Shown here piece after piece: positions 1 to 64,000 of a stretch of 64,000 nucleotides of DNA (its first letter is position 1; every line of letters begins with the position of its first letter). A model generated the notes under the pieces. That model worked only from the letters and a program-made list of their open reading frames with translations, was not told the DNA's origin and made no database searches. The translations under genes and the position numbers were made by a program. Source of the DNA: Bradyrhizobium sp. CIAT3101 (GTDB taxonomy: Bacteria > Pseudomonadota > Alphaproteobacteria > Rhizobiales > Xanthobacteraceae); assembly GCF_029714945.1 (NCBI RefSeq), contig NZ_CP121634.1, positions 5,911,001-5,975,000 on the forward strand. Reading direction: 5' to 3'.

Positions 1-518
1 GCAGCACCGAGGCCGAGGCGAAGCGGCGGCAAGACGAACTCTGGGAGCTGGTGCCGATCGAGTACAGCCTGGCACGTCTTGCCGGCACGCTTCAGATCGA
101 TCCCGCCCTGCTCGAGCTCGACAAGCCCCTGCCCGACCCTCTGCCCTTACCTGTCAACGCCAATCACACCATGTTCCAGGGTACGGTGAACCTCGCGCGG
201 CGCGGCAACCTCACCGTCCGTCAATTGATCCGTGCGCTCGGCGGCGGCGTCGGCCATCGCATCATCGTCGGTACGCCGGAGCAGATCGCCGACGACATCG
301 AGGCCTGGTTCAAGGCCGGCGCCGCCGACGGCTTCAATCTGATGCCGGATGTGCTGCCAACTGGGCTGGAGACTTTCGTCGACAGCGTCGTACCCATCCT
401 GCAAAAGCGCGGATTGTTCCGGACCGAATACACCGGCACGACGCTGCGCGAGCATTTTGGTCTACCGCGGCCGGCGAGCCGCTTCGCAAAGCGAGCGCCG
501 GCGGTCGCGTCAGCCTGA
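1..518 (+). CDS. FMN-dependent monooxygenase, NtaA/SnaA/DszA type (5' end missing)
   Basis: C-terminal 171 residues of a luciferase-like (LLM) flavin monooxygenase. The frame is open from base 3 and runs off the left edge, so the in-frame GTG at 51 is internal and the true start is outside the window. The tail matches the complete LLM enzyme at 11542-12885 motif by motif: a GTPEQIADDI segment, AADGFN.MP, VPIL.KRGLFR and YTGTTLREH.GL near the C-terminus. Members of this family use reduced FMN from a separate reductase to oxidise chelators, sulfur compounds or heterocycles. The neighbouring sulfur genes suggest an organosulfur substrate (inference). It ends one base before the convergent gene at 520-1611. 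Confidence 0.9.
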   Translation, partial: STEAEAKRRQDELWELVPIEYSLARLAGTLQIDPALLELDKPLPDPLPLPVNANHTMFQGTVNLARRGNLTVRQLIRALGGGVGHRIIVGTPEQIADDIEAWFKAGAADGFNLMPDVLPTGLETFVDSVVPILQKRGLFRTEYTGTTLREHFGLPRPASRFAKRAPAVASA

Positions 519-519
519 T

Positions 520-1611
520 TCACCCGAGCGACTGGGCCAGCTTCCCGGAAGGCCCGGTCGATTGCCGGGCGCGCACACGGGGGATGACCTCGTGCGCAAA
601 GCGCCGCATCTCGGTCTCGAACGGCTGGAATTGCAGCATGAACAGCTCGATGCCGGCGGCATGGAAGGCCTCGATGCGCTCCGCAACCTCGTCGTAGCTG
701 CCGACGAGCCCCGCGGCCGTCCCGCCATTGCTGCCGACGCGCGGCGTCTTCTGCATGGTCTGCATCATCACGACCTTCGGATCGGTGTTCTGCTTCTGGA
801 TGGCTTTCATCGGCGCATCCTTTGCCGCCAGGCTCAGCAGCCGCTCATAGGCGGCCTGCGCCTGCTCGCGGGTCTCGCGCGCGACAACAAAGGCAGACAG
901 ACCGAAGCGCAACGGGGGCGCCGAGCCGCGCGGACGGGCCGCGACATCCGCGATCAGGCCGGCGACATCGTCGAGCGGCTGACCGTTGATGAACCAGACG
1001 TCGCCATGGCCGGCGACGAGATCACGCGCGGGCCCGGATTCTCCGCCGACATAGATGAGGGGTCGATTGCGGTAAAGGCTGGTCGGCCGCAGTGCGTAGT
1101 CGGCGACGTTGAAGTGATCGCCGCTGAAATTGAGGCGTTCACCCTCCATCAGGCGGGACACCACGGATATCCATTCCTTGCCGTAGGCATAACGCGCATC
1201 ATGTTCCGGAAAGCCGATCCCTGCCTTCTCCAGCTCCGGACGGTTCCAGGCATTGACCAGATTGATCGCAAGCCGGCCGCGGCTGATGTTCTCGATCCCG
1301 AGCGCGAGCTTTGCCAGCACCACGGGATGATAGAGATACGGCTTGATCGCAGCGATAATCTCGATGCGCTTGGTCAGCGCCGCGATTGCAGCTGCAGCGC
1401 TCCACGCTTCGAGCTGATCGAGATCCTCCTGATGCGGGTTGATCGTGTGCTGCGCGATCAGCGTGGAGTCGTAGCCAAGCTCCTCGGCCGCCAGGATGAG
1501 ATCCCGGTTGCGCTCCCAGGATGCATCGTAGGGCTCTTCCGGGTCCTGATGCGCGGCACGCGGCCCGTGCACCAGCGCCCAGATGCCGAAGCGAAGAGGT
1601 GCGGTCGTCAT
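520..1611 (-). CDS. LLM-class flavin monooxygenase, SfnG/SsuD-like
   Basis: A 363-residue luciferase-like TIM-barrel monooxygenase that uses FMNH2 and O2, probably to cleave C-S bonds of alkanesulfonates or sulfones. The sequence opens with RFGIWALVHG and carries the family pattern ISRGRLAINLVNAWNRPE, an EHDARYAYGKEW segment, YVGGESGPARD and a C-terminal FQPFETEMRRFAHEVIP. By eye it is closer to dimethylsulfone monooxygenase SfnG than to SsuD. I chose the ATG at 1611 because GGGAGAG lies about six bases upstream and the protein starts at the first barrel strand; the frame stays open to 1710 without a better signal. It is transcribed away from the ssu-like operon starting at 1870, so the 258 bases between them should hold divergent promoters. 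Confidence 0.88.
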   Translation of the reverse strand: MTTAPLRFGIWALVHGPRAAHQDPEEPYDASWERNRDLILAAEELGYDSTLIAQHTINPHQEDLDQLEAWSAAAAIAALTKRIEIIAAIKPYLYHPVVLAKLALGIENISRGRLAINLVNAWNRPELEKAGIGFPEHDARYAYGKEWISVVSRLMEGERLNFSGDHFNVADYALRPTSLYRNRPLIYVGGESGPARDLVAGHGDVWFINGQPLDDVAGLIADVAARPRGSAPPLRFGLSAFVVARETREQAQAAYERLLSLAAKDAPMKAIQKQNTDPKVVMMQTMQKTPRVGSNGGTAAGLVGSYDEVAERIEAFHAAGIELFMLQFQPFETEMRRFAHEVIPRVRARQSTGPSGKLAQSLG

Positions 1612-1869
1612 CGTGCTCTCCCGTAAATCCCTTGGACCTGAGGCGTTCTCGCCAATGCCTGGCGCAAGATCAAGCAGACGAGACATCAAAAGATTTTCTT
1701 TGTCGCGCATGCGCGCTGCGACGACAGCGGATCACTCCGGACCGAACGACAATTGAAATACCGCTCTATTTCTGTCGGCTCGATTTCATGGGACATTTTG
1801 CGGCGACGGCAAGTCACCGGCGTCGCAGCTGCTGCGTCGATTGCAGTGCGTGAAACGAGGTCTCGGGTC

Positions 1870-2745
1870 TTGAGCAATATCGAACTGAGCGACATCGACC
1901 GCGCGACGATCGACGACAAATCGACGTCACAGAGCAGCGATGGCGCACGCGCTCCGATCTCGATCAGGATCAAGCTTGGCCCGCGTGGTCTTCAGCTCCT
2001 CTCGTGGCTCGCACCCGTGGTGCTGGTTATCGTCTGGGAATGGCTGGCGCAGGCCGGATGGCTCTCGCCCCAGGTGCTTCCCGCACCAAGCAAGGTGATC
2101 CGGACCGCGTTCAAGCTGGCGACCACCGGAACCCTGTTGAACGATCTCGGCGTCAGCCTGTTGCGCGCGGCGGCGGGATTCGCGATCGGATCGGTCGTAG
2201 GCGCCGCACTTGGCACCCTTGTCGGCTTCTCCAAGATCGCGGAAGCTGCGATCGATCGCAGCGTGCAGATGATCCGCGCCGTGCCGTTTCTGGCTGTCCT
2301 GCCGCTCGTCATCGTCTGGCTCGGCGTCGGCGAGACGCAAAAGATCTTCCTGGTCGCGCTCGGCGTCACCTTCCCGATCTACATCAACACCGTGCTCGGC
2401 ATCCGCCAGGTCGATCCAAAGCTGCTCGAGCTCGGCCGCGTCCAGGGCCTGAGCTCGATCGAGCTGATCCGCCGGATCATCCTGCCCGGCGCGCTGCCGT
2501 CGATCCTGACCGGCATCCGCTATGCGCTGGCGACGGCGTGGCTCGCGCTGGTCGTGGCTGAAACCATCGGCGCGCAATCGGGCATCGGCTTTCTCGCCAT
2601 GGACGCGCGTGAATTCCTGCGCACCGACGTGATCGTGCTGACGATCGTGATCTATGCGCTGATCGGCGTCGCAGCCGACGCCATTGCACGCTTCCTCGAA
2701 CGCCGCATGCTCGCCTGGCATCCGAATTACGGAGCGGCACGATGA
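1870..2745 (+). CDS. ABC transporter permease, SsuC/TauC family
   Basis: Inner-membrane permease (291 residues from the TTG at 1870) of an aliphatic sulfonate/taurine/nitrate-type importer. A hydrophilic N-terminus precedes a first hydrophobic helix (LAPVVLVIVWEWLAQ). The BPD_transp_1 domain follows, with the coupling-helix region around ELGRVQGLSSIELIRRIILPGALPSILTGIR, written here only as a landmark near 2430-2520. The frame is open further upstream (to 1753), so a longer N-terminus with a GTG or TTG start cannot be excluded; an AG-rich stretch about ten bases before 1870 favours the shorter form. It overlaps the ATPase gene by four bases (ATGA), indicating translational coupling. First gene of a six-gene plus-strand run to 7313. 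Confidence 0.87.
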   Translation: MSNIELSDIDRATIDDKSTSQSSDGARAPISIRIKLGPRGLQLLSWLAPVVLVIVWEWLAQAGWLSPQVLPAPSKVIRTAFKLATTGTLLNDLGVSLLRAAAGFAIGSVVGAALGTLVGFSKIAEAAIDRSVQMIRAVPFLAVLPLVIVWLGVGETQKIFLVALGVTFPIYINTVLGIRQVDPKLLELGRVQGLSSIELIRRIILPGALPSILTGIRYALATAWLALVVAETIGAQSGIGFLAMDAREFLRTDVIVLTIVIYALIGVAADAIARFLERRMLAWHPNYGAAR

Positions 2746-3470
2746 ATGTTCATGTCGCTCCGCGATCGCGCACCTCTTTCGAATCCGGTCCGGCGGTCGT
2801 CGTCAGCAACCTCGTGCGCAGCTACGGCAGCCGCGTGGTCATCGACAGGCTGAACCTGCGGATCGAACGCGGCGAATTCGTCGCCCTGCTCGGCGAAAGC
2901 GGATGCGGCAAGACCACGTTGCTGCGCGCGCTCGCCGGCCTCGATTCGATTCAGGGCGGGCGCATCGTGGCACCGCGCCGGCCGGCCGTCGTGTTCCAGG
3001 AGCATCGGCTGCTGCCGTGGGACAGCCTCTGGCGCAACGTCTCGCTCGGCTTGCGGCTGCAGCATGCACGCGAACGCGCCGCCGAAGCGCTGACCGAGGT
3101 CGGCCTCGGCGACCGGCTCGATGACTGGCCGCGCAACCTGTCCGGCGGACAGGCCCAGCGTGTGGCACTTGCTCGCGCGCTGGTCCAGCAGCCCGAGCTC
3201 CTGCTGCTCGACGAGCCCTTTGCCGCGCTGGATGCGCTTACCCGCATCCGCATGCATCAGCTCGTTCGCGAGCTCGTCGCCAATCATCAGCCGGGCGTTC
3301 TGCTGGTCACCCACGATGTCGACGAGGCCATCGCGCTGGCCGACCGCATCCTGGTGATGCGGAACGGTGCCATTGCGTTCGAGCACCGCGCCGTGCGCGA
3401 CGCATCGACGACGATTTCCCGCGCGGAGCTCCTCGGCGAGCTTGGCGTGAACTCTCATTCCACCAACTAG
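2742..3470 (+). CDS. ABC transporter ATP-binding protein, SsuB/TauB family
   Basis: Cytoplasmic ATPase subunit (242 residues) powering the sulfonate-type importer formed with the permease at 1870-2745 and the binding protein at 3488-4492. Walker A is GESGCGKTT (about residues 52-60), the Q-loop region is VVFQEHRLLPW, the ABC signature is LSGGQAQ, Walker B is LLLLDEPF and the switch histidine lies in LLVTHDVDEA. The length and the short regulatory-domain-free C-terminus are typical of SsuB/TauB. The ATG lies inside the last codons of the permease gene. By family knowledge such systems are induced by sulfate starvation through CysB/Cbl-like regulators, none of which is seen in this window. Confidence 0.93.
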   Translation: MNVHVAPRSRTSFESGPAVVVSNLVRSYGSRVVIDRLNLRIERGEFVALLGESGCGKTTLLRALAGLDSIQGGRIVAPRRPAVVFQEHRLLPWDSLWRNVSLGLRLQHARERAAEALTEVGLGDRLDDWPRNLSGGQAQRVALARALVQQPELLLLDEPFAALDALTRIRMHQLVRELVANHQPGVLLVTHDVDEAIALADRILVMRNGAIAFEHRAVRDASTTISRAELLGELGVNSHSTN

Positions 3471-3487
3471 GTTACCGGAAGGCTCCT

Positions 3488-4492
3488 ATGTCTCGCTCCT
3501 CGATCGCCAAACCGTCCCGGCGCAGCTTCCTTGGCACGGCAGCCTTCGGCGTCGGCGCGCTTGCCGGCATGACCATCGGCGATTTCGCCCATGCCGCCCC
3601 CGGTCGTACCACGGACACCGTACGCATCACCTGGGGTCTGGGCGGCCTCAACGTGATCGCCAAGGAACGCGGTGAATTCGAGAAAGTCCTGGCCAAGGAT
3701 GGTATCAAGGTCGAGTGGCTCGGCCCGTTCCCGAACCATGCGCCGACCTTGCAGGCGGTGACCGGCGGCAGCGCCGACTTCAGTTTTGGCGGCAGCACCA
3801 CGCCGGCACTGGCCGCGATCATCGCCGGCTCTCCGCTGGTATTCACGCAGTTCGTCGTCTACGAACCACGCACCACGGCGATCATCGCCAAGGACGGCTC
3901 CGGCCTCGACAGGATCGAGGACCTCGTCGGAAAATCGGTCGCGGTCAACCGCTCCGGCCTCGGCGAGTTCCTGCTGGTCGCAGCCCTCGAGAAGCACAAG
4001 GTCGACCGCTCCGCGGTGAAGTTCGTTTATCTCAATCCGCCGGACGCGGCACCCGCACTTGCTTCCGGCAAGGTGGACGCCTGGTCGATGTGGAGTCCCG
4101 GCGTCGATATCGCCCGGCTCGAATACAAGGCGCACGACCTTTTTCTGGAAGGACGCGATCTCGATTTCCAGATCGATTACACGTCCTATCTCACCACCCG
4201 CAAATTCGCGACCGACAATCCCGCGCTGGTGCGCGCCGTCAACGACGCGTTTCGTGCCGAAGGCAAATGGATCTCCGAGAATGCCAGGGAGGCCGAATAC
4301 ATCGCGCAGAAGATCGGCAAATACAGCGACGCCGTCCGCGACCAATTCATCGCGCTCAAGCGCCAGTACCGCTACTTCGCCGTCAATGATGAGCAGTTCG
4401 TCGGCGAGCTGCAAAGGGCCGCCGACTGGCTCGTCGCCCGCAAGGTTCTGCCCGAACCGGTCAAGGTGACCGATCACCTCGCGCAGCTCTGA
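3488..4492 (+). CDS. Aliphatic sulfonate-type ABC substrate-binding protein (Tat exported)
   Basis: Periplasmic solute receptor of 334 residues, SsuA/TauA/NrtA-like fold. The N-terminus has a twin-arginine signal: PSRRSFLG at residues 9-16, a hydrophobic stretch AAFGVGALAGMTIG, and a likely cleavage after AHA. The mature part follows the SsuA layout: TWGLGGLNVIAKERGEFEK, a GGSADFSFGG ligand-proximal loop, DLVGKSVAVN, and ASGKVDAWSMWSPG. Tat export suggests that folding happens before secretion. The gene sits 17 bases downstream of the ATPase and completes the transporter. The substrate is inferred from the neighbouring sulfur oxygenases; nitrate or other anions would be alternatives for the family. 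Confidence 0.9.
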   Translation: MSRSSIAKPSRRSFLGTAAFGVGALAGMTIGDFAHAAPGRTTDTVRITWGLGGLNVIAKERGEFEKVLAKDGIKVEWLGPFPNHAPTLQAVTGGSADFSFGGSTTPALAAIIAGSPLVFTQFVVYEPRTTAIIAKDGSGLDRIEDLVGKSVAVNRSGLGEFLLVAALEKHKVDRSAVKFVYLNPPDAAPALASGKVDAWSMWSPGVDIARLEYKAHDLFLEGRDLDFQIDYTSYLTTRKFATDNPALVRAVNDAFRAEGKWISENAREAEYIAQKIGKYSDAVRDQFIALKRQYRYFAVNDEQFVGELQRAADWLVARKVLPEPVKVTDHLAQL

Positions 4493-4515
4493 GACCACTT
4501 CAACAGGCCAGGACA

Positions 4516-5748
4516 ATGAACAAATCCGTATCCGCCCCCTCCCTGAACGCGTCCGAGCCGCTCAAGACCGGCTCGCCGGGACTGGAGGCGCTGCTCAACC
4601 AGATCGCAGAGGGCGCGAGCGTACGCGAACGCGATCGCGCGCTGCCCTTCGAGGTGATCGACCTCATCCGCCGCGCCCGTCTCGGCGCATTGCGGCTTCC
4701 CGTGAGTGCCGGCGGCGCCGGCAGCACGATCCGCGATCTCTTCGCCTTCGTCATCCGCCTCGGCGAGGCCGATGCCAATGTCGCGCATATCCTGCGCAAT
4801 CATTTCAGCGTGGTCGAGCGGCTGGTACGCACGCCCAAGGACGAGCAGAGCCGTGACTGGCAGAAGGCGGTCGCGGGAGGCGCGATCATCGGGCTTGCCA
4901 CGACCGAGCTCGAAAGCCCCCGCGTCGGCAACGTGACGCCGGGTACGACCTTTACACCCGATGGCAGCGGTGACTACCTGCTGAACGGCACCAAATATTA
5001 CAGCACCGGCACGCTGTACTCGGATTACGTCCTGGTCCGCGCGGCCGATCCGTCCGGGGCGACCGGCGCGACGATCGTTCCGATCAAGCGCGAGGGCATC
5101 GAGCTGGTCGACGATTGGGACGGGCTCGGGCAGCGGCTCACCGCGACCGGCACGACCCACTTCCACAATGTGAAAGTCGGACGCAAGGAAGTGGTCTTCG
5201 ACGAGCCCGACTCCGGCTATGGCGTGCCCTACTCCAACACGTTCGCCCAGCTGTTCCTGACCGCGGTCGTTGCCGGCATCGCGCGAGCGACCCTGCGCGA
5301 CGCCACGGCCCTCATCCATTCCCGCAAGCGAACCTTCTACTACGCGCCGACCGAGATCCCGACCGACGATCCCCTGCTTCAACAGACCGTCGGCCAGATC
5401 GCCAGCGGCGCCTTCGCGGCCGAAGCCGTGGTGCTGGCCGCCGCCGAAGCACTCGACGTCGCGACTGACGCGTTCGACGCCGGTGCCACCAATGCGGCGG
5501 ATGCGGCCCACACCGCCGCGCTGCTCTCGGCCAAGGCCAAGATCATCGCGGACGATTTCGCCATCCGTGGCGGCAGCCTGCTGTTCGACGTCGGCGGCGC
5601 TTCAGCGACCAAGAAGGTCACCAATTTCGACCGCCACTGGCGCAACGCGCGAACACTGTCCTCGCACAATCCAACCACTTACAAGGCCCGCTCGATCGGC
5701 CAATACGAGATCAGCGGCACACCGCTGCCGGCGAAGGGCTTCTTCTAG
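4516..5748 (+). CDS. Acyl-CoA dehydrogenase-fold monooxygenase, DszC/SfnB-like
   Basis: A 410-residue protein of the acyl-CoA dehydrogenase superfamily, group of FMNH2-dependent monooxygenases and sulfur-acquisition oxidoreductases (DszC, SfnB). It shows the N-terminal helical domain, a middle beta domain (GLATTELESPRVGNV; LLNGTKYYSTGTLYSDYVLVRA) and a C-terminal helical bundle ending in DVGGASATKKVTNFDRHWRNARTLSSHNP, whose H-x(2)-N-x-R-T pattern is usual for this branch. It lacks the acyl-CoA dehydrogenase catalytic Glu context, so oxygenation of a sulfur or nitrogen compound is more likely than fatty-acid oxidation. The flavin reductase two genes on fits as supplier of reduced flavin. It is part of the plus-strand operon. 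Confidence 0.87.
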   Translation: MNKSVSAPSLNASEPLKTGSPGLEALLNQIAEGASVRERDRALPFEVIDLIRRARLGALRLPVSAGGAGSTIRDLFAFVIRLGEADANVAHILRNHFSVVERLVRTPKDEQSRDWQKAVAGGAIIGLATTELESPRVGNVTPGTTFTPDGSGDYLLNGTKYYSTGTLYSDYVLVRAADPSGATGATIVPIKREGIELVDDWDGLGQRLTATGTTHFHNVKVGRKEVVFDEPDSGYGVPYSNTFAQLFLTAVVAGIARATLRDATALIHSRKRTFYYAPTEIPTDDPLLQQTVGQIASGAFAAEAVVLAAAEALDVATDAFDAGATNAADAAHTAALLSAKAKIIADDFAIRGGSLLFDVGGASATKKVTNFDRHWRNARTLSSHNPTTYKARSIGQYEISGTPLPAKGFF

Positions 5749-5789
5749 ACAGGACAACGCCCTCGCGTCCGACACAAGGAGGTCAGGAC

Positions 5790-6362
5790 ATGGGAAGATC
5801 GGACATCCATCTCGTCACCGACGGCAACGAGATCGAACATCAGTTCCGCGCCGTGATGCGCCGCCTCGCCGGCGGCGTCAGCATCATCACGGCCGGCCGC
5901 GACGACGACATCACGGGGATGACCGTGACGTCCCTGACGTCGCTCAGCGCAAGCCCGCCCCGGGTGCTGGTCAGCGTCAACCGACAGGCATCGTCCTTTG
6001 CGCTGATCCAGCGCTTCGGCACGTTCGGCATCAACATTCTCGGCTCCGACCAGCAGGAGCTGGCGGACCGCTTCAGCGACAGCCGCCTGAAGGGGCCCCA
6101 GCGCTTCGAGGGCGTGCCCTGGTCTGCCGGCACCTCGGGCGTGCCGCTGCTCCGACACTCGCTGGCGACCGTCGAATGCCAGGTCGAGGAGATCATCGAG
6201 CGCTATTCTCACGGAATCATCGTCGGCAGCCTCCTGAGCTTCGACCTCTCGCGCGAGCTGTCGGGGCTGGTATACTGGAACGGGCAATACATCGAGATCA
6301 AACACGATTTCGACCTCGATTTGCTCGCCGAGATCAGCATTCCGCTGGCACATGTCAGATGA
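5790..6362 (+). CDS. Flavin reductase family protein (HpaC/DszD-like)
   Basis: A 190-residue NAD(P)H:flavin oxidoreductase of the split-barrel FMN-binding fold. Typical features are FRAVMRRLAGGVSIITAG near the N-terminus, GMTVTSLTSLSASPPRVLVSVN, and the central FGINILGSDQQELADRFS; the C-terminal YWNGQY stretch completes the barrel. It would deliver FMNH2 by diffusion to the LLM monooxygenases and the DszC-like enzyme on either side. Start choice is firm: GGAGG lies seven bases before the ATG. The gene is 41 bases after the DszC-like gene and 6 bases before the serine acetyltransferase gene, inside the same operon. Confidence 0.92.
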   Translation: MGRSDIHLVTDGNEIEHQFRAVMRRLAGGVSIITAGRDDDITGMTVTSLTSLSASPPRVLVSVNRQASSFALIQRFGTFGINILGSDQQELADRFSDSRLKGPQRFEGVPWSAGTSGVPLLRHSLATVECQVEEIIERYSHGIIVGSLLSFDLSRELSGLVYWNGQYIEIKHDFDLDLLAEISIPLAHVR

Positions 6363-6368
6363 GACCGC

Positions 6369-7313
6369 ATGAAGCACGAACTCCCTCACGAACCGTCCGA
6401 CGACAAGGGTCTCGACAGGCCGCCCCAGAAGCGCTGGCAGCTCGAGCAGCTCGTCGCCGCACTCCGCGTTTCTCGCGAGGAGACCCACAGCATCCGCCGG
6501 GATGGCGAAGCTCGCCGCGCGCCGTCGCGTGAAGCGCTTCAGGCGATCCTGGACGGCCTGACCGAGGCGCTGTTTCCACGCCATTACGGCCAGTTCGATC
6601 TCGACGGGGAGAATATCGACTATTTCGTCGGCAACCGTCTCAGCATCGCGCTCGACAGCCTGTGCGACCAGGTTCACCGTGCCGCGCTCTTCATCGGCGA
6701 CGAGCTCACGGCCGGCTTCCGGCGCGACGACGCGATCGAGCTGACACGCAAATTCGCCTCTGAGCTTGCGGACGTGCGCGGCCTGATCATCAGCGATCTC
6801 CGCGCCGCCTTCGTCGGCGACCCCGCCGCGCGGAACTTTCCGGAGATCCTGATCGGCTATCCCGGCATGACCGCGATCATCCATCACCGGCTGGCGCACA
6901 TCCTCCACCAGCTCGGCGCGCGGCTGATTGCGCGGCTGGTGGCCGAGATCGCCCATACCCGAACCGGCATCGACATTCATCCGGGCGCGCGGATCGGATC
7001 CGGCTTTTTCATCGATCACGGCACCGGCGTGGTGATCGGCGAGACCGCGATCATCGGGGACAATGTCCGCATCTACCAGGCCGTGACGCTCGGCGCCCGT
7101 CATTTCCCGACCGACGACGACGGCAATCTGATCAAGGGCGACGCCCGGCATCCGATCGTGGATGATGACGTCGTGATCTATGCCGGCGCCACGATCCTCG
7201 GCCGGATCACGATCGGCCGGGGCTCGACCATCGGCGGCAATGTCTGGGTGACCCAGGACGTGCCGCCGAACAGCATCGTGACGCAGGCCACCGCCCGCAA
7301 CAAGCAGGGTTAA
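6369..7313 (+). CDS. epsC: Serine O-acetyltransferase, EpsC-type
   Basis: A 314-residue left-handed beta-helix acetyltransferase. It would convert L-serine and acetyl-CoA to O-acetylserine, the acceptor for sulfide in cysteine synthesis. The first ~180 residues are the helical SATase region of the long EpsC form (GYPGMTAIIHHRLAHILHQLG). The hexapeptide repeats follow (IDIHPGARIGSGFFIDHGTGVVIGET, landmarks only), then a YQAVTLGA stretch and GNVWVTQDVPPNS. The catalytic His of the HGTGVVIGE motif is present. Its place as last gene of an organosulfur operon couples desulfonation to cysteine formation. The last four bases overlap the convergent permease gene at 7310. Confidence 0.9.
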   Translation: MKHELPHEPSDDKGLDRPPQKRWQLEQLVAALRVSREETHSIRRDGEARRAPSREALQAILDGLTEALFPRHYGQFDLDGENIDYFVGNRLSIALDSLCDQVHRAALFIGDELTAGFRRDDAIELTRKFASELADVRGLIISDLRAAFVGDPAARNFPEILIGYPGMTAIIHHRLAHILHQLGARLIARLVAEIAHTRTGIDIHPGARIGSGFFIDHGTGVVIGETAIIGDNVRIYQAVTLGARHFPTDDDGNLIKGDARHPIVDDDVVIYAGATILGRITIGRGSTIGGNVWVTQDVPPNSIVTQATARNKQG

Positions 7314-8176
7314 GTTGCCGGCGCCTTCCAGCGCATCAGGCGGCGCTCCAGCGCCTCGAGGATCGCGTTGAGAGCGAGGCCGATCATGGTGATGGCGAGG
7401 ATGCCGAAATACATCTGCGGGATCAGGAAGCTGTACTGGCTGTTGATGATGAGATAACCGAGCCCGGACTTCGCGCCGACCATCTCGGAGGCCACCAGCA
7501 CCAGCATGGCCGAGGCGCTCGCCAGGCGTATGCCGACAAAGATCGTCGGCAGCGACGCCGGCAGGATCACTTTCCGGAATAGCTGACTCGGCGTCGCCCC
7601 CATCGTCCGCGCCGATTTGACCAGAAGCGGATCGACCTGGCGAACCGCAGCGATCGTGTTCAGCAGCAGCGGCCAGGCGCAGCTGTAGATCACCATGGTC
7701 ACTTTCGACAGCTCGCCGATCCCAAGCAGCAGGATGAACACCGGCAGCAACGCCAGCGGCGCCGTATTGCGCGCGATCTCGATGACCTGGTTCAGGACGT
7801 CACCGAGCCGGGCATACCATCCGGTGACCAAGCCGAGCGGCACCACCAGGGCAACTGCGATCACGAAGCCGCCAAGCGCCCGAAACAGGCTTGCGGCGAC
7901 ATCGTCGTAGAGCTCGCCCGATTGAGCAAGCTGCCAGCCCGCCGCAATCACCTCCGAGAACGGCGGCAGGAATGTCACATCCACCAGTCCCAACCGCGGC
8001 ACGACCTCCCAGATCGCCAGAAACAACACGACCAGCAAAGACCGCTGCCCTATGACGCCGAACCATCGCACCAGGCCGCCCGTCGCCGCGGCGACCGCAC
8101 CGGCCCGTTGCGCCGCCCGGTCTTTCGGGCTCCCCTCCGCGAGCTCCAGCAGCGTCAGTATCTCCAGATTAGACAT
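7310..8176 (-). CDS. ABC transporter permease, TauC/SsuC family (second system)
   Basis: Inner-membrane subunit (288 residues) of the second sulfonate/taurine-type importer of the island. A cytoplasmic N-terminus of about 40 residues precedes the helix RSLLVVLFLAIWEVVPRLG. The central domain carries the coupling motif around KSARTMGATPSQLFRKVILPASLPTIFVGIR (near 7620-7530), and the last helix region IPQMYFGILAITMIGLALNAILEALERRLMRW is standard for the family. It overlaps the ATPase gene by eight bases and the convergent serine acetyltransferase gene by four. It is the last gene of the minus-strand set TauD, binding protein, ATPase, permease. Confidence 0.9.
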   Translation of the reverse strand: MSNLEILTLLELAEGSPKDRAAQRAGAVAAATGGLVRWFGVIGQRSLLVVLFLAIWEVVPRLGLVDVTFLPPFSEVIAAGWQLAQSGELYDDVAASLFRALGGFVIAVALVVPLGLVTGWYARLGDVLNQVIEIARNTAPLALLPVFILLLGIGELSKVTMVIYSCAWPLLLNTIAAVRQVDPLLVKSARTMGATPSQLFRKVILPASLPTIFVGIRLASASAMLVLVASEMVGAKSGLGYLIINSQYSFLIPQMYFGILAITMIGLALNAILEALERRLMRWKAPAT

Positions 8177-9029
8177 GGGCCAACTCCTTCGCCTTTGCCA
8201 CGCGCGCGTCTTCCGGCGCGCGGACCTGGGCGCCTTGCGCCTTCAACACTTCGTCGCGCAGCAAGGACCACACCTCGTGCCTGACATGGCCGAACTCCGG
8301 CAGCGAGCGGACGTCCCCGGTCTCGCTGTGCAGCTCTGCGGGAATATCGACGATCTGCTTGATGCGGCCCGGACGCGAGGTCATCACCGCCACGCGTTGG
8401 CCGAGCACGACGGCTTCGTCGATGCCGTGGGTGATGAACAGGATGGTCTTCCCGGTGCTGCGCCAGATCCGCAACAGCTCGCCTTGCAGCGTCTCGCGCG
8501 TCTGGGCGTCCAGCGCCGCGAACGGCTCGTCCATCAGCAGCACCTCCGGATCGTAGGCGAGGCTTCGCGCGATCGCGACGCGTTGCTTCATGCCGCCGGA
8601 GAGCTCGTGCGGATAGCGGTCGGCAAAACCGGACAGTCCGACCAGATCGAGGTAGTGCAGCGCTCGCTCACGCCGCTCCCTGGCTTTCAGGCCGGCGATG
8701 TCGAGCCCAAACTCGACGTTCTGCGCAGCTGTACGCCAGGGAAACAGCGCGTATTGCTGGAACACGATGCCGCGATCGCGTGCCGGCCCCTCGATGGCGT
8801 TGCCGTCGAGCAGGATGCGCCCGCTGCTGGGCGTCGTCAGTCCACCAAGCAAATCGAGCAAGGTCGACTTGCCGCAGCCACTCGGCCCAACCAGCGCCAG
8901 AAACTCGCCGGCCCGAACATCGAGCGTGATGTCGTCAAGCGCGGTGAAGCTCTGCGCCGGCCCACCGTCCTTGCCGCGAACCAGAAATTCCTTCCGCACA
9001 TGCTCGAATCTGATCTTGGCGGTGGTCAT
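8169..9029 (-). CDS. ABC transporter ATP-binding protein, TauB/SsuB family (second system)
   Basis: ATPase subunit of 286 residues. Walker A is GPSGCGKSTLLD, the Q-loop is VFQQYALFPWRT, the signature LSGGMKQRVAIARSLA, Walker B VLLMDEPFAALD and the H-loop FITHGIDEA. About 45 residues after the conserved core form a charged tail (EVWSLLRDEVLKAQ) often seen in nitrate/sulfonate ATPases. The ATG overlaps the stop of the binding-protein gene by four bases. It forms a unit with 7310-8176 and 9026-10084. The system is divergent enough from the first importer (1870-4492) that different substrates are likely. Confidence 0.93.
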   Translation of the reverse strand: MTTAKIRFEHVRKEFLVRGKDGGPAQSFTALDDITLDVRAGEFLALVGPSGCGKSTLLDLLGGLTTPSSGRILLDGNAIEGPARDRGIVFQQYALFPWRTAAQNVEFGLDIAGLKARERRERALHYLDLVGLSGFADRYPHELSGGMKQRVAIARSLAYDPEVLLMDEPFAALDAQTRETLQGELLRIWRSTGKTILFITHGIDEAVVLGQRVAVMTSRPGRIKQIVDIPAELHSETGDVRSLPEFGHVRHEVWSLLRDEVLKAQGAQVRAPEDARVAKAKELAHV

Positions 9030-10084
9030 TTGGCCTCCGCGGTCTTGCCGGGACGGAAGTAGTTGAACTCGTTGGTGTAGATGTCCGACGGCTTGAGCTG
9101 ATCGGGCTTCAGCAGCCCGTCCTTCACCAGCCAGTCGATCCAGACCTGGAGCTCGCCATCGCCGATCACGCCGCCCTTGGTCGCGACGCCCGTGCTCTTC
9201 CAGTACTTGATCGGCGTGGCGTCCTCGTTGCGCTTGCGCTCCGCGATGATGCGTTCGAACCGGGCGCGAACCTCTTCCGGCGGCGTCGTCTGCGCCCAGG
9301 CGATGGCACGAGACACCCCTTCGATCAGCTTGTGGGACGTGTTGGGATTGTCCTTGATGAACTTGTCCCGCAGCACATAGGACCCGCCCGTGAAGTTTCC
9401 GAAGATGTCCGAGTCCGCAAACAGCCTGCGGAGGCCGCCGCGTTCCAGCGCCTTGTCGCGCAGGATGCCGCTGAGCGTGGTGACCTCAACCTGCCCCTGC
9501 CGCAGCGCCTGCTCGCCGGTGACCGGCGGGATCGCAACCAGCGTCACCTGCTTGGCTTCGGCCGGCGTCAAGCCGTTGCGGGCGAGGTATTCGCGCAGCA
9601 CGAACTCCAGATGCGCGCCCAGCGTGTTGACCGCGACCTTCTTGCCGATCAGGTCGCGCGCGCTCTTGATCGGACTATCCTCCTTCACGTAGTAGCCGTT
9701 GTATGTGTTGTCGTCCGAGCCGTAATAGCCGACCACCGCCTTGATCGGCGCCTTGGCGGCGATCAGCTTGATGATCGCGCCATAGAAGGCGCCGCCGATG
9801 TCGATGTCGCCGGTGACGACGGTCTGGATGTCCTGCGGACCGCTGATGGTGTTGCCGACCCATTTCAGCTTGAGCGGGGCGAGATAGCCGAGATCGTCGG
9901 CCAGTTCGACAAAGGTCACCTGCCCGGCCCAGCCCTGGTAACGGATTTCGGACTTTTCGAGCTGTGGCTCGGCCACGGCGCTGCCGACGAGAGCGGTCAA
10001 GCCGAGGCCGGCCAAACCGAGCTGCCGGCTCCTTTCCCGCAGGCCGGCAACCAAACGACGCAACGCAGAGATCGTGATCTTCAT
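9026..10084 (-). CDS. ABC transporter substrate-binding protein, NitT/TauT family
   Basis: Periplasmic receptor of 352 residues. The N-terminus has basic residues (RRLVAGLRERSR) followed by a hydrophobic Sec-type signal LGLAGLGLTALVGSAVA and a plausible cleavage site after AVA. The mature protein carries the family pattern ARDLIGKKVAVNTLGAHLEF and a QVEVTTLSGILRDKALERGG loop. It precedes its ATPase and permease genes with a four-base overlap and follows the TauD-like dioxygenase gene by 22 bases. That pairing suggests the ligand is the substrate of the dioxygenase, such as taurine, another alkylsulfonate or an alkyl sulfate ester (inference). Confidence 0.9.
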   Translation of the reverse strand: MKITISALRRLVAGLRERSRQLGLAGLGLTALVGSAVAEPQLEKSEIRYQGWAGQVTFVELADDLGYLAPLKLKWVGNTISGPQDIQTVVTGDIDIGGAFYGAIIKLIAAKAPIKAVVGYYGSDDNTYNGYYVKEDSPIKSARDLIGKKVAVNTLGAHLEFVLREYLARNGLTPAEAKQVTLVAIPPVTGEQALRQGQVEVTTLSGILRDKALERGGLRRLFADSDIFGNFTGGSYVLRDKFIKDNPNTSHKLIEGVSRAIAWAQTTPPEEVRARFERIIAERKRNEDATPIKYWKSTGVATKGGVIGDGELQVWIDWLVKDGLLKPDQLKPSDIYTNEFNYFRPGKTAEAK

Positions 10085-10106
10085 TGTCTTCGCTCCCTTG
10101 CTCTGC

Positions 10107-11033
10107 TCAGGCCGCCTTCGCCTGCGGCTTCGCCGCCTTGACGCGGGTCACGCTGCTGCGGCCGTCGATGCTGACGGGCACCTCGCCATCGATGGTGGCG
10201 CGCCGGACCACGCGATGCTGATCGCCGTAGTCGTTCACGGCGTAGTGCTGGGTCGCTCGATTGTCCCAGATCACCACGTCGCCTTGCCGCCAGTTCCACC
10301 GCACGGTGTTCTCGGGTGCGGTGATGTGCGACTGGAACAGGTCGAACAATTTCTGGCTGTCATATTTCGACAGGCCGACGAAGCGCTGGACGAAGTTGCC
10401 GAGAACCAGCGTCCGTTCGCCGGTTTCGGGATGGACGCGAACGACGGGATGCTCGGTCTCGTAGACGGTCGCCGTGAAGACCTCCTCGAACTGCTTGCGA
10501 TCGGCTTCGCTCGCGCGGGTCTTGACCGCATAATCGTAGGCATTGCTGTGCACCGCCCACAGCTCATCCGCGAGCTTGCGAAGCGGAGCCGGCAGATCGA
10601 GATAGGACGCAGCCGTGTTCGACCAGATCGTATCGCCGCCGAACTCGGGGATCACGACGCCGCGCAGAACCGAGATCTTTGGATAGGCGTCGACGAAGGT
10701 GACGTCGGTATGCCACTGGTCGGCCCGGCCGCCACCCCGGCCGGAATCAAGCTCCAGGATCGACGCCGTTCCCTTCGTCGCACCGACGGTCGGATGCGGC
10801 ACCAGCTTGCCGAGACGAACGGCGAAGCGCTCCTGCTCGGCGTCGTCGAGATGGTTCTGGTCGCGAAGGAAGATGACCTTGTGCTCGAGCAGCACCCGGT
10901 TGATCGCGGAGATCGTCTGGTCCGGCAGATCGCCCGAGAGCCTGATATTCCTGATCTCTGCGCCGATCCGCGCCGACCGTTTGACGATATCCGCGCGCGG
11001 AATGACGTTGTCGATGGTGATTCCGTCAGTCAT
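10107..11033 (-). CDS. TauD/AtsK-family 2-oxoglutarate-dependent dioxygenase
   Basis: An Fe(II)/2-oxoglutarate dioxygenase of 308 residues. It hydroxylates the carbon next to a sulfonate or sulfate so that sulfite or sulfate is released. The metal ligands are visible as H108-x-D110 (QWHTDVTF) and H263 (ATQHYAV); the 2-oxoglutarate-binding arginine is R278 (HRVVRR). The numbering is very close to that of the alkylsulfatase AtsK. The ATG at 11033 is preceded by GGGGAAG; a longer frame to 11060 has no such signal. It is the first gene of the minus-strand taurine-like operon, and upstream lies a 508-base non-coding region shared with the LLM gene at 11542. Confidence 0.92.
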   Translation of the reverse strand: MTDGITIDNVIPRADIVKRSARIGAEIRNIRLSGDLPDQTISAINRVLLEHKVIFLRDQNHLDDAEQERFAVRLGKLVPHPTVGATKGTASILELDSGRGGGRADQWHTDVTFVDAYPKISVLRGVVIPEFGGDTIWSNTAASYLDLPAPLRKLADELWAVHSNAYDYAVKTRASEADRKQFEEVFTATVYETEHPVVRVHPETGERTLVLGNFVQRFVGLSKYDSQKLFDLFQSHITAPENTVRWNWRQGDVVIWDNRATQHYAVNDYGDQHRVVRRATIDGEVPVSIDGRSSVTRVKAAKPQAKAA

Positions 11034-11541
11034 GTCATCTTCCCCGAGACCGCGATCCATTTGGACAAAGCTCCGCCGTTCGCCGATCGCTGATGCAATG
11101 GCGGAGTGAGAACAGGTGATGATGGTGATCGATCCTCTTGCGCGCTCGCCGTCTGCTCTGGCGGCGATCGCGTCTGGCGGGATCTTTCCGTAGTGGCTGC
11201 ATCAATGCAGCGTCGTACTCAGTCAGAGGATGCTAACTCAGCGCTTTCGGAAATGGCTTCCAAAGATTGAACGGCTCGGGGAATAGTTGCATTCGCGAAA
11301 ACATCAGCGGCGAAACGCCGAGCCGCTCTCGCCTGAGGACACGGCATCGCGGCCACCGCGATGCCTGTCCTGAACATACACATCTCGAATAGATCGGCGG
11401 GCGCATCACGCACCATCTCCGTTCGCCGGCTTTCCCGCAACTTCATGCTCGCATCGCACTCAACAACGCAAATCCATTCCATCGACAATGACGCGATCGG
11501 CGACATAGATTTTGCGCAGGCCGAACTCGGGGCGTTTCGAT
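11034..11541. promoter_or_regulatory. Divergent intergenic region (508 bases) with hairpins
   Basis: No convincing gene. It separates the TauD-like operon (leftward) from the LLM/MetQ pair (rightward), so promoters for both should lie here. The small frames on either strand have no ribosome-binding site and no family features. It holds a long perfect-arm hairpin (11336-11371, listed separately) and a second small stem, CGGCG-AAA-CGCCG, at 11308-11320. I could not pick out a confident -35/-10 pair. Confidence 0.6.
11336..11371. repeat. Long inverted repeat (16-bp stem with one bulge)
   Basis: AGGACA (11336-11341), a bulged C, then GGCATCGCGG (11343-11352), a CCA loop, CCGCGATGCC (11356-11365) and TGTCCT (11366-11371). 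All 16 pairs are exact complements. No T-run follows in either direction, so it is not a standard intrinsic terminator. Its place in a divergent regulatory region suggests an operator-like palindrome, a leader structure or a small dispersed palindromic element. Confidence 0.75.
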
Positions 11542-12885
11542 ATGAGCAATCAACGGCAGCTTGTTCTCAATCTCTTCATCTATCCCGGCGGCCACCACGA
11601 GGCCGCGTGGCGCTACAGGCGCTCTGAGCCGGACCGCATTCTCGACATCACTTATTATCAGGAATTGGCGCAGCGCGCCGAGGCGAGCAAGTTCGACGCC
11701 ATCTTCTTCGCCGATGGCCCGGCGCTCGCCGACAACGTCCGCTACGCCCAGCGCTTTCGCTTCGAGCCGATCACCTGGCTCGCGGCTATCGCAGCCGTGA
11801 CGAAACGCATCGGCCTGATCGCGACGGCATCGACCACCTACACAGAGCCCTACAATCTGGCGCGCCTGTTCGCATCGCTCGACCATCTCAGCCGCGGCCG
11901 CGCCGGCTGGAACATCGTCACCACCAGCGCGCCCCAGGCCGCGCAGAATTTTGGGCTACCCGAACATCCGCCGCACCACGAGCGCTACGAGCGTGCCCGC
12001 GAATATCTCGACGTGATCTCGCGGCTCTGGGACAGCTGGGAGGATGACGCGCTCGTCAACGATCCCGGCTCCGGCATCTTCGCCGATACCAGCAAGATCC
12101 ACACGCTCGATCATGTCGGCAAGCATTTTCGCGTGCGCGGCCCTCTCAACATCTCGCGCGTGCCACAGGGCCGGCCGGTCTATGTGCAGGCCGGCGCCTC
12201 CGACGACGGCCGCGCCTTCGCCGCCCGATACGCGGAGGCGATCTTCACCGCGCATCAAACCCTGGACTCGGCGAAGGCGTTCTATGCCGACATCAAGCGC
12301 CAGGCCCGCGCCTTCGACCGAGGCCCCGACGAGATCAAGATCCTGCCCGGTATCAGTCCCTTCATCGGCAGCACGCAAGCCGAGGCGGACCGCCTCCAGG
12401 ACGAATTCAACGCGCTGATCCAGCCCGAATATTCCCTGACGCAATTGCGCCAGATGATCGGCCTCGATCTCACCGGCTACGATCTCGATGGTCCCGTCCC
12501 GCGCCATCTCATCGACACCGCGAGCGCGCGCGGCGTTGCCAGCCGCTTCAAGCTCGTGGTCGACATCGTCGATCGCGAGAAGCCGACCATTCGCCAGCTG
12601 GTACAGCGGCTTGCCGGCGCGCGTGGACATTGGGTCATTGCCGGCACGCCGGAAAAGATCGCCGACAACATCCAGACCTGGTTCGAGGGCGGCGCGGCGG
12701 ACGGCTTCAACGTGATGCCGCCCTGGCTGCCCGGCGGCTTCGACGTCTTTGCCGAGCAGGTCGTTCCGATCCTGCGCAAGCGCGGCCTGTTCCGCGAGGA
12801 CTACACCGGAACAACGCTGCGGGAGCATTACGGCCTCGCACGTCCCGCCAGCATCTACTCCAACGCGGTCAAGGCCATCGCCTGA
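11542..12885 (+). CDS. FMN-dependent monooxygenase, NtaA/SnaA/DszA (DmoA) family
   Basis: A complete 447-residue LLM-class monooxygenase, paralogous to the truncated protein at the left edge. Landmarks are LNLFIYPGGHHEAAWR at the start, FDAIFFADGPAL, SRGRAGWNIVTTS with the following PEHPPHHERYERA, GPLNISRVPQGRPVYVQAG and the C-terminal tail YTGTTLREHYGLARPAS. These features fit nitrilotriacetate, dibenzothiophene-sulfone and dimethylsulfide monooxygenases alike, so the substrate cannot be named from sequence. I start it at ATG 11542, where the protein aligns with family N-termini (MSNQRQL). It needs FMNH2, presumably from the reductase at 5790-6362. The MetQ-like gene follows after 45 bases. 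Confidence 0.88.
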   Translation: MSNQRQLVLNLFIYPGGHHEAAWRYRRSEPDRILDITYYQELAQRAEASKFDAIFFADGPALADNVRYAQRFRFEPITWLAAIAAVTKRIGLIATASTTYTEPYNLARLFASLDHLSRGRAGWNIVTTSAPQAAQNFGLPEHPPHHERYERAREYLDVISRLWDSWEDDALVNDPGSGIFADTSKIHTLDHVGKHFRVRGPLNISRVPQGRPVYVQAGASDDGRAFAARYAEAIFTAHQTLDSAKAFYADIKRQARAFDRGPDEIKILPGISPFIGSTQAEADRLQDEFNALIQPEYSLTQLRQMIGLDLTGYDLDGPVPRHLIDTASARGVASRFKLVVDIVDREKPTIRQLVQRLAGARGHWVIAGTPEKIADNIQTWFEGGAADGFNVMPPWLPGGFDVFAEQVVPILRKRGLFREDYTGTTLREHYGLARPASIYSNAVKAIA

Positions 12886-12930
12886 CGCCGCTTCCGCACT
12901 CATATTCCAACCTGAGACCAGTAAGCAGAC

Positions 12931-13746
12931 ATGAAGACAGCGTTGTTTCTCCTCTCCGGCCTTTTGGCCCTTGCTCCTCTCGCCGCCGGAGACGCCCTGG
13001 CACAGCAACCCGCAAAACAGGAGCTCCGGGTCGGCTTCGTGCCAGGACCGTACATCGACGAATTCAAGATTGGCGTCGAGCCGGAGCTGAAGAAGAAGGG
13101 TTACAAGATCCGCTATGTCGAGTTCTCGACCGGCCTTGAAGCCAACAACGCGGTGTTCAAGTCCGAGATCGATGCCAATGTGATGCAGCACACGATCTTC
13201 CTCGATTCCTACAACGAGCGGCAGAAGACCGATCTCGTCGGCATCGTCCACGTCCCCACACCTCCGATGGGTCTCTATTCGAAGAAGCATCCGCTGGGCA
13301 CGCCGATCAAGCCGGGCTCGAGCGTCGCGGTGCCGAACGATCCCGTCAATCTGCAGCGCGCGCTGTGGGTTTTGCGCGATCTCGGCCTGATCGAGATCCG
13401 CGACAGCAAGCCGGTCGACGTCACCGAGCTCGACGTCATCAAGAATCCGGGCGGCATCAAGATCGTGCCGCTGGAAGCCGCGCAGGCGCCACGCGCGCTC
13501 GACGACGTCGATTTCGCCGCGGTTCAGGGCAATTTCGCGATCTTCAGCGGATTGAAGCTCACCAACGCATTCGCGCTGGAGAAGATGACGACGCCCTATG
13601 TCAACGTTCTCGCCGTGAAGAAGGCCAACGCAAATGCCGACTGGGCGCAGGACATCGTCGCCGGCTACAAATCGCCGGCGTTCAAGACGGCGATCCTGGC
13701 CGACCGCTTCTATGACGGCTTCACCTTGCCCGACTACATGAAGTGA
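12931..13746 (+). CDS. MetQ/NlpA-family ABC substrate-binding protein (orphan)
   Basis: A 271-residue NLPA lipoprotein-family receptor. It has a Sec-type leader (LFLLSGLLALAPLAAGDALAQ) without an obvious lipobox cysteine, so it is probably soluble rather than a lipoprotein. The mature protein follows the MetQ pattern: LRVGFVPGPYIDEF, EFSTGLEANNAVFKSEIDANVMQHTIFLDSYN, VHVPTPPMGLYSKK and a VAVPNDPVNLQRALWVL hinge segment. No MetN ATPase or MetI permease lies nearby, so it would borrow a transporter encoded elsewhere. Pairing with the LLM monooxygenase suggests the ligand is methionine-like or another organosulfur compound (inference). Confidence 0.88.
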   Translation: MKTALFLLSGLLALAPLAAGDALAQQPAKQELRVGFVPGPYIDEFKIGVEPELKKKGYKIRYVEFSTGLEANNAVFKSEIDANVMQHTIFLDSYNERQKTDLVGIVHVPTPPMGLYSKKHPLGTPIKPGSSVAVPNDPVNLQRALWVLRDLGLIEIRDSKPVDVTELDVIKNPGGIKIVPLEAAQAPRALDDVDFAAVQGNFAIFSGLKLTNAFALEKMTTPYVNVLAVKKANANADWAQDIVAGYKSPAFKTAILADRFYDGFTLPDYMK

Positions 13747-13778
13747 GGGGAAGCGACAGAGCAAGACACGGCGCCGGC

Positions 13779-14105
13779 ATGTTCGAGTTCACCCTGGAAT
13801 GGACCAACCTTCGTTCTCCCGCAGAGCGGGCGATCGAGGCGAGAGCCGTGACGGACCATATCGGCAGGCATGAGGCCTTGATCGTGCCGGTGGTCCTGAC
13901 GATTGCGTTCCTGTTCGGGCTCGGCCTCATGACGGGAGCGCATCTGCACGCGCGCGCCGACCGGAACCCGCCCTACGCATCGTTCGGCAGCATGGGCATG
14001 CCCATGCTTGTGGCGACGTCGGACTCATGTCGCCGACCGTTGAACGCTGGTTCCATACAACAGCTGCGGCACGCCGACATCCTCGCGCTGCTCGCGAACG
14101 ACTGA
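13779..14105 (+). CDS. Possible small single-pass membrane protein (hypothetical)
   Basis: A 108-residue frame starting at ATG 13779; the frame is also open from a GTG at 13743 that overlaps the metQ-like stop. It contains one clear hydrophobic segment (LIVPVVLTIAFLFGLGLMTG) after a charged N-terminus, and an undistinguished C-terminus. I recognise no family, and no good ribosome-binding site precedes either start. It could be a real small membrane protein or non-coding sequence that happens to stay open in GC-rich DNA. Confidence 0.25.
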   Translation: MFEFTLEWTNLRSPAERAIEARAVTDHIGRHEALIVPVVLTIAFLFGLGLMTGAHLHARADRNPPYASFGSMGMPMLVATSDSCRRPLNAGSIQQLRHADILALLAND

Positions 14106-14304
14106 TCCGACACCTTTGCGCCAGGTGGACCTCATGAAAATCGTCCCCCGCGAAACGTCGCCATGGAATTTTCTGCTGGGACACATGACCGCTTCAGTAC
14201 GAACCAACCAAACTGATCGTTGCCTAGGCCTGCCGATGTTCAACCTCTCGTCACCCGTGATAGCGTTACCGGGTTCTCGCCCTACAATGTCGTCCGGAGT
14301 GAAC

Positions 14305-14457
14305 ATGAGCCACATCGTCTCGCTGCATCTCGGCTTCGCCAGCCGGCTCAAACAGGCACGCGGATGGATGCGCCGCTCGCTGCGGCCGCAGACCGGCGGC
14401 GAAAGCGACTATCAGGACGACCTTTACGAGATCTTCCTGTTCGCGCCTCACGGCTGA
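14305..14457 (+). CDS. Possible 50-residue small protein (hypothetical)
   Basis: A short frame with GGAG six bases upstream of its ATG, ending 54 bases before the Lrp-family gene. The product starts MSHIVSLHLGFASRLKQARG, has a basic middle and an acidic SDYQDDLYEIF tail. I recognise no family. The good ribosome-binding site is the main argument for it; absence of any known homologue in my memory is the argument against. Confidence 0.3.
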   Translation: MSHIVSLHLGFASRLKQARGWMRRSLRPQTGGESDYQDDLYEIFLFAPHG

Positions 14458-14511
14458 CTATTCTGTCCAAGTGCCAGCCCCGCGCCTCTCCCGATATAAA
14501 GGTAACAAGAC

Positions 14512-15021
14512 ATGACCGACGCTGCGTTGCAGCTCGCCGAGACTGGCCGTCGCCTCGATGCCATCGACCGCAAGATCCTGACGGTGCTTCAGGAGGACGC
14601 TTCGCTTTCCGTCGCTGAGATCGGTGACCGGGTCGGCCTGTCGTCCACGCCGTGCTGGAAGCGCATTCAGCGGCTCGAGGGCGATGGCGTCATCCAGAAG
14701 CGCGTTGCGCTGGTCGACCAGAACAAGATCGGCCTCGGCCTCTCGGTGTTCGTCTCCGTGGAGAGCTCCGACCACTCCGATGCCTGGCTGAAGCGCTTCG
14801 CGGCTGCGGTCAGCGCCATGCCCGAGGTGATGGAGTTCTACCGGATGGCCGGCGATGTCGACTACATGCTGCGCGTGGTCATCCCGGACATGCAGAGCTA
14901 CGACGTGTTCTACAAGAAGCTGATCCACGCCGTCCCGCTCAAGAACGTCACCTCGCGCTTCGCGATGGAGAAGATCAAGTCGATCACCGCGCTGCCGATT
15001 CCGCTCGTGGCGGTGGAATAA
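14512..15021 (+). CDS. Lrp/AsnC family transcriptional regulator
   Basis: A 169-residue feast/famine regulator. The N-terminal winged helix-turn-helix is clear (LDAIDRKILTVLQEDASLSVAEIGDRVGLSSTPCWKRI, residues about 14-52), followed by the RAM/AsnC ligand-binding domain with the MAGDVDYMLRVVIPDMQSYDVF core. Such proteins bind amino acids and regulate amino-acid metabolism genes, usually including their neighbours. It stands alone on the plus strand between the sulfur island and the leftward NHL/RraA genes. Its targets cannot be read from sequence; the aminotransferase and oxoprolinase-like genes to the right are plausible. Confidence 0.92.
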   Translation: MTDAALQLAETGRRLDAIDRKILTVLQEDASLSVAEIGDRVGLSSTPCWKRIQRLEGDGVIQKRVALVDQNKIGLGLSVFVSVESSDHSDAWLKRFAAAVSAMPEVMEFYRMAGDVDYMLRVVIPDMQSYDVFYKKLIHAVPLKNVTSRFAMEKIKSITALPIPLVAVE

Positions 15022-15082
15022 GTGCTCTCAGAGATCGCATGGGCGCTGCGCCGGCGTCGAGAAGCGCGCCGGCCGGTAGCTT

Positions 15083-16084
15083 CTAACGAGCGACCTCAGC
15101 TACGCGCTCCAGCTTCTGCAGGCAGCGCGAGGTGCGAACAACGTCCGGCATGTCCTCGTCCGGGAAGTTGGTCTTCCAGTCGGTGACTCCGACCTCGCCG
15201 ACATACATGTCGCCTCTGGAGTCCAGCGCGATCCCATGCGGCGCGAGGAATTTTCCACTCGCAAGACCGGGACCATCCTCACCGCCGAGCCGCGCGATGC
15301 GCTTGCCCTTGGCATCGACGATCGACAGCCGCGGACCCAGATTGGGCACCTTGCGATTGACCGGCATGGCGGGGCCGAGCTCACCAATGACGAAAGTGGG
15401 ATTCCTGCCGCCGCCGCAACGGCACAGCGCGCACGGCCGGTGCAGATTGTTCCACTGCGTCTCGTATTTTCCATTGCCGTCGAACACCTGCACGCGATGG
15501 TTCTCGCGATCGGCGACATAGACCCAGCCGTCGGCATCGGCGACGATATTGTGCACGATGTTGAACTGGCCAGGATCGGTGCCAGGCGCGCCCCAGCTCC
15601 TGATCAGCTTGCCGTCCGGCGTGAATTTATGGATGCGGGCGTTGCCATAGCCGTCGGAGACGTAGATCTCGCCCTGCGGCGACAAAGCCGTGTGAGTGCA
15701 GCGATGGAAGGGATCGCCGCTCATGAACGGCGCAGGCTTCTCGGGGACGCCGATCGTCAGCAGCACCTTGCCGTCCGTCGTGCATTTTCGCACGGTGTGG
15801 TCGCCGTCATCGGTGCAGTAGAGATTGTCGTCGGCATCGATATGCAGGCCGTGCGCGCGGGAGAATAGCCCCTCGCCCCAGCTGCGCAGAAAATTGCCGT
15901 CGCGGTCGAACACCACCATCGGATGGGCGCCGCGATTGAAGACGTAGATGCGATCCTTGCTGTCGACGGCGATGGATGCAACGTCGGTGAGCTGCCAGCC
16001 ATCCGGCAGCTTGGCCCAATTGTCGACGACGCGGTAGCGGTGCTCGCCCGAGCCGAGAATGGCTGCCACCTGATCTCCCATCAT
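15083..16084 (-). CDS. NHL-repeat beta-propeller protein
   Basis: A 333-residue six-bladed NHL-type propeller related to the lyase domain of peptidyl-alpha-hydroxyglycine alpha-amidating lyase. Repeated blades are visible as IAVDSKDRIYVFNRG, LHIDADDNLYCTDDGDHTVRK, TALSPQGEIYVSDGYGNARIHKF, IVADADGWVYVADRENHRVQVF and IALDSRGDMYVGEVG. An unusual cysteine cluster C-x-x-C-x-C (RPCALCRCGGG) sits between blades and could bind metal. There is no signal peptide, so it is likely cytoplasmic. It follows the RraA-family gene by 23 bases on the same strand and may act with it. Function unknown beyond the fold. Confidence 0.85.
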   Translation of the reverse strand: MMGDQVAAILGSGEHRYRVVDNWAKLPDGWQLTDVASIAVDSKDRIYVFNRGAHPMVVFDRDGNFLRSWGEGLFSRAHGLHIDADDNLYCTDDGDHTVRKCTTDGKVLLTIGVPEKPAPFMSGDPFHRCTHTALSPQGEIYVSDGYGNARIHKFTPDGKLIRSWGAPGTDPGQFNIVHNIVADADGWVYVADRENHRVQVFDGNGKYETQWNNLHRPCALCRCGGGRNPTFVIGELGPAMPVNRKVPNLGPRLSIVDAKGKRIARLGGEDGPGLASGKFLAPHGIALDSRGDMYVGEVGVTDWKTNFPDEDMPDVVRTSRCLQKLERVAEVAR

Positions 16085-16107
16085 TGCAAATGTGCGGCGC
16101 GGGCCGC

Positions 16108-16779
16108 TTAGCCGAACGTGCAGCCCTTGGCTTCCAGCACCTTTCCGATGCCGGAAAGTTCGAGGATGTCGCCGCCGGCCTTGAGCGCCTTCATCACGCC
16201 GGCTTCCTTGTCCTCGCGTGCCGCCGACTTGGCGCAGACGTCGGCGATGTTCTCCTTCGGCACGATCACGACGCCGTCGTCATCGGCGCTGACGATATCG
16301 CCGGGGCGGACGGCAATGCCGCCGATGACGATCGGCTGATTGATGGTGCCGAGAGTTTCCTTGACGGTCCCTTTCATGCAGAGGCCGTAGGAGAAGACGT
16401 TGAAGCCGGTGTCGCGTACCGCAAGGCCGTCGCGAACGCCGGCATCCGTGACCAGCCCGACGATGCCCTTGGCAACGCAGGCCGTCGCCAGCACCTCGCC
16501 GAAGCCGCCCTGCTCGGGATGATCGCCCGCGCTCACCACGAGCACGTCGCCGGGCTTGGCCAGCGAAATCGCCGTGATCAGCATGATGTTGTCGGCCGGG
16601 TGGCAGCTCACCGTCAGCGCCGGTCCGCAGGCGCGCATCCCGGAATAGATCGGCTTGATGCGGGATGTCAGGGCGCCCAATCGCCCCTGCGCCTCATGAA
16701 GGGTGGACGGAGGAAACTTCTTGATGCGCTCGACAAGCTCGGCGGCGGGCCGATCGAATGTCCTGATCACATGCACCAT
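16108..16779 (-). CDS. RraA family protein / 4-hydroxy-4-methyl-2-oxoglutarate aldolase-like
   Basis: A 223-residue protein of the RraA/MenG-like fold. It carries the class II pyruvate aldolase-type pattern: STLHEAQGRLGAL, the phosphate-binding-like VVSAGDHPEQGGFGEVLATACVAKGIVGLVTDAGVRD region and the conserved D-x(n)-D of SADDDGVVIVP. Family members are either RNase E inhibitors or aldolases/decarboxylases for oxaloacetate and substituted oxoglutarates; in a catabolic setting the enzyme role is more likely. The start is fixed by AAGGAGG five bases before ATG 16779 (16785-16791). The longer frame to 16842 would bury that signal. It is downstream of the LysR gene and upstream of the NHL gene on the same strand. 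Confidence 0.88.
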   Translation of the reverse strand: MVHVIRTFDRPAAELVERIKKFPPSTLHEAQGRLGALTSRIKPIYSGMRACGPALTVSCHPADNIMLITAISLAKPGDVLVVSAGDHPEQGGFGEVLATACVAKGIVGLVTDAGVRDGLAVRDTGFNVFSYGLCMKGTVKETLGTINQPIVIGGIAVRPGDIVSADDDGVVIVPKENIADVCAKSAAREDKEAGVMKALKAGGDILELSGIGKVLEAKGCTFG

Positions 16780-16875
16780 GATAACCTCCTTGCGGTCGCA
16801 ATCTTCGTTACTCCTCCATATCCAACCGCCTTGAGGCGGCAAATTCAGATTTTAGGATTGCCGCATCGTGTTTCG

Positions 16876-17862
16876 TTATGGCTCGTCCTTCGGACCATCC
16901 AGAGCCGACGCTGCGCCGCCCAAGACGGCGGTCGCCGAGCCGAGGTGGAGATCGAACGGCCCCCACGTCTTGACGATGATCTCGAGCAATATCTTGTAGA
17001 CGGCGAATGCAGCATCGGACAACGCGGCATTGTCGGAAATGCAAAGCGACATCTGTTGCGAGGCCGACGGCGCGTTGATCCGCCGAATGCAGAGCTCGTC
17101 GAGGTTCGGCAACTCCTTTGCGATCGACATGGGCAGCACTGCCGCCCCCACGCCGGCTGCAATAGCCGAAGAGAGGGTCGACTGGGAATGGATCTCGGCG
17201 ACGATGCGCGGGCGAAGTCCCACCTCGGCGCAGACCCGCTCGACCGTCTGCCGCAGGAAGGATTCCCGGTACGGAAGCAGCAGGTCGAATTGCGCGACCT
17301 CCGCCGCCGAAACCTCCTCCAGAGGCATCTGCTCCGGATAGATGCTGCGGGGCGCGACAAGATAGAAGTACTCGCGCATCAGCGGCTTGTAATCGAGGCC
17401 GGTCACCGGGCGATCGCCGTACAGGACAGCCATGTCCATGCTCCCCTTCAGCATCATCTCGCTGAGCATGATCCCGGAGCTGTCGTAGATGTGCGGCACG
17501 ATGCCGGGATAGCGTGCGCGGACCTGCATCAGCAGCGGGGTCGCCAGCAATGCCGCCGAGCTGAGCGGGGCCAGACCGATCGTGACGTTGCCGGTCAGCT
17601 CCGGCTTGTTGTCCAGAATGGTGCGCCTGGCCTCTTCGATCTGACGCTGGATCGACTTGGCGTAGCGGTAGAGGATTCGTCCGGCCTCGGTGGGCTTAAC
17701 CCCGCGGGCGCTGCGGTCGAGCAGCTTGCACTTGAAATCGGCCTCCAGGCTCGCAATGTGCTGGCTCAGCGCCGGCTGCGCCACATTCAGCACTTTCGCC
17801 GCGCTCGTCATGCTGCCGAGATCCACGACCTTGATGAAGGCCTCCAAGCGTTTCGTATCCAA
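16876..17862 (-). CDS. LysR-family transcriptional regulator (Nac-like)
   Basis: A 328-residue LTTR. The N-terminal helix-turn-helix reads LEAFIKVVDLGSMTSAAKVLNVAQPALSQHIASLEADF (landmarks within 17850-17740), followed by the linker helix and a two-lobed effector domain (LTGNVTIGLAPLSSAALLATPLL; SAIAAGVGAAVLPMS). It resembles Nac-type nitrogen-assimilation LTTRs. It is divergently placed to the SDR/carboxylase/PxpBC operon starting at 18049, the classic LTTR arrangement, and heads a leftward set with the RraA-like and NHL genes. A palindromic T-N11-A box at 17906-17920 is the likely binding site for control of itself and of the divergent operon. Confidence 0.93.
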   Translation of the reverse strand: MDTKRLEAFIKVVDLGSMTSAAKVLNVAQPALSQHIASLEADFKCKLLDRSARGVKPTEAGRILYRYAKSIQRQIEEARRTILDNKPELTGNVTIGLAPLSSAALLATPLLMQVRARYPGIVPHIYDSSGIMLSEMMLKGSMDMAVLYGDRPVTGLDYKPLMREYFYLVAPRSIYPEQMPLEEVSAAEVAQFDLLLPYRESFLRQTVERVCAEVGLRPRIVAEIHSQSTLSSAIAAGVGAAVLPMSIAKELPNLDELCIRRINAPSASQQMSLCISDNAALSDAAFAVYKILLEIIVKTWGPFDLHLGSATAVLGGAASALDGPKDEP

Positions 17863-17905
17863 TACGGCGTCTCCGGATATCCAGTCAGGGAGCAGTGCAG
17901 CAGCA

Positions 17906-17920
17906 ATAGGCTGAAGCTAT
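17906..17920. promoter_or_regulatory. Candidate LysR-type operator (T-N11-A box)
   Basis: ATAGGCTGAAGCTAT is an inverted repeat (ATAG/CTAT) containing the T-N11-A core expected for LTTR binding. It lies 44 bases upstream of the LysR start codon and about 130 bases upstream of the divergent SDR gene. A second small palindrome, CTATAG, follows near 17964. Confidence 0.5.
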
Positions 17921-18048
17921 GGGATCAGAAGGAATTGTTCTTACCACTGGGAACCTGAGGGGCCTATAGCTAGTGCTGAACTCGTCCGCCGCTCGCGTTG
18001 CAGCCGACGCCTCCAGCGGGTCGGACGGTAGCAGAGGAGCCCCCGCGG

Positions 18049-18807
18049 ATGGGATTTTCGGACTATCGGACGGCCCTGGTGACGGGCGCATCCTCCGGAA
18101 TAGGGGCTGCGACTGTTCGCCGCCTGAGTGCGGAAGGGCTCGAAGTCTACGCCGTGGCCCGCGACGCCACCCGCCTGAGCGCCCTCTCTGCGGAGACCGG
18201 ATGCCGACCCTGCGCCGTCGACATCAGCGACCTCGATGCGCTTGCGGCCCTGGCAAAGTCGGCCGAGTTCGACGTCCTCGTCAACAACGCCGGCCAATCC
18301 CGGCGCGGCAATATCCTGGACACGACACCTGAAGACGTGGACGCGCTCATCGACGTCAATCTGCGGGCGGTGCTACATCTGACGCGGCTGGTCGTGCCGG
18401 GCATGGCGCATCGTGATCGAGGCCACGTCGTCAACATCTCCTCCATCGCCGGCCACTACGCATTTGGCGGCGGAAACACCGTGTATCACGCCACCAAAGC
18501 CGGCATTCATTCGCTATCGCAGCAGTTGCGCGTCGACCTCTACGGGACCAGGGTTCGCGTCACAGAGATATCGCCGGCCCGGGTCGAGACCGAGGTGTTC
18601 GGCCGGCTGCTCGGTGATCTGGCCGAAGCCAAGCGTCGCTTCTTCGACGACTATGATGCGCTTCAGCCCGAGGACATCGCCAATTCGATCGCATTCGCGG
18701 TCGGATCGCCGGCGCGCATGAATGTCGCCTTCATGGAAGTTCTGCCGACCCAGCAGGTCGTCGGCGGCCTCAATTTTGCACAGAAGAGCCGGCCGCCGGC
18801 CGAGTGA
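18049..18807 (+). CDS. SDR family NAD(P)-dependent oxidoreductase (copy 1)
   Basis: A 252-residue classical short-chain dehydrogenase: cofactor motif TGASSGIG, NNAG, active-site Tyr-x-x-x-Lys in YHATK, and the serine in NISSIAGHYAF. It is strongly similar to the SDR at 30706-31509, including an identical first ~25 residues (MGFSDYRTALVTGASSGIG onward), with a short deletion before the YHATK motif relative to that copy. The ATG at 18049 follows GAGGAG. It overlaps nothing but is followed directly by accB, so it is probably the first gene of the LysR-controlled operon. The substrate may be a hydroxy or oxo intermediate of the same pathway. Confidence 0.92.
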   Translation: MGFSDYRTALVTGASSGIGAATVRRLSAEGLEVYAVARDATRLSALSAETGCRPCAVDISDLDALAALAKSAEFDVLVNNAGQSRRGNILDTTPEDVDALIDVNLRAVLHLTRLVVPGMAHRDRGHVVNISSIAGHYAFGGGNTVYHATKAGIHSLSQQLRVDLYGTRVRVTEISPARVETEVFGRLLGDLAEAKRRFFDDYDALQPEDIANSIAFAVGSPARMNVAFMEVLPTQQVVGGLNFAQKSRPPAE

Positions 18808-18854
18808 CGCATGAACGCCTCGAACTCGGCAGGCCGCCAACGCGGAGCGTGACT

Positions 18855-19313
18855 GTGGATCTCGCCAAAATCGAACAACTCGTCGATCTCGTGACGCGCT
18901 CCGCAATCGCCGAGCTGGAGCTCACGCAAGATGGCACCCGCATTCGCATCCTCAAGCGCGCGCCCGCAGGACCGCCTGCGGCCCCGGCACAGCCTGCGAC
19001 GGCGTACAAGGTCGAGGCCCCTGCTCTCGATCACCAGGAAAACCCTGCTCCCGACGCTGCCGCCGACGTCGTCGTGCCGGCACCGATGCACGGCGTCTTC
19101 TACCGGGCTGCCGCGCCGGACGAGCCGCCCCTGGTCGAGGTCGGCGCGCGGATCGAGGCCGGGCAGAAGATCTGCATCATCGAGGCGATGAAGACCTTCA
19201 TCGACATCGCCGCCGAAGCGCCCGGTGTCGTGCTTGCCATCCTCGCGGAGAATGGTGACGAGATCGAAGCAGGGCAAGCCCTGTTCCGGATCGGTGCTGT
19301 GGGTTCGCCCTGA
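18855..19313 (+). CDS. accB: Biotin carboxyl carrier protein (AccB-like)
   Basis: A 152-residue BCCP. The N-terminus ([16 protein letters not shown]) aligns with AccB starts, an Ala/Pro-rich linker covers about residues 36-70, and the C-terminal biotinyl domain contains CIIEAMKTF with the biotin-accepting lysine at K113. I place the start at GTG 18855, seven bases after GGAG; the frame is open to a GTG at 18804 that overlaps the SDR stop but lacks a signal. It shares one base (TGATG) with accC. With accC and PxpB/PxpC it forms the type of carboxylase cluster seen in many bacteria next to LamB/YcsF proteins; no carboxyltransferase genes of the AccA/AccD type are present. Confidence 0.92.
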
Positions 19314-20668
19314 TGTTCGACAAGGTCCTGATCGCCAATCGCGGCGAGATCGCGCTTCGCATCCAGCGCGCCTGTCGGGCGATGGGCCTCAAGACGGTCG
19401 TCGTTCACTCGGAGGCGGACCGCGACGCACGCTATGTCGCACTCGCCGATGAGGCACTCTGCATCGGGCCCGCGCCGGCGAGCGGCACCTATCTCAACAT
19501 TGCGGCAATCCTGCTCGCAGCCGAAGTCAGCGGCGCCCAGGCGATCCATCCCGGTTACGGCTTCCTCTCGGAGAGCGCGGAGTTCGCCGATCGGATTACG
19601 CGCGCCAGCCTCACTTTCATCGGCCCTCCGGCGGATTGTATCCGGACCATGGGCGACAAGGTCGCGGCCAAGCGCGCGATGCGACTGGCGGGCGTGCCTT
19701 GCGTGCCGGGGCCGGACAGCGCCCTGCCGGATGATCCGGCCGAGGTTCGCGCGATCGCCCGGGACATCGGATATCCTGTCATCATCAAGGCCGCCGGCGG
19801 CGGCGGCGGGCGCGGCATGCGGATCGTGCGCAGCGAAGCCGCGCTGGACGAGGCGCTGGCGCTGACCCGCGCCGAAGCCAGCAAGGCCTTCAAGAACGCT
19901 GCGGTGTACATCGAGAAATTCCTCGAAAAGCCCCGCCATATCGAGATTCAGGTGCTGTGCGACCAGCACGACAATCATCTCTGGCTCGGCGACCGCGACT
20001 GCTCGCTCCAGCGCAGGAACCAGAAGGTGGTCGAGGAAGCCCCCGCGCCCGGCATCGATCGCGCGCTGATCGAGCGGGTCGGCACAAGCTGCGTCGAGGC
20101 GTGCCGGCGGATCGGCTATCGCGGCGCCGGCACGTTCGAGTTCCTCTACGAGGACGGGCAGTTCTTCTTCATCGAGATGAACACGCGTGTCCAGGTCGAG
20201 CATCCCGTCACCGAGATGACGACGGGGATCGACATCGTCAAAGAGCAGATCCGCATCGCGCAAGGCGAGCCGCTGGGGATTGCGCAAGGCGACATTGCCC
20301 GTGTCGGCCATGCCGTCGAATTCCGCATCAATGCCGAAGACCCCTCAACCTTCGCGCCCTCGCCCGGCACGGTGACCCGCTGGGACATTCCCGGCGGCAT
20401 CGGCATCCGCGTCGATTCGCACATCGCCGCCGGCGCCACCGTTCCCCGTCACTACGACTCGCTGATCGGCAAGCTCATCGCCCATGGCAGCACCCGTGAG
20501 GAAGCGCTCGCGCGTGCCCGGGTCGCCTTGTCCGAGCTGCGCGCCGAAGGCATCCGAACCAACGTGCCGTTGCACCAGGCGATCCTCGCCGATCCGGCGT
20601 TCTGCCGCGGCGGCTACGACATCCATCATCTCGAACACTGGATGAACGCGCGGGTGGCCGCGCCATGA
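19313..20668 (+). CDS. accC: Biotin carboxylase (AccC-like)
   Basis: A 451-residue ATP-grasp biotin carboxylase that charges the biotin of the BCCP with bicarbonate-derived carboxyl. Landmarks are [14 protein letters not shown] at the N-terminus, [10 protein letters not shown], the glycine-rich ATP lid [37 protein letters not shown], the metal-binding [16 protein letters not shown] and the C-terminal [12 protein letters not shown] region. Length is normal. It is translationally coupled to the accB-like gene by TGATG and to pxpB by an ATGA overlap. Because PxpB/PxpC are the next genes, the partner carboxyltransferase-like activity is probably theirs rather than acetyl-CoA carboxylase. Confidence 0.95.
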
Positions 20669-21327
20669 CGACGCCGGACCGGCCGCGGATCAGCCTGCTC
20701 GGAACATCGGCCCTCCTGTTCGAGGCGCCCGGCGCATTCGACCTGCCGCACCAGCGGCGCATCTGGTCGCTGGCGGCCACCGCATCGAAATGGCCAGGAA
20801 TCCGCGAGGCCATTCCCGGCATCACCAACTTGATGCTGACCTTCGACACGCCGCCCTGCGAGCTCGACACCTTGATTGCCGCGCTCAACGACGGCTGGGA
20901 CGCGGCAGAAGGCCTCGCGATCGGCGGCCGCGAGATCAGGCTGCCGGTGACTTATGGCGGCGAGATCGGATCGCAGCTTCAGTCCGTCGCCGACCATTGC
21001 GGCCTGTCCGTCGACGACGTGATCTCGATCCATGCCGCCCCGCTCTACACGGTGTTCGCGCTCGGCAGCCATCCCGGCTATTGCTATCTCGGCGGCATGG
21101 ACCCGCGCATCACCATGCCGCGACGGCAGACTCCGCTGCAACGCTCCGCGGGCGGCTCAGTGTCGATCGGCGGATCGCAGACCGGGGTCTCCGCTTCGCC
21201 CGGACCGAGCGGCTGGCACGCCATCGGACATACCAGCTGGACCTTCTTCGATCCGTCCTGGCCGACGCCAGCCGCACTCGCACCGGGCGATACCATCCGC
21301 TTCGAGATCGAACGGGTGATCCGGTGA
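20665..21327 (+). CDS. pxpB: 5-oxoprolinase subunit B-like (PxpB/KipI, copy 1)
   Basis: A 220-residue protein of the allophanate hydrolase subunit 1/KipI family. The conserved pattern is visible: [53 protein letters not shown] (landmarks), then [12 protein letters not shown] and GWHAIGHT. In known systems PxpA, PxpB and PxpC together open 5-oxoproline to glutamate using ATP. It overlaps accC and pxpC by four bases each. A second pxpB-pxpC pair lies at 23547-25216 on the opposite strand. Confidence 0.9.
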
Positions 21328-22301
21328 TCGAGATCCTGTCAGTCACAGGGCCTGCGAGCGTCCAGGATCTCGGCCGCTTCGACCAGTATCGCTTCGGGGT
21401 CGGCACGTCGGGCGCGATGGACGATGTCGCGCTGCGTACCGGCAACATCCTTCTCGGCAACGACGAGAACGCGGCCGGCATCGAAATTCCGATGCTGCCG
21501 TTCAAGCTTCGTTTCGACCGGGACACGGCCTTTGCACTCACCGGCGCCGATGTCGAGGCCGAGATCGCAGGACGCGCGATTCCGCCATGGTGGCGTTCGC
21601 ACGCCCGCGCCGGCGATATCCTGATCATCAAGGCGATGCCCCGCGGCGCACGAAGCTATCTGGCATTCGGCGGCGGCATCGACGTGCCCATGGTGCTGGG
21701 CTCCCGCAGCACGCAGTTTCGCGGCGAGTTCGGCGGCTGGCACGGACGGCCGCTCCAGCCCGGCGACATCCTGCCCTGCGTCGCTTCGCCCGCGATCATT
21801 GGGGATCTCGGGGTCCAGCCGGCCGAGATCACGCTGGCGCGGCCGAACGCTGCCGCAGACGAGACCGTCGTCAGGGTCGTGATCGCCGGCGAATATGACG
21901 GGTTCGACGCCGCCACGCAGGCGCTGTTCTGGTCCAGTCGCTGGAAGATCACGCCGCAGAGCAACCGTTACGGCTACCGCCTGCAGGGCCCCGCCGTGAA
22001 GCCGAAAGCACCGATCGAGAAGCGCTCGCACGGCATCGTCCCCGGCGTGATCCAGATTCCGCCGAACGGGCAGCCGATCATCCAGATGCGCGACGCCCAG
22101 ACGTCCGGCGGCTATCCGAAGATCGCAACCGTGATCCGGGCTGACCTGTGGCGCGTCGGGCAGGCGCAGCTCGGAAGCAAGCTGCGGTTCGAGCAGACGG
22201 CTTACGTCGACGCACTTGCGGCCGAGGCCGAGATGTCAGCGTATCTCGAGCGGCTCAGGACCCATGTGCGTCTCATCGAGGAGATCAGAACATGCCGATA
22301 G
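21324..22301 (+). CDS. pxpC: 5-oxoprolinase subunit C-like (PxpC/KipA, copy 1)
   Basis: A 325-residue biotin-dependent carboxyltransferase-like/allophanate hydrolase subunit 2 family protein. Starts at GTG 21324 inside the pxpB stop (GTGA), although the frame is open much further upstream inside pxpB. Conserved landmarks are SVQDLGRF, GVGTSGAMDD, NAAGIEIPMLPF, FGGGIDVPMVLGSRST, QSNRYGYRLQGP, SHGIVPGVIQIPPNGQPI and DAQTSGGYPKIA. With PxpB it would bind the substrate amide or lactam. The position directly after BCCP/biotin carboxylase supports a carboxylation step in this version. It overlaps the next gene by ten bases. Confidence 0.9.
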   Translation: MIEILSVTGPASVQDLGRFDQYRFGVGTSGAMDDVALRTGNILLGNDENAAGIEIPMLPFKLRFDRDTAFALTGADVEAEIAGRAIPPWWRSHARAGDILIIKAMPRGARSYLAFGGGIDVPMVLGSRSTQFRGEFGGWHGRPLQPGDILPCVASPAIIGDLGVQPAEITLARPNAAADETVVRVVIAGEYDGFDAATQALFWSSRWKITPQSNRYGYRLQGPAVKPKAPIEKRSHGIVPGVIQIPPNGQPIIQMRDAQTSGGYPKIATVIRADLWRVGQAQLGSKLRFEQTAYVDALAAEAEMSAYLERLRTHVRLIEEIRTCR

Positions 22302-22717
22302 AGCTGACCGAGATCGCGCGTCTCGCGCAAATCCTCGAAAGGTCCGGCGCCGACACGATCGAAATCGAGGAGCCCGGCCAATCCCTGAAGCTTGTCGTCG
22401 ACACCGGCCCACGCATGGCAGAGTCACCGATGCTTGCGGCCCCGGCTGTCGACCATTCCGTCATCGCCAAAGCCGACGTCGCAGGGCATTTCCTCGCGGC
22501 CCATCCCTGGCGGGACAAGCCGTTCATCGCACCGGGCCAGCGGGTCGAGGCCGGCGCGATCGTCGGCCTCGTCAGGATCGGCTTGCTGTATGCGCCCATC
22601 GTGGCGCCCGCCACCGGCATCGTCGATGCCGTGATCGCGGAGCCCGGCGCAACGGTCGGCTACGGCACTGCGATCGCACGCATCCGCCCGTTGCCCGAGG
22701 GCAGCTCGATCAATTGA
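22292..22717 (+). CDS. BCCP-like protein without the biotinyl lysine
   Basis: A 141-residue homologue of the biotin carrier protein: an AccB-like N-terminus (MPIELTEIARLAQILERSGA), a shortened linker and a C-terminal biotinyl/lipoyl-like barrel. Aligning FIAPGQRVEAGAIVGLVRIG with the true BCCP of this operon puts RIGL (residues 95-98, bases 22574-22585) where EAMK should be, so the lysine that would carry biotin is replaced by leucine. The rest of the barrel, including the YAPIVAPATGIV half, is well kept, so this looks like a selected change and not decay. It could be a structural or regulatory subunit of the PxpBC/carboxylase complex. Last gene of the plus-strand operon; its end overlaps the convergent PxpA-like gene by eight bases. 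Confidence 0.82.
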   Translation: MPIELTEIARLAQILERSGADTIEIEEPGQSLKLVVDTGPRMAESPMLAAPAVDHSVIAKADVAGHFLAAHPWRDKPFIAPGQRVEAGAIVGLVRIGLLYAPIVAPATGIVDAVIAEPGATVGYGTAIARIRPLPEGSSIN

Positions 22718-23477
22718 GCAGGACCGTTGCGGGCGTGACTTCGCCGCCGCCCTGCTCGATCACGCGGCGCACCGTGCCGGCGAGGTTGACCGATCCAGGC
22801 GTGTCACTGTGGATCAGGATCGAGCGCGCCTCGACCTTGATCGACTTGCCCTCGATCGTCCGCACGGTGCCACTATCGAGAAAGCGCTTGACCCGTTCGG
22901 CCACGGCTTCGGTCGACGTGATGACAGAGTTGGGAAGCTTGCGGGACACCAGATGGCCGTTCTCGTCATAGGCGCGGTCGGCCAGGAACAGGGTGAGGAT
23001 GCGCAGCCCCACCTTGCGCGCAGCGTGCACGATCGCGGCGTCGGGCTGCGAGAACACGATGAAATCGCGATTGATGGTCGCAATCGCGCGAGCGACGACA
23101 TCGGCCATATCGGGGTCGGCGTTGACCATGTTGCCCATCGCCGCGTGGAAGCTGACATGAGTCACGCGGTGACCCGCATTGGCCGCGATCGCCTGCAAGG
23201 CGCCGATCTGATAGACCATGTGTTTCTCCAGCTCGGCGGCATCCATCTGGATCACGCGGCGGCCAAACCCGAGCAGATCAGGCAGGCCAGGATGGGCACC
23301 GACCTCGACCCCCTTCTGCTTTGCCAGGCGAACCATGCGATCCATGATGATGGGATCGCCGGCGTGGAAGCCGCACGCCACGTTGGCGGACGAGATGATG
23401 CCCATCAGCGCCTCATCGTCGCAGATGCGATAATTGCCGAAGCCTTCGCCCATGTCCGAATTGATGCCGATTTTCAT
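22710..23477 (-). CDS. pxpA: LamB/YcsF family protein (PxpA-like, divergent)
   Basis: A 255-residue LamB/YcsF family protein, the catalytic-type subunit A of ATP-dependent 5-oxoprolinase. Conserved parts are INSDMGEGFG, SSANVACGFHAGDP, GAHPGLPDLLGFGRR, and DTPGSVNLA. Several segments differ from typical members: the usual KPHGALYN is HVSFHAAMGNMVN here, and the usual VHGD is LIHSD. These changes touch residues near the presumed active site, so a substrate other than 5-oxoproline is possible. It is transcribed leftward after pxpC copy 2, with a 69-base gap that contains a palindrome, and converges on the plus-strand operon. Confidence 0.85.
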   Translation of the reverse strand: MKIGINSDMGEGFGNYRICDDEALMGIISSANVACGFHAGDPIIMDRMVRLAKQKGVEVGAHPGLPDLLGFGRRVIQMDAAELEKHMVYQIGALQAIAANAGHRVTHVSFHAAMGNMVNADPDMADVVARAIATINRDFIVFSQPDAAIVHAARKVGLRILTLFLADRAYDENGHLVSRKLPNSVITSTEAVAERVKRFLDSGTVRTIEGKSIKVEARSILIHSDTPGSVNLAGTVRRVIEQGGGEVTPATVLLN

Positions 23478-23520
23478 GTTCGTACCCTGCTCTTGTTATC
23501 GTTGACGTCCACTTTTGTTT

Positions 23521-23547
23521 GAGCATGATCTTTTCCGGATCATGCTC
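23521..23547. repeat. Palindromic element, 10-bp arms
   Basis: GAGCATGATC (23521-23530), loop TTTTCCG, GATCATGCTC (23538-23547). The GCATGATC...TTTTCCGGATCATGC type of sequence is a common dispersed palindrome in Bradyrhizobium and relatives (from memory). It touches the stop codon of pxpC copy 2 and precedes pxpA, so in the transcript it would form a stem between the two genes and may act as a partial terminator or 3'-end stabiliser. Confidence 0.75.
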
Positions 23548-24524
23548 TAAAGCGCTCGATAGAGATCCGCGGTCGCACGCAACTTCGCGAGGTAATCGTT
23601 GACGGGAGCCATGGCCGCGACCGCGTCCTGGTAGCTCACCTCGTTGAAGGCGATGAACGAGCCCGGCGCCGCCTGGCCGAGGCGCCAGAGATCGGCCTGG
23701 ATCACGGCTGCCATCTTCGGATAGCCACCGGCCGTATTGGCGTCGCTCATCTGGATGATCGGCTCGCCGCTCGGCGGCACCTGCACGACGCCAGTCACGA
23801 CGCCATGCGAGCGCATCTCGACGGGTGCGTCCAATGTCAGCTTGCCGCCAGTGAGCCGATAGCCGCCTCTGTCGCTCTGGGCGCTGATCTTCCACGTCGT
23901 GGACCAGAACGCCGCCTGCATCGCCTCCGAAAACAAATCATACTCGCCGGCCCGCAGGACACGTATCCGCAGCACGCGGTCATCCGCGGGAGCGGCGCCC
24001 GCGATCGCGACATCAGGCGGCGCAACGCCGAAGCCGAAGCGGCCGTCGCTCCTGTGCGGCGAACATCCGACCGGCACGACGTCGCCGGCCTGCAAGGTGC
24101 GGCCCTCCAGCCCGCCGAAGCCGCCGCGCAGATGCGTGCTCCGTGAGCCCAGCACGCGCGGAACATCGATGCCCCCGCCGAACGTCGCGTAGATCCGCGC
24201 GCCACGCCGCGGCGCGGTGATCGCGAGAACCTCGCCCGCCTTGGCCTGCATGCACCACCACGGCCGGACGGTTGCCGCCGCCAGGGTCGAATCGTGATCG
24301 GCGCCCGTAAGCGCAAACACGGCATCTGTCTGGAAGCGCAGGCGGAACGGAAAGGTCTGGATCTCGATGCCGGCCGCATTGTCGTCATTGCCAAGCAGCG
24401 CGTTGCCGGCGGCGAGCGCGACGGGATCCATGGCGCCCGACGTGCTCACACCGAAACGACGCGCGCCGTGGCGGCCAAGATCCTGGATGGTGTTGAAAGC
24501 GGGGCTGGCCAATATTTCGATCAC
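23547..24524 (-). CDS. pxpC: 5-oxoprolinase subunit C-like (PxpC/KipA, copy 2)
   Basis: A 325-residue paralogue of the protein at 21324-22301, same length and same GTG-start arrangement: GTG 24524 overlaps the stop of pxpB copy 2 by four bases. Landmarks are TIQDLGRHG, GVSTSGAMDP, NAAGIEIQTFPF, FGGGIDVPRVLGSRST, SDRGGYRLTGG, RSHGVVTGVVQVPPSGEPI and DANTAGGYPKMA. The two copies are clearly homologous along their length but differ at many positions, so the duplication is not recent. This copy is in the operon with the polyamine-type transporter and precedes pxpA, making it the more likely partner of PxpA. Confidence 0.9.
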   Translation of the reverse strand: MIEILASPAFNTIQDLGRHGARRFGVSTSGAMDPVALAAGNALLGNDDNAAGIEIQTFPFRLRFQTDAVFALTGADHDSTLAAATVRPWWCMQAKAGEVLAITAPRRGARIYATFGGGIDVPRVLGSRSTHLRGGFGGLEGRTLQAGDVVPVGCSPHRSDGRFGFGVAPPDVAIAGAAPADDRVLRIRVLRAGEYDLFSEAMQAAFWSTTWKISAQSDRGGYRLTGGKLTLDAPVEMRSHGVVTGVVQVPPSGEPIIQMSDANTAGGYPKMAAVIQADLWRLGQAAPGSFIAFNEVSYQDAVAAMAPVNDYLAKLRATADLYRAL

Positions 24525-25216
24525 AGCTCGACCCGATCGATTCTGAATCGGACACGGTCGCCCGGAAGCATGAGCGACGGTTGTTCGGACGTCGGGTCGA
24601 ACATCGCAACCGAGGCCCATCCGATCGCGTTCCATCCGTTCGGGCTCGTCAGCACCGCCACGCCGGTCTGCATTCCGCCGATCGTCACCGAACCTGCGCG
24701 CATGTTGAGCGACGGCACGGATTTGCGCGGCATGTAGATGCGCGGATCGAGGCCATGGAGGTAGCCGAACCCCGGCGAGCTCGCGACGGCGCAGACGGTG
24801 TATTCGCCTTCGCTATGAATCCGGATGACGTCACGCGCGGACAATCCGGCACGGTCCGCAACCGCCGGCAAGTCGAAGCCGAGCTCCCCGCCATAGACGA
24901 CGGGGATCTCGATGAGCTTGCCGTCGGCCTTGCGACTCGGCACGCGATGCCACAATTCGACGATTGAAGCGCTGAGCATGCCGATATCCGCCGGCGGCTG
25001 CTCGAAGACGAGCATCACATTGGTGACGCCTATGACGGCCTCCTGGACGTCGGGCCAGGTCGAAACCGCATCCGCAAAAGCCCAGATGCGTCCTTGCTGC
25101 ACCAGGTCGAAGTCACCCGGCGCCTCGACCAGCATCGCAAGCGTGCCGATCAGGCTGATCTTCGGGCTTTTCTCGATCGTGCCGACAAAGGGAGCATTGG
25201 GCTGATTAATCGACAA
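24521..25216 (-). CDS. pxpB: 5-oxoprolinase subunit B-like (PxpB/KipI, copy 2)
   Basis: A 231-residue KipI/allophanate hydrolase subunit 1 family protein, about ten residues longer at the N-terminus than copy 1. The family pattern is present: GTLAMLVEAPG, VTNVMLVFEQPP, IPVVYGGELGFDLPAVADRAGLS, RIHSEGEYTVCAVASSPGFGYLHGLDPRIYMPR (landmarks) and GSVTIGGMQTGVAV. It lies 138 bases downstream of the transporter ATPase gene on the same strand and is coupled to pxpC copy 2. Confidence 0.9.
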   Translation of the reverse strand: MSINQPNAPFVGTIEKSPKISLIGTLAMLVEAPGDFDLVQQGRIWAFADAVSTWPDVQEAVIGVTNVMLVFEQPPADIGMLSASIVELWHRVPSRKADGKLIEIPVVYGGELGFDLPAVADRAGLSARDVIRIHSEGEYTVCAVASSPGFGYLHGLDPRIYMPRKSVPSLNMRAGSVTIGGMQTGVAVLTSPNGWNAIGWASVAMFDPTSEQPSLMLPGDRVRFRIDRVEL

Positions 25217-25354
25217 AAGGGCCTCGCTGGTCGAACGCCCGTGGCGCTGCCACGATCAAATCTAGCCAAGCGACACAAGCCGATCCAAGACGATGTTCGT
25301 CTGCGGGTATAAGGGATGTCGATTGCCCGCAAGACGCCGCGCTCGTCCCCTGCT

Positions 25355-26449
25355 TCAGTGACGCGCGATGACGTGATTGCTGGGCGATTCCCACCGCGCC
25401 ACGACCTCCTCGCCCACCGCGTATCGAAGACCGGCCTGCTGCGATTGGTTCTGCTCGAATACGATGATCTGGCCGCCACTCAGCGTCTTGAGATAGTAGT
25501 GACTGACGAACCCGCGATAGATGGCCTGGTCGACACGCGCCATCACGCTGTTGGCGCGTTGCGCCGCCGGGCTCTGGCCGATGCGCTCGACCACGATTGC
25601 TTCCGGCCTGATCGAGACCATCACGTCGCTTGCCGATTGCGGGATCTGGTCGACCTGGAGGCTCAATTCGGGCGAGACACGAACGAGCGCCCCGCTCCCG
25701 TTGCGCTGCTCGACGGGTCCTTCGAACAGATTCGACGCGCCGATGAACTGCGCAACGAATTTCGAGGTCGGACGCTGGTAGATTTCCGTTGCAGAGCCGA
25801 CCTGTTCGAGCTTGCCGTCGCGCATCACGACGATCTTGTCGGCCATCGTCAGGGCTTCGTCCTGATCGTGGGTCACCATCACGGTGGTCAAACCGAGCCT
25901 GCGCTGAAGGGCGCGCAGCTCGACCTGCATGCTCTCGCGGAGCCCCTTGTCGAGCGCCCCGAGCGGCTCGTCGAGCAGCAGCATGGCCGGCTCGATCACC
26001 AGGGCGCGCCCCAATGCGACGCGCTGCTGCTGGCCGCCTGAGAGTTGCGCCGGATAGCGCTTCCCGAAGCTGGACAGCTGGACGAGATTGAGGGCTTCGC
26101 CGACCTTCTTTGCGGCATCGGCCTTGGAGATCCCGCGCATCTCGAGGCCGAAGGCGATGTTCTCCTCGACGGTCAGATGAGGAAACAACGCATAGTTCTG
26201 GAACAGCATCCCGACATTGCGGCGATGCACGGGAACGCCGGTCATCTTCTGGTCGTTGACGAAGACATCGCCGGATGTCGGGCGGATCAGCCCGGCGATC
26301 ATGCGCAAGCAGGTCGTCTTGCCGCATCCGCTCGGACCGAGCAGCGCGACCATATGGCCGGGCTCGATCGTGAGCGAGACGTCGTCCACCGCAACGGTGC
26401 GGTTATATTCCTTGACCAGGTGGTCAAGCCTGACTTCGGAAGACCTCAT
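25355..26449 (-). CDS. Polyamine/Fe-type ABC transporter ATP-binding protein (PotA-like)
   Basis: A 364-residue ATPase with a C-terminal TOBE domain. Walker A is [14 protein letters not shown]-loop LFQNYALFPHLT, signature LSGGQQQRVALGRALV, Walker B MLLLDEPLGALD, H-loop MVTHDQDEALTMAD; the last ~120 residues (NLFEGPVEQRNG onward) form the TOBE part. The PotABCD architecture imports polyamines, but relatives carry many small amino or organic acids. It follows the binding-protein gene by 11 bases and precedes pxpB copy 2, so the ligand may be the lactam or amide processed by PxpABC (inference). Confidence 0.93.
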   Translation of the reverse strand: MRSSEVRLDHLVKEYNRTVAVDDVSLTIEPGHMVALLGPSGCGKTTCLRMIAGLIRPTSGDVFVNDQKMTGVPVHRRNVGMLFQNYALFPHLTVEENIAFGLEMRGISKADAAKKVGEALNLVQLSSFGKRYPAQLSGGQQQRVALGRALVIEPAMLLLDEPLGALDKGLRESMQVELRALQRRLGLTTVMVTHDQDEALTMADKIVVMRDGKLEQVGSATEIYQRPTSKFVAQFIGASNLFEGPVEQRNGSGALVRVSPELSLQVDQIPQSASDVMVSIRPEAIVVERIGQSPAAQRANSVMARVDQAIYRGFVSHYYLKTLSGGQIIVFEQNQSQQAGLRYAVGEEVVARWESPSNHVIARH

Positions 26450-26460
26450 GACAACCTGTC

Positions 26461-27525
26461 CTAGCTCGTGAACACCTGATTATAGCGCTCCAGCCACGGG
26501 CCGCGGCGCGGAACGATGAACTTCCAATCCGGCGTGAACAGTCCGAGATCGGCGGCCTTGGTGTCGGGATAGGCCAGGAACTTGGCCGTCTCCGGCTTGA
26601 AGTCGATGCCGCTCACCGACGGCGCGCTGAGCGTCTGCTCGGACAGCATCTTGGCGACCGATGGCTCGAGAATACGGTTGATCAGGGCACAGGCAAGCTC
26701 GGGCTCCGGCGCATTCTTGACCAGCGTCATGCTGTTGATGCCGGTGAAGGCGCCTTCCTTGGGGAACGTCATGTCGAGCGGCATGCCCTTGGCCGTGTGC
26801 GGATAGATGGCCTTCGAATATTCGATACCGCCGATCGTCGCCTGGCCCTGGGCCACCTGGAGCACCTGCGCCTCGCTGTCGTAGATCGTGAGGACGTTGG
26901 GCTTGAGGGTCGCGAGCTTGTCCCAGCCGCTATCGACGAGATATTGCGCTTCCTTCAGCGACTTGCCCGTCGTCAGCGCCGTCGCCACGATCAGCATCAG
27001 CACGCTCTGGGTGTTCTTTGGCGTGTTGAGCAATATCTGCTTGCGGTATTTTGCGTCGAAGATCTGCTCGTAGCTTTCGATCGGCTTCGTCACCTGTGGA
27101 TTGATGAACAGGGCAGCGCTCGAGATCGAGAAGCCGACGCCATAATCCTCTTCGAACAGATAGCGCGGATAGACCTTGGCAAGATTCGGAATCTTGGCGG
27201 CATCGAGCTTGTCGATCAGCCCTTCCTGCTTGGCCTGGGGGATGCCGACATCGTCCATCATCATCATGCTGAAGCGCGGCGTATCGCGCGTGGCACGGAG
27301 GGCGGCGATGTTGGAGAGCGTGGCGCCTTCGATCGTGAAGACGCGGCATTTGAACTCGGCCTCGAATTTCGGAATGACCTCCTTCTGGATCAACTTGCCC
27401 AGCGCGGAGTTGTAGACGCCGACGTGCAGTTGCTTGGCGTCCTGCGCCCACGATCGGCTGATGATCGTCGGGAAGGCTACCGCGGATGCACCGGCTTTAA
27501 TGAGAGTCCTACGTGTCAGCTTCAT
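26461..27525 (-). CDS. Extracellular solute-binding protein, PotD-like (Tat exported)
   Basis: A 354-residue periplasmic receptor of the spermidine/putrescine-binding family. The N-terminus MKLTRRTLIKAGASAVAFP carries a twin-arginine motif (TRRTLIK) and a probable cleavage after SWA. The mature protein begins KQLHVGVYNSALGKLIQ and shows the PotD-like inner domain with MMMDDVGIPQAKQEG and GVGFSISSAALFINP. ATG 27525 has GGAG about nine bases upstream and is preferred over an in-frame upstream start at 27540. It sits between the permease and ATPase genes of its own transporter. Confidence 0.9.
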   Translation of the reverse strand: MKLTRRTLIKAGASAVAFPTIISRSWAQDAKQLHVGVYNSALGKLIQKEVIPKFEAEFKCRVFTIEGATLSNIAALRATRDTPRFSMMMMDDVGIPQAKQEGLIDKLDAAKIPNLAKVYPRYLFEEDYGVGFSISSAALFINPQVTKPIESYEQIFDAKYRKQILLNTPKNTQSVLMLIVATALTTGKSLKEAQYLVDSGWDKLATLKPNVLTIYDSEAQVLQVAQGQATIGGIEYSKAIYPHTAKGMPLDMTFPKEGAFTGINSMTLVKNAPEPELACALINRILEPSVAKMLSEQTLSAPSVSGIDFKPETAKFLAYPDTKAADLGLFTPDWKFIVPRRGPWLERYNQVFTS

Positions 27526-27553
27526 GGGTCTAATCTCCATCTACCAATGCACA

Positions 27554-28357
27554 TCAGGCAGCCAGCGCGCGGCGAAGGCCGACCAGTTTCTCCAGCAGCA
27601 GCACGCCGACCATCGCCATCAGGATGATGATCGTCGACATCGCCGGCACGGAAGGATCAAAGACGTTGACCAGTTGCCGCATCAGCACGAGCGGCACGGG
27701 CGAATATTCCGAGTTCGCCAGCCACATCGTGACCGGATAATTGTCGAAGGACACCATGAAGGCGAACAGCCCGCCGGCGGCGACGCCCGAGGCGATCTGC
27801 GGCAGCGTCACGCGCCAGAATGTCGTCAGCCGGTTTGCGCCGAGGGTCCGCGCCGCATCCTCCAGGTTCTCATCCACCAGCTGGAGGCTGGTGACGACGG
27901 TGCGGATGACATAGGGCGACGTCACGACCACATGCCCGATCAGGAGGTTGAGCCGCGCATCCTGCGATCCGAGCTTGGTCAGGACCTGAAGCAGCGCCAG
28001 GCCCGTGACCAGCGCCGGGAAAATCAGCGGCGACAGCAGGAAACCCTTGATCGCTGCCAGCCCAAAGAACCTGCCGCGGACCAGCGCAAAGGCCGCGGGC
28101 ACGCCGAACAGCAGCGAGCCCGCCGTCGTGCCGAGCGCGAGCAGAATGCTCAGCCGCATCGCCTCGAGGAAGTCGCGGTCCTGGAGAACCTTGGCATACC
28201 ATTTCAGCGTGAAGCCCTGCGGCGGGAACGTCACGAAATAGGAATCGGAAACCGACACCGCCATGACGAGGAGCAGCGGCGCCAGGATGAACAGCATCAT
28301 GCCGGCAGTGATGGTGTAGAGGATGAAGGCGCCGAAGCCGGAAAACCGCTCGTCCAT
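27554..28357 (-). CDS. ABC transporter permease, PotC-like
   Basis: A 267-residue inner-membrane permease. The first helix (FILYTITAGMMLFILAPLLLVMAVSVSDS) is followed by the conserved loop TFPPQGFTLKWYAKVL typical of PotC-type subunits. The coupling motif is EDAARTLGANRLTTFWRVTLPQIASGVAAG. Start at ATG 28357, sharing one base with the stop of the upstream permease gene (TGATG), which argues for coupled translation; the longer frame to 28396 lies inside the neighbour. It pairs with 28357-29289. Confidence 0.92.
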   Translation of the reverse strand: MDERFSGFGAFILYTITAGMMLFILAPLLLVMAVSVSDSYFVTFPPQGFTLKWYAKVLQDRDFLEAMRLSILLALGTTAGSLLFGVPAAFALVRGRFFGLAAIKGFLLSPLIFPALVTGLALLQVLTKLGSQDARLNLLIGHVVVTSPYVIRTVVTSLQLVDENLEDAARTLGANRLTTFWRVTLPQIASGVAAGGLFAFMVSFDNYPVTMWLANSEYSPVPLVLMRQLVNVFDPSVPAMSTIIILMAMVGVLLLEKLVGLRRALAA

Positions 28358-29289
28358 CAGTCGGGCCTCCTGAGACGCCGTCCTTCCAGAAGCCACATCG
28401 AGACGCCGTTGACCGCGAGGACCAGGCCGACGAGAACGACGGCAATCGCGGCGCCGAACGGCCAGTCATAGACGACGAAGATCTGCTGCTCGATCAGATT
28501 GCCGAGCATGACCGCCGAGGCCCCGCCCAGGATCGCTGGAATGACGAAGGAGCCGGCGGTGAGCGAGAACACCAGGGTAAAGCCCGCCACGAAGCCCGGC
28601 ATGCTCAACGGCAGCGTCACGCGAAGAAATACCTTCCACCACGGCGCGCCCAGCATCCGGGCTGCGTCTTCGAGGTTGGGATCGATCTTGCCGAGCGCCG
28701 AGGCCAGCGGCAGAACCATCATCGGGAAGAACACATGCAGCGACCCGATGACGACGGCGACCTCGGTGTAGAGGACCGATATCGGCGCATCGACGATATG
28801 CAGCGTCATCAGGATCCAGTTCAGCATGCCCTTCGGACCGTTCTGGAGCACGAGCTGCCAGCCGTATCCACGAACGACCACGCTGACGATCAGGGGCGCG
28901 ATGACGATCAAGGTGATGATGCGCGTGACCATCGGACGGCTTTTGACCATCACCAGCGCAACGGGATAGGCGAGCACCGTCGCGAGCGCGGAGGTGATGA
29001 TGCTGATCCGCAGCGTCGTCCACAGCACGCGGGCGTAGAGCTCGACGTTGATCAGACGGGCGTAGTGCGCAAGGGTGAAGGGACGGCCGATGATGCCGCG
29101 GCTGTCCTGCGTCTGGATGCTCGAGAACAGCAGTCCCAGCGCCGGATAGAAGAAGAAGTACGTCAGGAATGCCAGCATCGGGACGGCGAGAAGCCCGACC
29201 GGCAGAGCCAGACGCCACCGCGATGCCCGCCCGGTGACCGGTGGAGCTTGAACACCTAAGACCGCCACCGCATCGTCGCTGGTGGTCAT
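28357..29289 (-). CDS. ABC transporter permease, PotB-like
   Basis: A 310-residue inner-membrane permease with six predicted helices, beginning at ATG 29289 (GAGGAC about eight bases upstream). Landmarks: LPVGLLAVPMLAFLTYFFFYPALGLLFSS as first helix, TLRISIITSALATVLAYPVALVMV, and the coupling motif EDAARMLGAPWWKVFLRVTLPLSMPGF. First gene of the transporter set potB-potC-potD-potA; 221 bases separate it from the aminotransferase gene, enough for its own promoter, although nothing in that gap is a convincing promoter or terminator to my eye. Confidence 0.92.
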   Translation of the reverse strand: MTTSDDAVAVLGVQAPPVTGRASRWRLALPVGLLAVPMLAFLTYFFFYPALGLLFSSIQTQDSRGIIGRPFTLAHYARLINVELYARVLWTTLRISIITSALATVLAYPVALVMVKSRPMVTRIITLIVIAPLIVSVVVRGYGWQLVLQNGPKGMLNWILMTLHIVDAPISVLYTEVAVVIGSLHVFFPMMVLPLASALGKIDPNLEDAARMLGAPWWKVFLRVTLPLSMPGFVAGFTLVFSLTAGSFVIPAILGGASAVMLGNLIEQQIFVVYDWPFGAAIAVVLVGLVLAVNGVSMWLLEGRRLRRPD

Positions 29290-29510
29290 CGCTGGCCGTC
29301 CTCGACTGCGCGATACCAAGGCAATACCCCTCTTTGCACAAAGCTTATGCGTCGACATCCTACAGGACCAAGAACATCTTCGTTTAGGGGCATTAGGAAC
29401 GATTATGACAATTGGTTCGGCATACTGCTCCGATCTTGGTCGACGAATGCCGCCGGGTGCATCTTTCCTTCTCCACCGAGGGCCAAGCCTCCTGACATAT
29501 CAATGCCCGG

Positions 29511-30713
29511 TCAGCGCAGGCTTTCGCAGAAGCTCGCGATACGCCGGCAGCCTTCCCTCAGCGATTCGGTATCGGTCGCATAGGAAATGCGGAAATACGG
29601 GCTCATGCCGTATGCGCCCCCGGGTACCGCAGCGACATGCTGCTCCTCCAGTAGCGCCGAGATGAAGTCGGCATCGGTTTCCAGCCGTCGCCCGCCCTTC
29701 GTGGTCTTGCCGATGCAGCCCGTGATGTTGGGAAACACGTAGAAGGCCCCCTCCGGCTTGTGGCAAGTGATGCCCGGAATCTGATTGAGGAGCTTGACCA
29801 CCAGATCGCGCCGGTCGCGATAAATGTCAGCGCGTTCCTTCAGGTAGTCCTGCGGCCCGTCCAGGACCGCGACGGCCGCGGCCTGGCTCACCGTGCAGAT
29901 TCCGCCGGTCGCCTGACCGTGGACATTGTTCATCGCCGCGATCAGGTCCTTGGGGCCGCCGCAATAGCCGACCCGCCAGCCGGTCATGGCGTAGGCCTTG
30001 GAGGCGCCGTTCACGGTCACGACGCGATTCTTCAGCTTCGGCTCGACCTCGGCGATAGTGCAGAACTCGAAACCGTCATAGGTGAGATGTTCGTAGATGT
30101 CGTCGGTGAGGATCCAGACGTCGGGGTGCTTCAGCATGACGTCGGCGATCGCGCGCATCTCCTCGCGGGTGCATGCCGCGCCGGTCGGATTGTTGGGAAA
30201 ATTAAGGATCAGCCACTTCGTCCTGGGCGTGATCGCCGCCTCAAGGTCTGCCGGACGGAGCTTGAACTGGTTGTTCTCCGGGCACGGCACCGCGACGGGC
30301 GTCGCCTCCGCCAGAAGAACGATGTCCGCATAGGTGATCCAGCCCGGCGCCGGGATGACGACCTCGTCGCCGGGATTGCAGGTCGCGAACAGCGCGTTGA
30401 AGATGATCTGCTTGCCGCCATTGGCGATCAGGATCTCGTCGAGGGCATAGTCGAGATTGTTCTCGCGCTTGAACTTGCGCTGGACGGCGGTCCGCAGGGC
30501 AATGGTTCCCGGCTGCGCCGGATATTTGGTATCGCCGGCAAGAGCCGCCCGATGTGCGGCCTCGATCGCGTGCGACGGCGTCGGAAAATCGGGCTCGCCG
30601 GACGACAGGCCCACGATCTTGACGCCCGCGGCGCGGAGCTCTCGCGCCTTGTCCGTCATCGCCGCCGAGGCCGACACCTTCACGGTTTTGAGGCGGTTTG
30701 CGAGTTCAGGCAT
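29511..30713 (-). CDS. Class I/II aminotransferase (aspartate aminotransferase-like)
   Basis: A 400-residue PLP-dependent aminotransferase of the prokaryotic aspartate aminotransferase (type I-gamma) group. Landmarks: GEPDFPTP, the PGDEVVIPAPGWITYADIV segment, NFPNNPTGA with the cofactor-contacting asparagine, and the PLP lysine in NGASKAYAMTGWRVGYCGG; the substrate-carboxylate arginine is in YFRISYAT. ATG 30713 follows GGAG by seven bases. It overlaps the upstream SDR gene by eight bases. In this context it could move amino groups to or from the glutamate or keto acid produced by the oxoprolinase-like pathway. Confidence 0.93.
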   Translation of the reverse strand: MPELANRLKTVKVSASAAMTDKARELRAAGVKIVGLSSGEPDFPTPSHAIEAAHRAALAGDTKYPAQPGTIALRTAVQRKFKRENNLDYALDEILIANGGKQIIFNALFATCNPGDEVVIPAPGWITYADIVLLAEATPVAVPCPENNQFKLRPADLEAAITPRTKWLILNFPNNPTGAACTREEMRAIADVMLKHPDVWILTDDIYEHLTYDGFEFCTIAEVEPKLKNRVVTVNGASKAYAMTGWRVGYCGGPKDLIAAMNNVHGQATGGICTVSQAAAVAVLDGPQDYLKERADIYRDRRDLVVKLLNQIPGITCHKPEGAFYVFPNITGCIGKTTKGGRRLETDADFISALLEEQHVAAVPGGAYGMSPYFRISYATDTESLREGCRRIASFCESLR

Positions 30714-31509
30714 TGTCAGCTCCACTTCTCATGTCTTTCAAACGTGCGGCCTCGGATCGGCTCGCAAATCGCAATTCGCCGACGACCTGGAACGTGGGTA
30801 CGACCTCGATCGTGGCGACGTTCATCCGCGCCGGCGACCCCACCGCGAACGCAATGGCATCCGCGACGTCTTCGGACTGCAAAGTCTCGAAGCCCCCGAC
30901 GAAGCGGGCATCCGGGTTGTCGGCGGCGTTCTGGTTCTGGAAGATGCTCGTCGCCACCCGCCCGGGCGAGACTTCGGTGACGCGAACGCAGGTGCCGTAA
31001 AGATCGACGCGCAATTGCTGCGACAGCGAATGAATGCCCGCCTTCGTCGCGTGATAGGCCACGGATGAATTGAATGTCGTGGCATTCTCGCCGAAGGCAT
31101 AGTGGCCGGCGATCGACGAGACGTTGACCACGTGGCCGCGATTGCGCCTCGCCATGCCCGGAGCGATCAACCGCGTCAGATGCAGGACCGCGCGCAGATT
31201 GACGTCGACCAGGGTGTCGACATCATCAGGCGCCGTATCCAGGATATTGCCGCGCCGCGACTGGCCGGCATTGTTGACGAGGACATCGAATTCGGCCGAG
31301 CTCGCAAGATGATTCAGGGCGTCGAGATCGTTCACATCGACCGCGCATGTACGACATCCGGTCTCGGCCGACAGGCCGGCCAGCCGGCGAACGTCGCGCG
31401 CCAGTGCGTGCACCTCGAGCCCCTCGGCGCGGAGGCGCCGAACCGTCGCAGCCCCGATACCTGAGGACGCGCCCGTCACCAACGCCGTTCGATAGTCCGA
31501 AAATCCCAT
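30706..31509 (-). CDS. SDR family NAD(P)-dependent oxidoreductase (copy 2)
   Basis: A 267-residue short-chain dehydrogenase, close paralogue of the SDR at 18049-18807. It has TGASSGIG, NNAGQSRRGNILDT, and YHATK with upstream serine in NVSSIAGHYAF. It differs by an insertion (ENATTFNSSVA region) before the catalytic tyrosine and by a longer C-terminus. The shared sequence extends to the bases around the start codon (CGGATGGGATTTTCGGACTA in both). It is the first gene of the leftward series with the aminotransferase. Confidence 0.92.
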   Translation of the reverse strand: MGFSDYRTALVTGASSGIGAATVRRLRAEGLEVHALARDVRRLAGLSAETGCRTCAVDVNDLDALNHLASSAEFDVLVNNAGQSRRGNILDTAPDDVDTLVDVNLRAVLHLTRLIAPGMARRNRGHVVNVSSIAGHYAFGENATTFNSSVAYHATKAGIHSLSQQLRVDLYGTCVRVTEVSPGRVATSIFQNQNAADNPDARFVGGFETLQSEDVADAIAFAVGSPARMNVATIEVVPTFQVVGELRFASRSEAARLKDMRSGADNA

Positions 31510-31748
31510 CCGCAAGGTTCTCTTGCCGTCAGCCAGAGCGGCAGAAAGTTACGTGCGGAGGCCGAGGCAGGCATACAGCAGATTTGTTCTGCCCTCATAA
31601 GGACATCCAATATCCCGGCCGAGCGTCGTCGGGGGCGCGAGCCATAAGCACACCCGATGCAGGCAGAGTGAATTTCTCTTACTCGTCGCCGCACGTATCC
31701 CCTTAGATTTTCCGAGGCTCTTCGCTCGCCCATGGGAGACGGATCAGG

Positions 31749-32441
31749 ATGTTGGAAGTCGGCAATCGGATCGTCATGGTCTCGGGGGCTTCGCGCGGCA
31801 TCGGACGCGCCGTCGTCGAACGGCTCCTGGCCTCGGGCTTCCGGGTATCGGCCGGACTTCGCGATCCAAGCCGCCTCCCCGAGAGCGAGAGGCTCATGAC
31901 GCACCGCTATGATGCCGAGGACGCCAAGAGCCCAGGCTCCTGGGTCAACGCAACGGTTGCGCGGTGGGGCGGCGTCGACGCCATCGTCAACACCGCCGGC
32001 ATCAATCCGAAGGTCCGTGTCTCCGACGAAGGCGAGAACGAGCTGGATGAAATGTGGCGCGTCAACGTCAAGGGTCCGCTGCGCCTCGTCAGAGCCACCC
32101 TCCCTCATTTGGCCGTCTGCGGTCACGGCCGGGTCATCAATCTGGGGTCCCTCTCCGGAAAGCGCGTGGGGAGCAACGTCGGCTACGCCATGACCAAGTT
32201 CGCAATTGTTGCACTCACCCACGGCATTCGCCGGGAGGGACGCGCGGCCGGCATTCGGGCGACGGTGATCTGCCCGGGCTACGTTGCCACCGACATGACG
32301 CTCAACGACGACGAAATCCCCCGCCACGAGATGAGCCAGCCGGACGACATCGCCGGCATGGTGGAAACCGCACTCATGCTGCCGAACAACGCCTCGGTCT
32401 CCGAGATGCTCGTGCACTGCCAGTTCGAGCCGATGCTCTGA
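31749..32441 (+). CDS. SDR family oxidoreductase (third, unrelated to the paired copies)
   Basis: A 230-residue short-chain dehydrogenase with a slightly variant cofactor loop (VSGASRGIGRAVVERL), NTAGINPKV instead of NNAG, a YAMTK active site and the following ICPGYVATDMT. It is much more divergent from the two SDR copies than they are from each other. It stands alone on the plus strand: divergent from SDR copy 2 across 239 bases and convergent with the CUT1 ATPase gene. Substrate unknown. Confidence 0.88.
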   Translation: MLEVGNRIVMVSGASRGIGRAVVERLLASGFRVSAGLRDPSRLPESERLMTHRYDAEDAKSPGSWVNATVARWGGVDAIVNTAGINPKVRVSDEGENELDEMWRVNVKGPLRLVRATLPHLAVCGHGRVINLGSLSGKRVGSNVGYAMTKFAIVALTHGIRREGRAAGIRATVICPGYVATDMTLNDDEIPRHEMSQPDDIAGMVETALMLPNNASVSEMLVHCQFEPML

Positions 32442-32517
32442 GGCCCGGCGGGAACCGCCAGGTCCCCGCAGAGAACTGAAGCGAACGCAAGGAAACGACG
32501 CCCGCGAGAACCGAAGG

Positions 32518-33609
32518 CTAACTAATGGCCTTCCCCGAGACCTTGTCGAACAGGTGCGTTCGCTCGAGATCAAGAGCGACGTCTATCAGGCGATCCGGCG
32601 CCGCAGCGACACCGACCGGCATCTGAGCCGTGAACGGAAATGCGCCTACGGTTCCAATCACGAGCGTATGCGGCCCGAGCGGCTCCACGTCCTTCACCAT
32701 CAAGCGGACGGATGAGCCCATCGGCGCATCCTGCCGGAGCACATGGTCGGGCCGCACGCCGAGCACAACCGGCTTGCCGACGCTCCCTGCATAGGCCGCC
32801 TCGCGGGACTTCGGCAATCTTAACGACGTCCCCGACGGCTCGGTGAAGACCAGCGCGCCATCGCGTGCGGCAATCTCGCCATGGATGAAATTCATGCTGG
32901 GTGCGCCCATGAAGCCCGCGACGAAGAGATTGCTGGGCTTCTCGTAGATCGTGATCGGATCGGCCGCCTGCTCGATCCGGCCGCGATTCATCACTACGAC
33001 ACGATCCGCCATGGTCATCGCCTCGACCTGATCGTGCGTGACATAGACAATCGTCTTGGCGAGACGGCGATGCAGCGCCTTGATCTCGGTCCGCATCTCG
33101 ATACGGAGCTTGGCGTCGAGGTTCGACAACGGCTCGTCGAACAGAAACACGTCCGGGCTGCGCACGATGGCACGGCCGATCGCAACGCGCTGGCGCTGCC
33201 CGCCGGAGAGTTGCTTGGGCCTGCGGTCCAGATATTGCTCGAGGTCGAGAACGCGCGCCACGTCCTGGACTGCTTTCGCGATGCCGGCGCGCGAGTCGCC
33301 CCGCACTTTCATGCCGTAGCCGATGTTCTCCCCGACCGTCATATGCGGGTAGAGCGCATAGTTCTGGAACACCATCGCACAATTGCGCAAGCCCGGACGC
33401 AGCTGCGTCACGTCGCGGTTGCCGATGCGGATGTTTCCGCTGGTGACCGCCTCCAGCCCTGCAATCATGCGCAACGTCGTGGTCTTGCCGCAGCCGGACG
33501 GGCCGACAAGCACGACGAACTCCTCGTCGGCGACGTTCAGATCGAGCCCCTCGATGATCTTGTAGGGCCCATATGCCTTGCTGACGTTTTCGATCTCGAC
33601 GTGCGCCAT
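32518..33609 (-). CDS. Sugar ABC transporter ATP-binding protein, UgpC/MalK-type (CUT1)
   Basis: A 363-residue ATPase with C-terminal OB/TOBE regulatory domain. Landmarks are [77 protein letters not shown] and [15 protein letters not shown]; the regulatory part starts near [16 protein letters not shown] 33609 has AAGGAA upstream. It is the last gene of the eight-gene deoC operon and is separated from the binding-protein gene by 96 bases that contain a strong hairpin (33650-33677). Typical of glycerol-3-phosphate, maltose and nucleoside-sugar importers. Confidence 0.94.
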
Positions 33610-33649
33610 GGATTCCTTTTTCCGTCCCTCATATCGACGGCCAACAAAG

Positions 33650-33677
33650 CCCGGATGATGCTGACGCATCATCCGGG
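33650..33677 (-). repeat. Strong intra-operon hairpin (12-bp stem, 4-nt loop)
   Basis: CCCGGATGATGC (33650-33661), loop TGAC, GCATCATCCGGG (33666-33677), perfectly complementary. It lies just after the binding-protein gene and before the ATPase gene in the direction of transcription. In other sugar transporters such stems protect the upstream message from 3' exonucleases and keep the binding protein in excess over the membrane subunits. No T-run is seen, so it is not a complete terminator. Confidence 0.75.
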
Positions 33678-33705
33678 GAAGTCTCAGCGGAGGTCAGTTC
33701 TTCAG

Positions 33706-35166
33706 TTAGTTCTTGGGCGGAAGGCCCATCGCCGCGCGATAGGCGGCAAGTTGCTTCGCGCGGCCGAACTCGTCGGTCAGGCGATTCCATTCCTTCGCGA
33801 CCGCGTCCAGTGCGGCCTGCGGCGTGGTCTGGCCGGCCAACGCCTTGCCGAGCTCGATCTCCACAACCTCGGTGTAGGAGAAATAGCCGGGCAGACGCAT
33901 GTCGAGCGCAACGTTCTTGCCGTTAATGGAGTCGGCCTGGGCGCCGAGATATTCCTTGGCCTCCTGCGGCGAGAAGATCTTGCTCCACAGCTCCAGATTC
34001 GCGGTGTGCGACTTGCGGTATGGGTTGACACCCGTACCGCCGGTAATCGCGGCCTGGCCAGAGACTTCAGGACTTGTCAGCGTCTTGACGAAATCCCATG
34101 CCGCCTGCTGGTTCTTGCCCACCTTCGGCACGGCAATCTGCCAGCCGCCGAACGCCATGAAGGGTGCCGGCAGCACTGCCGGGAACTTGTCCCACTTCTT
34201 GGTCTTGGCGTTCCAGATCTCGTCAGAGCCGGGCAGCACCGCGGAGCCTACCTTGCCGGAAATCTTCGACTGCTTGGGATCGGCGGCGATCACGCCGGTG
34301 TCGCCCCAACCGATCGACTCGGCCACCTGGCCGCCGGCCACGGCGGCATTGACCTCGCCGAACGAGAAGTTCAGCGCATTGGGCGGGCCAAGCTTGGAAG
34401 CGCGGATGTACTCTTCCAGTCCCTTCACCCAGCCCGGATTATTGATCTGGGCGTCCATCGTTTCGGGGTCGAAGAACATCGCACCCGGATAGTTCGGGTT
34501 GTTGGTGTAGGCCGCCGCGTGGCTGAAGAAGAACCAGAACTGCTGGCCGCCGCGGCGGAAAGCTTCCGCCGTGCCCCAGAGACCCTTGTCGGGGCGCTGG
34601 AAGAACTCCGCGATATCGAGATATTGCTTCCAGGTCTTTGGCGGCGCCAGGTCGTAGCCGTACTTGGCCTTGAAGGCGTCCTTCTCCTTGGGATCGCTGA
34701 ACAGGTCGGTGCGATAGGTGTAGGTGTGAACGTCACCGTCCATCGACTGCGAATAGATCTTGCCTTCCCACACCATTAGGCGCTCGCGATAGGCCGGCTC
34801 GACATCGTCCCAATCCTTGCCGGACTGCATCTCTTTCGGCATCTCGCTGAGATAGGAGACGAAGTCGGGCAGCCAGGCCGGCGCAAAGCTGACCAGATCG
34901 AACGTCGCGTCAGATCCCGTCAGCGACGTAACAATCTTCGGGTAGAGCTCCGACCACGGAAACTCGACCACATTGACCTTGCCGCAGGTCTTCTTGGTCC
35001 ATTCGTCCGCGCCGAGCTTGAGCGCGGAGGCGATATACGGTCCGGTCTGCGACGCCACCGTCAGGGTGACGCCGGAGTAATCCGGGCTACAGGCAGCGTT
35101 CGCCTGGCTCGCAGCGCAAGCCATCGCGAGCGAGGTGGTCAGCATCAGAAACGTCCGTCGCAACAT
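33706..35166 (-). CDS. Extracellular solute-binding protein family 1 (CUT1 sugar receptor)
   Basis: A 486-residue periplasmic receptor, longer than the ~420 residues common for this family. A Sec-type signal peptide is clear (RRTFLMLTTSLAMACAASQANA, cleavage after ANA). The mature protein shows VTLTVASQTGPYIASALKLGADEW, DATFDLVSFAPAWLPDF, a YTYRTDLFSDPKEKDAF stretch and GWQIAVPKVGKNQQAAWDFVKTLTSPE, the typical family-1 C-terminal signature. It is 28 bases downstream of its permease pair. The ligand is inferred to be deoxyribose, a deoxynucleoside or a related pentose from the downstream enzymes in the same operon. Confidence 0.9.
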   Translation of the reverse strand: MLRRTFLMLTTSLAMACAASQANAACSPDYSGVTLTVASQTGPYIASALKLGADEWTKKTCGKVNVVEFPWSELYPKIVTSLTGSDATFDLVSFAPAWLPDFVSYLSEMPKEMQSGKDWDDVEPAYRERLMVWEGKIYSQSMDGDVHTYTYRTDLFSDPKEKDAFKAKYGYDLAPPKTWKQYLDIAEFFQRPDKGLWGTAEAFRRGGQQFWFFFSHAAAYTNNPNYPGAMFFDPETMDAQINNPGWVKGLEEYIRASKLGPPNALNFSFGEVNAAVAGGQVAESIGWGDTGVIAADPKQSKISGKVGSAVLPGSDEIWNAKTKKWDKFPAVLPAPFMAFGGWQIAVPKVGKNQQAAWDFVKTLTSPEVSGQAAITGGTGVNPYRKSHTANLELWSKIFSPQEAKEYLGAQADSINGKNVALDMRLPGYFSYTEVVEIELGKALAGQTTPQAALDAVAKEWNRLTDEFGRAKQLAAYRAAMGLPPKN

Positions 35167-35194
35167 CGTCCAGTCCTCCCTAGATGAGTTTTTG

Positions 35195-36232
35195 CTATTT
35201 GATTGCCCCGAGCAGCAGGCCCGACCGCATCATGCGGCTGAGCAGGCCTGCCATGATCATCATCGGAATGATGGCGACGAGCGCCGCGGCCGAGATCGCC
35301 CACCATTCGTCGCCGCGCTGGCTGTTCTGCCCCGCCACCAAGATTGGCAGCGTCTGCCATCTGGAATTGGTCAGGAACAGCGCGAACAGGAACTCGTTCC
35401 AGACGAACGCCAGCGTGATCATGAAGGTCGCCAGCAGTCCGTTCATCGACATCGGCACCACGATGCCGAGGAAGATGCGCCAGCTCGGCACGTTGTCGAC
35501 CATCGCGGCTTCCTCGACCTCGATCGGGATGGCCTCGAAGAAGTCGCGCATCAGCCAGACCACGATCGGCAACGAGAACGCGACGTAACACAGCGTCAGG
35601 CCGACATAGCTGTCGATGAGCTGGAAGCCGAGCCGGCCGATTTCGCTGTAGAGCAGATACAACGCGAAAGCCGTGACGATCGGCGGAAACATGCGTTGGC
35701 TGACGAACCAGAACAGGATGTCCTCATTGCCGAGGACCGGCCCCGGCAGCGGCAGGCGATTGGCCAGGATGGCAGCGGCAAGCGCGATCGGGAACGCAAG
35801 CAGCAGCGCCTGCGCGCGGGTGAATCCGAGCGAATTGTTGAACAGCAGATAGCCGCCGAGCGCGAGCAGGAAGAAGATCAGGCCCGCGCCGAAGCGCACC
35901 TTGAACTCGAACCGTACCAGCGCATAGGCCGCCATCGCGCCGACGGCAGTCGCGATCGCCGCGGCCGACAGGCCGACGATCGTCGAGTTCAGGAAGGTCC
36001 GGAAGAACTCGCCACGGATACCCTGATAGAGATCAATGAAGGGCTGCAGGGTCGGCGTGAAATCGACGAACGGAATATAGGTCGGGCCGCCGACGACGCC
36101 CGGCGGAGTCTTGAACGCCGTCACCACCACCCAATAGAGCGGAAACGCCGTGATCAGACACCACGCGAAGACACCGGCCGCGACCAGGCGGCGGCTCCAA
36201 CTCGACAGTCCGGTAAGCCCCTGCCCGCTCAT
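35195..36232 (-). CDS. Carbohydrate ABC transporter permease (MalG-type)
   Basis: A 345-residue permease, about 60 residues longer than average because of extra hydrophobic segments in the first half (FGAGLIFFLLALGGYLLFNNS; ALLLAFPIALAAAILANRLP). The family coupling loop is EEAAMVDNVPSWRIFLGIVVPMSMNG. Start at ATG 36232, which overlaps the stop of the upstream permease by four bases; the frame remains open far upstream inside that gene, but only this start fits the helix LVAAGVFAWCLITAFPLYWVVVTAFK. MalG-type partner of 36229-37104. Confidence 0.9.
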   Translation of the reverse strand: MSGQGLTGLSSWSRRLVAAGVFAWCLITAFPLYWVVVTAFKTPPGVVGGPTYIPFVDFTPTLQPFIDLYQGIRGEFFRTFLNSTIVGLSAAAIATAVGAMAAYALVRFEFKVRFGAGLIFFLLALGGYLLFNNSLGFTRAQALLLAFPIALAAAILANRLPLPGPVLGNEDILFWFVSQRMFPPIVTAFALYLLYSEIGRLGFQLIDSYVGLTLCYVAFSLPIVVWLMRDFFEAIPIEVEEAAMVDNVPSWRIFLGIVVPMSMNGLLATFMITLAFVWNEFLFALFLTNSRWQTLPILVAGQNSQRGDEWWAISAAALVAIIPMMIMAGLLSRMMRSGLLLGAIK

Positions 36233-37104
36233 CGGCGCTTCTCCAGATGCGGGCGCAGCAGCGCCAGATAGGTCACGCCGATGATCGTGATCGCGATCAG
36301 GAACAGGAAGCTGAGCGCCGAGGTGTAGCCGAGATTGAACTTCTTGAAGCCCTCCTGATAGGCGAACAGCGTCAGCGTCTCGGTATCCACGCCCGGCCCG
36401 CCGCCCGTCATCACGAATACGGTGTCCATGATCTTGTAGCTTTCGATCAGGCGGATGAAGACGACCGCGGCCGAGATCGGCAGCATCATCGGAAAGGTGA
36501 TGCCCCAGAACTGCTGCCAGGCGCTGGCGTTCTCGAGTTCCGCCGCCTCGTAGACATCCTCGGGGAGCGTTTGCAGGCCGGCCAGCATCATCAGGATGAC
36601 GAACGGGGTCCATTGCCAGATCTCAACCGCGATGATGCAGGCGAGCGCCCAATGGCCGTTGGTGAGGAATGGCAGGTTCGAGAGGCCAAACATGGACAGG
36701 AACTGGTTGAGCGGACCCATGGTCGGATTGAAGATCATGCGGGCAACAAGGGCGACCGCAACCGGGGCCAGCAGCATGGGCAGCAGCAAGGCCACGCGAA
36801 ACAGCCGCTCGCCCGGAACGCGCGCGTTCAGCGCGAGTGCAACGCCAAACCCGATCACATATTGCAACCCGACGGCGATGAACGCGATCAGCGTCGTCGT
36901 GAAGATCGCATTCCAGAAGCGCGGTTCCTGCAAGAGCGTCGCATAGTTACCGAACCACACGACCCGCGGCGGGATCGGCGGTATCAGACGATAGCTGAGG
37001 AAGCTCGTGGTGAACGAGTAGATCAGTGGAAAGATCGAGATCGCCAGCACGACGAGCACCGCCGGCCAGATGAAGACATGCTTGATCGGATCGTTCCGCA
37101 TCAT
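36229..37104 (-). CDS. Carbohydrate ABC transporter permease (MalF/UgpA-type)
   Basis: A 291-residue inner-membrane permease with six helices; first helix IWPAVLVVLAISIFPLIYSFTTSFLSY. The coupling motif is YEAAELENASAWQQFWGITFPMMLPI and the segment MDTVFVMTGGGPGVDTETLTLFAYQEGFKK is characteristic of the UgpA group. Two adjacent ATGs (37104 and 37101) could start it. It follows the ribokinase-like gene by seven bases, so sugar kinase and transporter are in one transcript. Confidence 0.92.
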   Translation of the reverse strand: MMRNDPIKHVFIWPAVLVVLAISIFPLIYSFTTSFLSYRLIPPIPPRVVWFGNYATLLQEPRFWNAIFTTTLIAFIAVGLQYVIGFGVALALNARVPGERLFRVALLLPMLLAPVAVALVARMIFNPTMGPLNQFLSMFGLSNLPFLTNGHWALACIIAVEIWQWTPFVILMMLAGLQTLPEDVYEAAELENASAWQQFWGITFPMMLPISAAVVFIRLIESYKIMDTVFVMTGGGPGVDTETLTLFAYQEGFKKFNLGYTSALSFLFLIAITIIGVTYLALLRPHLEKRR

Positions 37105-37111
37105 GGGCAGA

Positions 37112-38035
37112 TCATCGCTTCAACAGGGCTTCGATCTCGGCACGCCGCGGCATGGCGGGCGCAGTTCCCGCGCGCGTCACGGAAATCCCGGCCGTGGCCG
37201 AACCGAAGCGCGCCGCTTCCAGCGGATCGGCGCCGCCCGCCAGAGCCGCCGCGAAGCCGCCGACGAACGCATCGCCGGCGCCCGCGGTTTCGACCACCTT
37301 GCCGGCGGCGAACGGCGGCACGTGCAGCGAGCGATCTCGCCCGTGAAACAGCGCCCCGCGTTCGCCGAGCGTGATCAGCGCGGTCCCCGCGCCCTTGGCC
37401 AGCAACGCATCTCCGGCGCGGCGGGCGCCGTCAAGATCGCTCACCGCGATCCCGGTCAGCGCTTCCGCCTCGGTCTCGTTGGGAACGACGTAGTCGCACA
37501 AGGCAAACAGGCCATCGTCGAATTTGAGCGCAGGAGCCGGGTTGAATACGGTGATGCTACCCGCGGCGCGCGCGATCTCGAGACCGCGCTGCGCAGCCGC
37601 AACCGGTTGCTCGAGCTGGGTCACGAAGACGCGGCTGGTCCGAATCGCATCCGCCGCCGCGTCGACGTCGGCGGGGCTAAGACCGTCGGCCGCTCCGCTC
37701 ACCACGATGATGGCGTTGTCGCCGCGCGTCTCGTGGACATAGATGAAGGCAGCGCCGGTCGGCGCATCCGCAGCCCTGGCGACGCGCGGTTTGATGCCTT
37801 CGGTTTCCCAGGTCTTGATGGCGAGATCACCGAAGGCGTCACGGCCGATCCGGGAGATGAAGGTCACATCCGCGCCCGCGCGTGCGGCGGCCACGGCCTG
37901 GTTCGATCCCTTGCCGCCTGGTCCCATGGCAAATCCTGAGCCAGCGATGGTTTCGCCGATCGCCGGCATGTTGCCGGCCCGGAAGGCCAGATCGACGACG
38001 AAGATGCCGAGCACTGCGACGCCAGTCTTGCTCAT
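37112..38035 (-). CDS. rbsK: PfkB-family sugar kinase (ribokinase / deoxyribokinase-like)
   Basis: A 307-residue ribokinase-type kinase that would phosphorylate C5 of ribose or 2-deoxyribose with ATP. Signatures: the N-terminal PfkB pattern GPGGKGSNQAVAAARAGADVTFI, NPAPAL, PNETEAEALTG and the C-terminal anion-hole motif ETAGAGDAFVGGFAAAL with the catalytic aspartate; the usual DTTGAGD is ETAGAGD here, which is a mild variant. Neighbouring deoC argues for deoxyribose, while the fold alone would suggest ribose. It is six bases from the RbsD/FucU gene. Confidence 0.9.
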   Translation of the reverse strand: MSKTGVAVLGIFVVDLAFRAGNMPAIGETIAGSGFAMGPGGKGSNQAVAAARAGADVTFISRIGRDAFGDLAIKTWETEGIKPRVARAADAPTGAAFIYVHETRGDNAIIVVSGAADGLSPADVDAAADAIRTSRVFVTQLEQPVAAAQRGLEIARAAGSITVFNPAPALKFDDGLFALCDYVVPNETEAEALTGIAVSDLDGARRAGDALLAKGAGTALITLGERGALFHGRDRSLHVPPFAAGKVVETAGAGDAFVGGFAAALAGGADPLEAARFGSATAGISVTRAGTAPAMPRRAEIEALLKR

Positions 38036-38040
38036 GGTCG

Positions 38041-38496
38041 TTACTCTCCGTCCGGCGCGATGACGCCCTTGGAGAACAGGAAGCAGCCGTAGAAGCGCCG
38101 CTCACCGGTGGCGATCACGCAGTAGGCTGCCTTGGCCTTCTCATAAAAGGCATGGCGCTCGACCCCGACCAGCGGCCAGGAGCGTCCCTCGGCGCGGTCG
38201 ATCGCGGCCTGCACCTCCCGCTGCACCGGCGGCACCTCCTGCGGCTGGCCGACGATCTCCATGCGGATCGCGGCATCGTCGACGAACGTATCGAGCGGCA
38301 TCACCGAGAGAATGGCCTCGATCGCCTTGGCCGTACTGACGTTGTCGATGCGAAGCAGCTCGCCGAACACGGTCTGGCGCGCGATCGAGTCGGCCGGGAA
38401 ATTGGTGTCGCACACCACGAGGCGGTCGCCGTGCCCCATTGCGCGCAAGGCATACAGCACGTCGGCATTGAGCAGTGGATTGATGCCCTTGAGCAT
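38041..38496 (-). CDS. RbsD/FucU-family sugar mutarotase
   Basis: A 151-residue mutarotase of the FucU type, interconverting sugar anomers so that the kinase gets its preferred form. Landmarks are MLKGINPLLNADVLYALRAMGHGD at the N-terminus with the catalytic histidine in GHGD, CDTNFPADS, and the C-terminal GERRFYGCFLFSKGV. ATG 38496 follows GAGAGGG by seven bases; a longer frame to 38664 overlaps the upstream gene and has no signal. It is 80 bases downstream of the aldehyde dehydrogenase gene and directly precedes the kinase gene. Confidence 0.92.
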   Translation of the reverse strand: MLKGINPLLNADVLYALRAMGHGDRLVVCDTNFPADSIARQTVFGELLRIDNVSTAKAIEAILSVMPLDTFVDDAAIRMEIVGQPQEVPPVQREVQAAIDRAEGRSWPLVGVERHAFYEKAKAAYCVIATGERRFYGCFLFSKGVIAPDGE

Positions 38497-38576
38497 GTTG
38501 CGTCCCTCTCTTGTCTTCAAATCCTCCGAACTCTGACGGTCCGGATGCCAACCCATATCACCACGAGGTGACGTCT

Positions 38577-40964
38577 TTAATCCCCGTAGGGAATCCAGAT
38601 GTTCTTCACCTGCACTGCATGACGAAGCAGGATTGGACCTTCGCTCGCCGCCCTGTCGTACCAATCGAGCGCCAGGCCGTGATCGACCAGCGTGCGCTTG
38701 AGGTTGCCGACCGACAGCCGCTCCGCGGCCGTCGAGGCCTCCTGCGAACCGAACACCCAGAGCGCATCGACGTCGTCGTGCTCGGCAAGGACCTTTGCAA
38801 GCGCATCGCGCTCGCCGGTGACGATGTTAACGACGCCCGCCGGCACGTCCGACGTCTCCAGCACCTGATAGAAATCGGTCGCGGCAAGCGGATGCCGTTC
38901 GCTCGGCACGGTGACGACACGGTTGCCCATCGCGATCAACGGTGCCACCAGGCTGATGAAGCCGAGCAACGGGGCCTCGTCCGGGCAGGCCACCCCGACC
39001 ACGCCGATCGGCTCATGCATGGCAAGCGCCACGCCGCGCAACGGCGGTGCGTGGATCGTGCCCTCGTATTTGTCGGCCCAGGCCCCATAGCTGAACAGCC
39101 GTTCGATACTCGCCTCGACCTCCGCGCGCGCCTTTGTGGGCGAGACGCCGGTCATATCGCCGATGCGCCGGGCGAACTCGTCGCCGCGCGCGGACAGATT
39201 CTCGGCAAGGTAGTAGAGGATTTGGGCGCGATTATGCGCCGTCGCCCGCGCCCAGCCCTCGGCGGAGCGCGCGGCGGCCACCGCGTTACGGATGTCCTTG
39301 CGATTGCCTTCGCCGGTTTCGCCGAGGTGCCGGCCTTTCGGCGACAGCACCGCACGCGAATAATTTCCATCGGGGCGGACCTGCTTGCCGCCAACGAAGA
39401 GCTTGGCGGTTCGGTCGATCGACGGCGTGCCAAACCCGGCACTCTCGGGCGAGGCTTCAGGCGGTGGCGCCAGCTTGGCTCGCGCTTTCCGCCCACTCCA
39501 CGCCTTCGGCTTGAGATATTCGGTGAGGCCCTCCCGGCCGCCCTCGCGCCCGAACCCGGACTCGCGGTAGCCGCCGAAACCGACGCTGGCGTCGAACAAA
39601 TTGGTCGCATTGACCCAGACCACGCCGGCCTGAAGCTTTGGCGCGATGTCGAGCGCGAGCCCGATGGTTTCGCTCCACACGCTGGCGGCAAGGCCATAGC
39701 GCGTGTTGTTGGCGAGCATCACCGCCTCATCAGGCGTGCGGAACGTCATCGCGACCAGCACGGGGCCGAAGATCTCTTCGATCGCCACGGTCGAGGACGG
39801 ATGCACATTCCAAAGCAAGGTCGGGGGATAAAAGCAGCCTTCCGCGGGGATCGCCCCCGGCGCCTGATACTTCTCGGCACCCTCCTTGACGCCGGTTTCG
39901 ACCAGCGCCTTGATCCGCTCGAGCTGCACCGGTGCGACCACCGCGCCCATGTCGATCGCCTTGTCGAGCGGCGGACCAACACGCAGCGTCTCCATGCGGC
40001 GGATCAGGCGCTTGCGGAATGTCTCTGCAATCCCCTCCTGCAGCAGCAGCCGCGATCCGGCGCAACAGACCTGGCCTTGGTTGAACCAGATCGCATCGAC
40101 CACGCCTTCGACAGCGCCATCGATATCGGCGTCGTCGAACACGATGAACGGCGACTTGCCGCCGAGCTCGAGCGTCAGCGACTTGCCACTGCCTGCGGTC
40201 GATTGACGGATCAAGCGACCGACCTCGGTCGATCCCGTGAAGGCGATCTTGTCGACATCGGGGTTTTCGACGAGCAACGCGCCGGTGGCGCCATCGCCCG
40301 TCACCACATTCAACACACCGGGCGGCAGGCCGGCTTCCGCCGCGAGCTCGGCGAACAGCAGCGCAGTGAGCGAGGTGAATTCCGCCGGCTTCAGCACCAC
40401 GGTGTTGCCGGTCGCCAGCGCCGGCGCGATCTTCCAGGCCAGCATCAGCAGCGGAAAGTTCCAGGGGATGATCTGGCCGATCACACCGACCGGGACATGG
40501 TCGGCGAATTCGCGCTCCTGCAATTGCGCCCAGCCGGCGTGATACAGGAAGTGGCGCGCAGCGAGTGGCACGTCGAGATCGCGGGTTTCCCTGACCGGCT
40601 TGCCATTGTCGATCGCTTCCAGCACCGCGAACAGACGGGCATGACGTTGCAGCATGCGCGCCAGCGCATAAAGGTGACGGGCACGACCGTGGCCACCGAG
40701 TTTTGCCCATTGCGGCTGCGCCGATCGCGCGGCGCCGACGGCGGCCTCGACATCGGCCGCGATGCCTTGCGCGAGTTTGGCCAGCGTCTTTCCGGTGGCC
40801 GGCTCGATCGTCGTCAGATGCTTGCCCGAGGCCGGCGCGGCAAATTTGCCCGCGATGAAATGCCCGAACGTCGCCTCGTGCCGCTTCAGCCAGGCGCGCG
40901 CCTCACCATCCGCCTCGGGAGCGGGACCATAATCCATGGTCTCGTAGTAATGTGCGATGCTCAT
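38577..40964 (-). CDS. Two-domain aldehyde dehydrogenase, ALDH16-type
   Basis: A 795-residue protein with two aldehyde dehydrogenase modules. The first (about 30-500) is complete: IIPWNFPLLMLAWKIAPALATGN, GSTEVG, catalytic Glu266 in LELGGKSP and catalytic Cys300 in NQGQVCCAG. The second (about 515-795) keeps the N-terminal ALDH fold (KLFVGGKQV; HEPIGVVGVACPDEAPLLGF) but stops before any catalytic cysteine, as in the ALDH16 family. It would oxidise the acetaldehyde released by DeoC to acetate with NAD. The ATG is three bases after the deoC stop. Confidence 0.9.
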   Translation of the reverse strand: MSIAHYYETMDYGPAPEADGEARAWLKRHEATFGHFIAGKFAAPASGKHLTTIEPATGKTLAKLAQGIAADVEAAVGAARSAQPQWAKLGGHGRARHLYALARMLQRHARLFAVLEAIDNGKPVRETRDLDVPLAARHFLYHAGWAQLQEREFADHVPVGVIGQIIPWNFPLLMLAWKIAPALATGNTVVLKPAEFTSLTALLFAELAAEAGLPPGVLNVVTGDGATGALLVENPDVDKIAFTGSTEVGRLIRQSTAGSGKSLTLELGGKSPFIVFDDADIDGAVEGVVDAIWFNQGQVCCAGSRLLLQEGIAETFRKRLIRRMETLRVGPPLDKAIDMGAVVAPVQLERIKALVETGVKEGAEKYQAPGAIPAEGCFYPPTLLWNVHPSSTVAIEEIFGPVLVAMTFRTPDEAVMLANNTRYGLAASVWSETIGLALDIAPKLQAGVVWVNATNLFDASVGFGGYRESGFGREGGREGLTEYLKPKAWSGRKARAKLAPPPEASPESAGFGTPSIDRTAKLFVGGKQVRPDGNYSRAVLSPKGRHLGETGEGNRKDIRNAVAAARSAEGWARATAHNRAQILYYLAENLSARGDEFARRIGDMTGVSPTKARAEVEASIERLFSYGAWADKYEGTIHAPPLRGVALAMHEPIGVVGVACPDEAPLLGFISLVAPLIAMGNRVVTVPSERHPLAATDFYQVLETSDVPAGVVNIVTGERDALAKVLAEHDDVDALWVFGSQEASTAAERLSVGNLKRTLVDHGLALDWYDRAASEGPILLRHAVQVKNIWIPYGD

Positions 40965-40966
40965 GC

Positions 40967-41995
40967 TCAGCCCACGGGGTGACGGTTGAAGGCCGAGTAG
41001 CGGCCGGTAACGTGATGCTCAAGCTGGCGCTCGATGTCGGCGAGCAGGCTCGAGGCGCCGACGCGAAACAGTTCCGGCTCGAGCCAATCGCGTCCCAACT
41101 CCTCCTTCATCAGGAACTGGTAGTTGAGCACATCCTTCGCCGTCGAAATTCCGCCAGCCGGCTTGAAGCCGATCTTGAAGCCGGTGCGCTCCTCATAGAC
41201 CCTGATCATGCGCAGCATCGCGAGCGTCACCGGCAGCGTGGCATTGACACCCTCCTTGCCGGTGGAGGTCTTGATGAAGTCGGCGCCGGCCATCATGCAG
41301 ACCATCGACGCCTTGGCGACGTTGCGCAGCGTCTTGAGGTCGCCGGTTGCCAGGATCGTCTTGAGATGCGCATCACCGCAGGCGGCGCGGAAGTCCCGGA
41401 CCTCGGCGTAGAGCGCGCGCCAATCTCCGGTCAGCACATGCTCACGGGTGATGACGATGTCGATCTCCTGCGCACCGTCCCTGACAGACGCCTCGATCTC
41501 CTTGAGCTTGAGATCGTGGGGTATGAGTCCCGCAGGGAATCCGGTCGAAACTGCAGCGACCGGAATGTCATACCCATCGAGCGCTTCGACCGCGGTTGCG
41601 ACGAAGCGGTGATAGACGCAGATCGCGCCGGTATGCAGCCCGCGCCCGGCAAAGCCGAGAGCCTCGAGCAGGTCGCTTCGCAACGGCGCCCTCGCCTTGG
41701 CGCAGAGCCGCTTCACGCGTTCGGCTGTATCGTCGCTGTTGAGTGTCGTCAGGTCGATGCAGGTGATCGCCTTCAGCAACCAAGCTGCCTGCGCGTCCTT
41801 CTTGACTGTGCGTCGGCCCGGCAGGCTCGCAACGCGGCGCTCGACGGCCGACAGATTGATCCTGATCTCGTCGACCCAGTCCATCTCGAGGGCGCGGCCG
41901 CTGTTGCGCGCGATCGGATGCAGATGATTGTGATCCCGCGCATGAGGCTGCGCCGGCACCGCGGATGGATTTGATATCAAGACGCCCTGCGCCAT
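40967..41995 (-). CDS. deoC: Deoxyribose-phosphate aldolase (long, animal-type DeoC)
   Basis: A 342-residue class I aldolase that cleaves 2-deoxyribose-5-phosphate to glyceraldehyde-3-phosphate and acetaldehyde. The Schiff-base lysine lies in DFIKTSTGKEGVNATLP and the second lysine in FKPAGGISTAKD; CIDLTTLNSDDT opens the barrel. It has about 50 extra residues at the N-terminus and a longer tail compared with E. coli DeoC, resembling the long form known from animals and many Proteobacteria. First gene of the leftward operon. The divergent 221-base gap to deoR holds a palindromic operator. Confidence 0.93.
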   Translation of the reverse strand: MAQGVLISNPSAVPAQPHARDHNHLHPIARNSGRALEMDWVDEIRINLSAVERRVASLPGRRTVKKDAQAAWLLKAITCIDLTTLNSDDTAERVKRLCAKARAPLRSDLLEALGFAGRGLHTGAICVYHRFVATAVEALDGYDIPVAAVSTGFPAGLIPHDLKLKEIEASVRDGAQEIDIVITREHVLTGDWRALYAEVRDFRAACGDAHLKTILATGDLKTLRNVAKASMVCMMAGADFIKTSTGKEGVNATLPVTLAMLRMIRVYEERTGFKIGFKPAGGISTAKDVLNYQFLMKEELGRDWLEPELFRVGASSLLADIERQLEHHVTGRYSAFNRHPVG

Positions 41996-42141
41996 CGGTA
42001 CGCCCGTGCGATGCTAGCGAATCGGCTGAAACGGCAGATAGACTGAATGTGCCGATTGCAACATGCGACCCTCCCATCCCTTGCCCGCTGGAGCTTCTGC
42101 TGCCTGCCATCGCGGACAGCGAAACGCCCTTCGGACCAGAT

Positions 42142-42157
42142 GTTATTATTGTAACAA
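42142..42157. promoter_or_regulatory. Candidate DeoR operator 1 (deoC/deoR divergent region)
   Basis: TGTTATTATTGTAACA is a perfect TGTTA/TAACA inverted repeat with a 6-base spacer in an AT-rich island of otherwise GC-rich DNA. Three ATTGT(A/C)A half-site-like copies start at 42148, 42181 and 42192, spaced by 33 and 11 bases, that is whole helical turns. TTGACG at 42159-42164 could be the -35 of deoR. The site is placed to control both the deoC operon and deoR itself; a similar sequence lies at 46976. Confidence 0.6.
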
Positions 42158-42216
42158 ATTGACGTTGCTAAACTCACATCATTGTAAGATCATTGTCAAC
42201 CGGATAAGCAGGCTCG

Positions 42217-43020
42217 GTGACGAAAATGACTGAAACACCGGTTGCACGACCCAGTGAGACCCGCGTCCAGCGGTTGCAGCGGCTGCGTCGCGCCGTCGAG
42301 ACGAGCGGCGCACTGCATCTGAAGGACGCCGCAGAGCTGCTGAAGGTGTCGGAGATGACGGTCAGGCGCGACCTTGCCGGACCCGAGGCGGCGCTCGCCC
42401 TGCTCGGCGGCTACGTCGTCAACGCGGCGTCGCCGACCGGGATCAAGTACACGTTCGAGCAGGAAATCGACCAGCACACCCAGGACAAGCGCCTCGCCTG
42501 CCGATCCGCAGCCGCCTCGATCAAGGAAGGCGACACCATCTTCATCGACTGCGGCACCACGATGCAGTCGCTGGCGGATTGCCTGCCTGAGGACATGCCG
42601 CTCTCGGTGATCTGCTATTCGCTGAACGTCGCCTCGATCGTCACCCACCGTCCGGCGACGCAGGTGATGCTGATGGGCGGGCTCTACCATCCGTCCTCGC
42701 AGTCGTTCTCGTCGGATGACGGCCTGTCCTATCTGCGGCGGCTCGGGGTCAACAAGGCGTTCGTCTCGGCCGGCGGCCTGCATTGGACCCGCGGCGCGAG
42801 CTGCTCGAATTTTCACGAAGTCGCCATCAAGCAGGCCGTCATTGCGACCGCGATGGAGAGCATCCTCGTGGTCGACGCCAGCAAGCTCGGCAGCCTCAAG
42901 CCGGCGTTCTTCTCCGACGTCAGCTCGTTCTCGCGGATCATCGTCGGTGGCTCCGTGTCGGCAGACACGCGCAAGCACTTCCGCAGCCTCCCCGTCGAAT
43001 ACGTCACCAGCGCAGCCTGA
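42217..43020 (+). CDS. deoR: DeoR-family transcriptional regulator
   Basis: A 267-residue repressor-type protein. The N-terminal helix-turn-helix contains LHLKDAAELLKVSEMTVRRDLAG, and the C-terminal sugar-phosphate sensor domain shows the FIDCGTTMQSLADCLP phosphate loop, VMLMGGLYHPSSQSF and VVDASKLGSLKPAFF. Effectors are usually phosphorylated sugars, here probably deoxyribose-5-phosphate or ribose-5-phosphate. Start could be GTG 42217 (AGG five bases before) or ATG 42226. It is divergent from deoC and convergent with the CUT2 operon; hairpins at 43017-43091 separate it from the latter. Confidence 0.92.
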   Translation: MTKMTETPVARPSETRVQRLQRLRRAVETSGALHLKDAAELLKVSEMTVRRDLAGPEAALALLGGYVVNAASPTGIKYTFEQEIDQHTQDKRLACRSAAASIKEGDTIFIDCGTTMQSLADCLPEDMPLSVICYSLNVASIVTHRPATQVMLMGGLYHPSSQSFSSDDGLSYLRRLGVNKAFVSAGGLHWTRGASCSNFHEVAIKQAVIATAMESILVVDASKLGSLKPAFFSDVSSFSRIIVGGSVSADTRKHFRSLPVEYVTSAA

Positions 43021-43091
43021 TCCGGACGGGGGCTGGTTCGCCCGGATCAGGTCGGCCGGAACGATGCGCGGTCCCGCAGAACCGCGCATCG
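43017..43091. terminator. Paired hairpins between convergent deoR and CUT2 binding-protein genes
   Basis: Stem 1: CTGATCCGG (43017-43025) with CCGGATCAG (43042-43050), 16-base loop. Stem 2: CGATGCGCGGT (43062-43072), 8-base loop, ACCGCGCATCG (43081-43091). Both are exact and lie where the two convergent transcripts end, so bidirectional termination or 3'-end protection is likely. No T-runs follow. Confidence 0.55.
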
Positions 43092-43101
43092 CTATTGCAG
43101 G

Positions 43102-44253
43102 CTAGTTGCAGGCGGGCTTCGCCTTGTTGCAGGCATCGGTCAGTTCGGCCGGCGGATCCTTCTTGAACACGGTCTTGTAGGACTCCAGCACATTCGACTG
43201 CGTCACCGGCAGCGACTGCACACCGACCCAGCCGGGCGTTTCCTTGCCCAGCAGCGCATTCATCATCGCCATCGCCTCGGCGACGCCCTGATCATAAGGA
43301 CGCTGCGAGCCGGTCGCCTTCAGCGGACCGCCCTTGGCGATCTCGATGGCCGATTGCAGGCCGAGGTCGACCGTCGTCATGGGAATATCGATGCCCTGGG
43401 CGCGCATCGAGCTCAGCGTATCGAGTGCCGGCTGATCCCACACCGCGTAGAGTCCCTTGACGTCCGGATTGCCGGTCAGGAAGTCGCCCGCGATCTGCGA
43501 GACCTTCGGCGGATCGGTGAAGTCGACCTGCTTCATCTTGATGTCGGGCCGGTTCGCCTTCATCCACTCCCGCACGCCCTTGGTGCGCTCGTTGGTGCTG
43601 AAATAGTCGACACCGAAATTGACGAGACCGATGGTGCCGCCCTGCGGCATGCAGGACGCCAGGATCTGCGCCGCGATCTGACCGTTGCCCTGGCTGTCCG
43701 CCGAGACCATCGTCGCGTATTCCTCGGGATGCTTCAGGCCGGTCGGGATGCTGTCCATCAGCACGAGCTTGATGCCGGCCTTGGCGATCTTCTTGTAGGT
43801 CGGGGCAGTTGCGGTGAAATCGACCGGGATCGAGATGATTCCGTCCGGATGCTGCTGGATGGTGTTCTCGATATCGGCGATCTGCTTGTCCACCTGATAT
43901 TCGGCGGATGCGACGCCCGTCACCGTCACGCCGTACTTCTTCAGCGTATCGGTGATGCCCTGGATCTGGAGCTGCGACCAGTCGAGGTTGACCGTCTGCA
44001 TGGAGATGCCGACCTTGAAGTTCTTCTCCTTGATCTTCGCGGCATCCGCCTCCGACAGCGCGAGCACCTCGGGGGAAGCCGCCTTCTCGCCGTGGGGTCC
44101 CTGGCCGACGATCGACTTCGGCCCGAGCTTGGCGAGATCGACACCCTTGACGCAGGTCGCGGGCACTTCGGCGCGAGCCGACGGGATCATCGAAAGGGCG
44201 GCAGCGGCCGCCAACGCAGTCAAAGGCAAGGTCTGTCGCAAGATTGGCTTCAT
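43102..44253 (-). CDS. Sugar ABC transporter substrate-binding protein, CUT2/RbsB-type
   Basis: A 383-residue periplasmic sugar receptor with a Sec signal (LRQTLPLTALAAAAALSMIPSARA). It is longer than RbsB because about 50 residues precede the domain start at NFKVGISMQTVNLDWSQLQ. Landmarks: DKQIADIENTIQQHPDGIISIP, SADSQGNGQIAAQIL, GTIGLVNFG and KGLYAVWDQPALDTL. ATG 44253 has GGAGGAAAC just before it. It is the last gene of the operon, 105 bases after the permease gene, with no ribokinase or mutarotase attached, so it relies on those of the deoC operon if the sugar is the same. Confidence 0.9.
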   Translation of the reverse strand: MKPILRQTLPLTALAAAAALSMIPSARAEVPATCVKGVDLAKLGPKSIVGQGPHGEKAASPEVLALSEADAAKIKEKNFKVGISMQTVNLDWSQLQIQGITDTLKKYGVTVTGVASAEYQVDKQIADIENTIQQHPDGIISIPVDFTATAPTYKKIAKAGIKLVLMDSIPTGLKHPEEYATMVSADSQGNGQIAAQILASCMPQGGTIGLVNFGVDYFSTNERTKGVREWMKANRPDIKMKQVDFTDPPKVSQIAGDFLTGNPDVKGLYAVWDQPALDTLSSMRAQGIDIPMTTVDLGLQSAIEIAKGGPLKATGSQRPYDQGVAEAMAMMNALLGKETPGWVGVQSLPVTQSNVLESYKTVFKKDPPAELTDACNKAKPACN

Positions 44254-44358
44254 TGTTTCCTCCATTTTTTGGTCGCCGATTCACCGGAGGGCCAGCGACC
44301 TTGCCCCTACCCGCGCCGCGCAATGAACTTGTTGGTCATGCGCTGCGCCTGACTTCGA

Positions 44359-45351
44359 CTAGCGTTTTGTGAAAGCAACCGCGGCAACGATGATCGCGCC
44401 CTTGATCACGAGCTGCATCGGCGAGCTCACGCCGAGCAGAACGAGTCCATTGTTGAGCGTGCCGATGATCAGGCTGCCGAACAGCGTTCCCAGGATGTAG
44501 CCGCGCCCGCCGAACAGGCTGCAACCGCCAAGGATCACAGCGGCGATGACGTCGAGCTCCATGCCCTGCACGACATCTGGCCGCGCGGCATGTGAACGCG
44601 CCGACAGCACCAGCGCCGCCAATCCGGCGAGCGTGCCGGTCAGAACAAAGGCCGCCGTCGTGATCCGTTTGGTGTTGATGCCGGAGTAGAGCGCCGCGGT
44701 CGGATTGCCGCCGACCGCATAAATGCGCCGGCCGAACACGTTATAATGCAGCAGCAGGATGCCGACGATCATCGCCGCCAATGTCCAGGCGATCGGAACC
44801 GGTATGCCGAGGAACGTGCCTTCGCCGAAGATCGCGAAATAGGTCTCGTTGGTGATGATGACAGGCTTGGTGTTGGTCACCATCATCGCCAGTCCCCGCG
44901 CCATGCTCAGCGAGCCGAGCGTCACAAGGAACGACGGGATCGACAGCTGCGTCGTCAGGATGCCGTTGATCAGCCCGACCAGCGCGCCGGTGCCGAGGCC
45001 GGCCACGGCACCCACGATCCAGCTGTTGTTGATTTGGCTCATCGCGAGCGCGGCCGCCATGCCCGATAGCGCCAACGTCGAGGCAACCGACAGATCGATC
45101 TGTCGCGCGATGATGATGAAGGTCATGCCGACCGCGATGATCGACACCAGCGTGGTCTGGCGCCCGATGTTCAGGAAATTATCGACCGAGAGGAACCATG
45201 GCGAGGACAGGCTGAACACCACCAGCAGGATCACGAAGGCGATGTACAGCATGTACGGCCGCTCGCCCCGCAGCAGATTCTGAAGAATCCTGCGGCGGCG
45301 ATCGGATCGGGTCGACGCGGCGACCATGTTGGGAGCAGTCAGTTCGGTCAT
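44359..45351 (-). CDS. Sugar ABC transporter permease, CUT2/RbsC-type
   Basis: A 330-residue integral membrane protein of the ribose/xylose/AI-2 permease family. Characteristic stretches: YIAFVILLVVFSLSSPWFLSVDNFLNIGRQTTLVSIIAVGMTFIIIARQIDLSVASTLALSG (landmark region 45250-45050, the IDLSV motif being diagnostic) and a GGCSLFGGRGYILGTLFG motif near the C-terminus. It overlaps the RbsA-type ATPase gene by four bases (ATGA). Confidence 0.93.
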   Translation of the reverse strand: MTELTAPNMVAASTRSDRRRRILQNLLRGERPYMLYIAFVILLVVFSLSSPWFLSVDNFLNIGRQTTLVSIIAVGMTFIIIARQIDLSVASTLALSGMAAALAMSQINNSWIVGAVAGLGTGALVGLINGILTTQLSIPSFLVTLGSLSMARGLAMMVTNTKPVIITNETYFAIFGEGTFLGIPVPIAWTLAAMIVGILLLHYNVFGRRIYAVGGNPTAALYSGINTKRITTAAFVLTGTLAGLAALVLSARSHAARPDVVQGMELDVIAAVILGGCSLFGGRGYILGTLFGSLIIGTLNNGLVLLGVSSPMQLVIKGAIIVAAVAFTKR

Positions 45352-46928
45352 GCGGGAAGCTCTTGCAAGTGGCCTGGCCCGGAGGCCTGGTACATCTGGA
45401 GGAGATGATGCAGCTCTTCGGCATCATCGATCTCGCCGCGCGACAGCGTGCGCGCCACACGGCCGTCGACGATCACGGAGATCCGGTCGCAGAGCTCGAT
45501 CAATTCGACGAGGTCGGACGAGACGACCAGGACTCCGCTGCCGTCGCGGACGGCATTCCGGATCACGGCATAGATTTCCTCGCGTGCGCCGACGTCGACG
45601 CCGACCGTCGGTTCATCCAGGAGCAGCACGCGCGGCCGCGGATCATTCCATTTTCCGAACACGACCTTTTGCTGGTTGCCGCCGGAGAGCGTCCTCACCA
45701 GGCTGAACGCGCCCGGCGCTTTCACCGAAAGCCTGGCAACCGCGGTTTCCGCGCGCTTCGCCGCAGCGCGTTGCTGCATCCAGCCCCAGCGCGAGAAATG
45801 GGGAATCCGCGGCAAGGTGACGTTGCGTTCGATCGAATGATCCAGGACCAGGCCCTGCACGTGCCGGTCTTCCGGCACCAGCGCGATACCCTGCTCGATC
45901 GCATCGGCGGGCCCTCCCGGCAGCCATCGCCGGCCCTCGATCTCGATCGCGCCGCTTTCGATCGGCCGGAGACCGAACACCGTCTCCAGAATCTCCGTGC
46001 GTCCGCTGCCGATCAATCCGGCGAGGCCGTGGATCTCACCCTTCAGCACGGACAGATCGACGGCGCGGAGCCGGTCGTTGGACACGTCCGACAACGCCAA
46101 AACCGACGACGGATCCACGTCGCGCTTCGCGACAGGTTCGGACCGCGGGCCGGTGGGCGCGGATCGATCGGTTCCGACGATCGCGTTCACCAGCCGCTTC
46201 ATGTCGGTCTCGGCGGTCACAAACGTGCCCGCATTGGCGCCGTCACGCAGCACCGTGACGCGCTGCGAGATCTCGAACACCTCGTTGAGCCGGTGGGTCA
46301 CATAGATCACGCCGACGCCGCGACGCGTCGCCTTCCCGATCGCATCGAACAGAATCCGAACCTCATCCGATGTCAGCGAGGAGGTCGGCTCATCGAGGAT
46401 CAGAAGCCGGACCTCGCCCATCAAGGCCTTGGCGATCTCCGTCATCTGGCGATAGGCGAAAGGCAGCGAGCCGACAGTCGCTTTGGTATCCAGGGGAATG
46501 CCGAGCTCGTTGAGGAACGCCTCGGCCCTCGCCATCAGCGCGCGCTGGCGGACAAAGCCTAGCGCAGCGCGTGGCTCACGGCCGAGCAACAGATTGTCCG
46601 CGACGCTCAGGGATTCGACGAGGCTGAGGTCCTGATAGACGACGGCGATCCCCGCCTCGCGCGACTTCGCCGGGCTGTCGAATTCCACCGGCCTGCCGGC
46701 GATCTCGATCGTGCCGCTGTCGAGGGCATGCACACCACTGAGGATCTTGATCAGCGTGGATTTTCCCGCGCCGTTCTCGCCCAGCAGCGCATGTACCTCG
46801 CCGGCACGGACCTCGAGGTTGACGTCGCGTAGCGCCCGCACGCCGCCAAAACGCTTGTTGATGCCACTGACCATCACAAGCGAGGTCGACGTCCCTGGCT
46901 CTGCTGTACCCGAACCGGACAATTCCAA
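45348..46928 (-). CDS. Sugar ABC transporter ATP-binding protein, CUT2/RbsA-type (two ATPase domains)
   Basis: Fused double ATPase of 526 residues. Domain 1 has GENGAGKSTLIKILSGVH and LDEPTSSLTSDEVRILFDA; domain 2 has the degenerate P-loop GLIGSGRTEILE and LSGGNQQKVVFGKW with LLLDEPTVGVDVGAREEIY, the standard RbsA layout. I place the start at TTG 46928 because GGAGG (46934-46938) lies five bases before it. The ATG at 46973 has no ribosome-binding site and falls right at an operator-like sequence. First gene of the operon. Confidence 0.9.
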   Translation of the reverse strand: MELSGSGTAEPGTSTSLVMVSGINKRFGGVRALRDVNLEVRAGEVHALLGENGAGKSTLIKILSGVHALDSGTIEIAGRPVEFDSPAKSREAGIAVVYQDLSLVESLSVADNLLLGREPRAALGFVRQRALMARAEAFLNELGIPLDTKATVGSLPFAYRQMTEIAKALMGEVRLLILDEPTSSLTSDEVRILFDAIGKATRRGVGVIYVTHRLNEVFEISQRVTVLRDGANAGTFVTAETDMKRLVNAIVGTDRSAPTGPRSEPVAKRDVDPSSVLALSDVSNDRLRAVDLSVLKGEIHGLAGLIGSGRTEILETVFGLRPIESGAIEIEGRRWLPGGPADAIEQGIALVPEDRHVQGLVLDHSIERNVTLPRIPHFSRWGWMQQRAAAKRAETAVARLSVKAPGAFSLVRTLSGGNQQKVVFGKWNDPRPRVLLLDEPTVGVDVGAREEIYAVIRNAVRDGSGVLVVSSDLVELIELCDRISVIVDGRVARTLSRGEIDDAEELHHLLQMYQASGPGHLQELPA

Positions 46929-46975
46929 ACTTTCCTCCCGTCGCCCTGCGAGACGCTGGTACGATGGTGACATAT

Positions 46976-47001
46976 TGTTATTTTTGCAACTTATCTTGTT
47001 A
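46976..47001. promoter_or_regulatory. Candidate DeoR operator 2, upstream of the CUT2 operon
   Basis: TGTTATTTTTGCAACT (46976-46991) matches 13 of 16 bases of the deoC/deoR palindrome at 42142. A further TGTTA half-site starts at 46997, 21 bases (two turns) on. The surrounding 46970-47015 is a sharp AT-rich island. The site lies about 50 bases upstream of the chosen TTG start of the ATPase gene, so binding there could repress the CUT2 operon. Confidence 0.5.
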
Positions 47002-47015
47002 TAATTCTATCACCT

Positions 47016-47488
47016 CGGGCGACCTGTCAATGGCCGATCGCGTGTTGTCGCCGGCTGAATTGAGCGCTGCCTCCGGTCGGCCCTCGGTCGCTCCCAGGTG
47101 GCGAACTCGGCCGGCACCTCGAAGATTTCGGTTTGCCGGATTGACCGTGCACGTGCTGGTTGCGGTTGCCCCAAGCGACCGAGCGCAGAGCAGCATCTTG
47201 ATCGCGGCGGGTCGCCGAGACCACGCGCTGCCGTGACTGCATGAACGATGGGCGACGATGCTGATCACGACGTCGGCGCGCGACGTTGCACCGCGGAACG
47301 ATTTGCGACGCACCATTCAAAATGAGACTGCCTGTTAAGCCGCACAGGGCTCCCACCCGTGCGTCGTATCCGAGTTCGGTTAGCCTCCACCTCAAGAACC
47401 GTTGGTCTTGCAAAACCGTCGCACCGCGCGGCGGACGCGCGAGAGCGCGGCGAAAAACAGCGACAAGAACGTCCCAGGGAGGAGAGCA
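47016..47488. other. Intergenic region without a supported gene
   Basis: GC-rich stretch between the leftward CUT2 operon and the rightward branched-chain-type transporter. Open frames exist on both strands but none has a ribosome-binding site or family features. It should contain the promoter for the gene at 47489; TTGCAA near 47408 could be a -35 element, but no matching -10 is clear. I see no repeats or RNA genes here. Confidence 0.5.
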
Positions 47489-48739
47489 ATGTTGAAAGGC
47501 AGTCTAGGACTGATCGCGTTGAGCAGCCTGTTGTTGTCGGGCACGGCCTTCGCGCAGGAGAAGATCAAGGTCGGCGTCACCGCGACGCTCGAAGGCACCT
47601 ACACCGTGCTCGGCGAGGACGGCATCCGCGGCTTCCAGACCGCACTCAACGTGCTCGGCAAGAAGGTCGGCGACAAGGAACTCGAATTCGTCATTGCCTC
47701 GACCAATGCGACGCCCGATTCCGCGGTTCGCGCCGTGCGCAAGCTGATTGAGCAGGACAAGGTGCAGATCCTGCTGTCTCCGCTGTCAGGCGACGAGGGC
47801 ATCGCGGTCAAGAATTTTGCCAAGACCCATCCCGAGCTGACCTTCATCAACGCCGCCTCCGGCGCGCAGGAAACGACCTATGTCGATCCAGCCCCGAACT
47901 TCTTCCGCTACAACATGGACGGCGCGCAGTGGCAGGTCGGCCTCGGCAAATATGCCTATGACGAAAAGAAGTATCGAAAGATCGCGACCGTCGGCGAGGA
48001 CTATTCCTTCATCTACACCCAGGTGTTCGGCCTCGTGCTCGAATTCTGCGGCGCCGGCGGACAGGTCACCAACCGGCAATGGGTGCCACTCGGCACCAAG
48101 GATTTTGCCTCGGTCATCGCCGCGCTGCCTGACGACGTCGACGCGATCTATCTCGGCCTCGGCGGCGCCGACGCCGTCAACTTCCTCAACCAGTACCAGC
48201 AGGCGGGCGGCAAGGCCCATCTGATGGGCGGCTCGATCATGATCGACCAGACCATTTTGTCGTCCAAGGGCAACGCCAAGAACGCGCTGGTCGGCACGCT
48301 CGCCGCGAGCGGTCAGGCCGATACCTGGGAGGATCCGGGTTGGCAGAAGTTCGTGAAGGACTACCAGGACGCCTTCCCACCGAACAAGCGGTTCCCGAGT
48401 CCGTCGCTGCTCGCCACCAATTATTACGGCTCGACCATGGCGCTGATTCTGGCGCTGCGTCAGGTCAACGGCGATCTCAGCGACAACCAGTCCAAGTACA
48501 AGGCCGCGCTGGCGAAGATCGAGCTCGATGCGCCCAACGGCAAGATCAAGCTCGACGCCAACCGTCAGGCGATCGGCACCAACTTCGTCACCGAAGTCGT
48601 CGACGACGGCAAGGGCGCGTTGTTCTCGAAGGTCGTGAAGGTGATCCCGAACGTGAACCAGACGCTGGGCTACGACCCCGCCGTGTTCGCCAAGATCGGC
48701 TTGCCAAGCCGTACAGTACCGGAATGTAAGAAGTACTGA
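47489..48739 (+). CDS. Branched-chain amino-acid-type ABC substrate-binding protein
   Basis: A 416-residue periplasmic receptor of the LivJ/UrtA/AmiC type. A Sec signal (LGLIALSSLLLSGTAFAQ) ends at AFA-Q. The mature part begins KIKVGVTATLEGTYTVLGEDGIRGF, followed by DKVQILLSPLSGDEGIAVKNFA, TFINAASGAQETTY and ATVGEDYSFIYTQVFG. The ATG at 47489 follows GGGAGGAGAG; the frame to 47402 is not preferred. Many members bind amides, aromatic acids or urea rather than amino acids. It is the first gene of region D. An AraC regulator gene separates it from the permease genes. Confidence 0.92.
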   Translation: MLKGSLGLIALSSLLLSGTAFAQEKIKVGVTATLEGTYTVLGEDGIRGFQTALNVLGKKVGDKELEFVIASTNATPDSAVRAVRKLIEQDKVQILLSPLSGDEGIAVKNFAKTHPELTFINAASGAQETTYVDPAPNFFRYNMDGAQWQVGLGKYAYDEKKYRKIATVGEDYSFIYTQVFGLVLEFCGAGGQVTNRQWVPLGTKDFASVIAALPDDVDAIYLGLGGADAVNFLNQYQQAGGKAHLMGGSIMIDQTILSSKGNAKNALVGTLAASGQADTWEDPGWQKFVKDYQDAFPPNKRFPSPSLLATNYYGSTMALILALRQVNGDLSDNQSKYKAALAKIELDAPNGKIKLDANRQAIGTNFVTEVVDDGKGALFSKVVKVIPNVNQTLGYDPAVFAKIGLPSRTVPECKKY

Positions 48740-48769
48740 CGTAGTCGCATCAGCGACGCCATGACTGAT

Positions 48770-48822
48770 CGGGGAGAGATTTGCGAAGAGCGCGACACGT
48801 GCGCCCTTGCATTCTCTCCCCG
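48770..48822 (+). repeat. Inverted repeat between binding-protein and AraC genes
   Basis: CGGGGAGAGA (48770-48779) and TCTCTCCCCG (48813-48822) are perfectly complementary over 10 bases, with a 33-base loop that itself contains GCGC...GCGC. It may act as an attenuating or transcript-end structure downstream of the strongly expressed binding-protein gene. No T-run follows. Confidence 0.6.
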
Positions 48823-48869
48823 GTTGTTGAACGCTATCAAAAAAGACAAAAGCTTCCGGGAGAGAAGGC

Positions 48870-49697
48870 ATGAGCCGGGCGCTCGCCGTCTTCCACGGCC
48901 GCTTCGGCCGGGCGACGGTCTATCAGTTGAACCGCCCCTTCAACATCCACGCACATCGCGAAGGTCATTTGATCTTCCATGTCGGGGGCCGTCCCGCATG
49001 TATCGATGTCAACGATGGACGTTACGAGCTCACCGAAGGCTCCGTCGTCGCGGTCAATCCGTGGGAGCCGCATAATTTCCTCCCGTCTGATCTCGACGGC
49101 GGCGCGGTCTTCTTCGTGCTCTATGTCAATGCGGAGTGGTTCGCGCCCGATGCGCCCGGCGCCGACCGCCTGCGCTTCGGACGCACCCAGTTCGCGCGAT
49201 CGGTCGCACTGGACAAGCATATCCGGCACGCAGCGGCCCTTGTGTGCGGCGCACCCTCGCTGAATAGCCTCGATGGCGAGCTGAGAAGCCTGATCGACAT
49301 CTGCTACGACGAAAGCTGGCAGCAGGCCGAGCTCACGCGGGATCCGCGCGCGAATGGCTCCGTCACCGATTTTCGCGTTCGCAAGTGCATCAAGATGATG
49401 TCGGAGAGCCCCGGCGCCGAGATCGAGCTCGATACCATCGCGCGCGAATCCGGCCTGTCGCGACCGCATTTCTACCGGCTGTTCCGCACCCAGACCGGCG
49501 TTACCCCTCACCTCTATCTCAACACGCTGATGATGGAGCAGGCGCTGGAGGCGCTGGTGGCGAGCGAAGCGCCGATCGCCGATATCGGCTTCGATCTCGG
49601 CTTCTCCTCGCAGAGCGGGTTCACCCGTTTCTTCGCCGCCAATGTCGGGATGGCGCCGACCGATTATCGCCGCGCGGCCAAGGTTTTGCGCGGCTGA
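48870..49697 (+). CDS. AraC-family transcriptional regulator
   Basis: A 275-residue regulator: an N-terminal cupin-like sensor domain (HAHREGHLIFHVGGRPACIDVN; VVAVNPWEPHNF) and a C-terminal double helix-turn-helix (ELDTIARESGLSRPHFYRLFRTQTGVTP; IADIGFDLGFSSQSGFTRFFAANVGMAPTDYRRA, landmarks). GGGAGAG precedes the ATG. Its placement inside the transporter locus makes it the likely ligand-responsive activator of the whole region. An 8-bp palindrome lies downstream at 49762-49785, before the permease genes. Confidence 0.92.
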   Translation: MSRALAVFHGRFGRATVYQLNRPFNIHAHREGHLIFHVGGRPACIDVNDGRYELTEGSVVAVNPWEPHNFLPSDLDGGAVFFVLYVNAEWFAPDAPGADRLRFGRTQFARSVALDKHIRHAAALVCGAPSLNSLDGELRSLIDICYDESWQQAELTRDPRANGSVTDFRVRKCIKMMSESPGAEIELDTIARESGLSRPHFYRLFRTQTGVTPHLYLNTLMMEQALEALVASEAPIADIGFDLGFSSQSGFTRFFAANVGMAPTDYRRAAKVLRG

Positions 49698-49761
49698 CGA
49701 ACGCGCGAAAAGATACTCACGATCAAATGCCCTCCCGTGCGTCCCATTAGGATGCGCAGAA

Positions 49762-49785
49762 CGCGATCCCGACTAGAGGATCGCG
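49762..49785. repeat. Palindrome upstream of the Liv-type permease genes
   Basis: CGCGATCC (49762-49769), loop CGACTAGA, GGATCGCG (49778-49785), perfect 8-bp arms, in the 201-base gap between the AraC gene and the permease gene at 49899. It could be a transcript-end stem of the araC gene or a binding palindrome for the downstream operon. Confidence 0.5.
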
Positions 49786-49898
49786 GTCGATAGGGAGCGC
49801 ATGTTCATGGCAGGGCTTGCGGCCGGCAACGGTCTGCGTGCCCCCTCACCTCGCTTGAACGCAGAGGGTTGGAGGGACGTGACGATGGAGCGGCGATC

Positions 49899-50909
49899 AT
49901 GACCCGCTTTGTCGAACGCCATCCGGCATGGGCGCTGATTGTCATCATCGCCGTCGCAGTCGCGCTGTGGCTGATCTTCGCCGTATGGCCCCTGGGGCTT
50001 GAAGAGGCGATCGGTCGCAAGCGCGTGTTCCTCAACGCGGTCTTCAACGGCATCACGCTCGGCGGTCTCTATTTCCTCGTCGCCAGCGGCTTCACGCTGA
50101 TCTTCGGCCTGATGCGCAACGTCAACCTCGCGCACGGCTCGCTCTATCTGTTCGGCGGCTATGTCGGCTACGCCATCAGCGCCTCGACCGGCTCCTGGAT
50201 CCTGTCCTTCATCGTTGCCTTCATCCTGACGGCGCTGGTCGGCGTCCTGCTTCAGGTTCTGGTGTTCCGCCGCATGGAGGGCCAGGATCTGCGCCAGACC
50301 ATGGTGACGATCGGGCTTTCGATCGTGTTCGCCGATCTCATGCTGTGGGCCTGCGGCGGCGACTTCTATCAGATCCAGACCCCGAACTGGCTGATCGGCC
50401 CCATCGAGCTGCCACTGATCACCGCGGTGAAATCCTCGGGCGAACCGGTCTATCTGCGCTATCCGCTGGTGCGGCTTGTGATCTTCCTGGCCTCCGTGAT
50501 CATCGGCATCGCGATGTGGCTCGCGCTCAACCGCACCCGGATCGGCATGATCATCCGCGCCGGTGTCGACGATCGTGACATCCTTGCCGCGACTGGCGTG
50601 CGCATCCAGATCGTCTTCGTGCTGGTCTTCGCGCTCGGCGCCGGGCTTGCCGGCATCGCAGGCGTCGTGGGCGGCACCTTCCAGTCACTCTCCCCCGGTG
50701 AGGACATCCGTTTCCTGCTCGCATCCCTCGTGGTCGTGATCGTCGGCGGCATGGGCTCGATACCAGGCGCCGCGCTCGGCGCGCTGATCATCGGCCTCGC
50801 CGAGCAACTCGGCTCGGTCTACATCCCGACCTATGCCATCGTCGTGACGTTCCTGATCATGGTGCTGGTGCTGGCGCTTCGGCCGCAGGGCCTGCTCGCG
50901 AGGCGCTGA
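49899..50909 (+). CDS. Branched-chain-type ABC transporter permease (LivH-like)
   Basis: A 336-residue integral membrane protein of the LivH/UrtB family. An N-terminal extra helix (ALIVIIAVAVALWLIFAVWPLG) precedes the family core: LNAVFNGITLGGLYFLVASGFTLIFGLMRNVNLAHGSLYLFGGYVGY (landmarks), GVDDRDILAATGVRIQ and GMGSIPGAALGALIIGLAEQLG. ATG 49899 has GGAG eight bases upstream. It is followed with one base spacing by the LivM-like gene and belongs to the long operon that seems to run to the right edge. Confidence 0.93.
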   Translation: MTRFVERHPAWALIVIIAVAVALWLIFAVWPLGLEEAIGRKRVFLNAVFNGITLGGLYFLVASGFTLIFGLMRNVNLAHGSLYLFGGYVGYAISASTGSWILSFIVAFILTALVGVLLQVLVFRRMEGQDLRQTMVTIGLSIVFADLMLWACGGDFYQIQTPNWLIGPIELPLITAVKSSGEPVYLRYPLVRLVIFLASVIIGIAMWLALNRTRIGMIIRAGVDDRDILAATGVRIQIVFVLVFALGAGLAGIAGVVGGTFQSLSPGEDIRFLLASLVVVIVGGMGSIPGAALGALIIGLAEQLGSVYIPTYAIVVTFLIMVLVLALRPQGLLARR

Positions 50910-50910
50910 C

Positions 50911-51999
50911 ATGTCCGTCACCCACGATGCCCGCGTCCAGATTCACAAGCCCGCCCCGACGGCACAGCGGCCGGCCGTACGCGGCTGGCCCGACGTCAAC
51001 AATCCCGCGGCCTGGATCGTGGCGGTCATCCTCCTGATCATGCCGCTGATCGCCAACGGCTTCTTCCTGATCGAGATCTTCGCGACCACGCTGATCCTCG
51101 GCACCATCGCGCTCAGCTTGATGTTCCTGGCAGGTTACGGCGGCATGGTCAGCCTGATGCAGCTCACCATCGCAGGCTTCTGCGCCTACATGGTCGCGGT
51201 GTTCGGCACCAGCGACAACGCCAATATCAGCCTGGGCTGGCCGTGGTGGCTGGCGGTACCGATGGCGCTGACACTCGCAACCATCTTCGGCACGCTCGGC
51301 GGCGCACTCGCGGTGCGCACCGAGGGCATCTACACCATCATGATCACGCTCGCGATCGGCGCAGCCTTCTACTACTTCACCAACCAGAACTGGGCGATCT
51401 TCAACGGCCACACCGGCATCAACAACGTCGGGACGCCGCGCTTCTGGGGCGTCAACTGGCGCGCCGACATCCCCTTCTATTACATCGTGCTTGCAGTCGC
51501 CGCGCTCTGCTATTTTGCGGTCGACTACATCTCCCGGGCGCCGTTCGGGCTCGCGCTCCAGGGCGTGCGCGACAATCCGCGCCGCATGGCCGCGCTCGGC
51601 TTCAACGTCAATGCCCACCGCGTCGCCGCTTATGCGGTCGCGTCCTTCATCGCCGGGCTCGCGGGCGTGCTCCAGGTCTGGAATTATCGCCAGATCTCGC
51701 CCGGCTCGGTCAGTGTCGGCGCCTGCATCGATATCCTCATCATTGCTGTCGTCGGCGGCATCACCCGGCCGGTCGGCCCCTACATCGGTGCACTGGTGTT
51801 CGTGCTCCTGCGCACCTTCGCGCTGGATTTCCTGGTCAAGATCGGACTCGACGGCAACCGTTTCCGGCTGCTGATCGGACTTGGCTTCCTCGCCATCGTG
51901 TTCTGGTCGTCAGATGGCGTGATCGGCCTGTGGCAACGCTGGCGCCAGAGCCAACGTCCCTCGTCAGATCGCCCGGGCGGAGGGCGCGGCCATGGATAG
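50911..51999 (+). CDS. Branched-chain-type ABC transporter permease (LivM-like)
   Basis: A 362-residue integral membrane protein. Family landmarks: LAGYGGMVSLMQLTIAGFCAYMVAVFG, GALAVRTEGIYTIMITLAIGAAFYYF, ALQGVRDNPRRMAALGFNVNAHRVAAYAVASFIAGLAGVLQVW (landmarks) and a C-terminal GLGFLAIVFWSSDGVIGLW. The GVRDNPRRMAALGF segment is the coupling loop. It overlaps the LivG-like gene by eight bases. Confidence 0.93.
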   Translation: MSVTHDARVQIHKPAPTAQRPAVRGWPDVNNPAAWIVAVILLIMPLIANGFFLIEIFATTLILGTIALSLMFLAGYGGMVSLMQLTIAGFCAYMVAVFGTSDNANISLGWPWWLAVPMALTLATIFGTLGGALAVRTEGIYTIMITLAIGAAFYYFTNQNWAIFNGHTGINNVGTPRFWGVNWRADIPFYYIVLAVAALCYFAVDYISRAPFGLALQGVRDNPRRMAALGFNVNAHRVAAYAVASFIAGLAGVLQVWNYRQISPGSVSVGACIDILIIAVVGGITRPVGPYIGALVFVLLRTFALDFLVKIGLDGNRFRLLIGLGFLAIVFWSSDGVIGLWQRWRQSQRPSSDRPGGGRGHG

Positions 52000-52774
52000 C
52001 GTCGCCCAGCGCCTCTCCGCCGTCGGCGCCGGCGCGGCCCTCGAGCTCCGCGGTGTCACCCGGCTGTTCGGCGCGCTGGCGGCGCTGACCGACGTCACCA
52101 TCACCGTGCGGCCCGGCGAGCGGCGCGCCGTGCTCGGCTCCAACGGCGCCGGCAAGACCACGCTGTTCAACTGCATCACCGGCGACTTTCCGCCGACATC
52201 GGGCACGATCCGCTTCTTCGGCGAGGACGTGACGCACTTCCCGCCCTATGAACGTATCCGCCGCGGGTTGCGGCGGACCTATCAGATCTCCGCACTGTTC
52301 CCCGGCCTCACGGTGCAGGACAATGTCTACCTCGCCTGCCGTGGCGTCTCGCGCGGACGGTTCTCGTTCCTGCGTCCCGGCCAGAACGATGCGCTGATGC
52401 ACGCGGCCGACGGTCTCGTGCAGGCCGTGCACCTCACCGCGGTGAAGGATCAGCGCGTCGCCGAGCTCGCACATGGCCAGCAGCGCCAGCTCGAAATCGC
52501 GCTGGCGCTCGCCGGCGCGCCGCGCTTCGTGCTGTTCGACGAACCTGCCGCCGGTCTCTCACCGACTGAACGGGCCGAACTAGTCGAGATCCTGACCTCG
52601 CTGCCGGCGCATATCGGCTACATCGTCATCGAGCACGATATGGACGTGGCGCTGCGCGTCGTCGAGAGCGTCACGATGATGCATAACGGCCGCATCTTCA
52701 AGGAAGGCGTGCCGGAGGAGATCCAGTCCGACCCCGAGGTGCAGGAGCTTTATCTCGGAGGCGGCCATGAATGA
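51992..52774 (+). CDS. Branched-chain-type ABC transporter ATP-binding protein (LivG-like)
   Basis: A 260-residue ATPase. Walker A is GSNGAGKTTLFNCITGDF, signature AHGQQRQLEIALALAG (the first residues replace the usual LSxGQQR), Walker B FVLFDEPAAGLSPTERAEL and H-loop VIEHDMDVALRVVESVTMMHNG. The C-terminal GVPEEIQSDPEVQELYLGG is a hallmark of LivG. The eight-base overlap with the next gene, which carries the LivF domain, supports tight coupling of both ATPases. Confidence 0.94.
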   Translation: MDSVAQRLSAVGAGAALELRGVTRLFGALAALTDVTITVRPGERRAVLGSNGAGKTTLFNCITGDFPPTSGTIRFFGEDVTHFPPYERIRRGLRRTYQISALFPGLTVQDNVYLACRGVSRGRFSFLRPGQNDALMHAADGLVQAVHLTAVKDQRVAELAHGQQRQLEIALALAGAPRFVLFDEPAAGLSPTERAELVEILTSLPAHIGYIVIEHDMDVALRVVESVTMMHNGRIFKEGVPEEIQSDPEVQELYLGGGHE

Positions 52775-54983
52775 GGTCCGCCGCTCCGCCGCAGCGCTCG
52801 AGGTCCGAGGCCTCGACGTCTATTACGGCCATTCACACGCGCTGCAGGGCGTCGACCTTTCGCTCGACACCGGCGTCTTCTCGGTCGTCGGCCGCAACGG
52901 CATGGGCAAGACCACGCTGTGCAAGGCGATCATGGGCCTGGTGTCGGTCAGCGGCGGCTCGATCCGCGTCCGCGGCGAGGACATCACACGGCGGCCACCC
53001 GCGCATATCGCGCGGCTCGGCGTCGGCTATGTGCCGCAAGGACGCCGGCTGTGGCGCTCGCTGAGCGTCGACGAACATCTGCGGCTCGCCGGGGGCATAC
53101 GCTCCGGCGCCTGGACCGTCGAGCGCATCTACGACACGTTTCCGCGGCTCGCCGAGCGCAAGGACCATGGCGGCGGCCAACTCTCCGGAGGCGAGCAGCA
53201 GATGCTCGCAATCTCGCGTGCGCTGCTGACCAATCCGCAGTTGCTGATCATGGACGAGCCGACCGAAGGGCTTGCGCCCGTCATCGTCGCCCAGGTCGAG
53301 GAAATGCTGCTGCAGCTCGGCGAGGACGGCGACATGTCCGTGCTCGTAATCGAGCAGAACATCGGCGTCGCCACCGCGGTCTCGCGCAATGTCGCGATCA
53401 TGGTCAACGGCCGCATCAACCGCATCATCGACTCTGGCCGGCTGTCCGCCGATCGCGGGCTGCAGCAGCGCCTGCTCGGCGTCGGGCTCCACGCCGAGCT
53501 CGAACCCGACATCGATGGGTCCACCGCCGGCGGTGAAATGAAGCCGCTCCCGCAACCGACGCGTACCGGCGGACCGATCCGGATCTACATCTCCAATCCG
53601 ACACCGCCGACACGGTGGTCGCAGCCGGTCCCGATCGGACGCATCGAGGCCGCTGCACGTACGCTCTCGACGCAGGTCGCGCGCCTCGACGAAACCGCAC
53701 GGCGCAAGCGAGAGCCGGTGACGGCGCAAACCTCCGGACCGCCGGTCGTGTTGGTCGTCGGCACGATCGACACCAAAGGCACGGAGTTGCGCTTCATCCG
53801 CGACATCATTGCCGAAAGCGGCCTGCGCACACGTCTCGTCGACGTCTCCACCAGCGGCAAGCATGCAACCTGCGATGTCTCCGCGCAGGAAATCGCGCTG
53901 AACCACGGCCGCGGCGGCTCGGCCGTGTTCGGCCCGGACCGCGGTACTGCAGTCACCGCAATGGCCGACGCGTTCGCCAACTGGATCAAGCGGCAGGGCA
54001 ATGTTGCCGGCGTGATTTCCGCCGGCGGCTCGGGTGCAGCATCACTGGTCGCGCCGGGCATGCGCACCCTCCCCGTCGGCGTGCCAAAACTGATCATCTC
54101 CTCGGTCGCCTCCGGCGACGTCGCGCCCTATGTCGGCCCTGCCGACATCACCATGATGTACTCGGTCACCGACGTGCAGGGCCTCAATTCGATCTCGCGC
54201 GGTGTGCTGTCGAATGGCGCCAATGCGATCACCGGCATGGTCAAGGCCCGGCTCGATCAGCGCGAGGCCAAGGAGCGAGCGGCGAGCGCCGGACTGCCGT
54301 CAGTCGGAATCACCATGTTCGGCGTCACCACGCCGGCTGTGCAGAAGATCGCAGCCGATCTGCGCGACGACTTTGAATGCCTCGTCTTCCACGCCACCGG
54401 CGTCGGCGGCCGTTCGATGGAGAAGCTGGTCGACTCCGGCCAGATCGCCGGCGTCATCGATCTCACGACCACCGAGATCTGTGACCTCCTGATGGGCGGC
54501 GTATTTCCCGCGACGGAGGACCGCTTCGGTGCCGTCATTCGCAGCCGCCTGCCCTATGTCGGCTCGGTCGGCGCCCTCGACATGGTCAATTTCGGCGCCC
54601 CCGACACCATCCCCGAGCGCTATCGCGGCCGCAAATTCCACGTCCACAATCCGCAGGTGACCTTGATGCGGACGACAGTGGAGGAGAATGAGCGCATGGG
54701 CCGCTGGATCGGCGAACGGCTCAACCAGATGGACGGACCCGTGCGCTTCTTCCTGCCCGAGGGCGGCGTCTCCGCGCTCGATGCCCGCAGCCAGCCGTTT
54801 TGGGACCCAGAGGCCGACGCCGCCCTGTTCCGCGCGCTGGAGCGCACGGTACGTTCGACAGGCAACCGCCAACTGATCCGCGTCAAGCAGAACATCAACG
54901 ATCCCGAGTTCGCCTCGACCATCACAGCTGCGTTCCGAACATTGTTCGGACGCGCCGGGGCGCGCCGGAGACTAGCGAGGTGA
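52767..54983 (+). CDS. LivF-type ABC ATPase fused to a Tm-1-like/UPF0261 domain
   Basis: One uninterrupted 738-residue frame. Residues about 8-240 are a full LivF ATPase: GRNGMGKTTLCKAIMGL, LSGGEQQMLAISRALL, LLIMDEPTEGLAPVI. A proline-rich linker of about 80 residues follows. From about residue 325 to the end is a UPF0261/Tm-1-like domain: VVLVVGTIDTKGTELRFI, GVISAGGSGAASLVAPGMRTLPVGVPKLI, SGDVAPYVGPADITMMYSVTD, VGGRSMEKLVDSG and RFFLPEGGVSALD. In plants Tm-1 carries this domain together with the TIM barrel encoded here by the next gene. The fusion would tether an ATP-binding enzyme-like domain to the importer. Function unknown. Confidence 0.9.
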   Translation: MNEVRRSAAALEVRGLDVYYGHSHALQGVDLSLDTGVFSVVGRNGMGKTTLCKAIMGLVSVSGGSIRVRGEDITRRPPAHIARLGVGYVPQGRRLWRSLSVDEHLRLAGGIRSGAWTVERIYDTFPRLAERKDHGGGQLSGGEQQMLAISRALLTNPQLLIMDEPTEGLAPVIVAQVEEMLLQLGEDGDMSVLVIEQNIGVATAVSRNVAIMVNGRINRIIDSGRLSADRGLQQRLLGVGLHAELEPDIDGSTAGGEMKPLPQPTRTGGPIRIYISNPTPPTRWSQPVPIGRIEAAARTLSTQVARLDETARRKREPVTAQTSGPPVVLVVGTIDTKGTELRFIRDIIAESGLRTRLVDVSTSGKHATCDVSAQEIALNHGRGGSAVFGPDRGTAVTAMADAFANWIKRQGNVAGVISAGGSGAASLVAPGMRTLPVGVPKLIISSVASGDVAPYVGPADITMMYSVTDVQGLNSISRGVLSNGANAITGMVKARLDQREAKERAASAGLPSVGITMFGVTTPAVQKIAADLRDDFECLVFHATGVGGRSMEKLVDSGQIAGVIDLTTTEICDLLMGGVFPATEDRFGAVIRSRLPYVGSVGALDMVNFGAPDTIPERYRGRKFHVHNPQVTLMRTTVEENERMGRWIGERLNQMDGPVRFFLPEGGVSALDARSQPFWDPEADAALFRALERTVRSTGNRQLIRVKQNINDPEFASTITAAFRTLFGRAGARRRLAR

Positions 54984-54986
54984 CCG

Positions 54987-55820
54987 ATGGCCCGGTTTGA
55001 ACGCGCGACCCTGTTGAAACGGTTTCGTGAGATGGCGAAGCGCGGCGAGCCGATCGTCGGCGGCGGTGCCGGTACCGGCCTGTCGGCCAAATGCGAGGAA
55101 GCCGGCGGCGTCGATCTCATCGTGATCTACAATTCCGGCCGCTATCGCATGGCGGGTCGCGGCTCGCTCGCAGGCCTCATGCCCTATGGCGACGCTAACG
55201 CCATCGTGCTTGAGATGGCCGGTGAAGTGTTGCCCGTCGTCAGCAAGACGCCGGTGCTCGCCGGCGTCAACGGCACCGATCCATTCCGCGACATGGATGT
55301 GTTCCTCGACCAGCTCAAGTCGCTCGGCTTCGCCGGCGTGCAGAACTTTCCGACCGTCGGCCTGATCGACGGCGTGTTCCGCGCGAACCTCGAGGAAACC
55401 GGCATGTCCTACGCGCTGGAGATCGACATGATCGCCAAGGCACGCGAGAAGGATTTGCTGACGACGCCTTATGTCTTCAGCGAGAAGGAAGCCGCCGCGA
55501 TGGCCATCGCCGGCGCCGACATCATCGTCTGCCATCTCGGGCTCACCACCGGCGGTACGATCGGCGCGCAGACCGCGCCCAAGCTCAAGGACTGTCCGGC
55601 GCGCATCGACATTTGGGCGTCGGCCGCGCTCAGCGTCAACCCGGACATCCTCGTGCTCGCTCATGGCGGCCCGATCGCGGATCCGGCGGATGCCGATTTC
55701 ATCATGAAGAACACCCGTTACTGCCACGGCTTCTACGGCGCCTCCTCGATGGAGCGGCTGCCGGTAGAGCGGGCTTTGACGGAACAGGTACGCAAATTCA
55801 AGGCGATTGGCGCGCCCTAA
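54987..55820 (+). CDS. Phosphoenolpyruvate hydrolase-like TIM-barrel protein (Tm-1 C-terminal domain type)
   Basis: A 277-residue TIM-barrel protein of the family annotated as PEP hydrolase / Tm-1 C-terminal domain. Landmarks: [52 protein letters not shown] (landmarks in 55050-55200), [37 protein letters not shown], and [19 protein letters not shown]. It starts three bases after the UPF0261 domain gene ends, reproducing the domain order of plant Tm-1 as two separate proteins. Function is not established in bacteria; a small-molecule enzyme acting on the imported ligand is a reasonable guess. Confidence 0.88.
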
Positions 55821-55846
55821 CGCCTGTCAGATTGAGGGAGGGAAAC

Positions 55847-58753
55847 ATGTCAGGGATCCTGGTCGGCGAGTTCATCCTCTGGCTGATCGTCGCTGTTATC
55901 GTGATCGTGGTTGGCGTCTACATCGTCAACTGGCTGTATCACCGCTCCTCCAAGGAGGTGTCGTTCGTCCGGACCGGCTTCCTCGGCGAGCGCGTGGTGA
56001 TCAACGGCGGTGCCTTCGTGCTGCCGTTCATCCACGACTACACGCCTGTGAACATGAACGTGCTGCCGATGGGCATCGTGCGTTCGCGGCAGGACGCCGT
56101 GATCACCCGCGACCGCATGCGCGTCGACATCGAGGCCGACTTCTACGTCCGGGTCCAGGCCACCCGCGAAGCCGTCTCGATCGCCGCCGCGACGCTCGGC
56201 CGCCGCACCATGGAGCCGGAACAGCTCCACGCGCTGCTGGCCGGCAAGTTCATTTCCGCGATCCGATCGGTCGCATCCGAAATGACCCTCGAAGAGATGC
56301 ACGAACGCCGCGGCGACTATGTCACACGCGTCAAGACCAATGCCGCCGAAGCGCTCGCCCAGAACGGCCTCGAGCTCGAATCCGTCGCCATCACCGATCT
56401 CGACCAGACCGATCTCGAATTCTTCAATCCCTCGAACCGCTTCGACGCCGAAGGCTTGACCCGGCTGATGGAGGACATCGAGGCCAGGCGCAAGTTGCGC
56501 AACGACATCGAGCAGGACTCGATGATCAAGATCCGCACCCGCAATCTGGAAGCCGAGCGTCAGGCGCTCGAGATCGAGCGCGAGAGCGAGACCGCGCGGC
56601 TGGAGCAGGAACGCGATATCGAGATGCGCCGCGCGCTTCAGCGCACCGAAGTCGCCCGCGAACGAGCGCTGCGCGAAACCGAGGCCGAGCAGGCCCAGAT
56701 CTCGGCGCGCGAGGCGATCGAACGCTCCCGGATCGCCAACGATCAGGCGATTGCCGAGGCCCGTATCGCTTCCGAGCGCGAGACGCGCCAGAAGGAGATC
56801 GAGCGCACCCGCACCATCGAAGAGAAGGAACTGCTCGCCCGCGAGGATATCGAGAAGACCCGGATCGCCAACCAGCGCTCGATCGACACGACACGCATCG
56901 CGTCGGAACGCGAGGTCCGCCAGCACGAGATCGAGCGGATGCGCACGGTCGAAGAAGCCGAAATCGCGGCACGCGAGGCGATCGAGAAGGCCCGGATTCA
57001 GCAGGACCGCGTCGTCACCGATGCCCGCATCGCCAATGAAGAGGAGACGCGGCGCCGCGAGATCGAGCGCACCCGCGCCGTCGACGAGGCCGAGATCGCG
57101 GCCCGCGAAGCCACCGAGAAGGCGCGCATCGCCCAGACGCTGATCGTCAATGTCGAGCGCATCTCCTCGGACGAGCGCACCCGCGCACTGGAGATCCAGC
57201 AGGTGCGCTCGATCCAGGAAGCTGAAATCGAGGCGCAGCGCGCCGTGGAGGCTGCCCGCATCGCCCGCGAACGGACGCTCGCCGCCGAGCGCATCGCCGC
57301 CGAGCAAAACACGCGGCAGCTCGAAATCGAGCGCAACCAGAGCCTCGAAGTTGCCGGCATTGCAGCGCGTGAGACCACCGAGGCCTCCCGCATCGCGCAG
57401 GAGGAACGTGTCCGCTCCCTGGAGATCGCTCGCAACCGCGCCGTCGAGGAGGCCGACATCGCCTCGCGCGAGGCGATCGAGGCAGCCCGTATCGCGCAGG
57501 AGAAGACCGTCGCCGCCGAGCGTATCCAGGCCGAGCGCGACACCCGCTCGCTCGAAATCGAACGCACCGGCATTCTGGAAGCCGCCGAGTTGAAGCGGCG
57601 CGACGCCATCGAGCGCCAGCGCATCGTGGTCGATCTCGCGCTGGAGGCCGAACGGATCAACTCCTCGAAGAAGCGCGAGGTGCTCAATATCGAGCAGAAG
57701 AAGGCGATCGAGATCGCTGATGAGGACCGCGTCATCGCCCTCTCCGCCAAGAAATCCGAGCGGATCGATGCCGACCGCCAGGTCCGGCAGGCCGAGATCG
57801 TTGCTCGCAAGGAGGTCGAGACCACCGACGTCTCCCGCGAGCAGGCGCTGGAAGCCGCCCGCCTGGAACGCCGCCGTGCGATCGAGCAGCTCGAGGTCGC
57901 CCGGGTTCAGTCGCTCCAGGAGGCCGAGATCGCCTCCCGCGAGGAGGTCGAGCGCGCACGCATCGCCTCCGACCGCGGCCTCGACGAGGCCCGAATCGGC
58001 CGAGAGCGCGAGTTGCGCAAGCTCGAGGTCAATCGTGAGAAGGAGGTCGAGACGGTCCTGATGGAGAAGGCAATCGCGATCCATCAGAAGTCGCTCGAAG
58101 AGTCCGCCGCCAAGGCGATGGCTGAGGAGGCGCGGATGCGGGCCACCGAAGCGACCGAACGCGTCATCACGGCGCGCGAGAGCGAGATCGCAAAGCGTCG
58201 CAGGACGGTCGAAGTCATGATCGCGGAGAAACAGGCCGAGGAGACGCGAATTGCCGCCGAGGCCGAACGTATCCGCGCGGCTGTCGAGGCCGAGGCGCAG
58301 CGGATGCTCAACGAGGCCGAGAACGTGCTCACCGATCAGGCGCGCTACTCGCTGTTCCGCCGAAAACTGCTCGACCGCATCGAGGGCATCGTGCGCGAGA
58401 GCGTCAAGCCGATGGAGAAGATCGAGGGCATCCGCATCCTCCAGGTCGACGGCCTCAACGGCAACGGCGGCGGGGGCAATGGCGGCCGCAGCGCCACCGA
58501 CGAGGTGATCGACTCGGCGCTGCGCTACCGTGTGCAGGCGCCACTAATCGACTCCCTCCTAGCCGACATCGGCGTCGAGGGCGGAAATCTCGCCAAAATG
58601 CCGGGCCTGATCCGCGAAGCCCGCGACATGCAGGGCATCAAGGAGTCCGCGCGCAAGAGTGGCGGAGGCGGCGACAAGCCGGCGGCGTCGCCGCCTGCAG
58701 CTGAGGGCGGTGGCGAGCCGTCGGCCGAGCGCGGTCCGCGGAAGAAGAGCTGA
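55847..58753 (+). CDS. Giant flotillin/SPFH protein (YqiK-like) with 44-residue coiled-coil repeats
   Basis: A 968-residue membrane-scaffold protein. A transmembrane helix lies at about residues 7-30 (FILWLIVAVIVIVVGVYIVNWLY), followed by the SPFH/band-7 domain (FVRTGFLGERVVINGGAFVLPFIHDYTPVNMNV; LEEMHERRGDYVTRVK). From residue 283 an arginine/glutamate-rich coiled coil begins, built of 44-residue units of the type A-E-I-A-A-R-E-A-I-E-K-A-R-I. The C-terminus (SALRYRVQAPLIDSLLADIG) matches flotillin oligomerisation ends. Usual flotillins have 450-700 residues. ATG 55847 follows GAGGGAGG. It lies between the TIM-barrel and SRPBCC genes of the same operon and could gather transporter and hydroxylase in one membrane patch (inference). 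Confidence 0.9.
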   Translation: MSGILVGEFILWLIVAVIVIVVGVYIVNWLYHRSSKEVSFVRTGFLGERVVINGGAFVLPFIHDYTPVNMNVLPMGIVRSRQDAVITRDRMRVDIEADFYVRVQATREAVSIAAATLGRRTMEPEQLHALLAGKFISAIRSVASEMTLEEMHERRGDYVTRVKTNAAEALAQNGLELESVAITDLDQTDLEFFNPSNRFDAEGLTRLMEDIEARRKLRNDIEQDSMIKIRTRNLEAERQALEIERESETARLEQERDIEMRRALQRTEVARERALRETEAEQAQISAREAIERSRIANDQAIAEARIASERETRQKEIERTRTIEEKELLAREDIEKTRIANQRSIDTTRIASEREVRQHEIERMRTVEEAEIAAREAIEKARIQQDRVVTDARIANEEETRRREIERTRAVDEAEIAAREATEKARIAQTLIVNVERISSDERTRALEIQQVRSIQEAEIEAQRAVEAARIARERTLAAERIAAEQNTRQLEIERNQSLEVAGIAARETTEASRIAQEERVRSLEIARNRAVEEADIASREAIEAARIAQEKTVAAERIQAERDTRSLEIERTGILEAAELKRRDAIERQRIVVDLALEAERINSSKKREVLNIEQKKAIEIADEDRVIALSAKKSERIDADRQVRQAEIVARKEVETTDVSREQALEAARLERRRAIEQLEVARVQSLQEAEIASREEVERARIASDRGLDEARIGRERELRKLEVNREKEVETVLMEKAIAIHQKSLEESAAKAMAEEARMRATEATERVITARESEIAKRRRTVEVMIAEKQAEETRIAAEAERIRAAVEAEAQRMLNEAENVLTDQARYSLFRRKLLDRIEGIVRESVKPMEKIEGIRILQVDGLNGNGGGGNGGRSATDEVIDSALRYRVQAPLIDSLLADIGVEGGNLAKMPGLIREARDMQGIKESARKSGGGGDKPAASPPAAEGGGEPSAERGPRKKS
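56693..58054 (+). repeat. 44-residue (4 x 11) protein repeat inside the flotillin gene
   Basis: Units begin at 56693, 56825, 56957, 57089, 57221, 57353, 57452, 57584 and, after a 69-residue interruption, 57923. All are 132 bases long except the sixth, which is 99 bases (33 residues, 3 x 11). Each starts with an A-x-I-x-A-R-E-like motif and has an A-R-I and an E-I-E-R anchor. The lengths are multiples of 11, implying a hendecad coiled coil. DNA identity between units is only partial, so expansion is old or under protein-level selection. Confidence 0.85.
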
Positions 58754-58763
58754 GGTCAAATCC

Positions 58764-59201
58764 ATGCCCCGCGTCTACGTCTCCACCGTCGTCAATGCGC
58801 GCAACGATCGCGTCTGGGCGCGTGTGCGTGATTTCAACGGCCTCCCCAACTGGCATCCCGCGATTGCTGAGAGCCGCATTGAAGGCGGCGAGCCCTCGGA
58901 CAAGATCGGTTGTGTGAGGGATTTCCGTCTGCGCAACGGCGACCGCATCCGCGAGAAGCTGTTGGGCCTGTCCGACTACGACATGTTCTGCACCTACTCG
59001 ATCCTGGAATCCCCGATGGGCGTCGAGAACTACGTTGCGACCTTACGGCTGACGCCCGTCACCGACGGCGACCAGACCTTTGTGGAATGGACTGCCGAGT
59101 TCGACTGCGCGCCGGAGCGCGAGAACGAGCTCGTCGGCAACATCGGCGGCGGCGTGTTCCAGGGCGGGTTTGACGCACTCAAGCGCGTGTTCGGAGGTTG
59201 A
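58764..59201 (+). CDS. SRPBCC (START-like) family protein 1
   Basis: A 145-residue polyketide cyclase/START-like hydrophobic-pocket protein. Landmarks: VVNARNDRVWARVRDFNGLPNWHPAIAESRIEGG at the N-terminus and GGGVFQGGFDALKRVFGG at the C-terminus. The ATG at 58764 comes after a GAGG. The next gene encodes a second protein of the same layout. SRPBCC proteins of the CoxG type accompany CO dehydrogenase-like Mo hydroxylases and anchor or mature them; the order SRPBCC, FAD, 2Fe-2S, Mo subunit supports the same role here. Substrate delivery is an alternative. Confidence 0.88.
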   Translation: MPRVYVSTVVNARNDRVWARVRDFNGLPNWHPAIAESRIEGGEPSDKIGCVRDFRLRNGDRIREKLLGLSDYDMFCTYSILESPMGVENYVATLRLTPVTDGDQTFVEWTAEFDCAPERENELVGNIGGGVFQGGFDALKRVFGG

Positions 59202-59204
59202 TCC

Positions 59205-59648
59205 GTGCCGCATATCGTCAAAAGCACGATCCTGGACGCGCCGACCGATGCGGCGTGGGCCATGTTGCGTGATTTCAACGGGCACGATCGCTGGCATCCC
59301 GCGGTTGCGACCTCCTCGATCGAGCGCGCGCAATCCTCCGACAAGATCGGTTGCGTCAGGCGGTTCAAACTGAGGGATGGCGCCGAGCTGCGCGAGCAAT
59401 TGCTGGCACTGTCCGACCTCGAACAGAGCTTCAGCTATTGCCTGCTCGATACGCCGATCCCGATGTTCAACTACGTCGCGCATGTCCGCCTGCTGCCGGT
59501 CACCGACGGCGACCGCACCTTCTGGCACTGGGAGTCGCGATTCACGACCAAGCCCGAAGACCGCGACCGCATCACCCACATGGTCGCCGAAGACATTTAC
59601 CAGGCCGGGTTCGAAGCAATCCGCCAGCATCTGAAGGAGGCCGCCTAG
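59205..59648 (+). CDS. SRPBCC (START-like) family protein 2
   Basis: A 147-residue paralogue of the preceding protein: VKSTILDAPTDAAWAMLRDFNGHDRWHPAV at the N-terminus, DKIGCVRRFKLRDGAELREQLLALSD in the middle and the C-terminal DIYQAGFEAIRQHL. The pair shares the DFNG..WHPA and DKIGCVR motifs, showing tandem duplication. Three bases separate it from the first copy and its stop codon is directly followed by the ATG of the FAD-subunit gene. The two may form a heterodimer or serve two partners. Confidence 0.88.
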   Translation: MPHIVKSTILDAPTDAAWAMLRDFNGHDRWHPAVATSSIERAQSSDKIGCVRRFKLRDGAELREQLLALSDLEQSFSYCLLDTPIPMFNYVAHVRLLPVTDGDRTFWHWESRFTTKPEDRDRITHMVAEDIYQAGFEAIRQHLKEAA

Positions 59649-60467
59649 ATGGCCGTGACAGTGAAGACTTTCGCCAGTGCCAGCGAGGCGGCCGGCGCGC
59701 TGTCCTCGGACCGCACCGCGCGATATCTCGGCGGCGGCACGCTGGTGATGCGGGCGCTGAACGAGGGCGATGTGTCGATCTCGACGGTCGTCCGCGCCCA
59801 GGACCAGGCGCTAACCCGGATCGATGCTTCCGGCCCGCGCATCACGCTCGGCGCCGGCGTCACCTTCGCACGCGTCCTTGCCGAACGCGACCTCGGCTTC
59901 CTCCACGCCCCCGCCCGTTCGATCGGCGGCCCTGCCGTGCGCAACATGGGCACCGTCGGCGGCAATCTCTTCGCGCCAAATCCCTATGGCGATTTCACCG
60001 TCGCGTTGCTGGCACTCGATGCCACCGTGGCCGTCGCAGGCGGCTTCGGCTCGCGGGATATCCCGATCGAAGAATTCTTGCAGGCGCGCGAGCGACAGGC
60101 CGGAACGTTAGTCTTGTCGGTCTCCTGCACCCGGCCGGCAAGCAGCGAGGCATTCCGCTATCGCAAGATTGCCCGCATCAAGCCAAAGGGCGGCTCGGTC
60201 ATCACGCTGGCTGCGCATCTACCGATCAGCGGCGGCCGGATCGCGGGCGCGCGGATCGCATTGGGTTCGATGGCACCGACCCAGATCCGCGCCCGCGCCG
60301 CCGAGCGGGCACTGGAGGGCCGCTCGCTGGACGCCGCGACCATTGCGGCGGCCGCATCCGCCGCCACCGAGGGAACATCGCCATCCGACAACGCGCTCGG
60401 CAGCGCCTGGTATCGCCGCGAGATCGTCGGCGTCCACCTGCGCCGCCTGCTGTCGGGACAGGAATAA
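59649..60467 (+). CDS. Molybdenum hydroxylase FAD-binding subunit (CoxM-like)
   Basis: A 272-residue FAD subunit of a xanthine dehydrogenase/CO dehydrogenase-family enzyme, passing electrons from the 2Fe-2S protein to an acceptor. FAD contacts are recognisable: YLGGGTLVMRALNEG (first FAD loop) and GGPAVRNMGTVGGNLFAPNPYGDF (the TxGGN loop). The C-terminal CO_deh_flav_C part shows a YRKIARIKPKGGSVI stretch and AWYRREIVGVHLRRLL. It is immediately followed by the 2Fe-2S gene. Note RNMGTVGGN in place of the common RNxGTIGGN, which is conservative. Confidence 0.92.
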   Translation: MAVTVKTFASASEAAGALSSDRTARYLGGGTLVMRALNEGDVSISTVVRAQDQALTRIDASGPRITLGAGVTFARVLAERDLGFLHAPARSIGGPAVRNMGTVGGNLFAPNPYGDFTVALLALDATVAVAGGFGSRDIPIEEFLQARERQAGTLVLSVSCTRPASSEAFRYRKIARIKPKGGSVITLAAHLPISGGRIAGARIALGSMAPTQIRARAAERALEGRSLDAATIAAAASAATEGTSPSDNALGSAWYRREIVGVHLRRLLSGQE

Positions 60468-60473
60468 GCGGTC

Positions 60474-60950
60474 ATGTCCAAAATTCCCCTGCAATTCCGA
60501 CACAACGGCCGCGACGTCGCGATCTTCGTCGATGGCGGCACCAATCTCCTAGTCGCGCTGCGCGAGCTGATCGGCGACATGACGCCGAAATTCGGCTGCG
60601 GCCAGGGCGGCTGCGGCACCTGCAGCGTGCTGATCGACGGCGAGCTTCACCTCTCCTGCCTGACGCTGGCGGAGACCGTCGCCGGCCGCTCCGTCGAGAC
60701 GCTCGACGGCATGAAGCAGGGCCCGAACCTGCATCCGCTGCAGCGCGCCTTTGCCGACCAATTTGCCGCTCAGTGCGGCTATTGCACGCCGGGCATGCTG
60801 ATGGCCGCAAAAGCCCTGCTCGATCGCAATCCCTCGCCGAGCCGCGATGAGGTCATTGAAGCCATCTCCGGCAACATCTGCCGCTGCACCGGCTACGAGC
60901 CGATCATCAATGCCATCCTCGCCGCCGCTGGCGGCCGGGTCAGCGCCTAA
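60474..60950 (+). CDS. Molybdenum hydroxylase 2Fe-2S subunit (CoxS-like)
   Basis: A 158-residue two-cluster iron-sulfur protein. The plant-type ferredoxin cluster is bound by the C-x(4)-C-x(2)-C set of FGCGQGGCGTCS together with the later cysteine in LSCLTLAE; the helical-domain cluster is bound by CGYC and CRC in QCGYCTPGMLM and GNICRCTGYEPI. All eight cysteines are present, so electron transfer from the Mo site to FAD should work. It lies 6 bases after the FAD subunit gene and 12 bases before the first Mo-subunit gene. Confidence 0.95.
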   Translation: MSKIPLQFRHNGRDVAIFVDGGTNLLVALRELIGDMTPKFGCGQGGCGTCSVLIDGELHLSCLTLAETVAGRSVETLDGMKQGPNLHPLQRAFADQFAAQCGYCTPGMLMAAKALLDRNPSPSRDEVIEAISGNICRCTGYEPIINAILAAAGGRVSA

Positions 60951-60962
60951 GGGAACGCGACC

Positions 60963-62558
60963 ATGCTGGAACTTCGCAAGGACATCTTCGCCGACGAGCG
61001 CGACGACAATCTGAAGGAGATCGGCAAAGGCACGCAACGTCAGGACATGCTCGGTCACGTCACGGGCACGTCCAGCTATTTCAACGACCACAAGCTGCAG
61101 GGCATGCTGCATCTGAAAGTCGTCCGCTCGACGCAGGCGCATGCGAGGATTCGTCGCATCGACACGGCCGAGGCCGAGCGCTCGTCCGGCGTGCGCCGGA
61201 TCATCCGCGGCGCCGACGTGCCGGTGAACCTCAACACGCTTTTGAGCCTGATCAATTTCGGCAAGGACGACGAGCCGTCGCTTGCCGTCAACAAGGTCCG
61301 TTACAAGGGCGAGCCGATCGTCGCCATCGTTGCCGACAGCGAGCGCGAGGCCTTTGAAGCGATCGCCAAGGTCAAGGTCGATTACGAACCGCTCGCGGCC
61401 GTGTTCGACGTCGAGGACGCGCTGAAGCCCGGTGCGCCCGTGGTCAATGAGACCTATCCCAAGAACACCTTCACCTATCACGAGACCTACGACCACCAGC
61501 GGCTGCGCTTCGGCGACGCCGACGCGGCGCTGGCGACCGCCGACCACGTGCTCGAGCAGCGCTACCAGATGTCGCCGATCGAGCATGCACCGACCGAGAC
61601 CAATGGCGCGATCGCAGCCCCGGACACCAACGGCCGTTATGTCGTCTACACCTCCACGCAGGCGCTGTTCTTTTCGGTCGACACCTGCGCAAAGATCCTG
61701 GACGTGCCGTCCAACACCTTCCACTTCATCGGCGGCACCGTCGGCGGCGGTTTTGGCGGCAAGGTCGATACGCTGACCGAGCCGCTGGCCATCCTCGGTG
61801 CGATGCTGACCGGGCGGCCCGTGCGCTACGTGTTCGGACGCGAGGAGGAGATGCAATATGGGCCGCCACGCGGCGCCGAACGCATCTACATCAAGGATGG
61901 CGTGATGCGTGACGGCCGCATCGTCGCGCGCAAGATCCGCGCCTATTTCGACAGCGGCGCCTATACGCGGCTATCGAGCTACGCCGCGGTGAAATGCGCC
62001 GCGCATCTGCCGGGCCCCTACACCATTCCAAACGTCTATGGCGACGTCTATTGCGTCTTCACCAACCGCACGCCAGCGACCGCCATGCGCGGTTTCGGCG
62101 TGACCGCGATGGACTTTGCCATCGAGTGCCAGATGGACAAGCTGGCTCACATCATCAACATGGATCCGATGGAGTTCCGGATCCTCAACGCCTATCGCGA
62201 CGGCGACATGAAGGCGCACCGGCGCGAAGCCAAGAACACCGCGTTGATCGAATGCGTCCAGGTCGCGGCCGAAAAAGCAAAATGGCCGCTCCGCGAGGAG
62301 TTCAAGCGGGCCTCCTCGCGCAAGGACGGCGGCGGTAGCCGCGCCGTCATCCCGCCGACCCCCACGGATTCGTCGCGCGCACGGCCTACCGCCCCGGCGC
62401 AGCAGCGCACCAGCTACGATCGGTTGCCGCCGAGCGTTACGCGCGAACCGCCGCGAGAGCCGCCACCACCGGCTCCTCCGCCGCCCGCGCCGCGGCCGAC
62501 TGCGCCGTCGCATGGCGCGACCCGTTTCTCCTCCGTCTTTGGCACCAGGAGGCGCTAG
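60963..62558 (+). CDS. Molybdenum hydroxylase Mo-subunit, N-terminal half with proline-rich tail
   Basis: A 531-residue protein holding the first part of a CoxL/XdhB-like large subunit. It starts with the a/b hammerhead domain (DMLGHVTGTSSYFNDHKL; YKGEPIVAIVADSEREAFEAI), then the first molybdopterin-binding domain with TVGGGFGGKVDTLTEPLAILGAMLTGRPV and TAMRGFGVTAMDFAIE. At about residue 448 homology ends and a low-complexity tail of about 80 residues begins, rich in Pro, Arg, Ser and Thr (EPPREPPPPAPPPPAPRP). The TAG stop at 62556 is followed at once by the ATG of the second half. Full-length homologues are about 780-800 residues in one chain. Confidence 0.9.
   Translation: MLELRKDIFADERDDNLKEIGKGTQRQDMLGHVTGTSSYFNDHKLQGMLHLKVVRSTQAHARIRRIDTAEAERSSGVRRIIRGADVPVNLNTLLSLINFGKDDEPSLAVNKVRYKGEPIVAIVADSEREAFEAIAKVKVDYEPLAAVFDVEDALKPGAPVVNETYPKNTFTYHETYDHQRLRFGDADAALATADHVLEQRYQMSPIEHAPTETNGAIAAPDTNGRYVVYTSTQALFFSVDTCAKILDVPSNTFHFIGGTVGGGFGGKVDTLTEPLAILGAMLTGRPVRYVFGREEEMQYGPPRGAERIYIKDGVMRDGRIVARKIRAYFDSGAYTRLSSYAAVKCAAHLPGPYTIPNVYGDVYCVFTNRTPATAMRGFGVTAMDFAIECQMDKLAHIINMDPMEFRILNAYRDGDMKAHRREAKNTALIECVQVAAEKAKWPLREEFKRASSRKDGGGSRAVIPPTPTDSSRARPTAPAQQRTSYDRLPPSVTREPPREPPPPAPPPPAPRPTAPSHGATRFSSVFGTRRR
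62547..62552 (+). promoter_or_regulatory. Ribosome-binding site for the second Mo-subunit half
   Basis: AGGAGG lies in the last codons of the first half, six bases before the ATG at 62559. A near-perfect signal at this spot shows that the second half is translated on its own and is not a frameshifted remnant. Confidence 0.8.
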
Positions 62559-63581
62559 ATGGCCCGGCACCGCGGACGCGGCATCGCGTCGATCAATTAT
62601 CCCATCGGCATGAATCTTGGCGGCGACCCCAGCCAGGCGCTGGTGCATTCCAACCCGAGCGGCAAGTTCACGGTGGCGCTGTCGTCTATCGATCTCGGCC
62701 AGGGCATGAAATCGGTGACGCGGCAGATCTGCGCGGAGACGCTGGGCGTGCCGGTCGAGGATGTCTATGTCGACACCGCGGATTCCGACACCGGCCCACA
62801 TTGCATGGGCTCGTTCGCCTCACGCGGGACGCATCGCGTCGGCAACGCGGTGATGGCGGCGGCCCGCGAGGCCCGCGGCGTGATGATGGAAGCCGCCGCC
62901 GAGGAACTGGAAGTCAACGCCGCCGATCTCGAAACCGACGGACGCGGCAACATCCACGTCAAGGGCGCGCCGCATCGCTCGATCTCGACCAAGGACGTCG
63001 CGATCGCGGCGCAGTTCAAGCAGGGCAAGACCATCTCCGGCCGCGGCATCTTCCTGGTGCCGCTCTCCGAAGTGAATCCGGAGACGGGCGAGATGTCGCC
63101 CGCAACCTGCTACGCCCACGCCTGCCTCGTCGCCGAGGTCGATGTCGACGACGAGACCGGCGAGGTCGCGATGGTGCGGATGGATTCCGCTTACGAGCTC
63201 GGCCGTGCCCTCAATCCACGCCTGGTCGAGCAACAGCTGGTCGGCGGTGCCTGGATGGGTGTCAGCCATGCACTCTACGAAACGCCCGAACCTTACTATC
63301 CCGAGCCCGTACACGGCCCGCGCGATTTCGTCGAATATCTGATGCCCGGCCCCGGCGATATCTGCCCGCACGATATCGCCGTGCTGGAGCGCCCCGCGCC
63401 TGATGGGCCATTCGGAGCCAAGGGTCCCGGCGAGATGTGCGCCAACCCCGTGCTGCCGGCGGTTGCCAACGCGATCTTCAACGCGGTCGGCGTGCGTATC
63501 GACGATCTGCCGATTACGCCGGAAAAAGTGCTGCGCGCGATCAAAGCCCAGGGCGGCGCGCGGCCGCAGGCGCGGCGCTAG
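62559..63581 (+). CDS. Molybdenum hydroxylase Mo-subunit, C-terminal half
   Basis: A 340-residue protein starting exactly where the second molybdopterin-binding domain of CoxL/XDH would continue (RGRGIASINYPIGMNLGGDPSQAL, landmark). It has FTVALSSIDLGQGMKSVTRQICAETLGVP, DSDTGPHCMGSFASRGTHRVGNAV, the AYELGRALNPRLVEQQLVGG helix region and the conserved glutamate E292 of the GAKGPGEM motif, the catalytic base in this family. With the preceding protein it would rebuild a complete active site. Only the junction between the halves is abnormal; both parts keep their conserved residues. The MoxR-type gene follows after 12 bases. Confidence 0.9.
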   Translation: MARHRGRGIASINYPIGMNLGGDPSQALVHSNPSGKFTVALSSIDLGQGMKSVTRQICAETLGVPVEDVYVDTADSDTGPHCMGSFASRGTHRVGNAVMAAAREARGVMMEAAAEELEVNAADLETDGRGNIHVKGAPHRSISTKDVAIAAQFKQGKTISGRGIFLVPLSEVNPETGEMSPATCYAHACLVAEVDVDDETGEVAMVRMDSAYELGRALNPRLVEQQLVGGAWMGVSHALYETPEPYYPEPVHGPRDFVEYLMPGPGDICPHDIAVLERPAPDGPFGAKGPGEMCANPVLPAVANAIFNAVGVRIDDLPITPEKVLRAIKAQGGARPQARR

Positions 63582-63593
63582 AGGTTTCGGTTG

Positions 63594-64000
63594 ATGGCGG
63601 TCCGCAGCAACATCGTCGGCATCGACAGCCCGGAGGCGCTTGAGAGAGCGTTGCGCGCGGCCTATTACCTCGCCGACGAGGGCCTCGCGACCGCCGCCTA
63701 TCTCGGCCTCGCGCTCGGCAAGCCGCTGCTGCTGGAGGGCGCGCCGGGTGTCGGCAAGACGGAAGCGGCAAAAGCCATCGCCGCCGTGCTCGGCCGCCGA
63801 TTGATCCGCTTGCAATGCTACGAGGGTATCGACGCCTCCGCCGCGCTCTACGAATGGAACTATCCGCGCCAGATGCTGGCGATCCGCCAGGCCGGCGACG
63901 AGAGCATCGATATCTATGGCGAGACGTTCCTGATCGAGCGTCCTATGCTGGCGGCGTTGCGCGCGCCCGACTCGACGGTGCTGTTGATCGACGAGATCGA
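63594..64000 (+). CDS. MoxR-like AAA+ ATPase (CoxD-like), 3' end beyond the window
   Basis: First 135 residues of a MoxR-family AAA+ ATPase. Walker A is EGAPGVGKTEAAKAIA (residues about 49-64) and Walker B is VLLIDEIE at the window edge. In CO dehydrogenase clusters the CoxD ATPase, with a von Willebrand-domain partner, helps mature the metal active site; its position after the Mo-subunit genes fits. The rest of the gene and any VWA partner lie outside the window. Confidence 0.9.
   Translation, partial: MAVRSNIVGIDSPEALERALRAAYYLADEGLATAAYLGLALGKPLLLEGAPGVGKTEAAKAIAAVLGRRLIRLQCYEGIDASAALYEWNYPRQMLAIRQAGDESIDIYGETFLIERPMLAALRAPDSTVLLIDEI

Follow-up and report, generated by a model that had tools for sequence, protein, structure and literature searches.

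A conserved catabolic operon of Bradyrhizobium combining a Liv-type importer, a Tm-1-like pair, a long flotillin and a split molybdenum hydroxylase with a conserved tail

Gene content of the locus

The window, i.e. the whole stretch of 64,000 nucleotides of Bradyrhizobium sp. CIAT3101 DNA that was analysed, ends in a series of + strand genes that opens with the periplasmic binding protein of an importer (Peripla_BP_6; 47489..48739; nearest solved relative 4zpj) and an AraC-type regulator (48870..49697), both assigned by domain matches. These are followed by two Liv-type permeases with BPD_transp_2 domains (49899..50909 and 50911..51999), a LivG-type ATPase recognised by its domain (51992..52774), and a LivF ATPase (ABC_tran) fused within one ORF of 738 aa to the N and C domains of the Tm-1-like family UPF0261 (52767..54983). 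With two BPD_transp_2 proteins, two ABC ATPases and Peripla_BP_6, the importer is of the branched-chain (HAAT/Liv) ABC type; the urea (Urt) importer equivalogs scored below their cut-offs (UrtB 166.9/250.3, UrtC 95.3/296.2, UrtD 205.3/304.1, UrtE 218.8/285.8). The two UPF0261 domains match with 199.8 and 306 bits (cut-off 27 each), and the Tm-1 structure 3wry matches this part of the fusion, for which the structure model was poor (mean pLDDT 58.4). Reading UPF0261 as a remote DUF1537 kinase was abandoned, as hhalign found no similarity between the families (the DUF1537 side being one sequence). At another locus, L138, the TIM-barrel gene is preceded by a sugar-kinase-domain gene (PF07005/PF17042) in place of UPF0261. 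The UPF0261 partner in the window is a PF09370 TIM barrel (54987..55820), a full-length match to PEP_hydrolase with 432.2 bits (cut-off 33.8) and with 399.9 bits to 2p10 (Mll9387); catalysis by this protein is a prediction.

The next gene encodes a flotillin of 970 aa (55841..58753), placed in the flotillin (SPFH) family by its Band_7 (61.2 bits, cut-off 23.6) and Flot domains (132.6 bits, cut-off 27), while its score for the FloT equivalog lay far below the cut-off (22.7/700). An N-terminal hydrophobic stretch and the Band_7 domain are followed by an extended segment, residues about 220-790, whose sequence is periodic at 11 and 44 residues, in keeping with the long helical repeat region of this family, and then by the Flot domain. 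Two SRPBCC proteins matching PF10604 (58764..59201 and 59205..59648) lead into a molybdenum (Mo) hydroxylase, whose FAD subunit (59649..60467), 2Fe-2S subunit (Fer2 and Fer2_2; 60474..60950), Mo subunit N-half (hammerhead and MoCoBD_1; 60963..62558) and Mo subunit C-half (MoCoBD_2; 62559..63581) were identified by domain matches. The N-half carries a C-terminal tail of 84 codons (62304..62555), a proline-rich linker that ends in RFSSVFGTRRR. All domains of a xanthine oxidase-type Mo hydroxylase (FAD_binding_5 and CO_deh_flav_C; Fer2 and Fer2_2; Ald_Xan_dh_C, MoCoBD_1 and MoCoBD_2) exceed the Pfam cut-offs, spread over four ORFs, and the Mo subunit consists of two adjacent genes, as in nicotinate dehydrogenase-like enzymes; the best solved relative of the C-half is 3hrd_B (162 bits). 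The split named in the original prediction is present and has a precedent in nicotinate dehydrogenase. For narrower families, the two halves remained below the cut-offs for CO dehydrogenase (TIGR02416, 177.8 + 118.3 bits against 991; NF040766, 159.4 + 145.4 against 950) and for xanthine dehydrogenase/4-hydroxybenzoyl-CoA reductase (TIGR03194, 253.3 + 205 against 994.55; NF043082, 279.6 + 152.4 against 780, halves summed).

A MoxR-type AAA+ ATPase (63594..64000, with a TTG at 63591) is cut by the window edge and is complete in locus L004 (L004:2591-3475). Beyond the window it is followed by a VWA protein (PF05762, 163 bits), which the original prediction had proposed looking for on this side, and then in order by Amidohydro_2, a metallo-beta-lactamase fold, an SGL-isochorismatase fusion and Flavodoxin_2 (together L004:3472-8582). 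From 49899 onward all genes lie on a single strand, where neighbours overlap slightly or stand 0-20 bases apart, and every gene named in that prediction was recovered. A consensus scan, a weak method that also misses real sites, found no + strand terminator-like site between genes and a single one within livG; no Rfam family was detected at gathering cut-offs. NCBIfam also supplied the names MadB and MadC, whose meaning we did not find in the literature.

Conservation of the unit and its modular variants

The best matches to the TIM protein yielded 80 close-relative loci, of which 10 were cut by a contig end; in all 70 uncut loci, 15 genes from the binding protein to the Mo C-half have identical order on one strand. 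This exceeds chance expectation and supports the gene set as one conserved unit. For the 18 genes or parts of genes that were compared, three pairs gave dN/dS values of 0.02-0.20 (one pair lacking AmdH), which indicates purifying selection; the values for SRPBCC protein 1 are 0.03-0.04. Within the order sample of 199 genomes, 35 carry the split Mo C-half (called at E <= 1e-70), and in 25 of these the flotillin lies no more than 10 kb away and SRPBCC-1 no more than 8 kb away, with TIM within 14 kb in 23. Five further genomes could not be classed, as their assemblies are fragmented and the parts are spread over different contigs; contig ends account for G114, G184 and G024 by coordinates, and are inferred for G183 and G103 from parts being on several contigs. 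The last five have no flotillin of this family nearby, so the Mo module can work alone. Independent occurrence of the parts in most genomes, which would have spoken against the original prediction, was accordingly not observed in the order sample. The unit was also found in three genomes of other orders (class sample) and on Shinella and Yoonia plasmids (three of the 12 plasmid records with a flotillin match were looked at). Regarding the samples, the row group 'Brady' joins three plasmid loci (L179-L181) to the 80 close-relative loci, and the set of 62 excludes the TIM fragment G171:C112 and TIM paralogues at <=40% identity.

The flotillin is closely bound to this setting. All 38 places at E <= 1e-114 in the 199 order genomes (37 genes, one split over two contigs) adjoin TIM and/or SRPBCC-1, compared with one of 38 weaker places; the G062 flotillin (E 1.4e-92) lies outside this cut, and weak fragments in G114, G009 and G176 are in neither list, the G114 piece lying at a contig edge and adjoining SRPBCC-1. 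In the class sample, leaving the window's own genome aside, 10/10 places at E <= 1e-112 lie in such operons; among weaker ones, G237 and G381 alone were looked at. The flotillin subfamily is thus dedicated to these catabolic operons in the sample.

The core of importer, LivF-UPF0261 fusion, TIM, flotillin and SRPBCC pair recurs without a Mo enzyme in type II operons (14 loci plus Variovorax), in which SRPBCC-2 and a zinc-type MDR oxidoreductase share one frame in 15/15. The AraC gene was matched in type I stretches, not in type II. LivF and UPF0261 are fused in 79/79 close-relative loci and 36/38 others with both parts in view, including all flotillin-bearing loci; they are separate in two Liv-type operons without flotillin. 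The UPF0261-TIM pair alone adjoins other importers at many places. The original prediction of a single, previously undescribed system hence stands in part: the genes do form one conserved set, for which we found no matching description in the open-access literature, but the set is wider than stated, with further catabolic genes conserved downstream, and it is modular, since the core exists without the Mo enzyme and the UPF0261-TIM pair beside other importers.

The tail of the molybdenum subunit and its candidate partner

The proline-rich tail of the Mo N-half ends in RFSS(I/V)xGxRRR or a close variant in 70/70 close-relative loci and in 20/20 further type I loci that show the entire Mo N-half, and the motif occurs in none of nine flotillin-less Mo modules; the conserved tail thus accompanies the flotillin. 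To the best of our knowledge, this tail is newly described here. Its linker varies (71-168 aa, 16-30% Pro), whereas the last three Arg are kept in 21/21 and the Gly in 20/21 motif representatives, and the motif codons show synonymous changes with almost no amino-acid change. Type I Mo N-halves of G101, G160, G115, G181, G183, G114, G103, G024 and G184 are outside these counts, as are the same-genus genomes G112, G143 and G194 and the frame-broken Mo N-half of Sinorhizobium sp. BG8 (L197). Besides the Mo N-half, loose motif expressions gave eleven or so other matches (ORFs of at least 60 aa, loci before L182-L198), none of which, judged by eye from position or frame, belongs to the operon genes. 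No type II gene in the order loci scanned ends in the motif, and peptide docking would therefore not be a general rule of the core.

These features suggest that the end of the tail is a candidate docking peptide for the flotillin scaffold. In a tree, a single branch sets the tailed rows apart (100/99, 29 rows); the tail arose once, which makes the link between tail and flotillin one evolutionary event. Moreover, the tail tracks the importer and UPF0261 equally well as the flotillin, and TIM less well, given that G157 and G100 have the tail and no TIM beside the flotillin. A role as a handle for MoxR/VWA was discarded because five of the nine tail-less modules (L155, L156, L158, L161, L177) retain both genes, and a role as a handle for SRPBCC because one tail-less module (G105, L156) contains an SRPBCC gene.

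The strongest alternative is an ordinary catabolic operon, whose genes are co-regulated for one pathway. The flotillin would then help in a general way with membrane quality or stress, and the tail would aid solubility or folding of the split Mo subunit, with no part in a scaffold. Since some Mo modules lack both flotillin and tail, the enzyme can do without them; the five modules named above keep an amidohydrolase along with MoxR and VWA, and the co-inheritance of neighbours in one operon requires no physical assembly. However, a tail kept for solubility alone would not be expected to end in 11 almost unchanging residues while its linker varies freely. In the sample, this flotillin has no strong match outside these operons, and its length is 534-859 aa in type II and two related loci (n=15) but 873-1167 aa in type I (n=23). 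We regard this explanation as a real possibility, though short of probable. We consider it rather improbable that the tail docks the Mo subunit onto something other than the flotillin, be it the SRPBCC pair or the importer ATPase LivF-UPF0261: both the importer ATPase fusion and the SRPBCC genes are present in tail-bearing type I loci as far as the stretches reach, and the ATPase is already extended by a tethered domain, but the tail-less module with an SRPBCC gene speaks against SRPBCC as that partner. As between importer and flotillin, the present data fit either partner equally.

A proposed flotillin scaffold and its relation to known systems

Based on this gene set, we propose, at roughly even confidence, that the operon takes up one small organic nutrient and carries out its first oxidation at one site of the inner membrane, organised by a scaffold of dedicated flotillin, in which (i) the Liv-type importer would bring the compound in; (ii) the enzyme-like UPF0261 domain on the importer ATPase, with its TIM-barrel partner, would hold that step at the importer; (iii) the long flotillin would form the membrane-seated scaffold; (iv) the SRPBCC pair would bind a hydrophobic substrate or product and pass it to the oxidoreductase; (v) the Mo/Fe-S/FAD hydroxylase would be held at the scaffold by the flexible proline-rich tail of its split Mo subunit via the terminal RFSSxxGxRRR peptide, with MoxR and VWA maturing the enzyme; and (vi) the lactonase/amidase-type hydrolases would open and cleave the product. 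The binding of the tail to the flotillin, a single assembly and this order of chemical steps are what we infer from gene content and conservation. The hydrolases give no more than a lead towards a heterocycle or lactone-forming compound as the substrate. Compartmentalisation in a membrane patch may follow, with the tail on the Mo subunit offering a physical handle. A bolder version, which we consider unlikely, would make the long flotillin a tall membrane-seated cage in which the oxidising enzymes are shut in next to the importer's mouth, by membrane on one half and by a protein wall on the other, with the Mo hydroxylase loaded by its C-terminal peptide on a disordered linker, the type II oxidoreductase held via its SRPBCC fusion and the wall length varying with operon type. 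If true, this would be a new kind of bacterial catabolic compartment.

One flotillin subfamily is thus tied to catabolic operons, and one enzyme carries a candidate docking peptide that, among the loci examined, was found there alone. Cargo recruitment by a flotillin thereby becomes testable through deletion of about eleven residues, and the UPF0261/TIM pair, whose plant homologue Tm-1 is a virus-resistance protein, is placed in a defined uptake-catabolism setting.

Bacterial flotillins are commonly regarded as organisers of patches in the membrane, and for few of them is it known which enzymes they serve. The protein described here shares its Band_7 and Flot domains and N-terminal hydrophobic stretch with flotillin cages and bacterial membrane microdomains, while its gene is part of one catabolic operon. 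In the human flotillin cage the helical wall comprises 186 aa (PMC11260169), compared with about 570 aa of 11-residue periodicity here; 'giant', as the original prediction called our flotillin, is fair in this relative sense. As in tomato Tm-1, UPF0261 and PF09370 domains occur side by side; they are fused in plants (PMC5028733), whereas UPF0261 is here fused to the importer ATPase and, at the other bacterial loci examined, stands as a gene of its own.

A cox-type aerobic CO dehydrogenase cluster with extra genes is rejected as extremely improbable, given that the two Mo halves together reach 296 bits against the CO dehydrogenase cut-off of 991, the segment that holds the copper-cysteine motif in CO dehydrogenases reads TPATAMRGFGVT, no XdhC/CoxF family is among the scanned proteins, and the operon is equipped to import and hydrolyse an organic compound. 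What is shared is a three-part Mo enzyme with MoxR (CoxD), VWA (CoxE) and SRPBCC (CoxG) proteins: MoxR and the CoxE-type VWA adjoin and follow the structural genes here, as coxD and coxE accompany them in cox clusters, and CoxG has been proposed to bring CO dehydrogenase to the membrane (both from PMC4240915). In contrast, the SRPBCC proteins here are PF10604 proteins of about 145 aa, an importer, flotillin and hydrolases are added, and the scores are far below the CO dehydrogenase cut-offs.

Encapsulin and microcompartment cargo proteins carry a short conserved terminal peptide after a flexible linker, and the tail resembles them in form. Such a cargo role was nevertheless dismissed, since the encapsulin family PF04454 is found in 0/19 type I genomes and BMC shells (PF00936) occur in 8/19, on other contigs or 1 Mb away from the operon, and are absent in the window's genome. 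Among solved enzymes, the best match to the C-half comes from nicotinate dehydrogenase of Eubacterium barkeri (3hrd), whose Mo subunit is likewise split into two chains. We know of no flotillin, Tm-1 pair or Liv importer for this enzyme or other N-heterocycle Mo hydroxylases; in contrast to these, the N-half described here bears a tail and motif that we saw in type I operons alone.

Gene content and conservation of the operon

The window (G000:C1:5911001-5975000) lies in a genome of 9.37 Mb on a single contig, with close relatives in Bradyrhizobium, and all the genes that the original prediction assigned to the operon at 47489-64000 (plus strand) were found in place. The VWA protein expected to the right was also located: L004:2591-8582, on a stretch reaching past the window's edge, encodes the rest of MoxR, a CoxE-type VWA protein, Amidohydro_2, a protein of the metallo-beta-lactamase fold (MBL) that has AHL lactonases among its relatives, a fusion of SGL lactonase with an isochorismatase-type hydrolase, and Flavodoxin_2; some of the next long ORFs lie on the opposite strand. 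Just upstream of the operon and outside it, a sugar ABC importer of the ribose type, comprising binding protein, permease and double ATPase, was recognised by eye at 43102-46973 on the minus strand.

Relatives were ranked by their match to the PF09370 TIM-barrel (TIM) protein, and the best 80 of 569 confirmed relatives are by title 78 Bradyrhizobium, one Frankia and one Alphaproteobacteria MAG. The 15 genes from the binding protein to the C-terminal half of the split Mo subunit (Mo C-half) keep the same order on one strand in 70 of these 80 loci, and the remaining 10 end at contig ends and are consistent with that order as far as they reach. On the contig titled Frankia sp. RB7 (L007), the TIM protein of the operon shares 99% identity with that of the window; this is probably a mislabelled or mixed assembly.

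Across the order, 199 evenly sampled genomes were searched with the TIM protein, flotillin, Mo C-half and SRPBCC-1, the first of two PF10604 proteins. The predicted co-occurrence held: the Mo C-half was found in 35 genomes (E <= 1e-70), flotillin and SRPBCC adjoin it in 25 of these, and TIM does so too in 23 of the 25. Five of the 35 have no flotillin nearby (G105, G015, G172, G120, G087) and five are not assignable, their assemblies being fragmented (G114, G184, G024, G183, G103). Around the 62 TIM places of at least 63% identity in these 199 genomes, flotillin lies within 4 kb in 33, SRPBCC-1 within 7 kb in 40 and the Mo C-half within 14 kb in 24. Among 289 genomes of the class, five carry the Mo C-half at E <= 1e-90, namely the window's, three with an operon of the same form (type I; G345, G356, G328) and one with two copies lacking the C-terminal tail described below (G392). 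In the phylum sample (200 genomes), flotillin at E <= 1e-90 occurs outside the class in just two genomes, judged from the protein match alone.

Two operon forms sharing one core

On fetched stretches of up to 20 kb, two recurring forms were told apart. Type I, the window's, runs AraC, importer, LivF-UPF0261 (the importer ATPase fused to Tm-1-like domains), TIM, flotillin, SRPBCC-1, SRPBCC-2, FAD, Fe-S, Mo N-half, Mo C-half, MoxR, VWA and amidohydrolase, usually followed by MBL and SGL-isochorismatase (13 and 15, respectively, of the 16 stretches reaching far enough; G100 has neither). Its members include Shinella zoogloeoides Teo12 and the marine rhodobacterial Yoonia sp. SS1-5; on the Yoonia plasmid (L175) three genes, livG, TIM and that of the Fe-S subunit, have no annotated protein and give matches in two frames each, so that they are broken or misread there. 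Type II shares the core with type I, and its stretches gave no AraC match and no type I-like Mo enzyme; in L191 an unrelated-looking Mo enzyme (31-32% identity) lies nearby on the opposite strand. SRPBCC-2 is here fused to a zinc-type MDR oxidoreductase, in one open frame in all 15 loci (14 plus a plasmid of the betaproteobacterium Variovorax paradoxus), and FAA hydrolase, alpha/beta hydrolase and amidohydrolase genes adjoin in most. TIM is present in 13 of the 15. No TIM gene was found between UPF0261 and flotillin in L163, L157 and L160 (G157, G105, G120); this core gene can therefore be lost. In the midpoint-rooted UPF0261 tree (55 rows), type I forms one group (SH-aLRT 99) among type II rows.

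LivF and UPF0261 form a single ORF in 79 of 79 close-relative loci (from the best 80 of 569) and in 36 of 38 other loci with both parts in view; flotillin is in view in 35 of these 36, the last being cut at that point. Both unfused loci, L141 and L142, are without flotillin; directly after TIM they carry two SRPBCC domains fused into a single protein of about 306 aa (L141:8656-9576, L142:8736-9671). UPF0261 and TIM are also found as a stand-alone pair, with sugar importers, cupins, Gfo/Idh/MocA enzymes and TIM-domain-containing sigma-54 regulators as neighbours. At least 97% conservation is seen at 85 of 416 UPF0261 positions (55 rows) and 116 of 277 TIM positions (52 rows), a pattern that would fit enzymes. 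A second, diverged pair lies in the window's own genome (L135, G000:C1:8230000-8249999), near a regulator-sized ORF that includes a TIM domain and near what looks by eye like a large FAD-binding dehydrogenase. At L138:8074-10418 the PF09370 gene directly follows a PF07005/PF17042 sugar-kinase-domain gene in place of UPF0261, with a RuBisCO-like protein and a beta-keto acid cleavage enzyme as neighbours by eye.

The C-terminal tail of the Mo N-half

The Mo N-half measures 526-628 aa in type I loci versus 454-459 aa in flotillin-less Mo modules, the difference being a C-terminal tail whose linker runs to 71-168 residues and is 16-30% proline, versus 5% in the core of the window's protein. It ends in RFSSVFGTRRR, RFSSISGLRRR, SRFISGTRRR, RFASNSIGRRR and similar sequences, with the last three arginines kept in 21 of 21 representatives and a glycine column in 20. 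All 70 complete close-relative copies (from the best 80 of 569) have the tail, 67 letter for letter, with codons that vary synonymously, as do the 20 further type I loci, of 20, in which the whole Mo N-half is in view, Shinella among them. It is missing from nine of nine Mo N-halves without flotillin in their stretch, some stretches being short (L186 is a 4.6-kb contig): G015, G105, G087, G120, G172, G392 (two), Nonomuraea and Salinigranum. The genomes G105, G087 and G120 encode a type II flotillin at another locus, and their Mo N-half is still tail-less. The Salinigranum rubrum plasmid (L176), from a haloarchaeon, carries its tail-less split Mo hydroxylase (Mo C-half 60% identical) together with a cyclase and an SRPBCC gene.

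Because the linker varies freely while the end stays fixed, the sequences argue for binding of the tail end by a partner. We read the tail as a putative docking peptide for the flotillin; recruitment of the Mo subunit to some other partner seems unlikely. In the tree of 29 Mo C-half rows, all tailed copies fall on one side of a single branch (100/99): the tail was gained once and then kept, which gives weaker support than repeated gains would.

A possible flotillin scaffold and its relation to known systems

The substrate could, with low confidence, be a compound whose ring is opened after hydroxylation. Urea transporters are relatives of the importer proteins, whose scores lie under the urea-transporter cut-offs, and the hydrolases of the operon suggest lactone and amide cleavage; two SDR genes and one FAA-hydrolase gene are added in Yoonia.

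In the window's flotillin, a hydrophobic N-terminal stretch and Band_7 are followed by about 570 residues that show periods of 11 and 44 residues, and then by a Flot domain; lengths are 873-1167 aa in type I (n=23) versus 534-859 aa in type II and two related loci (n=15). We propose that such a flotillin scaffold or cage may gather the importer, the SRPBCC carriers and the oxidoreductase, which would account for a flotillin dedicated to these operons, the fusion in the importer ATPase, that of SRPBCC with the oxidoreductase in type II, and the type I tail.

Judged by title and abstract, searches of the open-access literature gave no description of this gene set. The component families are already known; what is new, within the reach of these searches, is the way they are combined, a flotillin dedicated to the operon, and the tail. 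Human flotillins form a cone-shaped membrane cage, 22 nm high, with a wall of 186-aa helices (PMC11260169). For the SRPBCC proteins, a fair parallel is CoxG, an SRPBCC protein proposed to recruit CO dehydrogenase to the membrane (PMC4240915).
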